The notes beneath the pieces were generated by a model. It was given only the letters and a program-made list of their open reading frames with translations. It made no database searches and was not told where the DNA came from. Source: Rhodothermales bacterium (GTDB taxonomy: Bacteria > Bacteroidota > Rhodothermia > Rhodothermales > UBA10348). Taken from it: DNA of 64,000 bases. Below are positions 1-64,000 of this stretch, piece after piece. Numbering within the stretch: the first letter of the stretch is position 1; every line of letters starts with the position of its first letter. Made by a program: the position numbers and the translations under genes. Location of the stretch: positions 1 through 64,000 of the forward strand of contig JAVJVN010000019.1 in NCBI GenBank assembly GCA_040221055.1, given 5' to 3'.

Positions 1-141
1 GAGATGGTCATGCCGGGCGACAATACGCAGTTCAAGGTGAAGCTGATTGTGCCTGTTGCCATGGAGCAGGGCCTTCGTTTCGCCATCCGTGAAGGCGGCC
101 GCACCGTCGGTGCCGGCGTCGTCTCCAAAATCCTGGACTGA
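1..141 (+). CDS. tuf: Elongation factor Tu, C-terminal end (partial)
   Basis: Only the last 46 codons lie in the window; the frame is open from base 1 to the TGA at 139-141. The peptide carries the end of EF-Tu domain 3: MPGDNTQF, then a strand rich in V and P, then [16 protein letters not shown] and KILD at the terminus. EF-Tu delivers aminoacyl-tRNA to the ribosome as a GTP complex. It sits directly before tRNA-Trp and secE, the usual order in many bacteria, which supports the call. Start and GTPase domain are off the left edge. Confidence 0.97.
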
Positions 142-150
142 CAAGGCGAT

Positions 151-224
<74 letters not shown>

Positions 225-267
225 CACTTGACGCTCCGGCGTCTTACGATAACTTCAAAGGCGAAGT

Positions 268-450
268 ATGAACAAGGTCACAGAGTATCTTCAGGAAGTT
301 GCCAAGGAAATGCGGAAGGTCACCTGGCCTTCTCAGCAGGAGCTGACCAGCAACACCATCGTTACCATCGTTGCCACGTTGGTCATGTCGCTCTTCATCT
401 TCGGGACGGACCGCGTAATCAGCACCGTCCTGGAAGTTATCTATGGTTGA
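268..450 (+). CDS. secE: Preprotein translocase subunit SecE
   Basis: This 60-residue protein has the minimal bacterial SecE layout: an N-terminal amphipathic helix (about residues 1-20, EVAKEMRKVTWPS), the conserved W-P-S/T hinge before the membrane, and one transmembrane segment (about residues 28-50). SecE stabilises SecY in the SecYEG channel that exports unfolded proteins through the inner membrane. Its stop codon is two bases before the nusG start, so the two are translated from one message. The position between tRNA-Trp and nusG is the canonical one. Confidence 0.96.
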   Translation: MNKVTEYLQEVAKEMRKVTWPSQQELTSNTIVTIVATLVMSLFIFGTDRVISTVLEVIYG

Positions 451-452
451 TC

Positions 453-998
453 ATGGCTGAAAGAATCCGGAAATGGTATGTCCTTCGCACGTTCTCGGGA
501 CACGAGAAGAAAGTGAAGGAGTACCTGGAGCGCGAAATGACCCGTCTTGGGCTCGAGGAGAAGCTCCCCGAAATCATGATCCCGACGGAAACCGTATTCG
601 AAATGCGGGGCGGAAAGAAGCGTACGCGGGAGAAGAACTTCTTCCCGGGCTACATCCTGTTGCATTGTATCCTGGACAAGGAACTGCAGCACATCCTGTC
701 CCAGGTCCCTTCGGTCGTCGGTTTCCTGACGACCGGCGACGAGCCGACTGCGCTCCGTCAGGAGGAAGTGAATCGGATCCTCGGCAAGATGGACGAGGCC
801 CTCGAAGCAGGCGAGCAGCCGGAAATCCCGTTCAAGAACGGCGATCCGGTCAAGGTTGTGGACGGTCCATTCAACAACTTCAACGGCATAGTCGAAGAAG
901 TCTACCCGGACAAGGCCAAGGTCAAGGTCATGGTCTCCATCTTCGGACGGAAAACCCCGCTCGAACTGGACTATTTGCAGGTTGAGCACGAAGAGTGA
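453..998 (+). CDS. nusG: Transcription termination/antitermination protein NusG
   Basis: The protein is 181 residues, normal for NusG. The NGN domain spans about residues 1-120 (KWYVLRTFSGHE near the start, then FFPGYILL). A KOW domain follows at about 128-181 (GDPVKVVDGPFNNFNG). NusG binds the RNA polymerase clamp, raises processivity and links polymerase to Rho or the ribosome. The ATG at 453 gives MAERIRKWYV, matching family N-termini. The same frame is open further upstream but that extension runs through secE and has no NusG similarity, so it was not used. Confidence 0.97.
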   Translation: MAERIRKWYVLRTFSGHEKKVKEYLEREMTRLGLEEKLPEIMIPTETVFEMRGGKKRTREKNFFPGYILLHCILDKELQHILSQVPSVVGFLTTGDEPTALRQEEVNRILGKMDEALEAGEQPEIPFKNGDPVKVVDGPFNNFNGIVEEVYPDKAKVKVMVSIFGRKTPLELDYLQVEHEE

Positions 999-1100
999 TC
1001 TTCGCGGTATGATCTTCACGCCGACTTTGAAATGCGGCGGAACCAACAAGCTTGCGGGCTGTAAATAATCGGCTTGCACTTCTAAGCACGAAACCCAATC

Positions 1101-1135
1101 GCGGGAGCCGCTTGCTGCGGCGTTTGCACCGCACA
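1101..1135 (+). promoter_or_regulatory. Candidate ribosomal-protein leader element before rplK
   Basis: The stretch begins GCGGGAGCCG and ends GCACCGCACA just before the rplK start. GCCGC/GCGGC can pair around the loop TTGCT. The same two end motifs recur before rplA at 1635-1677. Ribosomal protein L1 is known to repress its own operon by binding an mRNA structure resembling its 23S rRNA site. Assigning these copies to L1 is inference. Confidence 0.35.
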
Positions 1136-1140
1136 CCGTT

Positions 1141-1578
1141 ATGGCAAAAAAGATAGACGGTTACATCAAGCTCCAGATCAAGGCCGGTCAGGCGTCGCCT
1201 GCACCCCCCATTGGTCCGGCCCTTGGTCAGAAAGGCGTCAACATCATGGAGTTCTGCAAGGCGTTCAACGCGGCAACCCAGGATCGGATGGGTCTCATCC
1301 TGCCTGTGGTCATCACCGTCTTTGCAGACAAGTCCTTCACGTTCATCGTCAAGAGTCCACCGGCTGCGGTGCTCCTGAAGACGGCCGCGAAAATCAAGTC
1401 CGGCGCCGCCGATCCGCTCCGCGAGACGGCCGGTTCGGTCACGTGGGCCCAGTGCCGCGAGATCGCCGAGCAGAAAATGAAGGATTTGAATGCGTTCGAC
1501 CTGGATCAGGCGGCACGCATGATTGCGGGTACGGCCCGTTCCATGGGAATCAAGGTCAAGGGCGCGCCCCAGGCCTGA
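1141..1578 (+). CDS. rplK: 50S ribosomal protein L11
   Basis: At 145 residues it matches L11. The N-terminal domain (about 1-70) shows [20 protein letters not shown], the proline-rich signature, and [14 protein letters not shown]. The C-terminal RNA-binding domain (about 75-145) ends with [19 protein letters not shown]11 sits at the GTPase-associated centre of the large subunit and binds 23S rRNA with L10 and L7/L12. It starts 142 bases after nusG and precedes rplA, the standard order. Confidence 0.97.
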
Positions 1579-1634
1579 CGTTCCCACCCAACAGCCCGCG
1601 TGCCATCCTGGCGCACGGGACGGTACAATCACCT

Positions 1635-1677
1635 GCGGGAGCCGAAAGCATTGGATGCACGGCGTCAGCACCGCACA
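1635..1677 (+). promoter_or_regulatory. Candidate ribosomal-protein leader element before rplA
   Basis: GCGGGAGCCG (1635-1644) and GCACCGCACA (1668-1677) repeat the motifs found before rplK. Between them GCCG can pair with CGGC, and GCAT-TGG-ATGC forms an inner hairpin. It lies 12 bases before the rplA start. A role in translational control by L1 is inferred from position and the conserved sequence. Confidence 0.35.
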
Positions 1678-1689
1678 GATCGCATGATC

Positions 1690-2400
1690 ATGGCAAAAAG
1701 AGGGAAACGCTACCGCGCGGTCCAGAAGCTGGTTTCTGAGACCGAGGGGCCCATCGACATGGGTACGGCGGCAGAGCTGTTGAAGCAGACGGCATCGGCC
1801 AAGTTCGATGAGTCCGTCGATCTGGATATCCGTTTGGGTGTCGATCCGCGCCACGCCGACCAGATGGTCCGTGGCATGGTTGCCCTGCCGCACGGCACGG
1901 GCAAGGATGTCCGGGTCCTCGTCCTGGCTTCGGAAGGCAAGCAGCAGGAGGCACGCGATGCCGGTGCTGACTTCGTCGGTCTGGAAGACATGGCGGAAAA
2001 GATCCAGAAGCAAGGATGGACCGATTTCGACGTCATGATTGCGACCCCCGATGTCATGGCCGTGGTCGGCCGACTGGGGCGCATCCTCGGTCCCCGGGGA
2101 CTCATGCCGAACCCGAAGAGCGGAACCGTCACCATGGACGTGGCCGCAGCGGTGAAGGATGTCAAGGCCGGCAAGATCGACTTCCGTGTCGACAAGGCAG
2201 GAATCCTGCATGTCGCCATTGGAAAGGCATCGTTCTCGGCCGAGCAGATCAAGGAGAACGCGGAAGCGTTCATCCGCGAGGTCATGCGCCTTCGTCCGGC
2301 ATCGGCGAAGGGCTTGTACGTCCGCTCGATAACGCTTTCCACCACAATGGGTCCTGGCATTCCGGTCGATCGGAATGTGGTCACCAGCTCACTCCGGTAA
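1690..2400 (+). CDS. rplA: 50S ribosomal protein L1
   Basis: The protein is 236 residues, the usual length. It starts [10 protein letters not shown], contains [15 protein letters not shown] near residue 45 and the conserved PNPKSGTVT near residue 140. L1 forms the mobile stalk near the E site that helps release deacylated tRNA, and it represses translation of its own operon in other bacteria. The start at 1690 is preferred; an in-frame ATG six bases earlier (1684) is possible, and longer starts add unrelated sequence. It ends four bases before rplJ. Confidence 0.96.
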
Positions 2401-2404
2401 TACC

Positions 2405-2935
2405 ATGGCAATGACGAAAACACAGAAGGAAGCGGCTGTTGTCGAGCTCGTTGACAAGCTCCAGCAGACCCCGACCATCTACCTCACGAATTACTCCGGT
2501 CTGACCGTGTCCCAGGCAACCGAACTGCGTACGCGGTTCCGTGCTGTTGGCGTCGAGTACAAGGTGGTGAAGAACACCATGCTCCGTCTCGCCATGGAGC
2601 AGATCGGTGGATATGACGAAGTGTTCGATGCACTTCATGGCCCCACGGCCGTGGCGTTCTCGGAAGAGCCGTCAGCACCCGCCCGGGTCATCAAGAAATT
2701 CCTGGATGAGACGAAGCAGACCCTTCCGTCGCTGAAAGCGGCGCACGTCGAGGGTGCGGTCTATGAGGCCGATGCGCTTGAAATGCTCACGCAGCTCAAG
2801 TCGAAGGACGAACTCATCGGAGAAATCGTTGGTCTTCTGCAGTCGCCCATCACGAATGTGGTTGGAGCGCTGCAGGCCCAGGGTTCCAACATTGTTGGCG
2901 CCATCAAGACCATCGCTGAAAAGGCGGAAGCCTGA
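2405..2935 (+). CDS. rplJ: 50S ribosomal protein L10
   Basis: A 176-residue L10. The rRNA-binding globular domain (about 1-135) includes [14 protein letters not shown] and [11 protein letters not shown]. The C-terminal helix (about 150-176) is the platform that binds L7/L12 dimers. L10 and L7/L12 make the stalk that recruits translation factors. The start at 2405 (MAMTKTQ) is four bases after the rplA stop; ATG at 2411 is an alternative. A long L10 leader, as in E. coli, has no room here, so control may act on the rplA leader or before rplL. Confidence 0.96.
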
Positions 2936-3008
2936 TCCTGTAACCATCCCTTAATCAGCAGCCGAGCCCCTCGCGGGTGCAGACAGCTGCAGGAAACAAA
3001 GAAACATC

Positions 3009-3383
3009 ATGGCAGATATTGCAAAACTGGCTGAAGAACTGGTCGGACTCACGATCAAGGAAGCCAACGAACTCGCTCAGTTGCTCGAAAACGAGTACGG
3101 AATCAAGCCGGCTGCTGCAGCCGTCGCGGTTGCCGGACCGGCTGCCGGTCCTGCCGAAGCCGCTGAGGAGCAGACGGAATTCGACGTCATCCTGAAGTCC
3201 GCTGGCGAGAAGAAAATCAACGTCATCAAGGAAGTCCGCGCCATCACCGGTCTCGGACTCAAAGAGGCCAAGGAGATGGTTGACGGTGCTCCGTCGACGG
3301 TCAAGGAAGCCGCATCCAAGGATGACGCACAGGCCATCAAGGCCAAACTGGAAGAAGCAGGCGCAGAAGTAGAGCTCAAGTAA
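3009..3383 (+). CDS. rplL: 50S ribosomal protein L7/L12
   Basis: This 124-residue protein has an N-terminal dimerisation region (about 1-35), an Ala/Gly/Pro-rich hinge (about 36-52) and the C-terminal factor-binding domain (about 55-124) with [19 protein letters not shown] and MVDGAP. L7/L12 is the multicopy stalk protein that contacts EF-Tu, EF-G and other GTPases. It is separated from rplJ by 73 bases and from rpoB by about 150 bases holding an attenuator-like hairpin. Confidence 0.97.
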
Positions 3384-3428
3384 TCGCTCTATCTGTGACT
3401 CCAGCCGAATAGCACGTCCGACTGGCGG

Positions 3429-3460
3429 GCCGACTCCGATTATATCGGGGTCGGCTTTCG
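3429..3460 (+). terminator. Attenuator-like hairpin between rplL and rpoB
   Basis: GCCGACTCC (3429-3437) pairs with GGGGTCGGC (3447-3455), nine pairs with one G-U, loop GATTATATC, followed by TTTCGG. The T run is short, so it may terminate only part of the transcripts. A partial terminator in this position is well known in other bacteria and lowers rpoBC expression relative to ribosomal proteins. The effect here is inferred. Confidence 0.55.
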
Positions 3461-3534
3461 GCGCTTCAAGAGACTACAAGCCGACACCCGGGGCGGCCGA
3501 TTCCCGGTTCCTTTCCACGGTATCTACCTAGACC

Positions 3535-6500
3535 ATGCCCAACGTCAAAGGTCACGCTGAGCGCCACAGCTTTGCGCGCATCAAGCAGGTTCACAAGTAC
3601 CCTGATTTCCTGGACGTCCAGCTGCAGTCGTATCGCGACTTCGTGCAGGACGATGTTCCACCGGAAGAACGTGCCAACACTGGCCTCCAGGCCGTGTTCA
3701 ACGAGCACTTTCCCATCCAGGACAGCCGTGAGCGGTATACGCTGGAGTTCATCCATTTCGCACTGGATGCCCCGAAGCACAGCATTGAAGAATGCATTGC
3801 GCAGGGATTGTCCTATTCCGTGCCCTTGAAGGCGAAGCTCCGTCTTTCGAGCAAGGAAGACGAGGATGAGGACGAAGCGGAAGAGGCTGTCGAGCAGGAG
3901 GTCTACCTGGGCAACCTGCCGTTCATGACCGAGCGCGGAACGTTCGTGATCAACGGCGCCGAGCGCGTGGTTGTGTCACAGCTGCATCGCAGCCCGGGCG
4001 TGTTCTTCGGGCAGAGCATGCATCCCAACGGCACGGCCCTCTTCTCCGTACGGGTCATCCCGTTCCGCGGATCGTGGGTGGAGTTCTCGACCGATGTGGG
4101 CAACATGATGTGGGCCTATATCGACCGGAAGAAGAAGCTTCCGGTTACGACGCTGCTGCGGGCACTCGGGTACTCCTCGAATGACGAGATCGTAAAGCTC
4201 TTCGACCTGGCCGACACGGTCGACGTCAAGACCAAAAAGGCCTTTGCCAAATTGGTCGGGCGCACGTTGGCAGCCTCGGTATCCGTGGAACGCGTGACGG
4301 AAGTCGTGGATGAGGATACCGGAGAAATCATTGAGGAGCGCGTCGAGCGTGAAGTCATCCTTCCTGCCCAGCACGAGCTGGTGGAAGGCGACTACGACAA
4401 GCTCAAGGAAGCCGAAATCAAGGTCATCCACATTGTCCGTGAAGTGGACGAGGATGACGACAGCGTGCTCGACAAGACCACGCTGCTGAACACCATCAAA
4501 CGGGATCCGACGCACTCCGAAAAAGAGGCACTCGAATACCTGTACATGCAGCTCCGCGGAACGGAAGCACCAGACGAAGACACCGCACGTGGTGTCCTCG
4601 AGCGGCTGTTCTTCTCCGAAAAGCGGTATGACCTCGGTGAGGTTGGCCGGTACCGGATCAATACGCGCCTGCGGATTGATCAGGACATGGACAAGCTCAC
4701 GTTGACGCGTGAGGACATCATTGCCATCATCCAGGAACTCATCCGTTTGCAGAACGGCAAGAGTTCAGTGGACGACATCGATCACCTGGGCAACCGTCGT
4801 GTCCGCTCGGTCGGTGAGCAGTTGGCCTCCCAGTTCTCGCTGGGTCTGGCCCGCATGGCCCGGACCATCAAGGAGCGGATGAACCTCCGGGATGCCGAGA
4901 AATTCACGCCGCAGGATCTGGTGAACGCACGCACGGTTTCGAGCGTCATCAATACGTTCTTCGGAACGAACCAGCTCAGCCAGTTCATGGACCAGACGAA
5001 TCCGCTGGCCGAACTGACGCACAAGCGACGCATGTCGGCGCTCGGTCCGGGTGGTCTTACCCGTGAGCGTGCCGGCTTCGAGGTCCGTGACGTGCATTAC
5101 ACGCACTACGGTCGCCTCTGTCCCATCGAGACGCCGGAAGGTCCGAACATCGGCCTTATTTCGTCGCTCTGTGTCCATGCGCGCATCAACGATTACGGCT
5201 TCATCGAGACGCCCTATCGGGTGGTCAAGAAGGGCCGGGTCACCGATGAGATCAAGTACCTCTCGGCGGAAGGTGAAGACAATGCCATGATCGCTCAGGC
5301 CAACGCGCCGATCGACGAGAAGGGCAACTTCGTCAACAAGTACGTCAAGTGTCGATTCCGTGGTGATTTCCCGATCGCCGAGCCGGACAAGATCGACTAC
5401 ATGGACGTGTCCCCGAACCAGATCGTGTCGCCGGCTGCGTCGCTCATTCCGTTCCTGGAGCATGACGATGCCAACCGCGCCCTCATGGGTTCGAACATGC
5501 AGCGCCAGGCTGTGCCGCTTCTGCGCGCCCAGGCTCCGCTGGTGGGTACCGGACTGGAAGGTCGCGTGGCCCGCGATTCGCGTGCCGTTCTGCAGGCCGA
5601 AGGGGACGGTGTGGTGGAATATGTCGACGCGCGGAAGATCATCATCAAGTACGACCGCACCGAGGACGAGGAACTGCTCTCGTTCGGTGAGTCGAGCGTT
5701 ACGTACGAACTGATCAAGTTCCGCCGGACGAACCAGGACTCCACGGTCAACCAGAGCCCCATCGTCAAGGTCGGCGACCGTGTCCAGAAGGGTACCGTGT
5801 TGACGGACGGGTTCTCGACCGACAAGGGCGAATTGGCCCTCGGAAAGAACGTGCTGGTGGCCTTCATGCCATGGCGCGGATACAACTTCGAGGATGCCAT
5901 CGTGGTGTCCGAGCGCCTGGTTGCGGACGACGTCTACACGTCCGTCCACATCGAGGAGTTCGAACTCCAGGTCCGGGACACAAAACGGGGCGAGGAAGAA
6001 CTCACCCGGGAAATCCCGAACGTCTCCGAAGAGGCCACGAAGGACCTCGACGAGCGTGGAATCGTGCGTGTTGGCGCCGAAGTCAAGCCGGGCGACATCA
6101 TTGTCGGCAAGATCACCCCGAAAGGGGAGACCGACCCGACCCCCGAAGAGAAATTGCTCCGGGCCATCTTCGGCGACAAGGCCGGGGATGTCAAGGACGC
6201 GTCGCTGAAGGCGAAGCCGGGCATGAACGGTGTGGTCATCGATACCAAGCTGTTCAGCCGTCGCAAGCTGGATCCGGCTTCCAAGAAGCAGGAGCAGAAG
6301 CGACTCGGGGAAATCGAGAAGGAACTGGATCACAGCCTCGCCGACCTGACGGAGAAGTTCTGGGACAAGTTCTTCACGCTCCTGAACGGAAAGAAAGCCG
6401 CCGACTTCATTGACCGCGAAGGCAACGTGGTCGTGACCGAAGGTGCCAAGATTACCAAGGGGGCCTTCAAGAACATCGAACCGCTTCAACTCGATCCGCG

Positions 6501-7368
6501 CATCCCGTTCACGGATGACGAGGATTTGAACGGCAAGGTCAAGCAGCTCATCCGCAATTACGAGCGGCAGCACCGTCTGCTCAACGGCATTGCGAAACGC
6601 GAGAAGCATCAGCTCCAGATGGGAGACGAGTTGCCCCCGGGTATCGTGCAGCTGGCCAAGGTCTATGTGGCCAAGAAGCGCAAGATCCAGGTGGGTGACA
6701 AGATGGCTGGTCGCCACGGCAACAAGGGTGTTATCGCCAAGGTCGTGCCCGTGGAAGACATGCCGTTCCTCGAGGACGGTACGCCGGTCGATCTCGTCCT
6801 CAACCCGCTGGGCGTGCCTTCGCGTATGAACCTGGGTCAGATCTACGAGACGCTCCTGGGATGGGCCGGCAAGAAGCTGGGCACGAACTTCGCGACGCCG
6901 ATTTTCGACGGGGCAACCGTTGCGGATGTCGAGGAGACCATGAAGAAGGCCGGCTTGCCGGTGGATGGACGTGCACAGCTCATTGACGGCCGGACCGGTC
7001 AGCCGTTTGATCAACGCACGACCGTCGGTTATATCTACATGCTGAAGCTGGGTCACCTTGTCGAAGACAAGATCCATGCCCGGTCCATCGGTCCATACAG
7101 CCTCATTACCCAGCAGCCGCTGGGTGGCAAGGCGCAGTTCGGTGGACAGCGTCTCGGGGAAATGGAAGTCTGGGCGCTCTACGCCTACGGTGCTTCGCAC
7201 GTGCTGCAGGAAATGCTCACGTACAAGTCCGACGACGTACAGGGTCGCTCAAAGGCGTATGAGTGCATTGTGAAGGGCGAAAACATGCCCGAGCCGGGTA
7301 CGCCCGAGAGCTTCAACGTGCTCGTTCGCGAACTACAGGGTCTTGGTCTGGAAGTCAGCCTCGACTGA
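3535..7368 (+). CDS. rpoB: DNA-directed RNA polymerase subunit beta
   Basis: The protein is 1277 residues. An acidic run ([12 protein letters not shown]) near residue 105 lies in the N-terminal lobe. The rifampicin pocket reads [12 protein letters not shown], then [13 protein letters not shown], so the positions commonly changed in resistant strains look wild type. [12 protein letters not shown] and the C-terminal clamp motif [13 protein letters not shown] are intact. It forms the core enzyme with beta'. The start [13 protein letters not shown] agrees with Bacteroidota-type RpoB. It is followed by rpoC after 36 bases. Confidence 0.98.
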
Positions 7369-7404
7369 GTCCTTATTGCAGGTTTTTAACTACTGCCATT
7401 CGAT

Positions 7405-10400
7405 ATGCCTTACGGAAAACCACAGAAGATCAAGAAGAGCTTCAACAGCATTACCGTCAGCCTGGCGTCCCCGGAAGCCATTCTGGAGCGTTCCTACGGT
7501 GAGGTGTTGAAGCCGGAGACGATCAACTACCGATCGTTCAAGCCTGAAAAGGAAGGGCTCTTCTGCGAGAAGATTTTCGGTCCGGTCAAGGACTGGGAGT
7601 GCCATTGCGGCAAGTACAAGCGCATCCGTTACAAGGGTATCATCTGCGATCGCTGCGGCGTCGAGGTCACCCAGAAATCCGTTCGTCGCGAGCGGATGGG
7701 ACACATCACGCTGAGCGTGCCGGTCGTCCACATCTGGTATTTCAAGACGCTTCCGAACAAGATCGGCCACTTGCTCGGTATCCGGTCGAAGGACCTGGAG
7801 CGCATTATCTACTACGAGAACTACGTCGTCGTCCAACCAGGATGTGCGGCCGGTCTCGGCGTGGAGGCGAATCAGCTGCTGACCGAGGATGAGTACTTCA
7901 ACATCCTCTACCAGATCCGCGAGGACAACAACCGCCTTGACGACGACGACAAGGACAAGTTCATCGCCATGATCGGTGGTGAAGCCATTGAGATGCTGCT
8001 CTCGCGCATTGATCTGGTCCGTGCCGCCCAGGAACTCCGGTTCCAGATCAAGACGGAAACGAGTCAGCAGCGTAAAGGCGAGGCCCTCAAGCGCCTGACC
8101 ATCGTGGAGTCGTTCCGTGAAGCCAATCGCCGCATTGAGAACCGTCCGGAGTGGATGGTCATGCGCGTCATCCCGGTCATTCCCCCGGAATTGCGTCCGT
8201 TGGTGCCGCTCGAAGGCGGCCGATTTGCCACGTCCGACCTGAATGACCTGTATCGCCGGGTGATCATCCGGAACAACCGCCTGAAGCGTCTTATTGACAT
8301 CAAGGCACCGGAAGTCATCCTGCGTAACGAGAAGCGGATGCTTCAGGAAGCCGTGGACTCCCTGTTCGACAACTCCCGGAAGGCCAATGCCGTCCGCTCC
8401 GACTCCAACCGCGCGTTGAAGTCGTTGTCGGACATGCTGAAGGGCAAGCAGGGCCGTTTCCGTCAGAACCTGCTCGGAAAGCGCGTCGATTACTCCGGTC
8501 GTTCCGTGATCGTGGTCGGCCCCGAGCTGCAGCTGCATCAGTGTGGTCTGCCCAAGGAAATGGCCGTGGAGCTCTTCAAGCCGTTCATCATCCGCAAGCT
8601 CATTGAGCGCGGCATCGTGAAGACGGTCAAGAGTGCCAAGAAGGTCGTGGATCGTCGCACGAGCGATGTGTGGGACATCCTGGAGAAGGTCATCAAGGGC
8701 CGTCCGGTCCTGCTGAACCGTGCTCCCACGCTTCACCGTCTCGGTATCCAGGCCTTCCAGCCGGTACTCATCGAGGGCAAGGCCATTCGGCTCCACCCGC
8801 TCGTCTGTACGGCTTTCAACGCCGACTTCGACGGTGACCAGATGGCCGTCCACTTGCCGCTTTCGCACGACGCAAGCCTGGAAGCCATGCTGCTCATGCT
8901 GGCCAGCCACAACATCCTGAGCCCGGCCCACGGCGGACCGATTGCCGTTCCGACGCAGGACATGGTGCTCGGTCTGTACTACATGACGAAGTCGCGTGCC
9001 GGTCTCAAGGGAGAAGGCATGCGGTTCGGCAGCATGGGAGAAGCCCGTCAGGCCTTTGATCAGGGTCGCGTCGACCTGCACGCCCGCGTCCAGGTCCGTC
9101 TGGACGACGGTGCGAAGATTGACACGACCATGGGACGGATCCTCTTCAACGAGATCGTTCCATCCGCGGTCGGATACATCAACGAGGTGCTCACGAAGAA
9201 GAACCTTCGTGGCGTCATCGGACGCGTCCTCAAGGCGACCGGCTTCCCTGAAACAGCTGCCTTCCTGGATGCCATGAAGCAGCTCGGATTCGAGAATGCC
9301 ACGACGGCCGGCCTCACGTTCTCCATTGCCGACATCATTATTCCTGACGCCAAGGAAGTCATGATCAATGCGGCGGCCAAGGAAGTGGAGAAGGCCCGCA
9401 ACAACTACTCCATGGGCTTCATCACGGAGAACGAACGCTACAACCAGGTCATTGACATCTGGACGAAGACCAACAACCAGGTCTCTGAAGTGCTGTTCGA
9501 TACGCTCACCAAGGACCGGGACGGTTTCAACGCCATCTACATGATGGCCGACTCCGGTGCCCGTGGTTCCAAGGAGCAGATCCGTCAGCTGGGCGGCATG
9601 CGTGGTCTCATGGCCAAGCCGCAGAAGAGCTTGGTCGGTAGCGCCGGTGAGATCATCGAGAACCCGATTATTTCCAACTTCAAGGAAGGCCTGTCCGTCC
9701 TTGAGTATTTCATTTCGACCCACGGTGCCCGTAAGGGTCTGGCCGATACGGCCCTCAAGACGGCCGATGCCGGCTATCTGACCCGTCGTCTGGTGGACGT
9801 TGCACAGGACGTCACCATCACGCAACAGGACTGCGGAACCCTCCGGGGAATCCGCATTTCCGCGCTGAAGGACAACGAGGATATCGTGGAATCGCTGGCC
9901 GACCGGATCCTGGGCCGCGTATCGGTTCACGATGTGACCGATCCGCTCACCAATGAAACGCTGGTGGGTGCCAATGAGCTGGTTGACGAGGAGAAGGCCC
10001 GCGCCATCGCCGAAACGTCCATCGAGGAAGTGGAAATCCGCTCCGTACTGACGTGTGAGTCCCGTCGCGGCGCGTGTGCCCGATGCTACGGACGTAACCT
10101 CGGCACCAACCGGATGGTTGAGGTCGGAGAGGCCGTGGGTGTCATTGCGGCTCAGTCGGTCGGCGAGCCTGGTACCCAGCTTACCCTCCGTACCTTCCAC
10201 ATCGGTGGTACGGCCAGCCGTATTTCGGCTGAAAGCACGGTCCAGGCCAAATTCTCGGGCAAGATTGCATTCGAGAACCTGCGCTCGGTCGAGTATGACT
10301 CGGGTGAAGAGACCCGCGACGTGGTCCTGTCCCGTCAGGGTGAAATCCGGATTGTGGATCCCAAGGACGGGGATCGGCAGTTGATTTCGAACCTCATTCC

Positions 10401-11691
10401 CTATGGAGCCGATTTGCTGGTCAAGGAAGGCGACATGGTGGAGAAGGGTCAGGTCCTGGCAAGCTGGGACCCCTACAACGCCGTCATCATCTCGGAAATG
10501 GCCGGTACGGTGGGCTACCAGGATATCATGGAAGGCACGACGTTCCGCGAGGAATCGGACGAGCAGACCGGATACAAGGAGAAGGTCATCATCGATACGC
10601 GTGAGAAGTCCCTCACGCCGGCCATCATGATCACGACCAAGGACGGCAACATCCGGGAATACCCGCTGCCGGTCCGTGCCCGTATCCAGGTCAACGCCAA
10701 GGAGAAGGTCGCTGCCGGCCGGATCCTGGTCAAGATCCCACGCCAGTCCGCCAAGACCCGGGACATCACGGGTGGTCTGCCGCGTGTTACCGAACTCTTC
10801 GAGGCCCGCACGCCGACCGATCCGGCCGTCGTCGCGGAAATCGATGGCGTCGTCACGTTCGGCGGTCGTAAGCGCGGTTCACAGGAACTGGTGGTTACCA
10901 GCCGTGACGGCACGGAGTCGAAAGCCTACATGGTGCCCATGACGAAGCACATCCTGGTACACGAGAACGATGTCGTCCGGGCCGGCGATGCCCTGTCCGA
11001 CGGGCAGATTGCACCGCATGACATCCTGGCCATCCTCGGCCCGCGTGCCGTACAGGAGTACCTGGTCAACGAAGTCCAGGAAGTCTACCGACTCCAGGGC
11101 GTTACGCTGAACGACAAGCACATCGAATGCATTGTCCGCCAGATGATGCACAAGGTTCGCGTTGCCGACCCAGGCGATACAAACCTGCTGGAAGACAACC
11201 TCGTGGATCGCTTCCTGCTTGAGGAAATGAATGATGACTTGTATGACAAGTTCGTTGTGACCGACCCCGCAGAGTCCGAGCTGGGCATTGGCGATGTCAT
11301 TGACCGACGTGGATTGCGCGAAGTCAATTCGCAGATGAAGCGTCAGGACAAACCGCCGGTCCTGGTTCGCGAGGCACAGCCCGCCGTTGCCGATCCGGTC
11401 CTGCTGGGTATTACGCAGGCCTCGCTGTCCACGGATTCATTCATCTCGGCGGCCTCCTTCCAGGAGACGACCAAGGTGCTGACGGAAGCCTCCATCGCAG
11501 GCAAGTCCGATCCGCTCTACGGTCTGAAGGAGAACGTGATTGTCGGCCACCTCATCCCGGCAGGAACCGGTCAGCGTCGCTTCCGCGACCTGATTGTGGG
11601 CTCCCGCAAGGAACTGGCCGAATTGGAAGCCGCCGTGGGCGGTTCCCAGTCCTCCGACGACGAAGGAGACGGCGGCCTGGTCGTTCCGTAA
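7405..11691 (+). CDS. rpoC: DNA-directed RNA polymerase subunit beta'
   Basis: At 1428 residues this is full-length beta'. The N-terminal zinc ribbon shows CHCGKYKRI...CDRCGVEV near residues 65-90. The catalytic NADFDGDQM motif, whose aspartates bind the active-site magnesium, is near residue 472. The second zinc site is [15 protein letters not shown] near residue 885. The bridge and trigger region ([17 protein letters not shown]) is intact. It is the last gene of the operon and is followed within 20 bases by a strong hairpin. Confidence 0.98.
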
Positions 11692-11710
11692 TGAAGCTTC
11701 GGTGCAGACG

Positions 11711-11743
11711 CGCCGGCCGTGCATCTGAAGTGCACGGCCGGCG
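11711..11743 (+). terminator. Hairpin terminator after rpoC
   Basis: CGCCGGCCGTGCA (11711-11723) and its exact complement (11731-11743) form a perfect 13-pair stem with the loop TCTGAAG, 20 bases after the rpoC stop. There is no T run after it, so it may act as a processing/stability structure or a terminator that does not need one. Confidence 0.65.
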
Positions 11744-11754
11744 TAGTCACCGGC

Positions 11755-12000
11755 ATGTTACGCGCTGTATATGAATGGGTAGGAGCCGGAGGGACACTGT
11801 TCCTCGCAACGATCGGCTTCATTTCCGCCATCTCACTGCTCATGGCCGTCGCCGGCGTGGTCATCCGCGGTTGGCCCCGACCGTTGAAGTGGGTGGTAAT
11901 CGTGGCCATGTCCCTGTTGCCGCCCCTCTCCCTGTTCGTCTTGGGCTATATCCACTTCAAGGAGCAGACCTACCGGCGCCGACGCATCGCACAGCAATAG
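11755..12000 (+). CDS. Small two-helix membrane protein, unknown
   Basis: An 81-residue protein with two predicted membrane segments, about residues 12-37 (LFLATIGFISAISLLMAVAGVV) and 44-65 (WVVIVAMSLLPPLSLFVLGYI), and a basic tail ending YRRRRIAQQ. I do not recognise a family. The ATG at 11755 was chosen because an upstream in-frame ATG at 11719 lies inside the rpoC hairpin. Its 3' end overlaps the convergent glycosidase-like gene by 44 bases. Existence is supported by the clear membrane pattern only. Confidence 0.55.
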   Translation: MLRAVYEWVGAGGTLFLATIGFISAISLLMAVAGVVIRGWPRPLKWVVIVAMSLLPPLSLFVLGYIHFKEQTYRRRRIAQQ

Positions 12001-12901
12001 CCGATGCAACTTCCCGCTCGAACGTGCCGCCCGTCGGCAGGTTGACGAGCGCATCCCCCCAGATCATGGTGGATGATCCCCCTCCGTCCAGATTGACAGC
12101 ATCGACGGCTCCTGCAGAGCGCATGAGTTCAGCCAATTCTTCCAGCGAAACACCCCGGCTGCCACCCTGGCGGCCATCCACGACCATCAGGATGAGATCG
12201 CCTTCCTGCGTGATTCCTGCAGCGGTTCGCGGGTGAATGTTGGGAATGCTGGTGCCGAAAAAGACCTCGGCATCGGTGGCGATGTCCATGGAACCGGCCG
12301 CCAGGAGCCTGGGGCCGCCGGAAACGGCATCGTAAGCATCCCATCGACGGAAAAGGGAGTCGGCAGGCACGGCACCGGGTTTGCCGGGTTGGTTCGCGAC
12401 GGGCGCCGCCAGCCACACGAGGGAGTCCCCGGAAGAGGTTATCCAGCCCACCGACGGACGATCGTCCTGCGTGAATCCAATGGCGGAACGGGCCACCTCA
12501 TATCGGATGCCGTCCCGGAAAACCCCCGTCGTCGGACCATTCAGGAGCCGTCCTTCGGACAGCAGCAGACCCACGTGGGTCGTGGGCGTCACGTCCATCC
12601 TGAAATATCCGCCATTCACCAGGAGGCAGGCACCGCTCTCCCGTGCCAGGTCGGACGCCGATGCGCGTCCGTCCGGATCCCGGGGCGCCACCACGGCAAT
12701 GTCGATTCCGGGGAAATCCGTATCCACGTGGGCATACCAAGCGTTGACCGGCAATGTCCCGCTTTCGAAGGCATGGATGGTGATTCCGTCGCCCGATCCT
12801 GGCAACTGCACCCATGTACCGGGTTTCTCGTAGGAAGGTGAGCATGCCGCTGCTCCGAAGAGAGCGAGCACCCACGCGAAAAGGATGGACGGTCGAATCA
12901 T
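11957..12901 (-). CDS. Phosphodiester glycosidase-like (NAGPA domain) lipoprotein
   Basis: The 314-residue protein begins with a lipoprotein signal (FAWVLALFGAAAC, lipidated Cys near residue 20). The rest matches the phosphodiester glycosidase (NAGPA/DUF2233) fold: CLLVNGGYFR near residue 95, SGGPRLL near 195, HPRTAAGI near 222, MVVDGRQ near 240 and DAVNLDGGGSSTM near 268. Members cleave sugar-phosphodiesters or act in exopolysaccharide metabolism; the substrate here is unknown. It probably sits on the periplasmic side of a membrane. It is divergent from the ECF sigma gene and its 3' end overlaps the small membrane protein gene. Confidence 0.85.
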   Translation of the reverse strand: MIRPSILFAWVLALFGAAACSPSYEKPGTWVQLPGSGDGITIHAFESGTLPVNAWYAHVDTDFPGIDIAVVAPRDPDGRASASDLARESGACLLVNGGYFRMDVTPTTHVGLLLSEGRLLNGPTTGVFRDGIRYEVARSAIGFTQDDRPSVGWITSSGDSLVWLAAPVANQPGKPGAVPADSLFRRWDAYDAVSGGPRLLAAGSMDIATDAEVFFGTSIPNIHPRTAAGITQEGDLILMVVDGRQGGSRGVSLEELAELMRSAGAVDAVNLDGGGSSTMIWGDALVNLPTGGTFEREVASAIAVRCVGAGRSAP

Positions 12902-12952
12902 GTTTCAAAATACGACGCAAACCAAACACCGCCGCAGGTTGTCAGAGGTGTG

Positions 12953-13519
12953 ATGGAAACCGTTGAAACCCGGCTCATCCGTTCCGCACGGGAGGGCGAT
13001 ACCCGCGCTTTCGGGGACCTTATACGCATGTACGACAAACGGACGTTGCAAATAGCTTTCGGGATTACCGGCAACCGGGCCGATGCCCAGGATGCGTTCC
13101 AGGACGGCGTCGTGAAGGCGTGGACCCGGCTGCACGCATTCAGGCAGGAAAGCTCATTCGGGACCTGGTTGACACGGATTGTCATCAACGAAGCCTTGAA
13201 TCTCAGGAAAAAGGGGTCCTGGATGCATCAGGTGTCCATTGACGGACCGGACAGACCGGAACTTGAGTCCCCTCACGGCCCACAGGCGGCGCCCGATACG
13301 GTGCTCGAATGGACCCAGGTTGGCGACCGGATTTCAGGCAGCCTGCGCCATCTTTCGGATCGGGAACGAACGGTCTTCGTCCTGAAGCACATGCATGGCT
13401 ACAAACTCAGGGAAATCGCCTCCATGATCGACTGCGCCGAAGGCACCGTGAAGAATTACCTGTTCAGAGCGACGCAAAAAATGCGTGATGCGCTCATTGA
13501 TCTTGACTACACACCATGA
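12953..13519 (+). CDS. ECF RNA polymerase sigma factor
   Basis: A 188-residue sigma-70 family protein. Region 2 (about 8-80) includes DLIRMYDKRTLQIAFGITGN and AQDAFQDGVVKAW. Region 4 (about 130-180) includes LSDRERTVFVLKHMHGYKLREIA and the helix-turn-helix CAEGTVKNYLFRA. ATG 12953 has AGAGG just upstream; a GTG three bases earlier is also in frame. The stop overlaps the next gene's start (ATGA), so it is translationally coupled to its likely anti-sigma factor. Confidence 0.93.
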   Translation: METVETRLIRSAREGDTRAFGDLIRMYDKRTLQIAFGITGNRADAQDAFQDGVVKAWTRLHAFRQESSFGTWLTRIVINEALNLRKKGSWMHQVSIDGPDRPELESPHGPQAAPDTVLEWTQVGDRISGSLRHLSDRERTVFVLKHMHGYKLREIASMIDCAEGTVKNYLFRATQKMRDALIDLDYTP

Positions 13520-14424
13520 ATTGCACGCACCCGAAGGAAGATCTCATGCTCCTGTTCTATGACGAGCTCGAACCTGCGCGTCGACGCGAGGTCGAAGCCC
13601 GGCTGGAAAGCTGCGGAGCATGTCGAGCCGAGTGGGCGTCCCTTTCGACCCTGTCGGGTCGGGTCCCCCGGCAACCCCTGATTGACTTCACGGATGCGGA
13701 ACTGGAGCCCATCCGCCTTGCGATGGCCGACCGAATAGGTGCCACCCGTCAACCGGCACGGTCCCGTCCGGTCCTGTTCCGGATGCCCGTCCGGCAGATC
13801 GCCGTGGCTGCCGTCATTGCCATCGTCGCATTCGGGTTGGGTCGCTTGACCCGGATGCCGGAACGTTCGAGCTCTGCCCTGGAATCCGCCCGCGTCAGTG
13901 ACGTGTCGTTCGACAGCCAGACCGGATTGGTTCAGGTAGCCTATGAAACCGTGCGTCCGGCCACGCTTGCCGGTACGGTGGACGACGCGGACATCCAGCA
14001 ACTCCTGGGACAGGCGCTTCATTCGGACAGTTCCCCCTTGAGTCGCATGCGGGCGGCCCGCGCACTGGCCGAATCCCGCATCCGTCCCGGGGCGGATATC
14101 GTGTCCGCCCTGGAGGGCATCCTCGTTTCCGATCCGAACGCTGCCACACGCCTCCAGGCGTTGAAGGCATTGCAACAGTTGCATGAGCACGTTCCCGTCT
14201 CGGGTTCGCTCCGCAGCGTTCTCCTGGATCTCGTCGTGAACGAACCGAACACGGCCATCCGGATGCGGGCGCTCGATGCGGTCACGCGCTCCGAGTTGGT
14301 CACCATGGACGTGGCGCACGCCCTGGAAGTGGCATCCCGCGATCAGAATCCACACATCCGGCGCCAGGCCGCCATGGCACTCGTTGACATGGAAACCACC
14401 CAAGCCCTTGAAACCCTGAATTGA
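13516..14424 (+). CDS. Putative anti-sigma factor with HEAT-like repeats
   Basis: The 302-residue protein starts with a zf-HC2-like segment (about 1-50, MNCTHPKEDL and LESCGACRAEW). The usual His four residues before CxxC is replaced by Arg, so any metal site would have to use C3/H5. One membrane helix is at about 95-113 (QIAVAAVIAIVAFGLG). The outer part (about 170-302) has HEAT-like helical repeats (RMRAARALAES, RLQALKALQQL, RMRALDAV, RRQAAMALVDM). It would hold the coupled ECF sigma factor at the membrane, with the repeats sensing a ligand outside. Repeat detection is by eye. Confidence 0.8.
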   Translation: MNCTHPKEDLMLLFYDELEPARRREVEARLESCGACRAEWASLSTLSGRVPRQPLIDFTDAELEPIRLAMADRIGATRQPARSRPVLFRMPVRQIAVAAVIAIVAFGLGRLTRMPERSSSALESARVSDVSFDSQTGLVQVAYETVRPATLAGTVDDADIQQLLGQALHSDSSPLSRMRAARALAESRIRPGADIVSALEGILVSDPNAATRLQALKALQQLHEHVPVSGSLRSVLLDLVVNEPNTAIRMRALDAVTRSELVTMDVAHALEVASRDQNPHIRRQAAMALVDMETTQALETLN

Positions 14425-14425
14425 C

Positions 14426-15202
14426 ATGAGCACACGTACGTTTTTCATAGCCGCCCTGATCTGCCTGTTTCCGGCCACCCTTGCCTGGGGCCAGGACACG
14501 GTCTCCAGGAATTTTGATGTCCGACCGGGAGGAGCGCTCGAGGTGGACATGGACTTCGGTGACCTGGTCGTTCGCACTACCCGGGACAATCAGGTACGGG
14601 TAGAGGTGGAGCGTGACCTGGATGTGGACCTGCACGAACTGACCATCGAAGCCCGGGGCAACCGGGTGGTCATCGAGTCCGAATACGATGAAAATGGTCG
14701 CCGTTGGAACAATGTCCGCGTGGACGTGACGGTGTACATGCCCGAGTCCTGGTCCGTTGCGTTCAATACGGGTGCCGGTAATGTGGAGATCGATCCGGTG
14801 GACGGTGATGTAACCGGCTCGACCGGGGCCGGGAATGTGACCCTGGATGGCGTTGGCGGGCTGACGGACCTTCAGACGGGTGCCGGCAACATCGAGGTCG
14901 AGGCTGCAGGAGGCCGGATTGATGTACGGACCGGTGCCGGCAATGTGGATGTGACGCTGGTCCGGGCCCTGGACAAGCGCTCTGAATTGCGCTCCGGTGC
15001 TGGAAACGTCACCGTGTATGTGGCCAAGGATCTGTCCCTGGACATCGATGCCCGTGCATCGGTCGGGTCGGCTTCGTGTGCCTTCGGGCTGCGGGAGCGG
15101 GGAGAGTTCCTGAGCCGCTCGTGCGAGGGCGAAATCAACGGGGGCGGCCCCGAGTTGTCCCTGTCCAGTGGTGTGGGTAATGTGTCGGTCCGTCGGCGTT
15201 GA
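14426..15202 (+). CDS. Secreted GAGN-repeat protein (DUF4097-like)
   Basis: The 258-residue protein has a signal peptide (MSTRTFFIAALICLFPATLAWG, cleavage near residue 23). The mature part contains five GAGN turns (TGAGNVEID, TGAGNVTLD, TGAGNIEVE, TGAGNVDVT, SGAGNVTVY) at about 20-residue spacing, and a degenerate last one (SGVGNVSV) at the C-terminus. This suggests a right-handed beta-solenoid of the DUF4097/GIN type. It starts two bases after the anti-sigma gene. Such proteins often follow ECF/anti-sigma pairs in Bacteroidota as the regulated output. The molecular role is not known. Confidence 0.8.
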   Translation: MSTRTFFIAALICLFPATLAWGQDTVSRNFDVRPGGALEVDMDFGDLVVRTTRDNQVRVEVERDLDVDLHELTIEARGNRVVIESEYDENGRRWNNVRVDVTVYMPESWSVAFNTGAGNVEIDPVDGDVTGSTGAGNVTLDGVGGLTDLQTGAGNIEVEAAGGRIDVRTGAGNVDVTLVRALDKRSELRSGAGNVTVYVAKDLSLDIDARASVGSASCAFGLRERGEFLSRSCEGEINGGGPELSLSSGVGNVSVRRR

Positions 15203-15293
15203 TTCCGGACTTTGAGATGGTCCGGGTCTGCCCTAAGTTCTGGCGAAGTGTGAACACGCCCTAGGCAATCCTACCTGACACCGATCCAGCCCG

Positions 15294-15887
15294 ATGTCCA
15301 GATCCCCGGAGCCTGATCTCCGCCGGCTCATCCTCGATACGACGCGACAACTCCTGACGACCGACGGGTATGCCAGTTTGTCCATGCGCCGGATTGCCCG
15401 ACAAATCGGGTACTCGGCGACGAGCATCTACTTGCACTATGAAAACAAGGATCAGCTCGTTCACGCCCTGATTGATGAGGGTGTTGGCATGCTGCACGAG
15501 CGGTTGTCGAAGGAGGTGGTGCCGGGCCATCCGGAAGCCACGCTGAGGGCCCTGTGTGCTGCATACGCTGCGTTCGGACTGGAGTACCCGGAGTATTACG
15601 AGATCATGTACATCCTGCACACGGAGTACATTGAGCGCTATCCGGCCGAGAAATACCGCCGCGCGCGACAGAATCTGGAGTTCTTTGCCAGGGCACTGAC
15701 GGAAGGAGCGGAGAAAGGGGTGTTCGACGGGGTCAACCCGTTGCTGGGGTCCACGTCCATATGGGCACAGCTGCACGGCGTGGTCAGCCTGATCAACGGA
15801 CACCGGATAGACCGGAAAATAGAGCATGCGACGCTGCTCCAGGAGGTCATAGAACGCATTGTCCGCGGCCAAAAAAGCCTGAAATAA
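15294..15887 (+). CDS. TetR/AcrR family transcriptional regulator
   Basis: A 197-residue regulator. The N-terminal helix-turn-helix (about 8-55) reads ILDTTRQLLTTDGYASLSM, then RRIARQIGYSATSIYLHYENKDQLV, the typical TetR pattern. The C-terminal ligand-binding domain (about 75-190) contains YPEYYEIMYI and WAQLHGVVSLI, like the WHG-type TetR C-terminal domain. The ligand is unknown. No efflux gene is adjacent; the nearest genes on the same strand are a CsbD-like protein and an acyl-CoA carboxylase subunit. Confidence 0.92.
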   Translation: MSRSPEPDLRRLILDTTRQLLTTDGYASLSMRRIARQIGYSATSIYLHYENKDQLVHALIDEGVGMLHERLSKEVVPGHPEATLRALCAAYAAFGLEYPEYYEIMYILHTEYIERYPAEKYRRARQNLEFFARALTEGAEKGVFDGVNPLLGSTSIWAQLHGVVSLINGHRIDRKIEHATLLQEVIERIVRGQKSLK

Positions 15888-15908
15888 AGCGTGAATCCTT
15901 CGAATGAT

Positions 15909-15926
15909 CCCGGTCAGGAAACCGGG
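15909..15926 (+). terminator. Weak hairpin after tetR
   Basis: CCCGGT (15909-15914) pairs with ACCGGG (15921-15926) around CAGGAA, 22 bases after the tetR stop. AT-rich sequence (TTATTTTA) follows at a short distance. It may be a weak terminator. Confidence 0.35.
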
Positions 15927-15981
15927 AATGCATTATTTTAGTATCAACTTTGTTCTTCAAAACTGACTGCAGCGACTTTCG

Positions 15982-16176
15982 ATGGCTACGAAAAGCATGA
16001 ACGACAGCTGGGCACGCGTGGTTACCCAGATTGAGACCATTTGGAATACGGAGGAATTCGGCGACAAGGAAATGAAAAAGGCCCGTGGCAATCTTTCCAA
16101 GATGGTCAACCTCATCCATGAGAAGACGGGAGAGCCGAAAGCAGAAATCGTGCAGAAGATCTCGGCATTCCTGTAG
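15982..16176 (+). CDS. CsbD-like small stress protein
   Basis: This 64-residue charged helical protein has a CsbD-like pattern. W10 lies in SWARVVTQIETIW, followed by a K/E-rich helix with the GN-x-L motif (KARGNLSKMVNLIHEKTG) and AEIVQKISAF at the end. CsbD proteins are abundant stress-induced proteins of unclear function. Similarity is partial and judged by eye, so the family call is tentative. It is followed by two hairpins, the second a clear intrinsic terminator, so it is a single-gene transcription unit. Confidence 0.55.
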   Translation: MATKSMNDSWARVVTQIETIWNTEEFGDKEMKKARGNLSKMVNLIHEKTGEPKAEIVQKISAFL

Positions 16177-16210
16177 GGTCGTTTGACCCTGTCGGGGGTG
16201 CCCGCAAGTC

Positions 16211-16271
16211 CGGGATCCCTCATCCGGATCCCGTGTAAAGTCCTGGCCGGTTTCCCGGCCGGGACTTTTTT
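16211..16271 (+). terminator. Tandem hairpins and intrinsic terminator
   Basis: A first hairpin pairs CGGGATCC (16211-16218) with GGATCCCG (16226-16233). A second pairs AAGTCCTGGCCGG (16238-16250) with CCGGCCGGGACTT (16255-16267), 13 pairs with one G-U and the loop TTTC. It runs into six T (16266-16271). This ends the CsbD-like transcript and separates it from the carboxylase gene. Confidence 0.85.
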
Positions 16272-16296
16272 GATGGTACTGTGTATTCCTGAATTT

Positions 16297-17967
16297 ATGA
16301 ACACCACGTCCACCCCATTGAATTCTCCGGCATTTGCCCGGCGCGAAGCTGAATATCTGGCGTTGCTCGACACGTGGCGCGCCCGTCTGGACGTCATCCA
16401 CAAGGGCGGCGGTGAAGCGCGCCAGAAGCGCGAGCACGATCGTGGGAAGATGCTGGCTCGGGAGCGGATTGCGGCGTTGGTGGACGACCCCGGGGATTTC
16501 CAGGAGATCGGTGCCTTCGTGGGCTACGAAATGTACGAGGAGGAGGGAGGGTGTCCGGCCGGCGGAACCGTCATGGGGACCGGATATGTCAACGGGCGAC
16601 TCTGCATGATCGTGGCCAACGATGCGACCGTGAAAGCCGGTGCCTGGTTTCCCATTACGGCCAAGAAGAACATCCGGGCTCAGGAAATTGCCATCGAGAA
16701 TCGCCTGCCCATCATCTATCTCGTCGATTCGGCCGGGGTATTCCTGCCCATGCAGGATGAGATTTTTCCCGACAAGGATCACTTCGGACGGATTTTCCGC
16801 AACAATGCGGTACTGTCTTCCATGGGGGTCCCGCAGATTGCCGCCATCATGGGGAGCTGCGTCGCCGGGGGCGCTTACCTGCCCATCATGAGCGATGAGG
16901 CCTTGATCGTGGACGGAACCGGATCGGTATTCCTGGCGGGCCCCTACCTGGTGAAGGCCGCCATCGGAGAGGACGTGGACAGCGAAACACTGGGAGGCGC
17001 CTCCACCCACAGCCGGATCTCCGGTGTTACCGACTATCTCATGCCGGATGATGCCACCTGCCTGGCCACCATCCGGGAACTGATGGGCCGCCAGGGCGCC
17101 CGTCCAACAGCCGGGTTCGATCGGGCCGAGCCGGTTGCCCCTGCGCACGATGCAGCCGAGTTGTACGGCATAGTACCGGTTTCAGGCGCGGTACCGTATG
17201 ACATGCGGGACGTTCTCGCCCGCGTGATCGATGCCGGATCGTGGACGGAATACAAACAGGAGTACGGACAGACCATCCTGACGGGCTATGCCCGCGTGGA
17301 CGGCTGGAGCGTGGGTATCGTGGCCAATCAGCGTACCATCGTCAAGGCGAAGGCCGGCGTGAAGGCTCATACCGACGAAATGCAGGCGGGCGGAGTCATC
17401 TATTCGGACTCAGCGGACAAGGCCACCCGATTCATCCTGAACTGCAATCAGAAACGGATTCCCCTGGTGTTCCTCCAGGACGTGACCGGCTTCATGGTGG
17501 GGTCGCGCGCCGAGCACGGCGGTATCATCAAGGATGGGGCCAAGATGGTTAATGCCGTGGCCAATTCCGTCGTACCCAAGTTGACGGTTGTGATCGGTAA
17601 CTCCTTCGGTGCGGGCAACTATGCCATGTGCGGTCGCGCGTACGATCCGCGGATGATATGCGCATGGCCCACGGCGCGGATGGCCGTCATGGGTGGATCG
17701 CAGGCTGCCAAGACTTTGTTGCAGATCCAGAAAGCGACCCTGGCCCGCAAGGGAAAAGAACTGACTGAACAAGAGGAGGCGGATCTCCTCCAGCAGATGA
17801 AGGACCGGTATGATCGCCAGACCACGGCCTATTATGCCGCCGCTCGCATGTGGGTGGATGAGATCATCAATCCGGTGCAGACGCGGTCCTGGATAAGCCG
17901 CGGCTTGTCCGTGGCCAACCTCAATCCGGATGCTCCGGTTTTCAATCCCGGGGTCATCCAGACGTAA
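16297..17967 (+). CDS. Acyl-CoA carboxylase carboxyltransferase (beta) subunit, methylcrotonyl-CoA type
   Basis: The 556-residue protein has both halves of a biotin-dependent carboxyltransferase. The N half includes RERIAALVDDPGDFQEIG near residue 57 and MGSCVAGGAYLPIMSDEALI near residue 187. Then comes STHSRISGVTDYL near 240, which resembles 3-methylcrotonyl-CoA carboxylase beta more than propionyl-CoA carboxylase. The C half has FLQDVTGFMVG near 393 and GNSFGAGNYAMCGRAYDPR near 435. It transfers the carboxyl group from biotin to an acyl-CoA. No biotin carboxylase/BCCP partner is in the window. The ATG at 16297 is used because upstream in-frame starts lie in or close to the terminator. Confidence 0.9.
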   Translation: MNTTSTPLNSPAFARREAEYLALLDTWRARLDVIHKGGGEARQKREHDRGKMLARERIAALVDDPGDFQEIGAFVGYEMYEEEGGCPAGGTVMGTGYVNGRLCMIVANDATVKAGAWFPITAKKNIRAQEIAIENRLPIIYLVDSAGVFLPMQDEIFPDKDHFGRIFRNNAVLSSMGVPQIAAIMGSCVAGGAYLPIMSDEALIVDGTGSVFLAGPYLVKAAIGEDVDSETLGGASTHSRISGVTDYLMPDDATCLATIRELMGRQGARPTAGFDRAEPVAPAHDAAELYGIVPVSGAVPYDMRDVLARVIDAGSWTEYKQEYGQTILTGYARVDGWSVGIVANQRTIVKAKAGVKAHTDEMQAGGVIYSDSADKATRFILNCNQKRIPLVFLQDVTGFMVGSRAEHGGIIKDGAKMVNAVANSVVPKLTVVIGNSFGAGNYAMCGRAYDPRMICAWPTARMAVMGGSQAAKTLLQIQKATLARKGKELTEQEEADLLQQMKDRYDRQTTAYYAAARMWVDEIINPVQTRSWISRGLSVANLNPDAPVFNPGVIQT

Positions 17968-17995
17968 GCCGTTCCACCCAGTCGTGAGGATTCCA

Positions 17996-18469
17996 ATGCC
18001 GAACCCACCGCTCCCGGATGCCGGGAATCCAGAAGAACGTACCGTGTGGAAACGCACTCCGGACGTGAACGCCATGAACGACCGCTGCGCGGGTACCATG
18101 GTCGAGCACCTCGGCATGGTCCTGGTGGACGTGGGGCCGGACTGGCTGCGCGGGACCATGCCCGTCGATGCACGCACCAAACAACCGCTGGGCCTGCTTC
18201 ACGGTGGCGCAACCGCCGCGCTGGTGGAAACCCTTGGCAGCGTGGCGGCCGCCTGGGCAGTGGATGAGCAGCACTACTGCGTGGGCATCGAGATCAACGT
18301 GAATCACATCCGTTCCATACGCAGTGGACAGGTGGTCGGAACGGCCCGGGCCATCCAGGCTGGACGGCGCATCCAGGTCTGGCAGGTCGATGTGGAGGAT
18401 GAAGCAGGTCGGTTGATCAGTACCGGGCGGCTTACGCTCGCGGTCCTGCAACGAGATACTGCAGGCTGA
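17996..18469 (+). CDS. Hotdog-fold acyl-CoA thioesterase (PaaI/YdiI-like)
   Basis: A 157-residue hotdog protein. The active-site helix reads LLHGGATAALVETLGSVAAAW near residues 68-88, and GIEINVNHIRSI follows near 100. This resembles YdiI/MenI (1,4-dihydroxy-2-naphthoyl-CoA hydrolase) and other PaaI-type thioesterases that hydrolyse small acyl- or aryl-CoA esters. ATG 17996 has GAGGA eight bases upstream. It follows the carboxylase gene by 28 bases, which may mean a shared transcript. Its 3' end overlaps egtD on the other strand by 38 bases. The substrate is not determined. Confidence 0.85.
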   Translation: MPNPPLPDAGNPEERTVWKRTPDVNAMNDRCAGTMVEHLGMVLVDVGPDWLRGTMPVDARTKQPLGLLHGGATAALVETLGSVAAAWAVDEQHYCVGIEINVNHIRSIRSGQVVGTARAIQAGRRIQVWQVDVEDEAGRLISTGRLTLAVLQRDTAG

Positions 18470-19406
18470 ACCAGCTCCGATCGTCCGTCCACACGCGGTC
18501 CACTTCGAAGCCCGCTTCCGAGACCAGGTCCCGGAAGGCCGTGAGTGTGTATTTGTGGGAGTATTCGGTCAGGATGGATTCGCCTCTTTCCAGTTCGATG
18601 GCATCCTCTCCAATCCGGACTATGTGGGGCTCGCGACTTATGAGATGCATTTCAATCCGACTGGCATCGGCATTCCAGATGGCTTCGTGGTCGAAGCGTT
18701 CCGGCTGGAAGTCGGCCCCCAGACGTGCGTTTGCGTGGATGAGCACATTCCGGTTGAAGGCGGCCGTGACTCCGCTGGCATCGTTGTAGGCGGCTCGCAA
18801 GACGTCTTCGTCCTTCACCAGATCCACCCCCAGCAAGACGCCGCCTCCCGGTCCCACGACGTCGCCCAGCCGGGACAGGAAATCCACCGCTTCCGCGGGC
18901 TTGAAGTTGCCGATCGTGGATCCCGGGAAGAATACGGAAATCCGGGAGCCCGGCGTGGGGACCAGATTCAACGGAATCGGTTGGGAGTAATCCGCGCAGA
19001 CCGGGAGCACGCGCAGGTTCGGGTATCGCTCCTGGATGTGCTCCGATGCCATGAGCAGGTGATCCCTCGAGATATCCACGGGGACGTACGCGTCCGCGTC
19101 AGGGAGTGCGTCCAGCAGCATCCGTGTCTTGAGGCTGCTCCCGGAGCCGTATTCAACAAGGATGGCAGACGTTCCCAACCGGTCCGTGATGGCCCCCATG
19201 TTGTCCTCCAGGATGGCCATTTCCGTGCGCGTCAGATAGTATTCGTCCAGCTCGCAGATCTCGTCAAACAGCTGCGATCCCCGCCCGTCATAGAAATATT
19301 TGGAGGGGATGGATTTCGGGGATTGTTTGAGGCCCCCAAGGACATCGACGGAAAACGTGTCGGATTCGGGGGCAAGATCCAGATACAGGCGAACACGAAA
19401 AGACAT
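18432..19406 (-). CDS. egtD: L-histidine N(alpha)-methyltransferase EgtD
   Basis: At 324 residues it fits EgtD, which trimethylates histidine to hercynine with three SAM molecules, the first step of ergothioneine synthesis. Seen are SKYFYDGRGSQLFDEICELDEYYLTRTE near residues 31-60, the SAM-binding VEYGSGSSLKTRMLLDAL near 80, PVDISRDHL near 105, FPGSTIGNF near 157 and YSHKYT near the C-terminus. The start at 19406 (MSFRVRLYLD) is 34 bases after the egtB stop; a longer start would overlap egtB. The two form a compact operon. Confidence 0.94.
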   Translation of the reverse strand: MSFRVRLYLDLAPESDTFSVDVLGGLKQSPKSIPSKYFYDGRGSQLFDEICELDEYYLTRTEMAILEDNMGAITDRLGTSAILVEYGSGSSLKTRMLLDALPDADAYVPVDISRDHLLMASEHIQERYPNLRVLPVCADYSQPIPLNLVPTPGSRISVFFPGSTIGNFKPAEAVDFLSRLGDVVGPGGGVLLGVDLVKDEDVLRAAYNDASGVTAAFNRNVLIHANARLGADFQPERFDHEAIWNADASRIEMHLISREPHIVRIGEDAIELERGESILTEYSHKYTLTAFRDLVSEAGFEVDRVWTDDRSWFSLQYLVAGPRA

Positions 19407-19440
19407 GGGAGCGGGTGCAGGTGGATGAGGCCGAGCCGAC

Positions 19441-20733
19441 TCAGCGGGCGGATCGGGCCAGGCGGATTCCGGAAAACTGCCAGCGGGCATGGCCGGGGAA
19501 AAAATTGCGATAGGTCAGGCGGATGTGATCACCGGGCGTAGCCACACTTCCACCCCGGAGCACGAACTGGTTGTACATGAACTTCCCGTTGTACTCTCCG
19601 AGTGCTCCGTCCTCGGTTTCGTATCCGGGATAAGGAGAGTAGTGGCTGCTGGTCCACTCCCAGGTGCTGCCGAACAGGTTGTGGAAAGGTCCAATGAGAC
19701 TCCTTTCACCGGAAAGTGACGGGATGAAGATCAGGTCCTCGCTGAAGTGACCCGTGATGTTTGTGTTTCCGATGGCTGAGCCGGCAGCGTGCTCCCACTC
19801 GAATTCCGTCGGCAGGCGGGCACCGGACCATCGCGCAAACGCGTCGGCTTCGAACAAGGAGACGTGGGTAACGGGCGCGTCCAGGTCGAGCGGAAGGCGG
19901 CCGGCCGTCGTGAATTCGGTCCATTCCCCATTCTCGTGCTGCCAATAGAGCGGGTGCGTCCATCCTTCACGCGCCACGGTCGCCCAGCCTTCGGAAAGCC
20001 AGAGGACCGGGTTCGCGTATGCGTCATCTTCCACGAATGCGAGGTACTCGCGGTTGGTTACCGGTCGGGAGGCCAACTCGAACGGTTCAACGAACACGCG
20101 ATGGCGGGGGCCTTCGTTGTCGAAGCAGAAGCGCCCCGAGCCTGCGTCCCCGATGGTTACGATGCCTGGATTGAAGGCCATCCAGGTGGTCGGAAGGTCG
20201 TCAGACGGCATCCGCTTCCCGGAAGGGTCGTAAGCCGGCTGCAGCGGATTGATGGACAGGACGTGCTTGATGTCCGTTACCATGAGCTCTTGATGTTGCT
20301 GCTCATGATTCAGGCCGATTTCCACGACCCGTTCCACCTCGGGGGCTGTTCCCGCTGGCAGCTTGCGCAGGAAGGCCATCATGGCGCTGTCCACGTGCGC
20401 ACGATAGGCATTCACGTCATCGACCGTCGGGCGCGAAAGCAGGCCGCGGTGGGGACGTGAGAAGCGCTCACCGGCCTGCACGTAGTAGGAATTGAACAGG
20501 TAAGCGAACCGTTCGTTGTACGGCCGGTATCCCTCCACGTTTGGCCCCAGGACGAAGGTCTCGAAAAACCAGGTCGTGTGGGCCAGGTGCCATTTTGTCG
20601 GGCTCACGTCTTCCATGGACTGGACGACGTGATCTTCGGGTGCGAGTGGTGCCGCAATCCGGCGGGTTTGTTCTCGGACACTGGAAAACCGGGCCGAAAG
20701 GGCCGGCGTTCCAGCCGGTTCAGGATCCTGCAT
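19441..20733 (-). CDS. egtB: Ergothioneine biosynthesis sulfoxide synthase EgtB
   Basis: The 430-residue protein has a DinB-like N-terminal domain (about 10-165). Its metal-binding histidines lie in KWHLAHTTWFFE and NHEQQHQELMVTDIKH. A C-terminal FGE-sulfatase domain (about 180-428) contains RLPTEFEWEHAA, GSTWEWTSSHY, FVLRGGS and YRNFFPGHARWQFSGIRLA. EgtB joins hercynine to a thiol donor using iron and oxygen. Whether the donor is gamma-glutamylcysteine or cysteine cannot be told by eye; no egtA, egtC or egtE is nearby. It is divergent from the TPR gene and precedes egtD. Confidence 0.95.
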   Translation of the reverse strand: MQDPEPAGTPALSARFSSVREQTRRIAAPLAPEDHVVQSMEDVSPTKWHLAHTTWFFETFVLGPNVEGYRPYNERFAYLFNSYYVQAGERFSRPHRGLLSRPTVDDVNAYRAHVDSAMMAFLRKLPAGTAPEVERVVEIGLNHEQQHQELMVTDIKHVLSINPLQPAYDPSGKRMPSDDLPTTWMAFNPGIVTIGDAGSGRFCFDNEGPRHRVFVEPFELASRPVTNREYLAFVEDDAYANPVLWLSEGWATVAREGWTHPLYWQHENGEWTEFTTAGRLPLDLDAPVTHVSLFEADAFARWSGARLPTEFEWEHAAGSAIGNTNITGHFSEDLIFIPSLSGERSLIGPFHNLFGSTWEWTSSHYSPYPGYETEDGALGEYNGKFMYNQFVLRGGSVATPGDHIRLTYRNFFPGHARWQFSGIRLARSAR

Positions 20734-20784
20734 GATCGGTTGGAGGTTCAGCCTTCAATATATACAATTGACAAAGGGTCGTTC

Positions 20785-21558
20785 ATGTCCTTTCTACTGA
20801 GAGTACTTGTGCTGCTGGTTGTTACGACTGGCGTCGTGCGGGCACAGGTTCCGGCGGACCGCCTGGACAAGGCCATTGCCCGCGGCGATTCGCTGTACGC
20901 ACTCTTCGACAATGAGGCCGCGCTCACGGCCTACGAACGGGGTCTGGTTGTGGATTCCACCGATTTCGGGTTGCTCTATCGTCTTTCCCGGACGGCGAAC
21001 GATTTTGGTCAGGATTTACTCGCCCTGGACCGACGGCGGGAGGCGGATCATGTCATGGCCCAGGCTACGTCCTATGCCGACATGATGCAGCGGCATCATC
21101 CGGAACGTCCCGAAACATGGTTCCAAATGGCGGCCACCTGGGGAAACAGGGCCATCTTCATGGGCGGAAAAGACAAAGTGCGCATGGGCCGGAATGTGGA
21201 AGCCTACGCGAACCGGGCTCTTGAGCTGGATCCCGATTACGCATATGCCCTGTTGGCGCTGGGCATCTATTACCGTGAACTGGGCGCATTGAACTGGATC
21301 CAACGCACCTTCGCCAATACGTTTTTCGGCGGGCTCCCGGAAGGGGGGAACGAGAAGGCCATCCGTTTCCTGTCCCGTGCGCTGGAGGAAGACCCGACAC
21401 TGGTCATGACCCATTTCGAGTTGGCGGAAACGTACAGTGCCGAGGGCAACCAGGAAATGGCGGCGTATCATTACGGGCGGGTGCTCGAACTGACCCCCAT
21501 CAACACGGAAGAACTTCGCCAGCAGCGGGATGCCGGCCGGATACTGGCCGATTCGTAA
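20785..21558 (+). CDS. Secreted TPR protein
   Basis: A 257-residue protein with a signal peptide (MSFLLRVLVLLVVTTGVVRA) and tetratricopeptide-like helices through about 25-250. Examples are EAALTAYERGLVVDST, VEAYANRALELDPDYAYALLALG and AIRFLSRALEEDPTLVM. The spacing resembles the RMDN-type TPR proteins found in Bacteroidota. A binding role in the periplasm is likely but no partner is known. Its stop overlaps the ABC ATPase start (TAATG), so the two are probably translated together. Confidence 0.75.
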   Translation: MSFLLRVLVLLVVTTGVVRAQVPADRLDKAIARGDSLYALFDNEAALTAYERGLVVDSTDFGLLYRLSRTANDFGQDLLALDRRREADHVMAQATSYADMMQRHHPERPETWFQMAATWGNRAIFMGGKDKVRMGRNVEAYANRALELDPDYAYALLALGIYYRELGALNWIQRTFANTFFGGLPEGGNEKAIRFLSRALEEDPTLVMTHFELAETYSAEGNQEMAAYHYGRVLELTPINTEELRQQRDAGRILADS

Positions 21559-22253
21559 TGCAGAACGAGATTACAGGTTCTGGTATCGGACACCGCTTCG
21601 GGGCGCGAATCCTGTTCCGGAAACTCGATTTTGAACTCCGGGGCGGAACGGCAACCGCGGTCACCGGCCCCAACGGGTCGGGCAAGTCGACCCTGCTGAA
21701 AATCCTCGCAGGCTTGTTGACACCGACAGCGGGGCGCGTGTCGCTGGTGTCCGGAGGCCTTGCCGTGGAGCCCGGGCAGCGCCCCCTCCATTGTGGGTTC
21801 GTGGCGCCGTACATGAACGTATACGACGGCTTCACGGCCCGCGAGAATCTGGAGTTCATTGCGCGGGCGCGGCGTTTGGACAACAGGTTGGTGAAAGGCG
21901 GACGTGCCCACGATCAAATCACTGAAGGTCGGTTGACCGAAGCCCCATACGTGGGTAGCCGCATTGACCGCCTGCTGGCGGATGTCGGATTGACCGAGCG
22001 GGCGGACGATCCTGTTCGCACGTTCTCCTCCGGCATGGTGCAGCGGGTACGCCTGGCGTGTGCCCTGCTGCCCTCGCCGCCCGTCCTGTTGTTGGATGAG
22101 CCCGGCGCCACGCTGGATGAAGAAGGCGTCGCCCTGGTGCATCGGGTCGTCCGGGAGGCCACGGAAGCCGGCCGGATCGTCGTCCTGGCCACCAACCTCG
22201 CGTCCGAGGCGGTGCTCTGTTCAGAACGGTTGGAAGTGACCGCCCAGCGGTAG
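21558..22253 (+). CDS. ABC transporter ATP-binding protein
   Basis: A 231-residue ABC ATPase. Walker A is GPNGSGKST near residue 36, the signature is FSSGMVQRV near residue 156, and Walker B is VLLLDEPGATLDEEG near 180. The signature departs from LSGGQ in a way seen in ABC-2 and CcmA-like exporters. A polar insertion of about 25 residues (RLDNRLVKGGRAHDQI onward, residues 103-130) lies between Walker A and the signature. No permease gene is adjacent. The start overlaps the TPR gene and the 3' end overlaps comF by 33 bases. Confidence 0.88.
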   Translation: MQNEITGSGIGHRFGARILFRKLDFELRGGTATAVTGPNGSGKSTLLKILAGLLTPTAGRVSLVSGGLAVEPGQRPLHCGFVAPYMNVYDGFTARENLEFIARARRLDNRLVKGGRAHDQITEGRLTEAPYVGSRIDRLLADVGLTERADDPVRTFSSGMVQRVRLACALLPSPPVLLLDEPGATLDEEGVALVHRVVREATEAGRIVVLATNLASEAVLCSERLEVTAQR

Positions 22254-23033
22254 GGGCGGGCGCACGCCCGGGGCGGCCAGGAAAAGGAATCGGCATCCGG
22301 CCGATCGCAGCACGTGCGCACATCCGGCCAGGGTGGCTCCCGTCGTCACCACGTCGTCCACCAGGATGATTGCAGGCGGGACACATGCGTTCGGCGCCAG
22401 ATGGAACGCCCGGGCCACGTTCCTGCGGCGATCGGCAGCGGAAAGGGTCGTCTGCGACAGCGTGTGCTCCCGCCGCTCCAGCAGCCGGCTGCGGAAAGGC
22501 ACGCCCAGCCCGGCGGCCAGGCTTTCCGCCAACAGGTGCGCCTGGCAATACCCCCGGTCCAGCACCCGCAGCCGATGGGAGGGTACCCCGGTGCATACCG
22601 GTGGACCGTCCGCGAACATCCCGCGACCTTCCTTCCAACCCGGCGGCAGCAGGCCGCGGACGGCACCGGCCAGCGGGCCCGCCAGCACGGGCGCCACGTC
22701 CGCGCGACCCTCGTACTTGAACGCATGGTGCAGGCTGCGCACCGGCGACGTATCGGAGAACATCCAGCGGGCCGCAAGCAACGTCGTGCCGACCATGAGT
22801 GGCAGGTCACATCGCATCAACCGGCTTTCCGCGAGAGACACGCGGCAGGGGTGGCAAAGAACCCGCCCGACCGCGCCCCGCCCATCCGCCGACGAGCGGC
22901 GGTGGAGTCCGTTCGGCAGGACCGTGCCGCAGTGCAGGCACCGGGGTGGCAGCCAAACGGATATCAGCCTGTCCGCCGTGGCCCGGACGGACCCGAGCGA
23001 ATGGACAAGATTCGGATAAAAGCGGGTTCCCAT
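22221..23033 (-). CDS. comF: ComF family phosphoribosyltransferase-like protein
   Basis: The 270-residue protein has the ComF zinc ribbon (CLHCG near residue 31, CHPC near 60). The C-terminal phosphoribosyltransferase domain has the PRPP-binding loop ILVDDVVTTGATL near residue 225. RNVARAF and ERREHTLSQT are further ComF landmarks. ComF helps bring single-stranded DNA into cells in competent bacteria. The ATG at 23033 (MGTRFYPNLV) is preferred; a longer start at 23102 would leave 12 bases to the divergent gene. The 3' end overlaps the ABC ATPase gene. Confidence 0.88.
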   Translation of the reverse strand: MGTRFYPNLVHSLGSVRATADRLISVWLPPRCLHCGTVLPNGLHRRSSADGRGAVGRVLCHPCRVSLAESRLMRCDLPLMVGTTLLAARWMFSDTSPVRSLHHAFKYEGRADVAPVLAGPLAGAVRGLLPPGWKEGRGMFADGPPVCTGVPSHRLRVLDRGYCQAHLLAESLAAGLGVPFRSRLLERREHTLSQTTLSAADRRRNVARAFHLAPNACVPPAIILVDDVVTTGATLAGCAHVLRSAGCRFLFLAAPGVRPPLPLGGHFQPF

Positions 23034-23114
23034 GTTCCTACAGAGTGCCGGCCGTGGGAAATGCCACGTGCGAGGCCGTATACTTGAAGGAACTGAACCC
23101 AATCTGGAACCACC

Positions 23115-23348
23115 ATGGCGGCACGCAAGCGGAAAGGGATGCTGATCAAGAACACGAATCCCCGTCCGGTCACCATCGACATGACCTCACGCAGCATTAC
23201 GCTGAATCCCGGCGATGAAGAGCTCGTTACGGCCGAAGAAGTCCTGGACGAGGCACTCAGGGACTATCTCCAGGTTCGCGGCGTGTCCATTGTCCGCCCC
23301 GCCCTGGACGACGAAGAAGAGGAATTGAAGCGCCAACTCCGGGGCTGA
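23115..23348 (+). CDS. Small acidic-tailed protein, unknown
   Basis: A 77-residue soluble protein with a basic start (MAARKRKGMLIKNTN), a short beta-rich middle (TIDMTSRSITLNPGDEELV) and a Glu/Asp-rich C-terminus (DDEEEELKRQLRG). I do not recognise the family. It starts 81 bases from the divergent comF and ends 14 bases before the DUF3524 glycosyltransferase gene, so the two are probably one transcript. Confidence 0.65.
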   Translation: MAARKRKGMLIKNTNPRPVTIDMTSRSITLNPGDEELVTAEEVLDEALRDYLQVRGVSIVRPALDDEEEELKRQLRG

Positions 23349-23362
23349 ATGGAGCGCAAGAA

Positions 23363-24514
<1,152 letters not shown>

Positions 24515-25849
24515 CCGAACTCGCTGCATTTCAGCAGGGTCGCGCCTTCCATCTGCCGCTCGAAGTCGTAGGTCACGCGCTTCTGGCTGATGGTCGTCTC
24601 GAGGCTCGAAATAATGAGATCGGCGGCCTCGTTCCAGCCCATGAAGCGGAACATCATTTCGCCCGAAAGGATGACCGATCCGGGGTTCACCTTGTCCTGC
24701 CCGGCATATTTCGGAGCCGTCCCGTGTGTGGCCTCGAAAATGGACAACCCGTTGTCGTAGTTGATGTTGGCGCCGGGGGCAATGCCGATTCCGCCGACCT
24801 GTGCGGCCAACGCATCGGACATGTAGTCGCCATTCAGGTTCATGGTGGCGATGACGCTGTATTCGCGGGGACGGGTCAGGATCTGCTGCAGGAACGCATC
24901 GGCAATCACATCCTTGATGACAATGCCGTTCGGCAGCTTGCACCAGGGTCCGCCGTCGATTTCCACGGCTCCGAATTCTTCCTTCGCCAGGGCGTATCCC
25001 CAATCCCGGAAGGCGCCTTCGGTGTACTTCATGATGTTGCCCTTGTGGACCAGCGTCACGTTCGGCTTGCCCTGCTCGATGGCGTAGCGGATGGCGGCGC
25101 GAACCAGGCGTTTCGTGCCTTCTTCGGATGTCGGCTTGATGCCGAAGCCGCTGGTCTCGGGGAAACGGACTTTTGCGAAGCGGGAAGGGAAGTGTTCTTC
25201 CAGCAGGGCGGCGAAACGCTTGGCGTCGTCCGTGCCGGCCTGGAATTCAATGCCGGCATAGATGTCTTCGGAGTTCTCCCGGAAAATGATCATGTCGACC
25301 GCGGCCGGATCCTTGACCGGCGACGGAACGCCCGTGAAGTACTGGACGGGGCGCACACAGGCGTACAGGTCCAGCATCTGACGGAGCGCCACGTTCAGCG
25401 AACGGATGCCGCCGCCGACCGGCGTGGTGAGGGGGCCCTTGATGGACACCAGGTGGTTCCGGATGGCCGTCAACGTATCCTCGGGCAGCCACTCACCGAA
25501 TTTCTCGTAGGCCTTCTCGCCGGCGTATACCTCGAACCACTCGATCTTCCGGGCGCCTCCGTAGGCTTTCTCGACGGCGTTGTCGAACACGTGCTGTGCG
25601 GCCGCCCAGATATCGGGACCAATGCCGTCGCCTTCAATGAAGGGCAGGATGGGGTGGTCAGGCACGTTCAGGGTGCCGTTTTCCATGGTGATGGATGCGC
25701 CGGCGGAAGGAGGAGTCAGATGCGTATACATGACAATCGGTTCAGGTTCAAAAGTGGAAAAACGGAATTTACGCGTCAATCGATCGGAATCATGCCGGGG
25801 ATTCCTGACAAGTGACGGGTTGGGCGCCGAGCCGTGCGGGATTTCCGGT

Positions 25850-26593
25850 TCACAGTCGCCCGAACAGGGAACGGAAACGCAATTCCCAGACTTTCCAGGC
25901 AGCCTCTCGCACAATGGCCTTGCTCATCTTGGACTTGCCTTCCGTGCGCTCCGTGAAGACAATGGGCACCTCAGTAAGGCGGAATCCGGCCCGCCAGGCC
26001 CGGTAATTGAGCTCGATCTGGAAGGAATAGCCATTCGATCGGACTTTCGTCAGATCCAGGGATTCCAGCACACGGCGGTGGAAGCACTTGAAGCCGGCGG
26101 TCACGTCCTGCACCGGCAAACGGGTGATGAACCGCGTGTAGACCCCCGCTCCGTAGGACAGGATGAGCCGGGACAGCGGCCAATTCATGATGCGCACGCC
26201 ATCGATGTAGCGCGATCCGATGACGACATCGGCTTCCCCGGTCGCCACGGGGGCCAGCAGCAGCGGCAGGTCCTCCGGATTGTGTGACCGGTCGGCATCC
26301 ATCTCGCAAATGGCTTCGTAGTCGCGATCCAGGGCCCAGGCGAATCCGGCCAGATAGGCGGTGCCGAGCCCGAGTTTTCCTTCCCGCTCCAGGAGGTGTA
26401 CGCGGCGGGCCTTGTGGTCCCGGTCGGTCCCCTGGGCCTCTGCACGCGCGCGCACGATATCGGCGGTCCCGTCCGGGCTGCCGTCATCCACGATCAGCAG
26501 ATCGAAGGGGACAGGGAGTCCGAGGACAAGGTCCATGACGGCCGATATGTTCTCGGCCTCATTGTAGGTCGGTATGATGACGAGGGCGCGCAG
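25850..26593 (-). CDS. Polyprenol/dolichol-phosphate mannosyltransferase-like GT2 enzyme
   Basis: A family 2 glycosyltransferase of the dolichol-phosphate mannose synthase type. It has [15 protein letters not shown] at the N-terminus, [30 protein letters not shown] (the DxD region), [22 protein letters not shown] and [12 protein letters not shown]. It would load a sugar from a nucleotide donor onto a lipid carrier at the inner face of the membrane. The first conserved strand lies upstream of the only ATG (26536), and no ATG, GTG or TTG exists between the stop at 26630-26632 and that point. A CTG start, for example 26593 giving MRALVII, is therefore inferred. From 26593 it is 247 residues. Confidence 0.85.
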
Positions 26594-26639
26594 GGCGGGC
26601 AGAGCGAGAGTGGACAGGCGCAGGGTGGCTCAGGTTGGC

Positions 26640-26906
26640 TCAGGAAGATTGCGCCTTGCTACGCAGGAATTCCAGGGTATGTTCGACCAGATCGGAAGGT
26701 ATCTCGACCGAATCGGCATCCTTCACCGCCTGGATGGTGGCTTTGTACTGCTCGAAATAGGCATGGCAGTTCCCGCACATGGCCAAATGCTTCTCGAAGG
26801 CCTTGCGATCACGCTCGGGCAGTTCATTGTCCAGATACATCGCAATGAAGGTGTTCACCTTCTCGCACGAGGGCATCCCTTTCAACTTCATCAACAGCCG
26901 TTTCAT
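26640..26906 (-). CDS. Zinc-finger anti-sigma factor (zf-HC2)
   Basis: An 88-residue soluble protein with the intact ZAS motif H-x3-C-x2-C (KHLAMCGNCHAYFEQY, about residues 39-54) and the typical preceding helix MYLDNELPERDRKAFE. No membrane segment is present, so it would act in the cytoplasm, perhaps as a redox- or metal-sensitive switch. Its start overlaps the sigma factor stop by four bases (ATGA). It is the expected partner of the ECF sigma factor upstream. Confidence 0.88.
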   Translation of the reverse strand: MKRLLMKLKGMPSCEKVNTFIAMYLDNELPERDRKAFEKHLAMCGNCHAYFEQYKATIQAVKDADSVEIPSDLVEHTLEFLRSKAQSS

Positions 26907-27517
26907 GGTGTTTCTCCGTAATGGTGCGCCTGGTCGTTCATTTGTGCCTGCAGCAGGGCGCGAAGGGCCTGACGGGCCCGGTGCAGACGGACCCGGACGG
27001 CTCCGTTCGAAAGGTCCAGCGCGCGTGCGACGTCGTCCGTATCCATTTCCTCGATGTCCCGCATGATGACCACCTCCCGGTAATCATCCGGCAACCGGTC
27101 AATGGCGTCATGGACCACCTGCTTGCGATCGGCCAGGATGGCGAATTGCTCGGGGGACCAGGCGTCCACGTGGTGTTCGAACATGCCCCGGTTGAAGGAG
27201 GGCTGCAGATGCCCGACGTCGTGTTCGTCCAGTGGACGGGTCCGTTTCGCCTTCCGCAGAACGCCCCGGGCCAGATTGATGCCGATGGCGTACAGCCAGG
27301 TCGTGAGTTTGGATTCCCTGCGGAAGGAGTCCAGGCGTTGCCAGGCCTGAAGCCAGGTTTCCTGCATGATGCTGCGGGCCTCATCGTCATCCCCGAGCAT
27401 GCGGACCAGGATCCGGAACAGACGGGGAGACTCCTGGATGACCAGCTTCTCGAACTCCGTCCGGTTTCCGGCCAGCAGCGCCTCGATATCAACAGGGGAT
27501 GGGTCGTTGGTCGGCAT
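26903..27517 (-). CDS. ECF RNA polymerase sigma factor
   Basis: A 204-residue ECF sigma factor. Region 2 (about 20-90) reads LFRILVRMLGDDDEARSIMQETWLQAWQRLDSF and KLTTWLYAIGINLAR. Region 4 (about 145-195) reads LPDDYREVVIMRDIEEMDTDDVARALDLSNGAVRVRLHRAR. The ATG at 27517 (MPTNDPSP) is preferred. In-frame ATGs at 27610 and 27652 add a low-complexity tail, and the last lies inside a perfect palindrome. It is coupled to a zf-HC2 anti-sigma gene and is divergent from pdhA. Confidence 0.92.
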   Translation of the reverse strand: MPTNDPSPVDIEALLAGNRTEFEKLVIQESPRLFRILVRMLGDDDEARSIMQETWLQAWQRLDSFRRESKLTTWLYAIGINLARGVLRKAKRTRPLDEHDVGHLQPSFNRGMFEHHVDAWSPEQFAILADRKQVVHDAIDRLPDDYREVVIMRDIEEMDTDDVARALDLSNGAVRVRLHRARQALRALLQAQMNDQAHHYGETP

Positions 27518-27634
27518 GGTGTCCGCTTGGGTAGCGGCAGGGGCGTCATTGTTACCGGCCTCCCAACCCGCAGCCGGAGCGGTCGTTCCATGTGCCGTTC
27601 GAAAGGCCATTCTGGAAGCGCTTTTCCGGAACGT

Positions 27635-27658
27635 CTTGTAATGACATGTCATTACAAG
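27635..27658. promoter_or_regulatory. Perfect 24-bp palindrome between sigma and pdhA genes
   Basis: The half-site CTTGTAATGACA (27635-27646) is followed directly by its exact reverse complement (27647-27658), with no spacer. It lies between the divergent ECF sigma gene and the pdhA start, 88 bases before pdhA. AT-rich self-complementary words (TTACGTAA and GTTAAC) follow within 20 bases. A dimeric regulator site is the simplest reading; the regulator is unknown. Confidence 0.6.
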
Positions 27659-27746
27659 TTACGTAAAGACTTGGTTAACGCGTCGACAACTTCGCTCTTC
27701 CTGACGTATGTTGCCTTGCTTTTCCACCTGATGAACCAACGCACAG

Positions 27747-28841
27747 ATGGCCAAACAGAAGGCTAAAAAGACGGACGACAGCCGCGACTTCCCGTCTGAA
27801 ATCAAGATCGACGTGACGTTCCCGACCTATGCGGCGGGCGCTTACGGACACAAGGAACTGGGCCTGTCGGAAGACGACGTCATGGCCATGTACCGCAACA
27901 TGCTGCTTCAGCGTCGCTTCGAGGAGCGGGCCGCACAGATGTACGGGAAGCAGAAGATTGCCGGCTTCCTCCACCTGTACATCGGGCAGGAGGCCATTTC
28001 CACCGGGACCGCCGCGGCCATCAAGGTCGGGCATGACTCGGTCATCACGGCCTACCGCGACCACGGACACGGACTGGCCCTCGGCATGACGGCCAATGAA
28101 TGCATGGCCGAGCTGTTCGGTCGTATTGACGGCTCGTCGAGAGGCAAGGGTGGCTCCATGCATTACTTCTCGAAAAAGCACGGCTTCTTCGGCGGACACG
28201 GCATTGTGGGCGCCCACGTGCCGGTCGGAGTCGGTCTGGCCTTCGCCCACAAGTACAAGGAGGACGGAGGCGTAAGCATATCGTTCTACGGCGATGGTGC
28301 CCACGGGCAGGGCGCCATCCACGAAGCCGCCAACCTGGCCGGCCTGTACAACCTGCCGGCCATCCTCGTGGTGGAGAACAACAACTACGCCATGGGTACC
28401 GCCATCGATCGGGCGTTCTCGCAGCCGGAATTCACGCATCAGGCCGTCGCGTACGACATGAACGCCGCCGTCGTGGACGGCATGGACGTATTCGCCGTCA
28501 CGAAAGCCATGCAGGACCACGTCAAGCTCGCACGTGAAGGGAAGCCCAGTTTCCTGGAAATCCGCACGTACCGGTACCGCGGGCATTCCATGTCCGATCC
28601 CCAGAAGTATCGCACGAAGGAGGAACTGGAGGAAAAGCAGAACGCCGATCCCATCATCCGACTCAAGAAGTACATCCTGGACAACAAGATGTCGGCCCAG
28701 GACAAACTGGATGCCATCGACGAGGAAGTGAAGCAGGAAGTGCTGGACTCCGTGGATTTTGCCGACAACAGCCCCTTCCCGGATCTCGAGACGATCTACG
28801 AAGACGTCTACGAAGAGAACGACTACCCCTTCCTGGCCTGA
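27747..28841 (+). CDS. pdhA: Pyruvate dehydrogenase E1 component, alpha subunit
   Basis: A 364-residue E1 alpha. It has MLLQRRFEERAAQMYGKQKIAGFLHLYIGQEA near residues 50-82, TAYRDHGHGLALG near 95, GKGGSMHYFS near 133, the thiamine pyrophosphate motif (GDGAHGQGAIHEAANLAGLYNLPAI with VENNNYAMG, about 178-215) and the phosphorylation-loop-like YRYRGHSMSDPQKYR near 275. With the beta subunit it decarboxylates pyruvate and passes the acetyl group to E2. It is the first gene of a pdhA-pdhB-pdhC cluster. No E3 gene is in the window. Confidence 0.95.
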   Translation: MAKQKAKKTDDSRDFPSEIKIDVTFPTYAAGAYGHKELGLSEDDVMAMYRNMLLQRRFEERAAQMYGKQKIAGFLHLYIGQEAISTGTAAAIKVGHDSVITAYRDHGHGLALGMTANECMAELFGRIDGSSRGKGGSMHYFSKKHGFFGGHGIVGAHVPVGVGLAFAHKYKEDGGVSISFYGDGAHGQGAIHEAANLAGLYNLPAILVVENNNYAMGTAIDRAFSQPEFTHQAVAYDMNAAVVDGMDVFAVTKAMQDHVKLAREGKPSFLEIRTYRYRGHSMSDPQKYRTKEELEEKQNADPIIRLKKYILDNKMSAQDKLDAIDEEVKQEVLDSVDFADNSPFPDLETIYEDVYEENDYPFLA

Positions 28842-28857
28842 AAAACAACGAATCAAC

Positions 28858-29841
28858 ATGGCAGAATTGCAATTCAGAGAAGCCATCCGGGCCGCCATGG
28901 TCGAAGAGATGGAGCGCGACGAAACGATCTTCCTGATGGGAGAAGAAGTCGCTGAGTACAACGGAGCGTACAAGGTGTCGGAAGGCATGCTCGAGAAGTT
29001 CGGGCCGAAGCGCATCATCGACACCCCCATCTCGGAGAACGGCTTTTCAGGACTCGGAATCGGTGCGGCCATGAACGGCCTGCGTCCCATCATCGAGTTC
29101 ATGACGTTCAACTTCTCGTTCGTGGCCATCGACCAGATCATCAACAATGCGGCCAAAATCCGCTACATGTCCGGTGGTCAGTTCCGTGTGCCGATCGTGT
29201 TCCGTGGGCCCAACGGCGCCGCCGGACAGCTCGCCGCCACGCACAACACGTCGACCGAGTCCATTTACGCGACCATCCCCGGACTGAAGGTCATCTCACC
29301 TTCGAACCCGGACGATGCCAAGGGCCTGCTGAAGTCCGCCATCCGCGACGACAACCCCGTCCTCTTCATGGAGAGCGAGGTCATGTACGGCATGAAGGGC
29401 GAAGTCTCCGACGCCGAGGACTACATCATTCCCATCGGAAAGGCCCGCATTGCCCGCGAAGGCACGGACGTCACCATCGTGGCGCACTCCAAGTCCTACT
29501 GGATTGCGCTCCGCGTGGCCGATCGCCTGAAGGAGGAGGGATACAGCGCCGAGGTCATCGATCCCCGGACCATCCGTCCCTTCGACATCGACACCGTCGT
29601 GGAGTCGGTCAAGAAGACCAACCGATGCGTCATCATCGACGAGGGCAACCCGTTCGCCAGCATCTCCTCCGAGATCACCTACCAGATCCAGGAGCGCGCG
29701 TTCGACTGGCTCGACGCACCCGTCGTGCGGATTACCGCCAAGGACGTGCCGGCCCCCTATGCCAAGAACCTGATTGAGTACTACATGCCGCAGGAAGAGG
29801 ATGCCTACAAGGCCTGCAAGCGTGTCATGTACGTCGACTAG
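28858..29841 (+). CDS. pdhB: Pyruvate dehydrogenase E1 component, beta subunit
   Basis: A 327-residue transketolase-like E1 beta. Motifs are REAIRAAMVEEMERDETIFLMGEEVAEYNGAYKVS at the N-terminus, RIIDTPISENGF near 44, MTFNFSFVAIDQI near 82, PIVFRGPNG near 112, and the C-terminal domain with EVIDPRTIRPFD near 232 and VIIDEGNP near 258. It pairs with PdhA to form the TPP site. The ATG at 28858 lies 16 bases after the pdhA stop, which fits an operon. Confidence 0.95.
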   Translation: MAELQFREAIRAAMVEEMERDETIFLMGEEVAEYNGAYKVSEGMLEKFGPKRIIDTPISENGFSGLGIGAAMNGLRPIIEFMTFNFSFVAIDQIINNAAKIRYMSGGQFRVPIVFRGPNGAAGQLAATHNTSTESIYATIPGLKVISPSNPDDAKGLLKSAIRDDNPVLFMESEVMYGMKGEVSDAEDYIIPIGKARIAREGTDVTIVAHSKSYWIALRVADRLKEEGYSAEVIDPRTIRPFDIDTVVESVKKTNRCVIIDEGNPFASISSEITYQIQERAFDWLDAPVVRITAKDVPAPYAKNLIEYYMPQEEDAYKACKRVMYVD

Positions 29842-29861
29842 ACCAACACCCGGACAGCGTT

Positions 29862-31178
29862 ATGGCTATTGCAGTAGAAATGCCCAAAATGAGCGACACC
29901 ATGGAAGTGGGTGTCGTGGTATCGTGGCTCGCCAAGGAAGGCGACGCCGTTTCTGCCGGGGACGTGATTGCCCAGGTTGAAACCGACAAGGCCACCATGG
30001 ACCTCGAAGTCTACGACGACGGCGTGCTGCTCAAGCGCGTCACCGCCGAGGGCGATGAAGTGGCCATTGGTGGCCTGATTGCCGTATTGGGCGAGAAAGG
30101 CGAAGACATTTCCGGTATCCTGGCGAAATATTCGGGAGATGCGGATTCGGGAGATGCGGGCGCCGAGCCCGCCCCCGACGCCGGCGCCGACGCGGCTGAG
30201 CCCACCGATGCGCCGAGCCCGGCCCCATCTTCCGACGATACGGGTCGCATAAAAACGTCCCCGCTGGCCCGGAAACTGGCCTCCGAGCACGGAATTGACC
30301 TCGCGAAGGTGAGCGGTTCAGGCCCGGAAGGCCGGATCGTGAAGCGCGACATCGAGGCCGCCATGGAAGGCGGTGCTGCCGCCACCGCCGAGCCCAAAGC
30401 CGAGTCGAAGGCCGCCAAACCGGCCGCCGAGCCATCCAGAGCTGCCGCACCCGCTTCGGGCGCGACCGCTGCAGCCGGCACCGCCCCGGAAGTCGTCAAG
30501 ATCTCCCAGATGCGCAAGACCATCGGTCGTCGCCTGGCCGAGAGCAAGTTCACCAGCCCCCATTTCTACCTCACGATCGACGTCGACATGGAGAAGGCCG
30601 TGGCCTTCCGCGATCAGATCAACCAGGCATCATCCGCCCAGGACGGTCCGAAGATTTCCTTCAACGACCTGGTCACGAAGGCGTGTGCCCTCGGACTGCG
30701 TCGCCACGCATGGGTGAACGCCTCGTGGATGGAAGACAAGGGCGAAATCCACCTGCACAGCGAGGTCCATGTGGCCGTCGCCGTGGCGGTGGACGAGGGG
30801 CTGCTGACGCCCGTCATCCGGCATGCCGACCGGAAGGGACTCGGTGACATTGCAACGGAAACCCGGACGTTGGCCCTCAAGGCCCGCGACCGGGAATTGC
30901 AGCCCGAGGAGTGGAGTGGTTCGACGTTCACCACCAGCAACCTCGGCATGTTCGGAATAGAGGAGTTCACGGCCATCATCAACCCGCCGAATGCATGCAT
31001 CCTGGCCATTGGCGCCATCCGGGACACCCCGGTGGTGAAGAATGGCGGCGTCGTGCCGGGCAAGCGCATGAAAGTCACCCTGTCGTGCGACCACCGCGTC
31101 GTGGACGGAGCGACCGGCAGCGAATTCCTGGCGACCGTGAAGGGTTATCTCGAGGATCCCCTCACCATGTTGCTCTGA
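29862..31178 (+). CDS. pdhC: Dihydrolipoyllysine acetyltransferase (E2 of pyruvate dehydrogenase)
   Basis: A 438-residue E2. One lipoyl domain (about 1-78) has the lipoylated lysine in ETDKATMDLEV. An Ala/Pro/Glu-rich linker is followed by the E1/E3-binding domain (about 130-165, SPLARKLASEHGIDLAKVSGSGP). A second Ala/Pro linker precedes the acyltransferase domain (about 208-438), with active-site DHRVVDGATG near residue 407. It forms the core that transfers acetyl to CoA. Twenty bases separate it from pdhB. A six-pair hairpin (31177-31193) overlaps its stop. Confidence 0.95.
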   Translation: MAIAVEMPKMSDTMEVGVVVSWLAKEGDAVSAGDVIAQVETDKATMDLEVYDDGVLLKRVTAEGDEVAIGGLIAVLGEKGEDISGILAKYSGDADSGDAGAEPAPDAGADAAEPTDAPSPAPSSDDTGRIKTSPLARKLASEHGIDLAKVSGSGPEGRIVKRDIEAAMEGGAAATAEPKAESKAAKPAAEPSRAAAPASGATAAAGTAPEVVKISQMRKTIGRRLAESKFTSPHFYLTIDVDMEKAVAFRDQINQASSAQDGPKISFNDLVTKACALGLRRHAWVNASWMEDKGEIHLHSEVHVAVAVAVDEGLLTPVIRHADRKGLGDIATETRTLALKARDRELQPEEWSGSTFTTSNLGMFGIEEFTAIINPPNACILAIGAIRDTPVVKNGGVVPGKRMKVTLSCDHRVVDGATGSEFLATVKGYLEDPLTMLL

Positions 31179-31212
31179 CCGCCCTCCGCGGTCTGCAAAC
31201 CTCATCCAGCAC

Positions 31213-32019
31213 GTGGCCCGGATAGCACACATCTCAGACATCCACTTCGGAAAGATTGCCCACCCGGACATTGTCCAGGCGATCGTCGAGGATGTGAACC
31301 GGGAGGGTGTGGACCTGGTCGCCGTGAGCGGGGACCTGACGCAGCGCGCGTTCCCGACCCAGTTCAAGGCGGCCCGGGCCATGCTCGACGCCTTCGAGGC
31401 GCCCTGGCTCGCCGTGCCCGGCAACCATGATGTGTTCCCCTGGTGGCGCCCGGAACTGCGGCTCTCGGTGCCGGTGCAGCGCTTCAAGGAGTTCATATCG
31501 GACGACCTGACGCCCAACGTGTCCGTTCCGGGCGCCCACGTGCTCGGTGTGAACTCGGCCCACGGGTGGACGGTCATGGGAGGGAAGCTCGGCGCGGCCA
31601 CGCAGGCCGAAATCCGCACCGGGTTCGACCGCGCCGAGCCGGATGACGCCCGTATCCTGGTGGTACATCACCACCTCCAGGCCCTGAAGCAACTCGGCCC
31701 GCACGACGTATCGCGGGGCGCCACGCAGGCCCTCCAGGCCGCTGCCGACGCGCACGTGGACGTCATCCTGTGCGGTCATCTCCACATTTCGCACGTGGAC
31801 CACGTCACGGCCTGGTCATCCAGGAAGCACGAGCGGCGCATCCTCGTGGTGTCTGCCGGTACAGCCACCAGCACGCGCGGCAGGGCGCATCACCGGAAGA
31901 CAAACTTCTACAACATCCTGGAAACCGACAAGACGCACATCCACATCCAGGAACGGCAGTTCAACCCGGACCGATTGTCGTTTTTCATATCGAACGGGCA
32001 CACGTTCCAGCGGGTTTAG
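31213..32019 (+). CDS. Metallophosphoesterase
   Basis: A 268-residue calcineurin-like phosphoesterase. All metal motifs are visible: DIHFG near residue 9, SGDLTQ near 37, PGNHD near 70, VVHHHLQ near 150, and GHLHISH near 183. The substrate is not evident; relatives include cyclic-nucleotide and lipid phosphodiesterases. The start is GTG (31213), 34 bases after pdhC, so it may be cotranscribed with the pdh genes. Downstream lies the 3' end of the giant T9SS gene on the other strand. Confidence 0.9.
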   Translation: MARIAHISDIHFGKIAHPDIVQAIVEDVNREGVDLVAVSGDLTQRAFPTQFKAARAMLDAFEAPWLAVPGNHDVFPWWRPELRLSVPVQRFKEFISDDLTPNVSVPGAHVLGVNSAHGWTVMGGKLGAATQAEIRTGFDRAEPDDARILVVHHHLQALKQLGPHDVSRGATQALQAAADAHVDVILCGHLHISHVDHVTAWSSRKHERRILVVSAGTATSTRGRAHHRKTNFYNILETDKTHIHIQERQFNPDRLSFFISNGHTFQRV

Positions 32020-32034
32020 CGGCCGGACGCCCTC

Positions 32035-32070
32035 TCAGCGCAGTAGAATCATGCGCCCGGTGGCGCGCCA
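32035..32070 (-). repeat. Duplicated C-terminal tail (11 codons plus stop) beyond the giant gene
   Basis: Immediately after the TAA of the giant gene, the same frame continues as WRATGRMILLR followed by TGA. This is identical in amino acids to the last 11 residues before the TAA. The two 36-base copies differ at six bases, all synonymous or within the stop codon. It is therefore an old, coding-constrained duplicate or the remnant of a paralogue's tail. Confidence 0.9.
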
Positions 32071-35000
32071 TTATCGGAGCAAAATCATACGCCCGGTGGC
32101 GCGCCAGGCCGAGCCCGCGCCGCGGCCCGCTCCCGCCGCCTCCACCACGTACAGATACGTTCCGGAGGCCAAACCGTCCGCGCTGAACCGCAGCGACGTA
32201 TGCCGACCGGCCGGGAATGTGCCCGCATCCTGCCGGGCCACCACGCGACCGAGCAGATCCACAACCGTAAGACGTACGGCGGCCGGCTCCGGCAGATCGA
32301 AGGGGATGACCGTGGTTGGGTTGAACGGATTGGGGTAATTCTGCCCGAGCCGGTATTCCGTTGGAAGTTCGGCGCCCGGGTTGGCGGGGTCGCCATCGGC
32401 CGAACCGTCGGCGGAACCGTCGCCCGAACTGTCACCCTCCACGCCCGTGGAAATCCAGGAATCCAGGAAGAGGCCGGTGGAGGACGCGAAGTCCAGCCGT
32501 CCGTCCGTGGCGATGAACAGGCCGTAGGAACCAGACGCCGGGGTCAGGTCGATGCTGAAGACGTCCCCCGTGTGGTCGGGAAGGGCAAGCACCGCATAGT
32601 GTTGGAGGCGGGCTTCCGGGTTGAATGGCGGATTGGACACGGTGGGATACAATTCCCCGGGAGCCGCACCCTCGTTGAAGAAGATCGGCATGCCACCGGC
32701 TTCCGTCATCACGATCTCTGCGTTTGTCGATCGGGCGTTCAGGAGCCTTCCGGACACCGTGCCGTCCCCAGGAGTCACCGCAAATGCCGGAATGGGCTCT
32801 ACCACAGCAAAACCGAGAACGGGCACGGCACTGCCATCGCCACCCGGCGCCAGCACCAACCAGGCCTGCTCGCCGTCCGAAACGGTCACTTCCCGGCTCT
32901 CGACAGACCCGCCATCACCCGCCTCCATTCCTCCCTCGTCCTCGGACCCCACAGACCATGAAAATGTACCCGGACGGACCCGGATCGAATTTGTAACCTG
33001 CGAGGTTACAAATTCAAACACCTCTCCGCCGACCGTCATGGACGCCGGACCGTCCACCGCGTTGACCAGGACGATCCGGCCCGAGCCGGCTTCCGTGGTT
33101 TCGGTGGTCCCCACCCCGAATTCCACGCCCTGCTGCGACAGGAGCCCCGTTGCGTCGATCTGGCGGACAATCAGGGAGGAGCTGGTGGAGGAGGCAATCG
33201 GCGATCCTCCCGGTGCTGTCCACGGCGCGGCCCACGAACCACTCGACGCACCGCCAGAGGATCCACCCTGCAGCCCGGCGTCCCGACGGAGCAAGCGATG
33301 CTCGGCAGCCGGCCCGGCAATCACACCGGGCAGCGCCACCGATACCGTGACGGGCTGCGATTGCGCGAAGTTCACAGAGGACGCCAGGGTCCAGACCACG
33401 GGACCAACATCCACCAGAACGCGGCCATCGGACGCCGTTACCGGCAGGCCTTCACGCGAAACCACCTCTGAAGATCGCACACCGGCAACCAGATCGGTAC
33501 TTGACAGCAGGGGCGAGGCAAAGGTGATGGTGAGGGGCGTGTAGGCGTCTGCCGTTCCGACCGGAAACACAAAATCTTCCCGGGTCTCCGACGGTGCGCG
33601 GCGTCCCGTTCGGCCAATCACGTGACTGGGGCCATTCCCGGCGGATCGTTCAAACCCGCCGCTGGATCCCGGAAGCAGCAGCAGGCCGTCCCCGACGTCC
33701 AGGCGCCCACCGTCCAGGGACAACTGCTCGGCGATGGTAAGCGTAACCGGTGTGGCATCGGTCCGACGTACGCGCAACCGTGCCGTGGCGCCGTGCTGCT
33801 CCATGCGCAATCGACCCAGCAAGGGATCTCCGTTCGTGTGCCAGGTCTGGTCCGTGCCTGTTACGAACACTTCCGAAGCCTGGGAAATGGGCAACGTTGT
33901 CTCCAGGTCCCGGGCCACGCGAAGAACCAGCCCGGAGAACGCACCTTCGAGCCGGGCGGGACCCGACGCGGTCAGGTCAATGCTGCCCGAAAGGGAGGCA
34001 GAAGGCCCCAGAAACGTCTCGCCAAGCACCTCGATGGTGGCGAACTGGGCCGATGTCACCGTGACATCCCGTACACTGAAGGAGCCCGACGCCAGAAGCG
34101 GGTTTCCGTCCAGGCGTACAACGGCACTGCCTGCCGGCCCGCTCACGGCGCGGATGGCCAGGTTCCGCACGGACAGCCCGCGGGTCAACCGGACAGACGG
34201 GGCCACCCCTGATGTTTCTTCCAGCGTCATGTCCACGTCATTCAGCAGCAATCCTGCAGGCAGGATCGCGGTGCCGAGGTCGAGTCGGCCGATGCGTGCC
34301 GCGACCCGGGCCTGCACGGGTCCCCCGGTAATCCCGCCGGTATCTCCCGTAAGCGTGCCCGGAGACGCCGAATCCAGCTGTTCCACTTCCCACGTGGCGC
34401 CCGGGGCCACGGCAATGGTCTGTCCGGTGGCCTGCAGGCGTCCGGAGAATACATGCAGTCCGGCCGACACGGTCAGGCTGCTGTTCAGCCGCAATGTATG
34501 CTGGACCGTTCCATGGTTTCCCGCCATGATGACCAGGTGCCCGACCGTTTCAGGCAACTCCAGCCCCGTGGTCAATTCACTGAGCTGGAATCCGGTCGAC
34601 GTGCCGGAGAGTGTGCCGTCATCCAGGTCGTAGAACACGTTGGGAGGGGCGGAGAGGGTCAGTGGATGCGACAGGGTGCCGGTACCGCGGCGGATGATCC
34701 ACGCCCCATCGCCCAAGTGGATATCCGTAGGGGCTCCGGCGACCATCGATGCGCCGCTGCGACCGAATACCAGCCTGCGTTCCACGCCCAGGAACCCTCC
34801 GGAAATCCGGACCTGGACAGGCCCGGATATACGGAGGTTGTCCACGTGGGACTCCGCCAGGACGTCAATGGAAGCACTGCCCGCGCCGCTGACAATGACT
34901 TCGCCGTGCTGTCCGTCAAGGGACGCGAGAAGCATATTCCCGGCATCGACCCCGTTTCCGCGTACATATCCGCCGCCGAGCGTGAGGATGCCGGCCGTAC

Positions 35001-38000
35001 TGCCCGTGATCTCCAGGTCATTCCCGCCCAGGTCAAGCACGCCGGACTGGAGCACGACCGGGGCTCCGCTCGATACGATGACCCGGGACCCGGAGTCGCT
35101 TTCAACCCGGAGTGTGTCCGTCCCGGCATCCACCAGGAGACCCACGGATTGCAAGGACAGGTTGTTGCCCAGTGTCAGTCGGGATGCACCGAGGAAGCGC
35201 ATTTGGCCGGATTGCGATGAGAGATCACCGAAAAAACCGTCTGAACTGCCATCCCCCGGAGTGCCGTCCCGGTCCATGTGCACGTTCGCACCGTCGAATA
35301 TGACATGATGGGAGCCCACGAACACATCGCCATTGACCAGGTCGAACCGGTCCGTAATGAGCAGGTCCGATCCGAGAAGCGTGTCGTCGCTCGATGCCGG
35401 TGCGTCCATGCGGAGCCGGGCGATTCCTCCGGCGGCCACCAGGTTGGCACTCCGGGTCATGGTCACGTAACCGGCCATCGACCCGTCCGCAATGCTGGAT
35501 TCCGTGCTCGGCTCGAGATCAATCCGACTGCCTGCAGGAACCCGGATGTCCGGATTTCCACCGATGTTCAGGCTGCCGTTGGCACCGAACAGGATTTCAC
35601 TCGCATCCAGCGAAAGGAGCGCGGCGGTTATTCCTGCGCCCAGTCGGACGGGTTGACGGACCGTGTACCTCGCTCTCGAGGCCGTGAAGCGCTCTGAAAT
35701 CTGCAGCGGGGTATCGCCGAACAGCGTGACCGTGCCGCTGGATGCATGCAAATCAACCGCCTGGCGGATATTGACCAGCGAAGCGGACCCGGTCGGTTCC
35801 AATCGCAGCCGATCGATACGGGAGGGCGTATTCGTCGCGCCGGTGAGGGATGCGGCATCGCCCCGGACGACCAGATGTCCGGAACCCGCAATGGTGCCTT
35901 CAATCCGATGGTCGGTACCGGATCCCGCCAGCAGCAGATTCACCCCGGACAGGCGCAACAGCGCACCGTTCTCCACGCGAAGAACACCGGCAATTGTGGA
36001 TTCCTGCGCAGGTCGGATGCCGAAAACGGGTGGGGTGTTGGAGGCATCGACCGCTCCGACCACCAGGTCATCGATCAAACCGGACTGGAATTCCAGGCCC
36101 GGCGCATACAGCGTCTGGATGCTTCCGTAATACCGCAGGTTGTACCGCGAGGACGGATCGAACGACGGGGTGCCACTCCATCCGCGACCGTCCGGAAGGC
36201 TGGTTTGCGCTCCGGACCCGCTGCCCGTCACGTTGTCCGAAAGGTTCAGGTGGACGGTCGGGCGGTTCTCAAACAACAGGGTATGCGATCCGATGGCCAA
36301 CCCCCCGGATCGGAAGTCGATGTCGCCCCCGACCCGGACGATCGCGTCGGGGGACGATACGGGGATGGATGTCTGGTCGTCGGACAGCTGCACGCGCAGG
36401 GCACCCAGGCGACCGGCAGCCTCGATGGCGAACGCATCGGATCCGGAAGGGCCGGTAAGGGACAATGCGCCGGTGCTGGACGTTGCGCCACTTCCAGGCG
36501 CCAACGTTGCGCCCGAAAGGGTGCCGCCAACCGTCAGGGTCGGAGACGGGCCCGCGCCCGTCATGATGACCGCACCGTCCAGGATATCCAGCGTCCCGGG
36601 AATGCGCACGTCGTCGGAGACGACCAGTTGACCGGTACCGAGTCCGGTCCGGGATTCCACGACCAACCGGGCCAGGTCCATGCTTCCGTTCACGTCAACC
36701 GATTGGGTGCCCTGACCGTTCAGGATCAACTCCGAGTCCGCCAGGGATACGAGTCCACCGTCGGACGCCAGATTCCCGGCCAGTCGCAGGAAGACGCCCG
36801 TCATGCTGATGTTGCCGGCGGACTGTGTGAGGGAACCGGTGATGTTCAGGGTGGATCCGGACTCCGCCAGCCAGACGCCCCCGCTCATGTCCACGGAGGA
36901 CTGGATATTGATCGTGCTCCCGGAGGCGACCATGAGGGTGCCCCGGCGCAGGGAGAGACGTCCCGCAAGGGATGCGGACTCCGTGAGGGTCACTTCGAAT
37001 CCATTGATGACCAGTGACGGGAGCACAATGGATTGGAAGCCTGAAATGCGTTGGGGCTCCGAACCGTCCATCGTAATCGTTGCACCGTCAGAAGCGTCCA
37101 GGATGCCGCCGTTCTGGACCAGATCGCCCTTCAGGTACAGATTGGAACTGTTTTCGAGGGACAGCTCTCCGGCCAACAGGTCGAGGTCCGATGCAATGGA
37201 AACGGTTCCTGATATCTGCACGTTTCCGCCGGGAGCATCCATTGTCAGTACCGGGAGCACGAGAAGGATATCAGAATCCAGGGTCATTGTGCTCCCGGAC
37301 TCGGCACCGATACCCTGGACGGGCCAGTCGATGGAAGCGGTCCGTAGGCGAACAACACCGCCGAACCGTGCCGGCACGTCGCTCATGAGCACGGCCGATG
37401 CGAAGAGGACCTCCAGTCCGTCCCGGAAGGAGAGTCCGTTCGGGGCCACCAATTCGAGGCTCCCACCGGTCACGGAGACGGGTTCCCGGAATGTCAGCAG
37501 GTCGGGACCGGCAATGCGGCCCATCGAGGCCACGGATGTCAATCGGGGCAATGTGGCTGTCGATGCCCAGTCCACTGCGGTGGCCGATGCACCGAGGTGG
37601 AGGGTGCCTGCAAAATCATCCAGTTCGGCTCCGGTTTCGATGTTCGCCGCGTCATGGAGGGTCAACTCGGCGGTGGGGGCGGCCGCGAGCCGGCCGCCGA
37701 CCGCGAGGCGGTCGGCCGAAAGGCTCGCGGCCGCCCCCAGGGTTGTGTGGCCGCCAGCCGGGACGTCCAGCAGACCGAAATGGCCATTCCCGGCCAATAT
37801 GGCGGTATCCGTGGCGGTCGGGCCCGCCTGGATGGTCAGTCCGTCAATAGCCCCCTCATTCAGGATCTCACTCCCGTCCAGGGCAAAAAGGAGGGGGGTG
37901 GCCAGGTAAGACCCTGACCGGATGGCTGCACTTGCCCCATCGGCGCTCACGTGGCCCTGCTCCTGTACCTGGAGCAATCCCGTAACCTGCACAGGGCCCT

Positions 38001-39129
38001 GGGGCGTTGTCTGGGCTTGGATGGTGACCGTTCGGGGCAGCTGGGTGGTTGCGCCCGCGGTCCCAATGCGCGTCATGGTGCCAGCCAATGTCAGTTTTCC
38101 GCTGGAGGTGGCGTCGTCGAAGCCGGCAATGGCCGCATTGGCGGTCAGGAAAGTGATTTCAGCGTTCTGTGCACCGAAAACCAGCCGGTTCACATTGATT
38201 GAACCGGCTCCACCCCCACTTCCACCTCCTCCATCCCCACCTGTCGGGCTGCCGAAGGAGACGGAAGCGGTTCGCGTCAGTACCAACTCCGTGTCAAAAC
38301 GCAATTCGCCTGTGAACCCGGGCTCCAGCGGTGCCGCCACCGCCGAACCGGTGAACGTGACGGTATCCAGGAAGTCCGTCCGACCGGATCCACCGACCGT
38401 TAGCAGGGCCGGGTCCAACGCGATGGCTGCATCCAGCCGGACGGCGCCTCCATGTGCGATCTGCAGGGCCATGGATTCCGGCAGAAGGCCTTCTGTGATG
38501 GTCAGGTCGGGATTGGCACCGTCCAGGACCACGCGGCGCATCGTCTGGCTCGGCGAGTACACGGGTTGGCCGATCAGCATACCCTCTGCAAAGCGGATTC
38601 GGGCCTCAGCGGAGGCAATCCGTCCCACCGCATCTTCCAGAACCAGGGATACGGACTGCACATCGAGGGTGCCCGCCCGCAGTTCCAGGCTGCGGAGAAC
38701 GCCATCCCGTCCGGATCCCGGAGTGTTCAGGATGCCGGTCCCGAGGACCAGCCGCGATGCGGTGCCCGACAGGAAGCGGACCGTCCCTCCGGGGTTGTCG
38801 ATGGCCAGGAAGCGCTCGGACACGCGGATTTCGTCGTTGCCCGCAAAGGACTCCAGCACGAAATCCACATTCTTGCCGGCTCCTGTCATCAGGACCCCGT
38901 CCCCGTCCGGCCCCAGGAAGTATTCCCCGCCGGCCACGCACACGATCTGGCCATCGGATGCACGCGTGAATCCGGTCTCCAGGGATCGGAGGGGCTGCAC
39001 CTGTGTACCCGGGTTGGCGTCATCGCCGTCCGATGCATTTATATACAGTGTGCATTGCTGGGCCCGGACCGGTGACGCGGCCATGGCCAGGACAATGCAG
39101 GTGAGCAGAAGGAATCGGAAAGGCGTCAT
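32071..39129 (-). CDS. Giant beta-helix surface protein with T9SS C-terminal domain
   Basis: A 2352-residue protein. The signal peptide (MTPFRFLLLTCIVLAMAASPVRA) is followed by CTLYINASDGDDANPGTQ, the usual entry to a parallel beta-helix, and then by more than 1,800 residues of short beta repeats rich in G, S, T, L and D. Towards the end come a mixed-beta segment (SSEVVSREGLPVTASDGR) and a possible DUF4397-like segment (IVLVNAVDGPASMTVGG). The T9SS type A sorting domain (about 2255-2352) has LGQNYPNPFNPTTVIPF and ends GRMILLR. It would be exported through Sec and T9SS to the cell surface. ATG 39129 is chosen for its signal peptide; the frame stays open upstream without conservation. No catalytic motif was recognised. 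Confidence 0.88.
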   Translation of the reverse strand: MTPFRFLLLTCIVLAMAASPVRAQQCTLYINASDGDDANPGTQVQPLRSLETGFTRASDGQIVCVAGGEYFLGPDGDGVLMTGAGKNVDFVLESFAGNDEIRVSERFLAIDNPGGTVRFLSGTASRLVLGTGILNTPGSGRDGVLRSLELRAGTLDVQSVSLVLEDAVGRIASAEARIRFAEGMLIGQPVYSPSQTMRRVVLDGANPDLTITEGLLPESMALQIAHGGAVRLDAAIALDPALLTVGGSGRTDFLDTVTFTGSAVAAPLEPGFTGELRFDTELVLTRTASVSFGSPTGGDGGGGSGGGAGSINVNRLVFGAQNAEITFLTANAAIAGFDDATSSGKLTLAGTMTRIGTAGATTQLPRTVTIQAQTTPQGPVQVTGLLQVQEQGHVSADGASAAIRSGSYLATPLLFALDGSEILNEGAIDGLTIQAGPTATDTAILAGNGHFGLLDVPAGGHTTLGAAASLSADRLAVGGRLAAAPTAELTLHDAANIETGAELDDFAGTLHLGASATAVDWASTATLPRLTSVASMGRIAGPDLLTFREPVSVTGGSLELVAPNGLSFRDGLEVLFASAVLMSDVPARFGGVVRLRTASIDWPVQGIGAESGSTMTLDSDILLVLPVLTMDAPGGNVQISGTVSIASDLDLLAGELSLENSSNLYLKGDLVQNGGILDASDGATITMDGSEPQRISGFQSIVLPSLVINGFEVTLTESASLAGRLSLRRGTLMVASGSTINIQSSVDMSGGVWLAESGSTLNITGSLTQSAGNISMTGVFLRLAGNLASDGGLVSLADSELILNGQGTQSVDVNGSMDLARLVVESRTGLGTGQLVVSDDVRIPGTLDILDGAVIMTGAGPSPTLTVGGTLSGATLAPGSGATSSTGALSLTGPSGSDAFAIEAAGRLGALRVQLSDDQTSIPVSSPDAIVRVGGDIDFRSGGLAIGSHTLLFENRPTVHLNLSDNVTGSGSGAQTSLPDGRGWSGTPSFDPSSRYNLRYYGSIQTLYAPGLEFQSGLIDDLVVGAVDASNTPPVFGIRPAQESTIAGVLRVENGALLRLSGVNLLLAGSGTDHRIEGTIAGSGHLVVRGDAASLTGATNTPSRIDRLRLEPTGSASLVNIRQAVDLHASSGTVTLFGDTPLQISERFTASRARYTVRQPVRLGAGITAALLSLDASEILFGANGSLNIGGNPDIRVPAGSRIDLEPSTESSIADGSMAGYVTMTRSANLVAAGGIARLRMDAPASSDDTLLGSDLLITDRFDLVNGDVFVGSHHVIFDGANVHMDRDGTPGDGSSDGFFGDLSSQSGQMRFLGASRLTLGNNLSLQSVGLLVDAGTDTLRVESDSGSRVIVSSGAPVVLQSGVLDLGGNDLEITGSTAGILTLGGGYVRGNGVDAGNMLLASLDGQHGEVIVSGAGSASIDVLAESHVDNLRISGPVQVRISGGFLGVERRLVFGRSGASMVAGAPTDIHLGDGAWIIRRGTGTLSHPLTLSAPPNVFYDLDDGTLSGTSTGFQLSELTTGLELPETVGHLVIMAGNHGTVQHTLRLNSSLTVSAGLHVFSGRLQATGQTIAVAPGATWEVEQLDSASPGTLTGDTGGITGGPVQARVAARIGRLDLGTAILPAGLLLNDVDMTLEETSGVAPSVRLTRGLSVRNLAIRAVSGPAGSAVVRLDGNPLLASGSFSVRDVTVTSAQFATIEVLGETFLGPSASLSGSIDLTASGPARLEGAFSGLVLRVARDLETTLPISQASEVFVTGTDQTWHTNGDPLLGRLRMEQHGATARLRVRRTDATPVTLTIAEQLSLDGGRLDVGDGLLLLPGSSGGFERSAGNGPSHVIGRTGRRAPSETREDFVFPVGTADAYTPLTITFASPLLSSTDLVAGVRSSEVVSREGLPVTASDGRVLVDVGPVVWTLASSVNFAQSQPVTVSVALPGVIAGPAAEHRLLRRDAGLQGGSSGGASSGSWAAPWTAPGGSPIASSTSSSLIVRQIDATGLLSQQGVEFGVGTTETTEAGSGRIVLVNAVDGPASMTVGGEVFEFVTSQVTNSIRVRPGTFSWSVGSEDEGGMEAGDGGSVESREVTVSDGEQAWLVLAPGGDGSAVPVLGFAVVEPIPAFAVTPGDGTVSGRLLNARSTNAEIVMTEAGGMPIFFNEGAAPGELYPTVSNPPFNPEARLQHYAVLALPDHTGDVFSIDLTPASGSYGLFIATDGRLDFASSTGLFLDSWISTGVEGDSSGDGSADGSADGDPANPGAELPTEYRLGQNYPNPFNPTTVIPFDLPEPAAVRLTVVDLLGRVVARQDAGTFPAGRHTSLRFSADGLASGTYLYVVEAAGAGRGAGSAWRATGRMILLR
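32987..33015. repeat. Perfect 13-bp inverted repeat inside the giant gene
   Basis: GAATTTGTAACCT (32987-32999) and its exact complement (33003-33015) flank GCG. On the coding strand it encodes about EFVTSQVTNS. The arms are AT-rich in a GC-rich gene. The inner TTGTAA/TTACAA words also occur in the palindrome at 27635, with a spacer one base longer there. It could be chance or a binding site. Confidence 0.5.
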
Positions 39130-39609
39130 TGCGGACCGGATGGTTGGAGGTCCCGGCATGGGCCGGGCGGGACCCAAAATAGGGAATCGGGGACGCCGGA
39201 TGTCACACGATCTTGTTATGGCGTTCTTGCGATCGGCGTGCCGATTCCGGATATTGCAGCACTTGAGTACGGGTGTTCCGGTTACATATTTCTGGCTTTC
39301 CAGTTGGGTATCCGGGGCATTCCATGTGTACAAGACCATGCAAACACGTGGCGAAATCCCGGCTTCCGGGGCATTAGTCGCGTTTTAAAGACCTGATTAT
39401 AAACCGCTTGCGGAAAATCAGAAACCGTTATTGAACTTCATGTCTTCCACCCACCAACACGCTTCCGGCGCACGGAATTCTTTCCGTCGTGCCGGTTTTT
39501 GCGTGTCGATGGTCATCGGAAGTCCTGAGAATCCAACCCGTCCCTCTTCTTGAGGGGCACTCCTAAACACAAATCATTCCAAAGAATGAAAATCAGAGAG
39601 GCTCAGTCC
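39130..39609. other. 480-bp intergenic region between divergent giant genes
   Basis: No coding sequence is evident. It should hold promoters for both giant genes. A TATAAA (39398-39403) faces the plus strand and could be a -10-like box. On the minus strand TATTTTGG, close to the Bacteroidota -7 consensus TAnnTTTG, lies about 45 bases before the 39129 start. A terminator hairpin (39465-39500) and a small hairpin, CCCTC/GAGGG (39542-39556), lie in the plus-strand leader. Confidence 0.5.
39465..39500 (+). terminator. Intrinsic terminator in the leader of the plus-strand giant gene
   Basis: CCGGCGCACGGA (39465-39476) pairs with TCCGTCGTGCCGG (39483-39495), with one bulged C and one G-U, loop ATTCTT, followed by five T (39496-39500). 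No plus-strand gene ends upstream, so it would act on a transcript starting within this intergenic region, either as an attenuator or as the end of a small RNA. Confidence 0.6.
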
Positions 39610-42600
39610 ATGAACAAGCAGAGACTGCTACAGCTTATAACAAGAGCTGCCTTTGCGCTGATTGTCATGTTTGCCTTCACGGCAAGCATGTCAATGGCGC
39701 AAATTTACGTCTCGACGACGGGCAGTGACGCACTTGATGGCTCTTCGCCAACTGTTCAATCCGCAACAGTTGGACCGAAGAAGACCATTGGTGCTGCGCT
39801 CCTTATTGCCGGAGACGGCGATACGATTGTCATCGAGGCTGGTACGTACGCAGAGGACCTTGATTTTTCGGCCGCTGGCTTTGACGGCGACGATATCACG
39901 GTACGGGCGTCCAACCGAATTGCCAATACTGTTGTCACGTTACAGGGTGACATTATCATCGGTGCTGCGGTCGGTGTATCGGAGCCAAACATTACTTTGG
40001 CTACGAGCGGAGGGACATTCGTGACCAGCGGAGCTGGGAATGACCTGTTCCTTGCGGACGGTACGCTCACGCTCGCTAGTGCAGGAGTACTTACGCTTCG
40101 TGACGACGTCCTCGTAACACGTACTCACGGTGCCGTGTCGGGCTCCAATGCTGTGTTCTTTGCTGGGGAATCCAATTTCAGCTTTGCCAACACGACGGCA
40201 GCTCCTGGTGAGTCTATCACCGTGGGTCTCGAGTTCCCGGCCGATTTGAATGGCGGTGTCATTGATATTACTCAGGCCGCTGGCTCTATTACATTCCCTG
40301 GTTTTACGGCAGGCGACTTTGATGCCAGCACGGCTGCCAGCGTCACAATCAACGGCGATGTCGTCATTGAAGGTGATACCGACGGATTTACCAATGGCGG
40401 CGCTGGCTCAGTTGTCGTCAATGGAGATCTCGATGCACAGGCCGACATTGTTACCAGCACAGGCGCTGGTGATATCACGGTCAATGGTGATCTGGATTTG
40501 GCCAACGGTGTTTACCTGATTAATGACGGTACGGGTGACATGGAAGTCACCGGGACCGTTAGGTACACCGAAACTGTTATCCCCGCCGAACTCGGTCTGA
40601 CCAACGATGTAGAGATTATTCGTTCCGATGCAGGATCTCTTACGGTCAATAACGTGGTTACTGCTTTTGCCTCGCGTAATGGAGGAGCGGCAGGAAATGC
40701 TACGTTTAATTTCCAGATCAACATCGTTGATGGAGATGGCGAAATTGCTGGTACGATCACGGAAGCTGGCTCAGGCGCAAACACGTTTTCTGCAGCCGTT
40801 GACGTAATTGATGGTTGGGTTGAGCTGTTGACGGGAGCTGCTGCAGCAGCTCCGGGTGACGGTCTCACCATCGCAAGCTCCAATACCGTTTCTGGTGACA
40901 TCACGAACGCGGGTACGCTGATTCTTGGTGCAGGTGCAACCTTGACGCTTGAGTACGACAATGTCGCAGGCTTTACTGGCGGACTTGGTGATATTAATGG
41001 ATCAACCGGGACCGTAGTCATCAACGGCGACACGCCGGCTGGTACAGTTGACATTGCCGGCAACCTGACTATCAATGGCGATGGCGGTGCAGTCGGTCTG
41101 GATGTTGGTGGCAACCTCAGTCTTGCTGGTGATGGTGATATCAGTGGTGTGGTTGACGTAGACGGAATCATGAATGTCACTGGCAACGGCGTTGATTTCA
41201 CGGCACCAAACGGCCCCGGACTCTTCGCTGTTCGCGTCGATGGCACGACCACATTGTCTGCCACTGCAACTGGCGGTGACTTTCCAGACTTCTCGGGTGG
41301 TGACGCAGATTTTAACGGTGATGTCATCATCAACTCTAACACCGACTTTGCTGGCGATGTTGACGTGGCGGGTAGCTTGACGGTGTCCAATGTTGGTGAC
41401 TTCGGTGGAGACCTGACTGTAGCCGGAACGGCAACTTTCGACGGCAGCTCTGTCGCCGACGCCAACACGATTACCGGGGACATGAACATCTCTGGTGCCC
41501 TGAGCATCAGTGATAATTCCTATGTGTCTGGTGTTGACGGAGCCGTCTCAACGTTCACGATTGATGACACAGTCGTCTCTCAGGGTTCAGCATTCATCGT
41601 GGGTGAAGACAACACGCTGGATATCCAGGGTAACTTCACTGGCGGCCTCCTTGATGGTACTGATACTGACGGTGACGGAACTGTCGCTCTGGTCAAGTTC
41701 AGCTTGCCGAGTGGTGGTGCCACGTTCTCACCAGGACCTAACACCCAGGTCGCAGACGTTGAGGTTGATGGAAACGAGCTCACGCTCATGGTTGTGGGCG
41801 GCTTTGAGGCTCAGGGCAACCTTACGCTTCAGAACGACGCAACGCTTGATTTGACAGATGTCTTGGTGTCACTCACTGGTACCAATGCGGTCGTCGATAT
41901 CAAGACGAATTCTGAAATCATCGCATCCGGTAACACAGGCGCCCTCGAGTTCGCTGCCAATGTGGCTGACAATGCCACGACGGCAACCGCAGAAGGTGCT
42001 CCAGCTGCCGGTCAGGAGATCATTGGTGGTGGTACGCTGACCAATATCATCGTGAACAATGCAAACATTGCTCCCGAGCCAGTAGATCTTGACGCATCCA
42101 TCACGATTACCGGTCAAATCTCGCTGGCTGACGGCGGAATTGCGATCGAGAATGCCGAGACACTGGCGTTCTCAGGTGACGGGGCTGGTGTCAGCATCAA
42201 CGTTGGCGGCACGAGCGTCATCTTCAATGGTGACGGTTCTACGGGAGCGGTTTCCGGTTCATACGATCTCACGTATGAAGGAATTGCCGTTGCGCCATTC
42301 ACGTCAGGAGACGAGTATGACGCGACCGATGTAGATGATCTTACCGTCACGGCAACTGGTAACACGATCAACCTCAATTCGTCAGGTGCTGTCAACATTT
42401 CAGGTGACTTTACCGTCGCTACTGGTGTTCTGGCAGACCTCGACGATGACCTGGAGGTAGACGGTACCGCATCCATCGCGGGCACGGTCTCAGGAAACGG
42501 TGTTCCGAACGTGTTGGAACTCTCCGGTGATGGCCTCAGCCATTCCGTAACGGGTACCGTTACGGCAGATCTGACGCTTTCCGGCGACTCTGATCTTGCT

Positions 42601-45600
42601 GGGTCTACGAGTAACACCGTGGCCGCTACGCTGACGAACGTCAATGTGACGGGTACGGTCTCCATCTCCAACATTCAGCAAGTCACAGGTCTCATCGATG
42701 TTGATGGCGATCTCACGTTTGGCATGTCGAATGCTGATGGAGCAACTGCAGGCCCTGGCACTGACGCTCGTTTGGCCGGTAATCTCACTGTAGACGAAGG
42801 TGCAAGCTTCACGCTTTCCACCAACGTAATTTCAGACGCCAACGTCGACTTTGGTGATAACGGCGCTACAGCCGGTACCGCCACGCTCAACTTGGGTGGC
42901 TTCGAATTGCGCATGGTAGGCGGTGCATTTACGGCCGATGTGGACTCCGATCTCGGAACGACAGGTACAATAGCATTTGACGGTGGTACCATTGGTACCG
43001 CAGGTGCATCTGTGCCCAATCTTTGGGTCGACTCCGGCTTGGTAGCACTGTCCAGCGATGTTGACGTTCTGACGCTCCTTGATGTGGACGTGGCTCTTGG
43101 TCTCGCGACCTTCACGCTTTCGCTTCAGGGTGATGCTGAGCTCGCTGCCGATGTTACGGGAGGTGAGTTCGAGACGCTCGGTACGACGCTGACGGCTTCT
43201 GCTGATATCGACTTCACAGATCTGACGATCAACAGCGTCAGTACGACGACGTTCGCATCGACGAGCGGAACCACGGATCGTACGTTTACTGTCCTTGGCG
43301 CATACGTCCACACCAAGGGCGACGTGGATCTCGGTGATCAGGATCTGGTTATCACGACCAGCTTTGATTACACAGCGGGGTCTTATATGGCGGGCGATGG
43401 CATCGTGTTCTTCAACGATGCAACGGATAATGCCGCTGCTATCCCAGTTGACACGAACGGTGGCATCGTAACCATTCCAAATGTCACAGTAGACGTTACG
43501 GTTGGAACGGACGTCGGCTCCAATGACGGAATCACTCTCGTCGACGGTGCCTCTGAAGTGGATCAAATGGTCGTATCGGGATCATTCATGATTCTTGATG
43601 GAACCGTTCTGACCAACGAAGCAGGCGCCCTGACGGACTCGAAGGTTACGCTGAATGACGGTGTCGTTCTGACGCGTGACGATGGCACGTTCGAGCAGAC
43701 GCCCACGTTCGGTGGCGACAACTTGACCGTCATCTATGAGGACTTCGATGCCAGTGGTCTTATTGTGACGGACAACGAGCTTCCCGCAACGGTTGCCGAA
43801 CTCCAGATCAACGATGCCACAGAGCTCGACGACAATGTCGATGTAGCTGTCACAACGCTTGACTTGAATGGCGACCTTTCCATCGACGAGAATGACGACG
43901 GTGATAACACACTCACAATCGCTGAAGGTGGATGGTTGCAGGTCTCTGCTCTTGGTGCTTTTGTTGACAATAATGCCGGCACAGTCGAGCGATTCACTCC
44001 AGCTGGCCCTGTCAACTTGATGTTCGACGGGTTGGCAACCACCAACAGCCTCGTCTTTCCGGATGCCGCTGGAGCTGACGCCGTCAATGTCAACGAACTG
44101 TCGGTGCAGGCTAATGTCGCTCTTCATGCTGATCGTACGGTTGTTGATGCTACGATTGACGCTGCCTTCGACGTTAATGGCAACGAACTGTCAGTAACGG
44201 GTTCGTTTGTACTCGTCGATGATGCTGATGCCCCGGATGGCTCTATCACTGACTCAGGCCCTGGCGGCGCTCTCGCGCTGGACGGCTCGGGTTCTGCACA
44301 GACGCTCGACGCAACCGGTGACATCGACTTCCCGGCTTCACGGTTGATTATCTCCAATCCGGAGGGAGTGATTCTCACCGGTGGAGACATAGACTTCCGT
44401 AATCCAGGAGCTGCTCCAGCTGCTGGTCCTGGAACCGGTGGTACACTCGTTCTTGAGGAGGGGGTCTTCACAACCGGTACCAACCAAGTGATCCTTGATC
44501 ATGGTGGAACCGGTAGTCAGGGCTTCACCTCCGACGGTGGTGTTCTTGTCGGCAATGTTACAAAGGAGATCGTTGGTGGCGCTTTGGGTGCTGCAGCGGA
44601 TCGGATGACGTTCCCGACCGGTACTACTGCAGGCGAAAGCCGCCCAGTGTCTATCACGTTCAACAAGCCAAATGAGATTGCGGCTGGTGGTGCCTCAGGT
44701 ATCACTCTAACCGTGAACCATCTTGAAACCTCACCTGGTGGCAACAACAACCTGCCGTTGACTACAAAGGATAATCTGGGAGAGGATCTTACGATCGCTC
44801 GATATCCAGATTTCCATTGGCTGATTACGGCAAGCTCGACGTTGTCGCCGTCCGTCGATTATGACATCGAACTGAATGCTGCTGGATTTGCAGAGTTCGT
44901 TGGTGAGGACATTGAGAGCGTTCGTACGATCCGCCGTCAGGCTCACGCAAACGAGGCCACGATCACAGAGGAGCAAAAAACGAACTTCTGGACACTGGTT
45001 GGTCCAACGCCTGAAGCAAACGACAACTTTGCTGTCAGTTCGACCAATCCTGTCACGGTTGTTCGTGACGCAGTCGGTGCTCTGAACTCCGGCAACGGCG
45101 TGCTCTTCACGATGGGTCTCGAGTCCAACATGACAGTCACGGCTCCTGCAGCTGTCGCAGTCAATGCGGGCGATACGCAAGACCTGGATCTGTCAACCGT
45201 GTTCGGAGGCGGTACCGGTGCTTACACCTATGCCATTACGTCGGCTGATACAGGTGTCGCGACTGGCACGGCTGCGGGCAACACATTGACCGTGTCAGGT
45301 GTTGCTATCGGATCGACTACGTTGACGGTGGTCGCGACCGATGAATTGAACGACTCCCGTTCGACTACGGTTACCGTAAATGTTGCTCCTGGCTTCGCAG
45401 CAGCACCGGATCTTGATCTGGATGCAGCAGTGAATGTTGGTGGTACGAATGAAGCTGCCCTCGAAGGCGTTGTGGTAGGGGGTACGGAACCGTACACCTA
45501 CGCCGCTACATCCAACGATACGGCTGTTGCCACGGCAGCAATCGTATCGGGTGAACTCGTCATCACGGGTGTTGCCATCGGGTCGACGACCGTTGATCTG

Positions 45601-46806
45601 GTTGCCACGGACGCCACGGGCGCTACCGTGACCCTGGTTGTCAATGTGACGGTCAGCAATGCGCTGGCCATCGCCTCCGGTGCCACCGATGTCGTTGAAT
45701 TGACGGAAGGTGACTCTGGTGAAGGGTTGGCTACCGATCTGTTCGAAGGTGGTTCGTCACCGTTCGACATCGCGGTTTCTTCAGCAGATGAAGATCATGT
45801 CACGGTATCGATTGACGATGCTGGCATGATCACCATCAATGCTATCGAAGCCTATGCAGCCGGTACCACGATCGGTCTGGTCAATGTCACGGTAGATGTA
45901 ACGGATGCGTCCGGCGCTACGTTGGTAATCACGGTTCCTGTCGATGTCCTTCCGGTCCTTGGTGATTTGGACGGCTCCGGCGCTCCGAGCTCAGCCAGCG
46001 CCTCGCTTGCCCTGGATTACTTCCTTGGCCTGACGACGCTGACGGCGAAGCAGCAGGTTGCCGCTGACTTCAACAGCGACGGCTTTGTCACTCCGTTCGA
46101 CGCTGCCTTGATCTTCGACGCCTTCTTCAACAGCAAGAAGGAGATCAATGAGTTCGTCGCAAGTGACCTTGCATTCGGAACGATTGCCCGCGAGGCCGGA
46201 ATGGTTTCCATCCCGCTCGTACTCGAAGGCGATCTGAACGGTGTGGTCTCTGCCCAGTTCACGGCCCAGATTGACCCGGCTTACGCTACGGTCACCTCTG
46301 TCGAGTCCAACCTCGGCGAAGGCTGGATCGTGAAGCATGTGGTATCGGAAGACGGTCAGCTGCGTGTTGCCATCGCAGGCTTCGGTGATGTGGTTGCGGA
46401 CGGTAACGTCGCTACCATCAACCTGCAGCTTGTCGACGGTGCTCCTGCATTCAACCTGAGTGCAGAAGGCGCAGTCAACAACAATCCGGTTGCCAACATC
46501 GACGCGGTTGAAGTAGTCGAACTGCCAGAAACGTTTGCCCTGCAGGGTAACTACCCGAACCCGTTCAACCCGACCACGACGGTCCAGTTTGACCTGCCGG
46601 AAACGGCAGACGTCGAAATCCATGTCTTTGACATGGTGGGTCGTCAGGTGATGGCGCTGCCTTCGCAGACCATCCAGGCCGGTACGAAGCGTTCGGTACA
46701 GCTCAATGCATCGCAGCTTGCTTCTGGATCGTACTTCTACCGGGTCATTGCCAAGATGGAGAGCAAGACGCTCGTCGAGTCTGGCCGCATGATGCTGGTC
46801 AAGTAA
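39610..46806 (+). CDS. Giant beta-helix surface protein with Ig-like, dockerin-like, cohesin-like and T9SS domains
   Basis: A 2398-residue protein. The signal peptide ends SMSMAQ (near residue 31), then IYVSTTGSDALDGSS. A very long beta-helix of INGD/VDGD-type repeats runs to about residue 1640. Three Ig-like domains follow (about 1842-2112, with the repeated VAIGSTT). A dockerin-like pair (about 2118-2170) has a degenerate first loop DLDGSG and a canonical second loop DFNSDGFVTPFD (D, N, D, T, D ligands). A cohesin-like domain (about 2180-2297) and the T9SS domain (about 2305-2398, GNYPNPFNPTTTVQF...GRMMLVK) end it. ATG 39610 is chosen for AGAGAGG just upstream and the signal peptide. Codon use (many GGT, ACG, GCT) differs from the other giant. 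Confidence 0.88.
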   Translation: MNKQRLLQLITRAAFALIVMFAFTASMSMAQIYVSTTGSDALDGSSPTVQSATVGPKKTIGAALLIAGDGDTIVIEAGTYAEDLDFSAAGFDGDDITVRASNRIANTVVTLQGDIIIGAAVGVSEPNITLATSGGTFVTSGAGNDLFLADGTLTLASAGVLTLRDDVLVTRTHGAVSGSNAVFFAGESNFSFANTTAAPGESITVGLEFPADLNGGVIDITQAAGSITFPGFTAGDFDASTAASVTINGDVVIEGDTDGFTNGGAGSVVVNGDLDAQADIVTSTGAGDITVNGDLDLANGVYLINDGTGDMEVTGTVRYTETVIPAELGLTNDVEIIRSDAGSLTVNNVVTAFASRNGGAAGNATFNFQINIVDGDGEIAGTITEAGSGANTFSAAVDVIDGWVELLTGAAAAAPGDGLTIASSNTVSGDITNAGTLILGAGATLTLEYDNVAGFTGGLGDINGSTGTVVINGDTPAGTVDIAGNLTINGDGGAVGLDVGGNLSLAGDGDISGVVDVDGIMNVTGNGVDFTAPNGPGLFAVRVDGTTTLSATATGGDFPDFSGGDADFNGDVIINSNTDFAGDVDVAGSLTVSNVGDFGGDLTVAGTATFDGSSVADANTITGDMNISGALSISDNSYVSGVDGAVSTFTIDDTVVSQGSAFIVGEDNTLDIQGNFTGGLLDGTDTDGDGTVALVKFSLPSGGATFSPGPNTQVADVEVDGNELTLMVVGGFEAQGNLTLQNDATLDLTDVLVSLTGTNAVVDIKTNSEIIASGNTGALEFAANVADNATTATAEGAPAAGQEIIGGGTLTNIIVNNANIAPEPVDLDASITITGQISLADGGIAIENAETLAFSGDGAGVSINVGGTSVIFNGDGSTGAVSGSYDLTYEGIAVAPFTSGDEYDATDVDDLTVTATGNTINLNSSGAVNISGDFTVATGVLADLDDDLEVDGTASIAGTVSGNGVPNVLELSGDGLSHSVTGTVTADLTLSGDSDLAGSTSNTVAATLTNVNVTGTVSISNIQQVTGLIDVDGDLTFGMSNADGATAGPGTDARLAGNLTVDEGASFTLSTNVISDANVDFGDNGATAGTATLNLGGFELRMVGGAFTADVDSDLGTTGTIAFDGGTIGTAGASVPNLWVDSGLVALSSDVDVLTLLDVDVALGLATFTLSLQGDAELAADVTGGEFETLGTTLTASADIDFTDLTINSVSTTTFASTSGTTDRTFTVLGAYVHTKGDVDLGDQDLVITTSFDYTAGSYMAGDGIVFFNDATDNAAAIPVDTNGGIVTIPNVTVDVTVGTDVGSNDGITLVDGASEVDQMVVSGSFMILDGTVLTNEAGALTDSKVTLNDGVVLTRDDGTFEQTPTFGGDNLTVIYEDFDASGLIVTDNELPATVAELQINDATELDDNVDVAVTTLDLNGDLSIDENDDGDNTLTIAEGGWLQVSALGAFVDNNAGTVERFTPAGPVNLMFDGLATTNSLVFPDAAGADAVNVNELSVQANVALHADRTVVDATIDAAFDVNGNELSVTGSFVLVDDADAPDGSITDSGPGGALALDGSGSAQTLDATGDIDFPASRLIISNPEGVILTGGDIDFRNPGAAPAAGPGTGGTLVLEEGVFTTGTNQVILDHGGTGSQGFTSDGGVLVGNVTKEIVGGALGAAADRMTFPTGTTAGESRPVSITFNKPNEIAAGGASGITLTVNHLETSPGGNNNLPLTTKDNLGEDLTIARYPDFHWLITASSTLSPSVDYDIELNAAGFAEFVGEDIESVRTIRRQAHANEATITEEQKTNFWTLVGPTPEANDNFAVSSTNPVTVVRDAVGALNSGNGVLFTMGLESNMTVTAPAAVAVNAGDTQDLDLSTVFGGGTGAYTYAITSADTGVATGTAAGNTLTVSGVAIGSTTLTVVATDELNDSRSTTVTVNVAPGFAAAPDLDLDAAVNVGGTNEAALEGVVVGGTEPYTYAATSNDTAVATAAIVSGELVITGVAIGSTTVDLVATDATGATVTLVVNVTVSNALAIASGATDVVELTEGDSGEGLATDLFEGGSSPFDIAVSSADEDHVTVSIDDAGMITINAIEAYAAGTTIGLVNVTVDVTDASGATLVITVPVDVLPVLGDLDGSGAPSSASASLALDYFLGLTTLTAKQQVAADFNSDGFVTPFDAALIFDAFFNSKKEINEFVASDLAFGTIAREAGMVSIPLVLEGDLNGVVSAQFTAQIDPAYATVTSVESNLGEGWIVKHVVSEDGQLRVAIAGFGDVVADGNVATINLQLVDGAPAFNLSAEGAVNNNPVANIDAVEVVELPETFALQGNYPNPFNPTTTVQFDLPETADVEIHVFDMVGRQVMALPSQTIQAGTKRSVQLNASQLASGSYFYRVIAKMESKTLVESGRMMLVK

Positions 46807-46820
46807 ATGAGTCAAGAGTG

Positions 46821-46845
46821 GGCGGGGCGCGGAAAGCGCCCCGCC
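46821..46845 (+). terminator. Hairpin between the first and second plus-strand T9SS cargo genes
   Basis: GGCGGGGCGC (46821-46830) pairs perfectly with GCGCCCCGCC (46836-46845) around GGAAA, 14 bases after the stop. A pyrimidine-rich stretch (CATCTTCCTCTCT), but no T run, follows. It is a likely terminator or 3' stabilising structure. Confidence 0.6.
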
Positions 46846-46891
46846 TACATCTTCCTCTCTGGCAATCAACCCAATGAAGAGCGAGAATCCA

Positions 46892-49069
46892 ATGCATAAG
46901 GCTTTTACCAAAACGATCACTACGGCTGCTCTATTTTTTGCAGCCATGCTGGTCGGAGCTGTCCCCGCGATGTCCCAGGTTGCCGTCACCGTTGGTGATG
47001 TGACCGGACGTCCGGGTGAAACGGCCACGGTAGCCGTAGACATTTCGGGTGCTGAAGGCGAGACCGCCATTCAGTCATTCGGATTCACGGTGACCACGGG
47101 TCCTGACATCAGCTTCACTGGCATCAGTACGGATGGTACGCTCTCGGGAAATGCCGGCTTCGCAACCGGCGCCAACACGGTCAACGGCAACGTTGGCGGT
47201 TTCTCCCAAGGCACGGACGTCACGACGTCCGGTACACTCATCTATCTGACCTTTGATCTCGGAACCACCGGTTCCGGGACCTTCTCACTGGGCGGATTTG
47301 CATTCAACGGAGGCGACCCTGCAGCGACAGGTTCATTTTCCGCTGGATACACCGTCTCCAACCGCATTATTGCTGTCGATAACGCCTTCGCAGGTGTTTC
47401 CCAGGACTTCCTGATCAACATCAGCCTCGAGGATGCCCTTGTTGCTGGCGATGGTGTGGTTTCTTTCAACTTCGATCTCAACTACGACGCTTCCCTGATG
47501 TCAATCAACTCGACTGAAGGAGTAAACGGTGTAGTTGCCGCTGGTATCACGTCGGGTGCAACGGTCAACGGTTCTGCCGTCGACGCCAACACCTTCCGTG
47601 TTGCCGGTTTCTCCGGTGCGAATCTCACGGGAGATGGATTGTTCATCCAGGTTGCAGCAACGGCCACCAGCACGGCTGGCGTAGCGAACATGACGCTTAC
47701 GAACGTCACGTTCAACACCGGAACTCCGGTATACGCTTCCCGCACGGGTGTCCTGACGGTCAACGCCGTCAACTTTGCTCCTGTGTTCACGGCTGAGCTG
47801 ACGGACACTGAAATCCTGGAAGATGACTTCACGTTCACGTTCGATTATGACGCTACGGATGCCAACGGCGATGCGATTACATACGCATTGACGGCTGGTC
47901 CTGGCTCCATCGACGCGACGACGGGTGTCTACACACTGGATCCGATGGGAAACAGTGGTGTGCACACCATCACGGTTTCGGCTTCCGATGGTGTCAATAC
48001 GACGTCGACGAGTGCTGAACTCACGGTTGTTCGCGTGGACTGGCTGGAAGCCCGCCTGGCTGGCTTCCACGAAGTACCTCCGGCGGCTACGGTTGCCACG
48101 GGTAACGTCACGGTTCGTCTGGTTGCAGATCAGGGAACCATGGATGTCTTCGGCTTCTACGAGGGCCTGGCTGGAACGTACTCCGCTTCACACATCCACA
48201 TCGGTGATGTAGGTGTGAACGGTGGTGTTGCTTTCCCGCTTGCTCCCGATGTCGACGGTTTCTTCGGTCAGACCATTGACGTCTCTGCAGCCACGGCTGC
48301 CCAGATCAGCGCACTCCGCAACGGCGGTGCGTATGTCAATGTCCACTCAAGCGCCTACCCGGGTGGCGAAGTCCGCGGTCAGCTCCTGGATGCGGGCAAC
48401 TCCGCTCCTGGATCGGCTGTGATTTCTGCCCTGTCGTCTGTGACGATTACCGGTGATCCTTCGACGCCAGCACTCACGGTTACGTGGCTGCCGGTGTCCG
48501 ATCCCGATGGCGATACGGTCAACTACATCTTCCAGATGTCGGCCAACGCGTCGTTCACGGAGATCATCGGCATTGAAAGCTTCGGTACGTCCAACAGCCT
48601 TACGGCAACGGTTGGCGATCTCGCAGCGATCTATGACGAAGTTGCGCCTGTGGTCGAGATCGGTGGTCAGGTCACGGTATTCCACCGTGTCATTTCCACC
48701 GATGGATCCCTTTGGACGGCCGGTGCCAGCAAGAGCTTGACGCTCACGCGCGGTACGGTCACCGATACGGAGAACGGTACGGAGCTTCCTTCGGAGTTCA
48801 CACTGAAGGGCAACTACCCCAACCCGTTCAATCCTTCGACGACCATCCAGTTCGATCTGCCGGAAACGGCTGACGTAACGGTACAGGTCATGGATATGCT
48901 GGGTCGCCAGGTCATGTCCATCCCGTCGCAGACCGTTGAAGCCGGTGCGAACCGGTCCATGCAACTGAATGCTTCTGCCCTGTCCTCGGGCATTTACCTC
49001 TACCGCGTCATTGCGGCCGGGGCAAATGATACCCGTGTCAAGGTGGGTACGATGACGCTGCTGAAGTAA
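46892..49069 (+). CDS. T9SS cargo protein with two cohesin-like domains and a CHRD domain
   Basis: A 725-residue protein. The signal peptide ends VPAMSQ (near residue 29). Two cohesin-like domains follow, about 30-155 (VAVTVGDVTGRPGETATVAVDI) and 155-290 (VSFNFDLNYDASLMSI). An Ig/cadherin-like domain comes at about 300-378, then a CHRD domain at about 382-501 (ARLAGFHEVPP, SHIHIG, YVNVHSSAYPGGEVRGQL). A fibronectin-like region precedes the T9SS domain (about 630-725, GNYPNPFNPSTTIQF...GTMTLLK). Cohesins bind dockerins; a dockerin-like module is encoded in the gene just upstream. An in-frame ATG at 46874 is an alternative start. Binding is inferred, not shown. Confidence 0.88.
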   Translation: MHKAFTKTITTAALFFAAMLVGAVPAMSQVAVTVGDVTGRPGETATVAVDISGAEGETAIQSFGFTVTTGPDISFTGISTDGTLSGNAGFATGANTVNGNVGGFSQGTDVTTSGTLIYLTFDLGTTGSGTFSLGGFAFNGGDPAATGSFSAGYTVSNRIIAVDNAFAGVSQDFLINISLEDALVAGDGVVSFNFDLNYDASLMSINSTEGVNGVVAAGITSGATVNGSAVDANTFRVAGFSGANLTGDGLFIQVAATATSTAGVANMTLTNVTFNTGTPVYASRTGVLTVNAVNFAPVFTAELTDTEILEDDFTFTFDYDATDANGDAITYALTAGPGSIDATTGVYTLDPMGNSGVHTITVSASDGVNTTSTSAELTVVRVDWLEARLAGFHEVPPAATVATGNVTVRLVADQGTMDVFGFYEGLAGTYSASHIHIGDVGVNGGVAFPLAPDVDGFFGQTIDVSAATAAQISALRNGGAYVNVHSSAYPGGEVRGQLLDAGNSAPGSAVISALSSVTITGDPSTPALTVTWLPVSDPDGDTVNYIFQMSANASFTEIIGIESFGTSNSLTATVGDLAAIYDEVAPVVEIGGQVTVFHRVISTDGSLWTAGASKSLTLTRGTVTDTENGTELPSEFTLKGNYPNPFNPSTTIQFDLPETADVTVQVMDMLGRQVMSIPSQTVEAGANRSMQLNASALSSGIYLYRVIAAGANDTRVKVGTMTLLK

Positions 49070-49097
49070 CACTCGGCGCTCAATCGTTCAGATTGAA

Positions 49098-49133
49098 GGG
49101 GGGCGGGATCGACAGATCCCGCCCCCCTTTTTT
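49098..49133 (+). terminator. Intrinsic terminator after the CHRD cargo gene
   Basis: GGGGGGCGGGATC (49098-49110) pairs perfectly with GATCCCGCCCCCC (49115-49127), loop GACA, followed by six T (49128-49133). It lies 28 bases after the stop codon. Confidence 0.93.
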
Positions 49134-49259
49134 ATGGTAGTGTCAATTGGGACCGTGGATGAAAAAGTGCATGGAGCAAATGGGGAGGTGGACCGTATAT
49201 TGAACCAGCTCCCCCTTTGCAAGCGCCAATTTGCAAACCATAAGTCATCAGGCCCATCT

Positions 49260-51383
49260 ATGATCAAAACGATACTGTCCACGTGTTTACTCCTCCTTCT
49301 TTTTGTCCTGCCGGCATCGGGTCAGACCGTTGTCATTGACTTCGGGCCCATCAGTGGAGGAATAGGAGAAACGGTCCTGGTCCCCGTCGACCTGTCGGGT
49401 GTGGAGTCGACGGACGGTTTCAACAGCTTCTCGTTTTCGGTCAACGTGACCGGATCGAATCTCCTCTACAATGAGGGACAGAACAGCACGACAGGAACAC
49501 TCGGCGCATCGACGGGCTGGAATGTGGTGTCGAACAATGGCAAAGTGGCTGGCTTCGCATCATCCAGCAATGCCATTTCCGCATCGGGCACACTCATCAA
49601 CCTGTCTGTCACCATCCAGGCTGAAGGATCCGGTACGATCGAGTTGACCGGGTTTACCCTGAAAAAAAACAACTCCCAGGGTGTTGCGGAAGACGTGCCC
49701 TTCTCGCCGGCCGTTCCAACGGCGGCGTTGAGTGTATCGAATGCGCCCGAAGCAACGGACGACTCCTACCAACTTGACGAAGGAGCGACGCTCGTGGTAT
49801 TGGCCGCGCAGGGTGTGCTGGCCAACGATACCGATGCCGACGGCGACGCCTTGACGGCCACGGTTGCCAGCAACGTATCCAATGGTACGCTGACCCTGAA
49901 TGCCGATGGGTCCTTCACCTACACGCATAATGGATCGGAGACCACCAGCGACTCGTTTACCTACACGGTTTCGGACGGTGCGGATACCGATATCGGTCTG
50001 GTCGCCATCACGATCAATCCGGTCAATGACGCGCCCGTCTTCACGGCATTCATGGAGAATGTGGAAGTGAACCAGGGGGGCACGGTCATCGGTGACTTCA
50101 CGGCGACCGACGGCGAGAATGATCTGTTGACGTATTCCCTCGTTTCGGGACCGTCCGGCGTCATTCTGGACGCTACGACAGGTGATTTTGTCTGGGCTGC
50201 CACGGAAACCGGTGAGTTTGAGGTGATTGTTGCCGTTTCTGATGGCACCGTGTTTGTCAACGCCCCCGCGTTTACCATCCGGGTCCGGGCCGTTGAATCG
50301 TTTTACGGTGAACTCTCCGGACTGAACTCCACCACGATGGTATCGGGACAGGCCTCCGGATTCATTTCTTCGACGTTCATTCCCGATGACAATGAATTGG
50401 TCATTGATGGTGAGTTCACGGGTATCGGCTCCCTGCACGCGGTGTCCCAACTCGGCATCGGTGCCTTCCTGGAAGCCGGAGCCAGTGTGACCGCTCTTAC
50501 GCCGACTTTCCCCGGAGGAGATGCCAGCGCACGGAGTGCCACGTTCAACAACAATGTCATTGATTTGACATCATTGACCTATCCGAGCGGCGAGTCCATG
50601 GCCACGTTCGTGGCGGCGCTTCGTGCCGGAGACGTTTTTGTATCCGTCCGGACGGTGGACAATCTGGAAGGGGAACTGCGGGCGCAGCTCGCCCCGGACG
50701 ACAATACCGCACCGACCTCGTTGGATGTGGCGGTGCCGTCGAGTGCTTCGGTCACCGGAAGTCCATCGGATGAGCTGTATACGGCCACGTGGGCCGGACA
50801 AGCCTCCGATCCCGATGGCGACGCTACCCGGTTGATCCTCCAGGTCGCGGCAGACGCCGGCTTCGGGGAGGTCCTGTCGTCCTGGGATGTATCGGTTACC
50901 CCCAATGGTACGGTCGCCGTAACGGTGGACGATGCAGCGCAGTTGGTGGACCGGATTATCGGTGCTACCCAACTTGGTGGATCGGCTGACGCCCACTACC
51001 GCTTGGTCACCACGGACGGTGCGGCACTCTCATCGGGTGCCACCTCGTCCATTACGCTCGTTCGGGGCACGGTCACGAATACCGACGAGGATTCGACGGT
51101 CCCGGAGCAGTTCCTGCTGCGCGGCAACTATCCGAATCCCTTCAATCCGACAACCAGCATTGAATTTGACCTGCCGGAAGCGGCCGATGTCGAAGTCCGG
51201 GTGCTCGATCTGTTGGGACGGACCATGCTGACGGTCCCGTCGCAGGCACTTTCCGCCGGCACGAACCAGCGCATCCGGATTGACGCCGAGGATCTCGCAT
51301 CGGGCATCTACATCTACCGGGTCCTGGTGACATCGGCCGAGCGGTCGCATGTCGCCACAGGGACCATGACCCTCATCAAATGA
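49260..51383 (+). CDS. T9SS cargo protein with cohesin-like, cadherin-like and CHRD-like domains
   Basis: A 707-residue protein. The signal peptide is MIKTILSTCLLLLLFVLPASG. A cohesin-like domain (about 22-158, VVIDFGPISGGIGETVLVPVDL) is followed by a tandem-95/cadherin-like repeat (about 162-258, DEGATLVV, VLANDTDADGDAL, DSFTYTVSDG). Next come an Ig-like repeat (about 258-345), a degenerate CHRD-like segment (about 350-478, ending DNLEGELRAQLAP), a fibronectin-like part and the T9SS domain (about 610-707, GNYPNPFNPTTSIEF...GTMTLIK). The architecture is parallel to the upstream gene, so the two look like diverged duplicates. ATG 49260 is set by the signal peptide. Confidence 0.88.
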   Translation: MIKTILSTCLLLLLFVLPASGQTVVIDFGPISGGIGETVLVPVDLSGVESTDGFNSFSFSVNVTGSNLLYNEGQNSTTGTLGASTGWNVVSNNGKVAGFASSSNAISASGTLINLSVTIQAEGSGTIELTGFTLKKNNSQGVAEDVPFSPAVPTAALSVSNAPEATDDSYQLDEGATLVVLAAQGVLANDTDADGDALTATVASNVSNGTLTLNADGSFTYTHNGSETTSDSFTYTVSDGADTDIGLVAITINPVNDAPVFTAFMENVEVNQGGTVIGDFTATDGENDLLTYSLVSGPSGVILDATTGDFVWAATETGEFEVIVAVSDGTVFVNAPAFTIRVRAVESFYGELSGLNSTTMVSGQASGFISSTFIPDDNELVIDGEFTGIGSLHAVSQLGIGAFLEAGASVTALTPTFPGGDASARSATFNNNVIDLTSLTYPSGESMATFVAALRAGDVFVSVRTVDNLEGELRAQLAPDDNTAPTSLDVAVPSSASVTGSPSDELYTATWAGQASDPDGDATRLILQVAADAGFGEVLSSWDVSVTPNGTVAVTVDDAAQLVDRIIGATQLGGSADAHYRLVTTDGAALSSGATSSITLVRGTVTNTDEDSTVPEQFLLRGNYPNPFNPTTSIEFDLPEAADVEVRVLDLLGRTMLTVPSQALSAGTNQRIRIDAEDLASGIYIYRVLVTSAERSHVATGTMTLIK

Positions 51384-51384
51384 T

Positions 51385-52221
51385 GTGGCACACTCAGGGT
51401 GGCACATTGCGCTGGTCGCTGTAGCCCTCCTGGTATCGTCCAGTCGAATGCTGGATGTCCCTCTTGATGAAATGCTCCTGCTTGCTTCGGCGGCCGGAGC
51501 ATTTCTGGTTTATGTACTGGACCGGCAATGGGGACGGGACGAGGACCGCGTGAATCACCCGGACCGGGAGCGTTGGTGGCTGGCACGCGGTCGGGTACGA
51601 TGGATCGTGGTGGGTGTGCTGGCCGGTGTGGCGGTCTGGGCCGGTCTCCAGTTGCCCGTGCGCGTCCTTGTGGTCGGCCTGGGGCTGGGGGCCATCGGGC
51701 TGGCGTATGTGGGTCCGTGGGGCCAGTGGAGCCTGAAGAGGCTGTCCGGTCGAGCGCGGTTCGTCGTGGTGGCGCTGGTGTGGGGCGTGGCCGTGGTGGT
51801 GCTTCCAGGCTTGGCAAGCGCAGCGCAGTCCGGACCGGGATCGGGGGCAGCGTGGTCGAGTCTGGTCCTGCTGGCGGCCTACCGCACCGCCTGGTTGATC
51901 CCCAACACCCTGGCTGCGGAATACCACGGAAGGGAAGGGGACCGGACGGCCGGCATGCAGAACGTGACCCGGGATTGGACGCGTGCAAGCCTGACGCGGT
52001 GGACGTGGATGGCTGTTGTTGCGGCAACCGTGTTGGCGGCGGCGCTTCTCGTCGTATTGCCGTCGGGGGTCCGCTGGATCTTGATCACGGACGGGATCGG
52101 CCTTCTCGCCATGGGCGTGTATATTGGGAGGGTAGGGGACATCACGGGATCGGTGATATTCGTTCTCGACCTGATGGTCATGTGGCCCGTCGTTCCTGCA
52201 CTATTTATGGGAGCGAATTGA
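51385..52221 (+). CDS. UbiA-like polytopic membrane protein
   Basis: A 278-residue protein with about eight membrane segments. The motif YVLDRQWGRDEDRVNHPDRERWW near residues 47-70 resembles the first Asp-rich loop of UbiA-family prenyltransferases, and AAEYHGREGDRTAGMQNV near 178-195 could be the second. UbiA proteins move isoprenoid chains to acceptors in the membrane. The usual NDxxDxxxD spacing is not fully kept, so this may be a divergent or repurposed member. The start is a GTG two bases after the preceding cargo gene's stop, which suggests coupled translation. Confidence 0.6.
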   Translation: MAHSGWHIALVAVALLVSSSRMLDVPLDEMLLLASAAGAFLVYVLDRQWGRDEDRVNHPDRERWWLARGRVRWIVVGVLAGVAVWAGLQLPVRVLVVGLGLGAIGLAYVGPWGQWSLKRLSGRARFVVVALVWGVAVVVLPGLASAAQSGPGSGAAWSSLVLLAAYRTAWLIPNTLAAEYHGREGDRTAGMQNVTRDWTRASLTRWTWMAVVAATVLAAALLVVLPSGVRWILITDGIGLLAMGVYIGRVGDITGSVIFVLDLMVMWPVVPALFMGAN

Positions 52222-52350
52222 CCATTCACCGGTACAAACGGACGGAACAGGTGTCCGGACCGTATTCTGTGTGACTTCTTTCCGATACTGAGCCCCTCTG
52301 ATATCAGGGCTTTCTCCAGCTTTTGCCCCGCCACCTTTCAAGCTCATCCG

Positions 52351-53772
52351 ATGCGATTTCTTCTAACCGCCCTCTTCTTGACGGCACTGCTATTCCCGGC
52401 CTCGGCTCCGGTCCTGGCTCAGACACCGGTCCAGATTGATGTGGACCATGCTGCGTTTGCGTTCGACGGGGAGTCGTCACTGGTCGAAATGTACTTCGCG
52501 TTCGAAGCTGCCACGTTGCAATACGTGGGAACGGAGAACGGATTCATGGCCGAATTGCCCGTCCAGATGGCGGTCGTTCGCTCTACCCAGGCCCAGTTGG
52601 ATGGCACGCCAACGGAACCTGTCTGGTCGGAGGAGACGTCCTTGTCATTCGTGGTTCCGGATACGACGGGCCTGGCCGAGGGACAGCACTTCGTGCACCA
52701 GGTCCGTGCGGCCATACCTCCGGGGGAATATGAACTGCGTGTCACGATCCCGGCAGGACCTTCCGGTCTGGATTCGGACCTGACCGTGCAGCGGGATCTG
52801 CTCGTGCCGGACTTCTCCGAGGAAAGCAGTGTCAAGGTATCGGATGTCACGCTCGCCAGCCAGATCACGCCCAGCCAGGACCGGGAAGATGCCTTCTACA
52901 AGAACGGCATGGTCATCCGTCCGAATGCCAATCAATTGTATGGCAGCGGACTGAACTTCCTGTTCTGGTATGCGGAGATCTACAACCTGGACCAGCTGGC
53001 CGCATCATCGGACAACTATACGGTCTTCTCGTATATCGCTGAGGCGAATGTGCCCCAGCCCCTCGGGGACATGCAGCGTCGTATGCCCCGGCCGCTCCGG
53101 TCCCCCGACGTTGTCGTGGGTTCATTCAACATCCGGACGCTTCCCAGCGGATCCTATTTCCTGCGTATTGCGGTGCTGAATGCCAACAACGAGGCTGTTG
53201 CCGAACAGTCCCGGAAGTTCTTCATTTACAATCCGGACGTGCAGCGCGAGCAGGTCGTGGCCGTTGAGACGGATTTCGAGGCCAGCCAGTACGCGAACAT
53301 GTCCGAAGAGGAGGTGGACCGGATGGAACGGCACGTCAATGTGATTGCCAGCGATTCGGAACGACGGCGGCTGCGCGGCATCCGGGACCTCGACGAGAAA
53401 CGGCGCTTTTTCATGGATTTCTGGGGTGCCCGCGACCCCAATCCGAATACACCCATCAATGAGTACCAGGAAAACTTCTACGCATTGGTCCAATACGCCA
53501 ATGACCGGTACACCACGAGTTTTGACGAAGGGTGGAATACCGACCGTGGGCGGGCTCTGCTGAAGTTCGGGGCGCCGACCTCCATAGAACCCCATCTGTT
53601 CGACCGCGGCTACGCCCCGTATGAACTCTGGGAGTACAACAACATTCCGGGCGAAGGGCAGGCCCTTTTCGTGTTCGCCGATCTGGATGGCTTCGGTTCG
53701 TTCGAACTGGTCCACTCAACGGTGACCGGAGAACGTAAACTTGCCGACTGGCAGAACGAGCTGCGGCGGTAG
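52351..53772 (+). CDS. GWxTD domain-containing secreted protein
   Basis: A 473-residue protein with a signal peptide (MRFLLTALFLTALLFPASAPVLA). It has a beta-rich N-terminal half and a C-terminal GWxTD domain (about 330-465): RMERHVNVIASDSERRRLRGIRDLDEKRRFFMDFW, then FDEGWNTDRGRALLKFGAP and YELWEYNN. GWxTD proteins are common in Bacteroidota; their biochemical role is unknown. It starts 129 bases after the UbiA-like gene, a stretch with only a weak AGCCC/GGGCT hairpin. It ends eight bases before asnS. Confidence 0.9.
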   Translation: MRFLLTALFLTALLFPASAPVLAQTPVQIDVDHAAFAFDGESSLVEMYFAFEAATLQYVGTENGFMAELPVQMAVVRSTQAQLDGTPTEPVWSEETSLSFVVPDTTGLAEGQHFVHQVRAAIPPGEYELRVTIPAGPSGLDSDLTVQRDLLVPDFSEESSVKVSDVTLASQITPSQDREDAFYKNGMVIRPNANQLYGSGLNFLFWYAEIYNLDQLAASSDNYTVFSYIAEANVPQPLGDMQRRMPRPLRSPDVVVGSFNIRTLPSGSYFLRIAVLNANNEAVAEQSRKFFIYNPDVQREQVVAVETDFEASQYANMSEEEVDRMERHVNVIASDSERRRLRGIRDLDEKRRFFMDFWGARDPNPNTPINEYQENFYALVQYANDRYTTSFDEGWNTDRGRALLKFGAPTSIEPHLFDRGYAPYELWEYNNIPGEGQALFVFADLDGFGSFELVHSTVTGERKLADWQNELRR

Positions 53773-53780
53773 AACACACT

Positions 53781-55277
53781 ATGCATACGTATATCGAGGA
53801 CCTGTCCAAGCACGAGGGGCAGTCCGTTACGCTCAAAGGATGGCTGTACAACAAGCGATCCTCGAAAGGTCTCCATTTCCTCGTCCTGCGGGACGGCAGC
53901 GGGCTCTGCCAGTGCGTCGTCAATGAGGATGCCGTGTCCACGGAGAGTTGGGCTGCGGCGGACGCGGCCACTCAGGAAAGCGCGCTCGCCATTACCGGAA
54001 CGGTGAGGGCGGACGATCGCCAGGTGGGGGGATACGAACTCCAGGCGACCGCCGTGGAACTCATCCATCTCGCCGAGGAATACCCCATTACGCCGAAGGA
54101 GCATGGGATAGACTTCCTCATGAACCACCGGCACCTGTGGTTGCGCAGCCGTCGGCAATGGGCCATCATGCGAGTGCGCAACCGGGTCATCATGTCCATC
54201 CACCAGTTCTTCCAGGAGCAGGGCTTCGTGCAGATGGATGCGCCCATCCTGACCGGCAATGCCGTGGAAGGCACGTCCACCTTGTTCGAGATGGACTATT
54301 TCGGTGGAAGTGCCTACCTGACGCAGTCCGGGCAGCTGCACGGGGAAGCCATGGCCATGGCCATGGGGCGGATCTACACGTTCGGCCCCACGTTCCGCGC
54401 CGAGAAGTCCAAGACGCGGCGCCACTTGACTGAATTCTGGATGATTGAACCCGAAATGGCGTTCTACGATCTGGACATGACCATGGAGCTCACCGAGCGC
54501 ATGCTTATCCGGATTGTGACCGATGCCATACGGGACTGCGCGCTGGAACTGGAGACCCTGGAACGGGATCTGGAGCCGCTTCGGCGGGTCGCCGGTCCAT
54601 TCCCGCGCGTGACCTACACGGACGCCGTGGCGCTCCTGAAGTCCGACAAGACCATGAAGATGGTCGATGAGAGGATAGCGGCCGTACAACAGGAAGAGCG
54701 TGATCTCCTGGCCGAACGGGAAGATTCCCGCGCCCGCTACGGTCAGGCAAAGAAATGGGAAAAGCGCAAGATCGATGCACGAGAGATAGAAATTGCACGC
54801 CGGCTTGCCGACGTCGAGGAAGAGTTGCGCAATCTGCCCAAGTGGAAGGAATCGGCCGCCGCATTTGAATGGGGCAATGATTTTGGCGGCAGTGATGAAA
54901 CCCTGATTACGTGGCATTATGACCGTCCCATCTTCGTGCATCGCTTCCCGCAGGAGTTCAAGGCGTTCTATATGAAACGAGATCCGGAAGACGATCGACT
55001 TGCGCTCGGCATGGATGTACTGGCGCCCGAGGGGTACGGTGAAATCGTGGGCGGTGGCGAGCGGGCCACCGACCTGGCCTTTCTCCAGCAGCAGGTGAAG
55101 GACCACGGGCTGCCGGAAGAAGTCTTCAAGTGGTATTTCGACCTCCGGCGGTACGGCAGCGTTCCACACAGTGGATACGGATTGGGTCTGGAACGGACGG
55201 TGACCTGGATCTGCGGCCTGCACCATTTGCGGGAGACGATTCCATTTCCGCGGACCCTCGACCGGCTGTATCCCTGA
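53781..55277 (+). CDS. asnS: Asparaginyl-tRNA synthetase
   Basis: A 498-residue class II synthetase. The OB-fold anticodon-binding domain (about 1-105) includes VTLKGWLYNKRSSKGLHFLVLRDG. Class II motif 2 is FGPTFRAEKSKTRRHLTEFWMIEPE near 195-220 and motif 3 is GYGLGLERTVTWICGL near 463-478. A highly charged coiled-coil insertion (about 295-355, VQQEERDLLAEREDSRA onward) is present, as in Bacteroidota AsnRS. HLTEFWMIEPEMAF and the overall match favour Asn over Asp. It attaches asparagine to tRNA-Asn. Confidence 0.94.
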   Translation: MHTYIEDLSKHEGQSVTLKGWLYNKRSSKGLHFLVLRDGSGLCQCVVNEDAVSTESWAAADAATQESALAITGTVRADDRQVGGYELQATAVELIHLAEEYPITPKEHGIDFLMNHRHLWLRSRRQWAIMRVRNRVIMSIHQFFQEQGFVQMDAPILTGNAVEGTSTLFEMDYFGGSAYLTQSGQLHGEAMAMAMGRIYTFGPTFRAEKSKTRRHLTEFWMIEPEMAFYDLDMTMELTERMLIRIVTDAIRDCALELETLERDLEPLRRVAGPFPRVTYTDAVALLKSDKTMKMVDERIAAVQQEERDLLAEREDSRARYGQAKKWEKRKIDAREIEIARRLADVEEELRNLPKWKESAAAFEWGNDFGGSDETLITWHYDRPIFVHRFPQEFKAFYMKRDPEDDRLALGMDVLAPEGYGEIVGGGERATDLAFLQQQVKDHGLPEEVFKWYFDLRRYGSVPHSGYGLGLERTVTWICGLHHLRETIPFPRTLDRLYP

Positions 55278-55360
55278 GCCTCCCGCTGAATCGAAGCGCG
55301 CCGGGTTGCCCGGCCTTGGCATGGTCGTTGCATCTATTCAGGAAAAAACTCCGAATCCCC

Positions 55361-56107
55361 ATGAAACGTCATCTTACCCTCTTCGCGCTGTTCATTTTCC
55401 TGGTCGGAACGTCCAATGCGCAGACCGGGCATCATTCCGGCACACCGTACGATATTCGATCTGTCTTGCAGTCCCGCGGCGAGGGAACCGTCATGGTGGA
55501 GCCGGATCAGGCCACGCTCCGTTTCTCCATTGTGACAGAGCACAAGAATCCGCAGACGGCCATGCAGCTGAACGAGGATGCGTCGGGCACGGCCCTGCGT
55601 GCGGTGCGCAGTCTGGGCATTGCAGACCGTCACCTGCAGGTGCAGAACATCCGGCTCGAACCCAAGCGTGAATGGAATGAAGAGGGCCGCCGATGGGTGG
55701 AGCTGGGCTACGAAGCCCGTAGGTTTGTGAGTGTAACGGTGACCGATCTCGACGTGTTGCCGAATCTGGTCAGCGCGGTCGTCGACGAGGGGGCAAACCG
55801 ACTCGAACAATTGCAGTATGAACTGGCCGACCGGAGTGCCGCGGAATTGGAAGCGCTCGGAAAGGCCGTCGCCAATGCCAAGGCGCGCGCCATGGCCATG
55901 GCGGCCGCGCTGGGAAGCTCGAAGGTCGTACCCATCCGGGTCATTGAGGAAGGCGCGAGCATGCCCGAACCCGTCCTCATGGCGCGGTCTTTCGCCAAGG
56001 ATGAAATGGCCCAGATGGGCGGAGCGCCCGATCCCGCCGCATGGTCCGGTGGCCTGATCGAGGTCCGGGTCGCTGTCTCGGCTGAGTTCGCCTTCAGGAG
56101 CGAGTGA
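55361..56107 (+). CDS. SIMPL (DUF541) domain secreted protein
   Basis: A 248-residue protein with a signal peptide (MKRHLTLFALFIFLVGTSNA). The SIMPL/DUF541 domain spans about 35-245: RGEGTVMVEPDQATLRFSI, MQLNEDASGTALRAVRSLGIADRHLQVQNIRLEP, and LGKAVANAKARAMAMAAALG near 165. SIMPL proteins form oligomeric periplasmic or outer-membrane rings in some bacteria; their role is unclear. The start at 55361 is set by the signal peptide. Its stop at 56107 directly abuts the stop of the convergent glsB-like gene. Confidence 0.9.
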   Translation: MKRHLTLFALFIFLVGTSNAQTGHHSGTPYDIRSVLQSRGEGTVMVEPDQATLRFSIVTEHKNPQTAMQLNEDASGTALRAVRSLGIADRHLQVQNIRLEPKREWNEEGRRWVELGYEARRFVSVTVTDLDVLPNLVSAVVDEGANRLEQLQYELADRSAAELEALGKAVANAKARAMAMAAALGSSKVVPIRVIEEGASMPEPVLMARSFAKDEMAQMGGAPDPAAWSGGLIEVRVAVSAEFAFRSE

Positions 56108-56350
56108 TTATTTCTTGAGCGCGTTCCAGGCCCAGAGCAGGACGAGCGCGCCGCCCACGGCGAACAACAGCTCACCGAGCAGGCTGTCGGGCGTCAGGCC
56201 GAAAAAGCCGCCCAGGAATCCGCCGACCACGGCCCCGGCGATCCCCAGGAGCGTCGTGAGGATGAATCCACCCCCTTCCTTGCTGGGCGTGATCATTTTG
56301 GCCAGGGCGCCAGCGGCGAATCCAATCAGGATGAACCAGAGAATAGTCAT
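56108..56350 (-). CDS. GlsB/YeaQ/YmgE family membrane protein
   Basis: An 80-residue protein with three membrane helices, glycine-rich throughout. It has ILWFILIGFAAGALAKMI, then ILTTLLGIAGAVVGGFLGGFFG, then LLFAVGGALVLLWAWNAL. This is the transglycosylase-associated/GlsB stress-response family, small inner-membrane proteins of unknown mechanism. The gene is convergent with the SIMPL gene with no spacer and divergent from the phosphohexomutase gene. Confidence 0.9.
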   Translation of the reverse strand: MTILWFILIGFAAGALAKMITPSKEGGGFILTTLLGIAGAVVGGFLGGFFGLTPDSLLGELLFAVGGALVLLWAWNALKK

Positions 56351-56403
56351 GAGCTTCTTTTTGGTTTAACTTGGGATGTCCCGTTTCATCAATTCGTGAG
56401 CAC

Positions 56404-57792
56404 ATGTCCCGGACATTGGTCGTTTCAATATCAGGTATTCGCGGCATAGTTGGTAGGGGGCTGGACCCGGAAGTCGTTGCGCGGTATGCCGGAGCCTACG
56501 CCGGTTGGTGCCACGACCAGGCCGGTGGGGAAACTCCGGTGGTTGTCGTCGGACGGGATGCACGTGTTTCGGGCGCCCTCTACGCCGAGCTCGTCATGAA
56601 CACGTTGCAAGCGGCCGGGTGCGATGTGATTGATGCCGGCCTGGCCACGACGCCGACGGTCGAGATGGCGGTCATTCGCGAAGGTGCGACCGGTGGAATC
56701 GTGCTGAGCGCATCGCACAATCCGGCCGAATGGAACGCGTTGAAGTTGCTGGGGCCATCGGGAGAGTTCCTGTCACCCGCAGAGGCCGCCGATGTCATTG
56801 AGCGCCCCGCCGGGCCATGGGCGGATTACCAGGCCCTGGGACAGCGGCGCAGCGCATCCTATCTGGACTACCACGTGCAGGCCGTCGTCGACCTTCCGGA
56901 AATCGACATCGAATCCATCCGGAAGCGGGATTTCCGGATTGTGGTCGATGGAATCAACTCGGTGGGCGCCATTGCGATGCCCGCGCTGCTGGAGGCCTTG
57001 GGCGTTCGGCGGGAGCAGATCATCCTCGTGAACGGCGAGCCGCATGGGCGGTTTGCGCATCCCGCGGAACCGTTGCCACAGAATCTGGTGGAGACGTGCG
57101 CCGTGGTGGCACGCGAGGGGGCGGACATCGGACTGGTGGTCGACCCTGACGCCGACCGGCTGGCGCTCATCCAGGACGGAGGGGTCTACGTGAGCGAGGA
57201 ACTCACGCAGGTGCTCGCGACGGACTTCTGGTGGGGCCGGCATGACGGGCCTTTCGTTACGAACCTGTCCTCGTCCAGGGCCATAGAGGACGTGGCGCGA
57301 CAGAGGGGACAGCAGGTTTTCCGCTCGGCGGTCGGCGAAATCAATGTGGTCGAGGAAATGAAGCGGACCGGAGCGGTCATAGGCGGTGAGGGGAACGGTG
57401 GGGTCATCCTGTCCGCGCTCCACAACGGCCGGGACGCCCTGGTCGGCGCCGCGTTCATCCTGCAGCACCTGGTCAATCAGGGTCGGTCCCTGTCGTCGCT
57501 GGTTGCGGATTTGCCTACCTACCACATGGCCAAGCTGAAGACCGACATTGCCGGTCACGATCCGGAGGTTCTGCTCGCGCGGATGGCGCAGCGGTATTCA
57601 GGTGGGGACGGGGCGGGATCCGCCGGCCGCGTGTCGACCGTGGACGGGGTCAAGGTGGATCTGGACGAGGGCTGGGTCCACATGCGTCGCTCCAACACGG
57701 AGCCCATCATCCGGGTCTATACCGAAGCCGGATCCCCGGAAGCCGCTCACGCGCTGGGCGAACGGTTCATGGCCGAGCTGCTGGACGATTAA
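56404..57792 (+). CDS. Phosphohexomutase (phosphoglucosamine mutase-like)
   Basis: A 462-residue alpha-D-phosphohexomutase. Motifs in order are SGIRGIVGRGLDP near residue 9, VVVGRDARVSG near 50, the phosphoserine loop GGIVLSASHNPAEWNALK near 94-111, the metal site VDPDADRL near 243, the sugar-binding GEGNGGVI near 329, and the phosphate-binding RRSNTEPIIRVYTEA near 423-437. It resembles GlmM, which makes glucosamine-1-phosphate for peptidoglycan precursors, but phosphomannomutase activity cannot be excluded. ATG 56404 follows GTGAG. Confidence 0.9.
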   Translation: MSRTLVVSISGIRGIVGRGLDPEVVARYAGAYAGWCHDQAGGETPVVVVGRDARVSGALYAELVMNTLQAAGCDVIDAGLATTPTVEMAVIREGATGGIVLSASHNPAEWNALKLLGPSGEFLSPAEAADVIERPAGPWADYQALGQRRSASYLDYHVQAVVDLPEIDIESIRKRDFRIVVDGINSVGAIAMPALLEALGVRREQIILVNGEPHGRFAHPAEPLPQNLVETCAVVAREGADIGLVVDPDADRLALIQDGGVYVSEELTQVLATDFWWGRHDGPFVTNLSSSRAIEDVARQRGQQVFRSAVGEINVVEEMKRTGAVIGGEGNGGVILSALHNGRDALVGAAFILQHLVNQGRSLSSLVADLPTYHMAKLKTDIAGHDPEVLLARMAQRYSGGDGAGSAGRVSTVDGVKVDLDEGWVHMRRSNTEPIIRVYTEAGSPEAAHALGERFMAELLDD

Positions 57793-57870
57793 ATTCGGAC
57801 GTTACGCGTATCCCTTGGTCGTGTCAGTACGTTAGGCAGCGTATTCCGTGTGCACAATGACCTGTCTGGG

Positions 57871-58007
57871 ATGAAGGTCCGGGAAGTCATCGTCAATACA
57901 AACACCCTGGGAAAAAGGGGCTGGTTACGGTTGCCGGCAAGGCAGGACTTGACTTGCCACCAGGAACACTGAACAGTATTTTTCGTCAAGCTGGACTGCG
58001 TAAATAG
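57871..58007 (+). pseudogene. hicA: hicA toxin pseudogene with internal deletion
   Basis: ATG 57871 opens with MKVREVI, the HicA N-terminus, for 20 bases. From 57891 another frame reads RQYKHPGKKGLVTVAGKAG, then DLPPGTLNSIFRQAGLRK and TAG (58005-58007), the full C-terminal half of HicA. The missing middle would be about 17 residues, including the catalytic G-S-H. The frame shift (20 bases = six codons plus two) fits a deletion of about 52 bases. HicA is a small mRNA-cleaving toxin with one double-stranded-RNA-binding fold; this copy must be inactive. hicB starts at the next base. Confidence 0.88.
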
Positions 58008-58229
58008 ATGCCAGCAATGAAATACGCCGTAATAATTGAACAGGGAGCGTCGAGCTTCGGTGCATATGTCCCTGATCTGCCCGGTTGTGTAGCGGTGGGC
58101 AAGACGGCTGACGAGGTCATGACGTTGATAACTGAAGCAATCCAGCTTCACCTGGAGCACATGAGAGCGGAAGGGGAGGTGATTCCGAAGCCGCACTTTC
58201 GGGTTGAATATGTCGACGCCACGGGCTGA
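58008..58229 (+). CDS. hicB: HicB-family antitoxin
   Basis: A 73-residue HicB-like protein: MKYAVIIEQGASSFGAYVPDLPGC, then VAVGKTADEVMTLITEAIQLHLEHMRAEGEVIP, the RNase H-like HicB fold without a long DNA-binding tail. It would normally bind and silence HicA. ATG 58008 immediately follows the TAG of the broken hicA; ATG 58017 (MKYAV) is an alternative. With the toxin inactive it is an orphan antitoxin. It ends six bases before the convergent small membrane protein gene. Confidence 0.88.
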   Translation: MPAMKYAVIIEQGASSFGAYVPDLPGCVAVGKTADEVMTLITEAIQLHLEHMRAEGEVIPKPHFRVEYVDATG

Positions 58230-58234
58230 AGCCG

Positions 58235-58468
58235 TCAGGGCAGGTCCACGAAGCGCGCATCTTCCACATCTTCCTTGGTACGTGCCTGTGTTGGCACATG
58301 AGTGGACGCTCTGTGGGACATCGACGGATCCTGCCGCGTACCCGACCCTGTTCCCGGACGCGATGGCCCCAGCGGCCGCTCAGGCTGTCCCCGCAGCGCA
58401 CGGATGAGGTTGCCGGCGGTCTTGAATACGTACCAGGCCAGGATGGCCAACAGGATCAGTTTGATCAT
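58235..58468 (-). CDS. Small membrane-anchored protein (DUF4834-like)
   Basis: A 77-residue protein with one N-terminal membrane helix (IKLILLAILAWYVFKTAGNLI), a proline/serine-rich linker and an acidic end (KEDVEDARFVDLP). The layout resembles the DUF4834 family of Bacteroidota, whose members end in a similar acidic motif. No function is known. It starts 14 bases after the deoxynucleoside kinase stop and so belongs to the folK-kinase operon. Confidence 0.65.
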   Translation of the reverse strand: MIKLILLAILAWYVFKTAGNLIRALRGQPERPLGPSRPGTGSGTRQDPSMSHRASTHVPTQARTKEDVEDARFVDLP

Positions 58469-58482
58469 GCCGTTCTGTCCGA

Positions 58483-59190
58483 TCAGCGCGACGGATTGAA
58501 GTAGCGGGTGCCGGGATGCGTGATGCCCCCGATCTGTCGGATGAGTTCGTCCAGATCGCCCGATTGTTTCACGAAATCAATGTGCGTTGCGTTCACAATG
58601 AGCAACGGACTGGCCGTGTAGTGGAAGAAGTACGCATTGTAGGCGTCATTCAGCTGGGCAATGTAATCGCGCTCCATGTTCGCTTCGTAGGGGCGGCCCC
58701 GCTCGGCGATGTTCACCATGAGCCGCTCGGTGGAGGACTGCAGATACACCACCAGATCCGGCACGGGTGTCCGGGGCTGCATGATGCCGAACATCGTTTC
58801 GTAGAGGGACAGCTCGTCGCCGTCCAGGTTGGTCCGCGCAAATATGCGATCCTTGTCGAACGAATAGTCGGCCACCACGACATCGTGGAACAGGTCCCCG
58901 CGTGAAATGCCCTGCTGCTGCCGGAACCGGCTGGCCAGGAAACTCAACTGCGTCTGGAAGGCCCAGCGGGGCCGGTCCTGATAGAACCGTTCCAGGAACG
59001 GATTTTCATCGAACTCCTCCAGGACCAATCGGCCGTTGAAGCGCTCGGCCAGTTCGCGCGCCAAGGTGGTCTTGCCGGCTCCGATGACCCCTTCAATGAC
59101 GACGTATTGCAGATTGTCCGGGAGCACACGGGGTACGGCTACCGGCCCGCTCTCCCTGGGGCCATCCTGGAGTTCGTCAAAGAGGCTCAT
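58483..59190 (-). CDS. Deoxynucleoside kinase
   Basis: A 235-residue P-loop kinase: YVVIEGVIGAGKTTLARELAERF near residues 28-50, EEFDENPFLERFYQD near 57, FQTQLSFLASRFRQQQ near 76, DYSFDKDRIFA near 105 (the DRS-like region) and NIAERGRPYEANM near 157. It matches the bacterial deoxyadenosine/deoxyguanosine kinase family that salvages deoxynucleosides. ATG 59190 (MSLFDELQDG) overlaps the folK 3' end by 14 bases. Substrate preference cannot be read by eye. Confidence 0.9.
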   Translation of the reverse strand: MSLFDELQDGPRESGPVAVPRVLPDNLQYVVIEGVIGAGKTTLARELAERFNGRLVLEEFDENPFLERFYQDRPRWAFQTQLSFLASRFRQQQGISRGDLFHDVVVADYSFDKDRIFARTNLDGDELSLYETMFGIMQPRTPVPDLVVYLQSSTERLMVNIAERGRPYEANMERDYIAQLNDAYNAYFFHYTASPLLIVNATHIDFVKQSGDLDELIRQIGGITHPGTRYFNPSR

Positions 59191-59740
59191 CGAGTCGGAG
59201 TCTGGTTGGGATTGCCTCGTCAGGGCACACGGACAGAAGATACTCGACAGACGCGTCCAGTGGAGGACCAATGAGGAGTCCCGGGGCAATTTCCGCAAGC
59301 GGTTCAAGGACGAAGCGGCGTTCGGCCAGACCTGGATGGGGCACCGTCAGGTCCTCGCTCGCCAGGTGGACCCCCTCCATGTACACGATGTCCAGATCCA
59401 GGGTACGCGATTCCCACCGGCGCCCCGCGCTGCGTACCCGGCCGTGACGGCGTTCGATGTCCAGGCAGCGCTCCAGCAATGCGTCGGGGGAGAGCGACGT
59501 CCGCACGTGGACGACGGCGTTCAGATACGGGGGTTGAGGCTCCTCTGACGGCCGGAGGTTGTCTGGTCCGGATTTGTCTGCAGGCGCCTGCAATGCCGGG
59601 CTTTCATAGACGGATGATACGGCGCATACCTCGAGGCCAGCCGATGCGCCGAGCTCCCGGGTGGCCGCCCGTAGGAAGTCCAGGCGCGTCCGATGCGGTT
59701 CGTCGAGGTTGGATCCCATTGCGATGTAGGCGTGGTTCAT
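59177..59740 (-). CDS. folK: 2-amino-4-hydroxy-6-hydroxymethyldihydropteridine pyrophosphokinase
   Basis: A 187-residue HPPK: AYIAMGSNLDEPHRTRLDFLRAA at the N-terminus, SSVYESPAL near 42, YLNAVVHVRT near 72, the active-site stretch RRWESRTLDLDIVYMEG near 107-123, and VPHPGLAERRFVLEPLAEIAP near 133-153. It activates the pterin for folate synthesis. An insertion of about 15 residues (ADKSGPDNLRPSEEPQP) lies before the second strand. It is followed by an overlapping deoxynucleoside kinase gene. Confidence 0.93.
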   Translation of the reverse strand: MNHAYIAMGSNLDEPHRTRLDFLRAATRELGASAGLEVCAVSSVYESPALQAPADKSGPDNLRPSEEPQPPYLNAVVHVRTSLSPDALLERCLDIERRHGRVRSAGRRWESRTLDLDIVYMEGVHLASEDLTVPHPGLAERRFVLEPLAEIAPGLLIGPPLDASVEYLLSVCPDEAIPTRLRLDEPL

Positions 59741-59770
59741 GTCCCCAACTTACGATCAAAAAAGTGCACC

Positions 59771-59807
59771 AAAAAAAGTGGGGGCGGGCCGACAGGCCCG
59801 CCCCCAC
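59771..59807 (-). terminator. Intrinsic terminator of groESL
   Basis: GTGGGGGCGGGCC (59778-59790) pairs perfectly with GGCCCGCCCCCAC (59795-59807), loop GACA on the plus strand. On the minus strand the hairpin is followed by seven T (59777-59771). It lies 28 bases after the groEL stop. Confidence 0.93.
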
Positions 59808-59835
59808 AGGAACGTCAGGAATTGACGGTCACGGC

Positions 59836-61512
<1,677 letters not shown>

Positions 61513-61518
61513 TCAGAA

Positions 61519-61809
61519 TCAGCCTGCTACGATGCCGAGGATATCCGACTCACGCATGATGAGCAGGTCTTCCTTGTCAAGGTTGATTTCCGTACCGGAG
61601 TATTTTCCGTAGAGGACGGTATCGCCTTCTGCGACCGTCATGTCGACCTTCGTGCCATTTTCGACCTTTCCGGGGCCGACGGCGACGACCGTGCCTTTCT
61701 GTGGCTTCTCTTTTGCAGTGTCAGGAATGAAGAGGCCGCTGGCCGTCTTCTCGTCCGCTGGCAGCGGTCGGACCACTACGCGGTCGCCCAATGGTTTGAT
61801 GTTGGCCAT
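61519..61809 (-). CDS. groES: Co-chaperonin GroES
   Basis: A 96-residue Gro[38 protein letters not shown] contains the mobile loop. It is followed by [22 protein letters not shown] and the C-terminal [12 protein letters not shown]. It caps the GroEL ring. A CIRCE operator lies 31 bases upstream of its start, so expression of groES-groEL is expected to be repressed by HrcA and induced by heat. Confidence 0.98.
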
Positions 61810-61840
61810 AGATACGTACTGTTGTTTCTGGTGGTACAGG

Positions 61841-61867
61841 TTGGCACTCTCAATGGGAGAGTGCTAA
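61841..61867 (-). promoter_or_regulatory. CIRCE operator (HrcA-binding inverted repeat)
   Basis: On the minus strand it reads TTAGCACTC, nine bases, then GAGTGCCAA. This matches the CIRCE consensus TTAGCACTC-N9-GAGTGCTAA with one mismatch. It sits 31 bases before groES. A TATACAT just upstream on the same strand (within 61868-61880) may be the -10 box, so HrcA bound here would block transcription initiation. No hrcA gene is in the window. Confidence 0.95.
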
Positions 61868-61993
61868 GGCATGTATAAAATGATGCGGAATCCGGGCCCC
61901 GAAGGGGGTCCACCGCAGATCCATAGAACCTGATGACCCCGTTCGCTGTTCCACGCCGTCCACGCCAAGCGTCTCTTATCCGATCAAGAATCC

Positions 61994-62455
61994 GTGAACA
62001 GACCCACACGCATCCCGTCCGGCTCCGGCATCCTCCTGCTGACCGGACTGGTCCTGCTGGCCATCGTGCCTGCGCTCACCCCGTTCGTCGGGGAGGGACT
62101 CCGGGCATCCCTCATGCAGGGCTTCTCCATGGTGTGCCACCAGATACCGGGACGGTCGCCGCATTCACATGGCGTGCAGTGGGCCATTTGCCATCGGGAC
62201 CTCGGTATCTACTGGGGGTTGCCGGCGGGGGCGTTGGCGTACATCGTGACCGGATGGGCACCGTCCTGGATGAACAGGGGCATTCCATTCCTTTTCGCGG
62301 CCGCGCTCGTACCGCTGGGTCTGGACTGGGGCCTGGATGCATTCGGTGTCCTGGCCAACTCGGCGCCGAGCCGGATAGCCACGGGGGCCGTTTTCGGAAT
62401 TACGTCCGGGTTCATCCTGGCATGGACGGTACTGACGGACCGGTCCGTAAAATGA
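61994..62455 (+). CDS. DUF2085 family membrane protein
   Basis: A 153-residue protein with about four membrane segments. The conserved DUF2085 core is visible: SMVCHQIPGRSPH near residue 45, then WAICHRDLGIYWGLPAGALAYI near 63-84, with paired Cys/His that could bind metal. The function of the family is unknown. The start codon is GTG (61994). It is divergent from groESL and followed by another membrane protein gene 90 bases on. Confidence 0.8.
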   Translation: MNRPTRIPSGSGILLLTGLVLLAIVPALTPFVGEGLRASLMQGFSMVCHQIPGRSPHSHGVQWAICHRDLGIYWGLPAGALAYIVTGWAPSWMNRGIPFLFAAALVPLGLDWGLDAFGVLANSAPSRIATGAVFGITSGFILAWTVLTDRSVK

Positions 62456-62545
62456 CAGATCATCGCATGGACGCGCGTATGTCATGATGCGGACGCTCGT
62501 TTTGTGTAGATTGACGCATCCATCCAACCCAACCGCGTTTTCGCC

Positions 62546-63049
62546 ATGAACAGCAAAACCCAATCGCTCATTCTCGGGGGACTGGTAGCCGGACTGCTCA
62601 GCACGTCCTACCTGGGCTTCATCAACATGATCTGCTGTCTGGGCGTCATAGCAGGCGCGCTTACGGCCGTCTGGCATTACACGACAACGTACGATGTGAC
62701 CATACCGTCCGGTGAAGGGGCCGGCATGGGCGCGGTAGCCGGCCTCATCGGTGCGGTGGTATCGACCGTTCTGAACCTGGTACTCATGGCCGCCGGTATT
62801 CGCCATGATCTTGCGGTGAACCAGTTCATGCTCGATCGTTTCGGCGATCAAATGCCGCCCGAGCAGTACGATCAAATGATTGCCATGATCGAGAAGCCGT
62901 TCACGATCGGTGGATGGATGGCGGAGAACCTCGTGGGGCTCGTCATCGGTCTCGCCGTGTCCGCGGTCTTCGGTGCCATCGGCGGCGTGATCGGCGCGAA
63001 ATTGTTCAAGAAGGGCGGCGAAGAAGTCTCCGATCCGCTGGCGGCGTAA
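62546..63049 (+). CDS. Membrane protein of unknown function
   Basis: A 167-residue protein with about four membrane segments: LILGGLVAGLLSTSYLGFI, ICCLGVIAGALTAVWHY, GMGAVAGLIGAVVSTVLNLVL and ENLVGLVIGLAVSAVFGAIGG. A soluble loop (about 95-125, FMLDRFGDQMPPEQYDQM) separates the third and fourth segments. It resembles DUF4199-like Bacteroidota membrane proteins only in general layout. Its 3' end is ten bases from the convergent gene. Confidence 0.75.
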   Translation: MNSKTQSLILGGLVAGLLSTSYLGFINMICCLGVIAGALTAVWHYTTTYDVTIPSGEGAGMGAVAGLIGAVVSTVLNLVLMAAGIRHDLAVNQFMLDRFGDQMPPEQYDQMIAMIEKPFTIGGWMAENLVGLVIGLAVSAVFGAIGGVIGAKLFKKGGEEVSDPLAA

Positions 63050-63058
63050 GACGCGGCC

Positions 63059-63592
63059 TCAATAACGCCGTTTCGAGACCGGCGGGCGCAGGATTTCCGA
63101 CAGGACCACGGCCTTCCGCATGGCGGCGATGTCGGTTGCCGGGTGCAATGTGGCGTCGCGCTCCTGCGGCAGGGGCTCCAAAACCAGCTCCGGCTTAGGC
63201 TTCGCTTTGGGCTTCGGTTGTGCCTTGAACGGATCCTTGGCCCTGGATTCTGATTTGGGCGTCGATGTTTGCCCGAACTCCATGTCTCCGAAGGTTTCCC
63301 AATGGGCCGGGGGGAGTTCGACCTCCTGAACCCGTGTGGGAGCAGGACGGCGTGTTGCCTGGGCCGCTGGATCTGACTGGGGCTGGGGCTCCGGACGTCG
63401 CAAGGGCTCACCGGTCAGGATACTGCGGATTTCCTCGAGCGCGGAATCCATGTCCGGTGACGATTCCACGGACGGATCCACCCCGTCGGGCGACTGCCCG
63501 GCGGGACCTTGCTGCGGTTTTTTCCGCCCGATGAACCCCTGCAGCAGGTAGATGGCTGCAATGGCAATCCAGAAGATGATGTCGAGATCCAT
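63059..63592 (-). CDS. Membrane-anchored proline/lysine-rich protein, unknown
   Basis: A 177-residue protein with one N-terminal helix (DIIFWIAIAAIYLLQGFIG). A low-complexity cytoplasmic part is rich in P, Q, S and E and includes the run KAQPKPKAKPKPELVLEPLP. A final conserved-looking segment is AMRKAVVLSEILRPPVSKRRY. The end suggests a short binding motif. I do not recognise the family. It lies 31 bases after the mutY-like gene on the same strand. Confidence 0.7.
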   Translation of the reverse strand: MDLDIIFWIAIAAIYLLQGFIGRKKPQQGPAGQSPDGVDPSVESSPDMDSALEEIRSILTGEPLRRPEPQPQSDPAAQATRRPAPTRVQEVELPPAHWETFGDMEFGQTSTPKSESRAKDPFKAQPKPKAKPKPELVLEPLPQERDATLHPATDIAAMRKAVVLSEILRPPVSKRRY

Positions 63593-63623
63593 GGAGCTGT
63601 GTACGACGGGGAATTCGAGGGGT

Positions 63624-64000
63624 TCAATCAGTCATATCCTTGCGCACCAATCTGTCTGTCAAATGCCGGTTGGCGCGAGGAAACGGCAGGTCTTCCATTT
63701 CGGACGGCGTTGACCATGCGGAGCGAAGATCGGTCCGGGGCGGACGCGACGCATCGGTCAGGCGACAATGCCAGGCATGCAGCGTGATCCTGAAATGCGA
63801 ATAGGCATGCTGTATGGGCGGCTCCGGCTGCCCGATCTCAATGTCCGTGTCCAACTCCTCGCGGACCTCGCGTCGGAGCGCATCTTCCAGATCTTCTCCC
63901 GGCTTGCGTTTACCCCCCGGGAATTCCCAAAGGCCACCCAGCATGGCATCTTCCGGGCGGCGCTGGACGAAATACCGGCCTTCGGGGTCCCGGATGAGCG
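63624..64000 (-). CDS. mutY: MutY-like adenine glycosylase, C-terminal NUDIX-type domain (partial)
   Basis: The frame is open to the right edge. It encodes FVQRRPEDAMLGGLWEFPGG, then KRKPGEDLEDALRREVREELDTD, which fits a Nudix box, and HAYSHFRITLHAW. The GLWEFPGGK motif followed by HxYSHF is typical of the 8-oxoguanine-recognition domain at the C-terminus of MutY, which removes A paired with 8-oxoG. A stand-alone MutT-type hydrolase is the alternative, because the glycosylase domain is off the window. The stop is at 63624. Confidence 0.75.
   Translation of the reverse strand, partial: LIRDPEGRYFVQRRPEDAMLGGLWEFPGGKRKPGEDLEDALRREVREELDTDIEIGQPEPPIQHAYSHFRITLHAWHCRLTDASRPPRTDLRSAWSTPSEMEDLPFPRANRHLTDRLVRKDMTD

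Follow-up and report, generated by a model that had tools for sequence, protein, structure and literature searches.

A conserved giant-dockerin and cohesin gene pair with type IX secretion signals in Rhodothermales: a putative non-enzymatic cell-surface device

Introduction

A cellulosome-like complex whose scaffoldin-like protein joins tandem cohesins to a C-terminal surface-attachment domain has been described in Ca. Stygibacter of the Cloacimonadota, according to the portion of that report drawn on here (PMC8542988). Cohesin and dockerin proteins outside cellulosomes have been reported from archaea as well as bacteria (Peer et al. 2009, cited by PMC5244752 and PMC9012536), and one of the citing papers, in the part used here, stated in 2017 that their function there was not known (PMC5244752). 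In ANME archaea, excerpts of the same two papers relate expansions of dockerins and cohesins to possible cell contact or linking of surface proteins, not to cellulose digestion (PMC9012536, PMC5244752). The dockerin-rich Planctomycetes of kelp, as presented in the section of the paper considered, differ from the system analyzed here (PMC5264255). Among the titles and opening lines of abstracts in the open-access literature, no pair of a T9SS giant-dockerin gene and a cohesin gene was found, and the open-access literature yielded nothing linking the CHRD domain with type IX secretion (T9SS), or Rhodothermaeota with dockerin.

The present analysis concerns a 64,000-nucleotide stretch of DNA from a Rhodothermales bacterium (the window), in which a sequence-only reading had proposed a cluster of four T9SS cargo proteins (P1 to P4) that combine beta-helices with cohesin-like, dockerin-like and CHRD domains and could join giant surface fibres into an extracellular matrix.

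The locus and its export signals

A frame check recovered the four long frames where they had been placed, and the signal-peptide-like N-termini, judged by eye, put the probable true starts near 39129 (minus strand), 39610, 46874 or 46892, and 49260 (Table 1). T9SS sorting domains were scored against the curated cut-off of 23 bits, which was exceeded in the scan of the cluster by P2 (32.1 bits), P3 (43.5 bits) and P4 (32.4 bits), whereas P1 fell just below it in that scan and rose over it in the genome scan. In addition, the sortase PorU is encoded in the same genome (953.9 bits against a cut-off of 420). All four products are predicted T9SS cargo by these sequence signals, in agreement with the initial proposal, with the qualification that the sorting domain of P1 passes in the genome scan only. 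The statement that no glycoside hydrolase was in sight also stands for the locus, as none was detected among the 10 other window genes that were scanned.

Table 1. Genes and domains of the cluster and its flanks, in positions of the window
Feature	Position	Strand	Basis
Left flank: 2-oxoacid dehydrogenase E2 and metallophosphoesterase	29862..32019	+	profile scan; E2 homologue in L113
P1, divergent giant T9SS protein	32071..39129 (frame to 39339)	-	start near 39129 by eye
P1 T9SS type A sorting domain	32134..32337	-	27.8 bits genome scan; 21.8 bits cluster scan
P2, giant protein: long body, PKD-like repeats (weak, E 0.43), dockerin-like domain, cohesin, sorting domain	39610..46806 (frame from 39550)	+	frames and profile scans
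P2 dockerin-like domain (aa 2138-2188)	45961..46113	+	profile and model; calcium loop 1 degenerate, loop 2 intact
P2 C-terminal cohesin (aa 2200-2324)	46147..46521	+	profile and predicted fold
P2 T9SS sorting domain	46552..46767	+	profile scans
P3, two cohesins, PKD/cadherin-like region (weak matches), CHRD, SusE-like region (below cut-off), sorting domain	46874..49069	+	profile scans
P3 cohesin 1	46973..47353	+	profile and fold
P3 cohesin 2	47357..47776	+	profile and fold
P3 CHRD domain (PF07452)	48047..48385	+	4.9e-23, 82.7 bits
P3 T9SS sorting domain	48815..49045	+	profile scans
P4, single-cohesin T9SS protein with cadherin-like and CHRD-like domains	49260..51383 (frame from 49134)	+	profile scans
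P4 cohesin	49323..49733	+	profile
P4 CHRD-like domain	50310..50690	+	9.6e-5, 23.7 bits against 24.1, just under
P4 T9SS sorting domain	51129..51323	+	profile scans
Right flank: UbiA-like, GWxTD protein, class II tRNA synthetase	51385..55277	+	profile scan; syntenic flank of slot

Profile scans found neither cohesin nor dockerin in P1, so that the proposed cohesin and dockerin content holds for P2, P3 and P4, and the sorting domain is the only feature that P1 shares with them. By eye, the N-terminus of P1 resembles surface beta-helix proteins. Pfam returned no beta-helix match in P1 or P2, and a profile of P2 residues 45-900 retrieved from the PDB a single row, a xylosidase at 0.098, which is too weak to count. 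Among giants of relatives, Pfam Beta_helix matched all three of the shorter ones (3.1e-38 to 2.6e-56) and none of the three longer ones at E up to 0.01. Pfam thus detects beta-helices in giants of relatives only, and the lack of a usable PDB match for P2 is no evidence against one in that protein.

Cohesin and dockerin modules

The clearest cohesins are those of P3, which exceeds the PF00963 cut-off of 24.1 bits with 27.1 bits in two stretches. When the predicted model of this pair was searched against known structures, the first 34 listed PDB rows were all cohesins (Z 15.8-10.3, with the next row at 9.6), and the best Foldseek match was a scaffoldin cohesin dyad (2.0e-10). The corresponding domain of P4 has no Pfam cohesin match of its own; five of the six members of its alignment do match at E up to 1 (best 6.1e-11), orthologues pass the cut-off (e.g., 42.5 and 41.3 bits), and the P4 profile matches PDB cohesins at 7.9e-11 and aligns with the P3 pair at 4e-20. 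The N-terminal domain of P4 is, on these profile comparisons, a single predicted cohesin.

The C-terminal module of P2 scores 21.6 bits with PF00963, below the cut-off. Four of 10 homologous giant ends exceed that cut-off, the best stretch in L102, L103 and L111 being an extra cohesin before the dockerin; at the position of the P2 module, L104 alone of the 10 passes (31.6 bits), as does L205 in a separate scan (33.0 bits). A structure search with the predicted model placed cohesins first (Z 12.8); since unrelated sandwiches come close (Z 10.7 at row 27, several at 10.1-9.8), the identity of the module as a cohesin rests on profile and predicted fold together.

For the dockerin of P2, two scans gave 13.2 and 20.8 bits against the PF00404 cut-off of 22.9, and the window copy is called dockerin-like because of this shortfall. 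Homologous giants passed in 3 of 10 cases (27.7, 30.5 and 27.2 bits), in 2 of 3 (38.1 and 24.1) and in 3 of 3 (24.5, 29.5 and 43.1), and a 16-sequence profile retrieves a cohesin from the PDB (4uyp_A, 5.6e-5) as well as dockerins (4uyp_B, 7.1e-12). The model of the dockerin-cohesin unit (pLDDT 92.6, pTM 0.87) consists of three helices followed by the cohesin; the helices of the dockerin half, which the fold search did not cover, lie with high confidence at 19-29, 37-43 and 53-65, and the predicted domain has the helical two-repeat topology of a dockerin. The calcium pair that had been read from the sequence is only half canonical in the window: loop 2 (D-N-D-D) is intact, whereas loop 1 is degenerate at position 12, which is Ser, Ala or Gly in the window copy and 7 more of 10 aligned giants of family f1. 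Among these 10, the Asp is kept in L107 and L110, and many further giants seem to have two canonical loops.

Taken together, cohesins occur in three of the four proteins (P3 by Pfam and fold, P2 by profile and fold, and P4 by profile) and CHRD or CHRD-like domains in P3 and P4, as originally suggested, and by profile and fold the modules are genuine, not unrelated sandwiches without a profile match.

Gene pairing in related genomes

The search covered 244 genomes of the class and 394 of the phylum. All 76 matches to a P2-type dockerin-cohesin profile in frames of at least 1500 aa were followed, shorter frames being excluded from the pairing; 4 of the 76 giants were set aside downstream because fewer than 300 bases follow them, and domain-bearing frames were given priority in calling neighbours, as an antisense frame hides the partner at L101. 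The next same-strand gene downstream of the giant carries a cohesin in 64 of 72 cases, compared with 3 of 67 for the upstream gene, counts that include related genomes and are not independent, and that use second-round cohesin profiles trained partly on partner genes from the same loci; in a check with Pfam only, 11 of 15 scanned genes just downstream of giants exceed the cohesin cut-off. Because the Rhodothermales loci L095-L114 had been picked partly for clustered cohesin matches, the others were counted separately, and loci fetched on the dockerin match alone have the downstream cohesin neighbour in 50 of 57 cases. Eight giants lack it (G012:C1, G147, G234, G313:C43, G331, G337, G383 and G401). 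Among the 64 partners, 17 have one cohesin, 24 two and 23 three or more, and the median gap is 64 bp; in at least three (loci L188 and L189) the neighbour is itself a cohesin-dockerin-cohesin protein. The architecture is similarly recurrent: the dockerin ends a median of 227.5 aa (0-276, n=76) from the C-terminus of the giant, and the first cohesin of the partner is at a median of aa 36 (n=64), with a sorting domain in 60 of 64.

As a control, 30 loci were examined of the 80 T9SS matches in the genome of the window; 2 of them are this cluster, and none of the other 28 has a cohesin or dockerin within 3.2 kb. Fourteen of the 15 families with such a giant include a pair-positive genome. No dockerin-cohesin match was found in 17 of the 27 genomes from the family to which the window belongs, many of which are incomplete, or in 322 of the 394 phylum genomes. 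A scan of named relatives gave one short contig, whose similarity to P3 lies in the sorting domain and not in the cohesins. One pair-positive genome (G038) encodes a protein identical over 234 aa to xanthorhodopsin 3ddl, whose source we take to be Salinibacter ruber, so that G038 is presumably this species. What is conserved, across scattered families of the phylum, is a pair of neighbours, one gene for a giant with a dockerin and one for a cohesin protein, as would be expected if dockerin and cohesin act as partners.

A proposed clamp at the fibre base

P2, P3 and P4 probably constitute a T9SS-exported cell-surface device that uses cohesins and a dockerin without enzymes, and in which the cohesins of P3 hold the dockerin at the base of P2 through putative binding. 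P2 would be a giant fibre whose N-terminal body projects from the cell, and at its base the dockerin would be packed against the C-terminal cohesin-fold module, followed by the sorting domain, the means by which T9SS cargo is attached to the outer membrane. P3 would display its two cohesins at its far N-terminus on a CHRD-containing stalk and engage, in trans, two P2 molecules by their dockerins, which may gather or space the fibres in a surface layer with a possible adhesive or coat function, and P4, with one cohesin, would be a second partner. In the giant, the dockerin is found beside the sorting domain, at the base nearest the membrane, and in the partner the cohesins are at the far N-terminal end. 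This placement points more to a clamp that acts at the base of fibres on a single cell than to the free matrix envisaged before. The lost canonical loop 1 in the dockerin of the window, which could weaken or abolish binding, speaks against such a clamp, as does the adjacent cohesin of P2 itself, since the joint model would also fit an intramolecular pair. The eight giants that lack a cohesin neighbour and the many genomes with no dockerin-cohesin match likewise count against it.

An intramolecular lock, in which the P2 dockerin binds the following cohesin (the preceding one in Salinibacter-type giants) and stabilizes the base of the giant only, while those of P3 and P4 have other targets, draws on the adjacency of dockerin and cohesin in nearly all giants and on the confident relative placement of the two in the joint model (pTM 0.87). 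It is nevertheless unlikely, as it gives no reason for a conserved cohesin gene downstream (64 of 72, against 3 of 67 upstream), and L198, L199 and L223 keep a downstream multi-cohesin gene with no cohesin detected after the dockerin, where a diverged module is possible.

That the cohesin-fold domains are plain spacers or sugar-binding sandwiches and the dockerin a relic would agree with the degenerate loop 1 in P2 and most close orthologues and with the sub-threshold Pfam scores of both P2 modules. This is quite improbable, however, given that the dockerin repeats persist in other families of the phylum as well as in Rhodothermales, that dockerin and cohesin genes are co-localized far above the upstream control, and that the best P3 fold and P4 profile matches are cohesins instead of generic Ig domains.

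A cellulosome was rejected for the genome of the window because PF00404 at E up to 1 detects dockerins in just two places, neither of them on a recognized enzyme; one is in P2, the other in a laminin-G protein at the end of a contig, and the P2 profile finds the same two. PF00963 revealed no scaffold larger than P3 with its two cohesins in this genome, a search that also missed P3 and P4. The situation differs in family f8 of the same order, which has many dockerin proteins and few multi-cohesin scaffolds, and whose modules look trans-acting, a point in favour of the clamp. Its multi-cohesin scaffold occupies the same chromosomal slot as the cluster of the window, bordered by homologues of the left-flank genes (E2 and metallophosphoesterase), while dockerin-tailed polysaccharide lyases and other putative hydrolases are encoded elsewhere; the lyases have no sorting domain of their own and may leave the cell bound to the scaffold. 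The absence of glycoside hydrolases thus applies to the lineage of the window and not to the order, in which another family carries dockerin enzymes. Despite this precedent in the same slot, recruitment of dockerin-bearing hydrolases by P3 and P4 is highly improbable in a genome with only those two dockerin places.

The clamp at the fibre base may also be viewed more widely. It is almost an even matter whether T9SS bacteria of the phylum share a "fibre and clamp", a purely structural machine in which a giant with a base-proximal dockerin is nearly always encoded beside a protein whose N-terminus bears between one and three cohesins, and from or alongside which the cellulosome-like enzyme scaffolds of T9SS bacteria evolved. 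These findings suggest that cellulosome-type connectors also build surface structures, not only enzyme complexes, and the pair in 14 of 15 giant-bearing families and in cultured Salinibacter ruber makes the long-standing question of non-cellulosomal function experimentally tractable. If the proposal is true, T9SS bacteria would have a calcium-dependent means of assembling giant proteins into surface layers, surface architecture would be linked to the origin of cellulosome-like scaffolds in the phylum, and new plug-and-socket pairs would become available for protein engineering.

Comparison with known systems

The cellulosomes of Clostridia and Ruminococcus (CipA/ScaB scaffoldins, type I) resemble the present system in the cohesin fold, the two-repeat dockerin and the presence of several cohesins per chain, whereas here no dockerin enzymes were detected, the dockerin resides on a giant protein and export is by T9SS. 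The closest solved folds to the P2 cohesin are the glycosidase cohesins of Clostridium perfringens (2jh2, 2vo8 and 2w1n; Z 12.8, rows within 1 being tied), which also occur outside cellulosomes but are part of glycosidases, while no enzyme is known to be joined here. The Ca. Stygibacter complex is close to the arrangement in family f8; in the portion of the report considered, its dockerins are mostly on hydrolases and peptidases, with one on a halomucin-like protein, and no pair of a giant dockerin protein and a neighbouring cohesin gene is described (PMC8542988). The non-cellulosomal cohesin and dockerin proteins, as outlined in the citing papers, are similarly not involved in cellulose degradation, and the recurrent giant and partner pair found here provides a specific hypothesis for such proteins. 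Finally, the ANME organisms are archaea whose proteins are said, in the excerpts used, to vary considerably (PMC9012536, PMC5244752), whereas in the present system both gene order and architecture recur.

Identity of the cohesin and dockerin modules

The presence of cohesin modules in the cluster, proposed in the sequence-only reading from short sequence patterns, is real: such modules are supported by both profile and fold in P2 and P3, and by profile in P4. In P1, neither cohesin nor dockerin was found by Pfam or by our own profiles. Because single-sequence Pfam scans were weak for P2 and P4, alignments were built from relatives and the resulting profiles were compared with PDB. For the dockerin-cohesin unit of P2 (profile A1, aligned from 16 genes), the top two rows were chains named 'Serine protease' (1.3e-13), the best classical dockerin was 4uyp_B (7.1e-12), and the cohesin 4uyp_A was also matched (5.6e-5). 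The P3 profile (A2) matched scaffoldin cohesins (2.6e-4), and that of the P4 N-terminus (A4) matched cohesins (7.9e-11) and aligned with the cohesin pair of P3 at 4e-20.

AlphaFold2 modelled the P2 unit with a pTM of 0.87 and pLDDT of 92.6, and the P3 pair with 0.80 and 93.5, respectively. When the P3 pair was used in a structure search, rows 1-34 were all cohesins (Z 15.8 to 10.3), the following row scoring 9.6. The corresponding search with the P2 model spans its residues 73-195, i.e., the cohesin part with the dockerin half outside, and returned cohesins in rows 1-26 (Z 12.8 to 10.7); since unrelated sandwiches score close to them (the first at 10.7, others from 10.1 to 9.8), this assignment leans on the sequence profile too.

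The dockerin-like calcium pair previously read, which lies in P2, has to be qualified: position 12 of its first loop is degenerate. This applies to 8 of the 10 aligned giant P2-type proteins ('giants') of the window's family f1, P2 included, and Asp is kept in L107 and L110. Both the dockerin and the cohesin of P2 fall below Pfam cut-offs. Among relatives, the dockerin exceeded the cut-off in 3/10 giant ends and, in further scans, in 2/3 and 3/3; at the position of the P2 cohesin, L104 and L205 alone among the scanned relatives did so.

Genomic setting

The cluster, in a genome of 22 contigs and 3.32 Mb, lies between housekeeping genes. Its left neighbours encode a 2-oxoacid dehydrogenase E2 and a metallophosphoesterase; to its right follow a UbiA-like gene and genes for a GWxTD protein and a class II tRNA synthetase. 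P1 and P2 are divergently oriented, and P2, P3 and P4 follow in series on the plus strand, their frames separated by 67 and 64 bases (see the table). A second dockerin protein of this genome (L109) was observed near the end of contig C15, which stops directly past it.

Coordinates of the genes and loci discussed (window positions for P1-P4, positions within fetched loci otherwise)
Feature	Coordinates	Genome	Description
P1	32071-39129 (-)	window	frame of 2422 aa, 32071-39339
P2	39610-46806 (+)	window	frame of 2418 aa, 39550-46806
P3	46874-49069 (+)	window	frame of 731 aa
P4	49260-51383 (+)	window	frame of 749 aa, 49134-51383
Second dockerin protein	L109:11147-13498	window's genome	laminin-G domain, cohesin, dockerin, then partial dockerin-cohesin profile match
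Minimal system	L104:5984-14898	G038	two genes, cultured species
Small one-cohesin proteins	L096:16087-16602; L098:3884-4390; L097:11164-11619; L108:10703-11224		~150-170 aa, secreted-looking
f8 multi-cohesin genes	L113:7503-11998; L114:7672-11227; L163:3909-7594; L162:72-4277		3-6 cohesins
f8 peptidase-cohesin protein	L162:72-2573	G045	T9SS protein, M23 peptidase domain and three cohesins, adjoins a dockerin-cohesin protein
f8 dockerin genes	L145-L164	G045, G054, G033	C-terminal dockerin, many without sorting motif

A conserved pair of giant and partner genes

Orthologues of P3 were found in eight relatives with 44-62% identity over almost the full 610-aa query, and they adjoin P2-type and often P4-type genes wherever the contig reaches. 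Giants of the order end in dockerin-cohesin or cohesin-dockerin-cohesin. A1 matched 69 of 244 genomes of the class and 72 of 394 of the phylum (the two sets overlap), the majority being without a match. All matches in frames of at least 1500 aa from both scans (n=76) were collected and each locus was fetched. A cohesin was detected in the next same-strand downstream gene (the partner) for 64 of the 72 giants having downstream sequence, compared with 3 of 67 genes upstream of giants; the pairing held in 50/57 loci fetched through the dockerin match alone. The gap between giant and partner has a median of 64 bases (range 1-800), and partners carry one (17), two (24) or three or more (23) cohesins. 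Pfam placed 11 of 15 genes adjoining giants above the cohesin cut-off (below it: L103, L111, L107 and L173), and in 16/44 loci a cohesin is likewise present in the second same-strand gene past the giant, the place of P4 in the window. At least one positive genome was present in 14 of the 15 families having such a giant, f28 (2 genomes) being negative. Beyond the four-gene cluster originally described, the pair is therefore a recurrent feature of families spread across the phylum.

In at least 3 of the 64 positives, the neighbour has a cohesin-dockerin-cohesin architecture of its own (L188, L189); two or three such proteins stand in tandem there (L189 in G238, L188 in G240), which suggests duplication. 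The minimal system in the table comes from a genome of the same order whose rhodopsin is identical over 234 residues to xanthorhodopsin 3ddl of Salinibacter ruber; Salinibacter is a member of Rhodothermales, which is thus the probable order of the window's genome as well.

Small one-cohesin proteins, recognized by our own profiles (L096, the sole one scanned by Pfam, gave no hit), are encoded in relatives, between P3- and P4-type genes or ahead of a P4-type gene. No sorting domain was found in them, and such genes are absent from the window. One relative (L108 in G007) has neither the giants nor P3 at this chromosomal slot; a small cohesin protein is encoded there, together with a P4-type gene in which no cohesin was detected.

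Export signals and bodies of the giants

Profile scans bore out the type IX secretion (T9SS) sorting domains suggested for the C-termini of all four proteins, P1 being borderline. The window's genome has PorU and 80 sorting-domain matches (E up to 0.01); among its other sorting-domain loci, 0 of 28 (3.2 kb each, from 30 loci of the 80 matches) contained a cohesin or dockerin hit.

For the beta-helices proposed in the sequence-only reading, Pfam gave no match in P1 or P2, and a PDB profile search with residues 45-900 of P2 gave none that is significant. Beta_helix was detected in 3/3 scanned shorter giants of other families (3.1e-38, 3.9e-50 and 2.6e-56) and gave no match in 3/3 scanned longer P2-type giants (E up to 0.01). 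Outside the order, a second class of pairs (L194-L214) comprises giants of ~1750-1960 aa with a dockerin (Beta_helix in 3/3 scanned), mostly followed by three-cohesin proteins, with Big_2 domains in 3/3 scanned.

An enzyme-associated set in family f8

Genomes of family f8, which belongs to the same order, have 10 (G033), 11 (G045) and 7 (G054) Pfam dockerin matches. Twenty dockerin frames were examined: in 16, no sorting motif is present and the dockerin sits no more than 23 residues from the C-terminus; the other 4 have a sorting motif. Among 17 Pfam-scanned dockerin proteins, two are PL14 lyases (L151, L161), three contain both DUF5060 and a collagenase-type binding domain (L147:4105, L160, L164), and three have a beta-helix above cut-off (L146, L149, L157). 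Multi-cohesin proteins with a sorting domain were found by Pfam in L113 (6 cohesins) and L162 (3), and our own profiles gave 4 cohesins in L114 (with a sorting domain) and 4 in L163. In 3/3 genomes, one such scaffold gene (L113, L114, L163) is flanked by homologues of the metallophosphoesterase and tRNA synthetase genes that border P1-P4 in the window, suggesting a common locus. This cellulosome-like set supports action in trans of cohesin and dockerin modules in the order. It may be speculated that the dockerin proteins are carried out of the cell on the scaffold.

Proposed arrangement and comparison with known systems

Type A cargo of T9SS is anchored on the outer surface via its C-terminus. 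In the 76 giants, the median distance from the end of the dockerin to the C-terminus is 227.5 residues (range 0-276), and the dockerin would therefore lie at the fibre base. The first cohesin of the partner begins at median residue 36 (64 partners; four exceptions, 421 to 1907) and 60/64 partners have a sorting domain, which would therefore place the cohesin at the distal end of a stalk. The partner would thus be a cell-bound stalk with two or three cohesin sockets at its tip, next to fibres plugged at their base, and this arrangement, with its predicted binding, may be a clamp by which fibres are gathered or kept apart. X modules stabilise type II dockerins, and by analogy the cohesin-fold module past the dockerin in P2 may stabilise that dockerin. 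P2, P3 and P4 belong to the cohesin-dockerin kind and are not a cellulosome, as the two dockerins detected in the genome are in no recognised enzyme. The scaffold and dockerin proteins of f8 resemble a complex reported from Cloacimonadota (PMC8542988).
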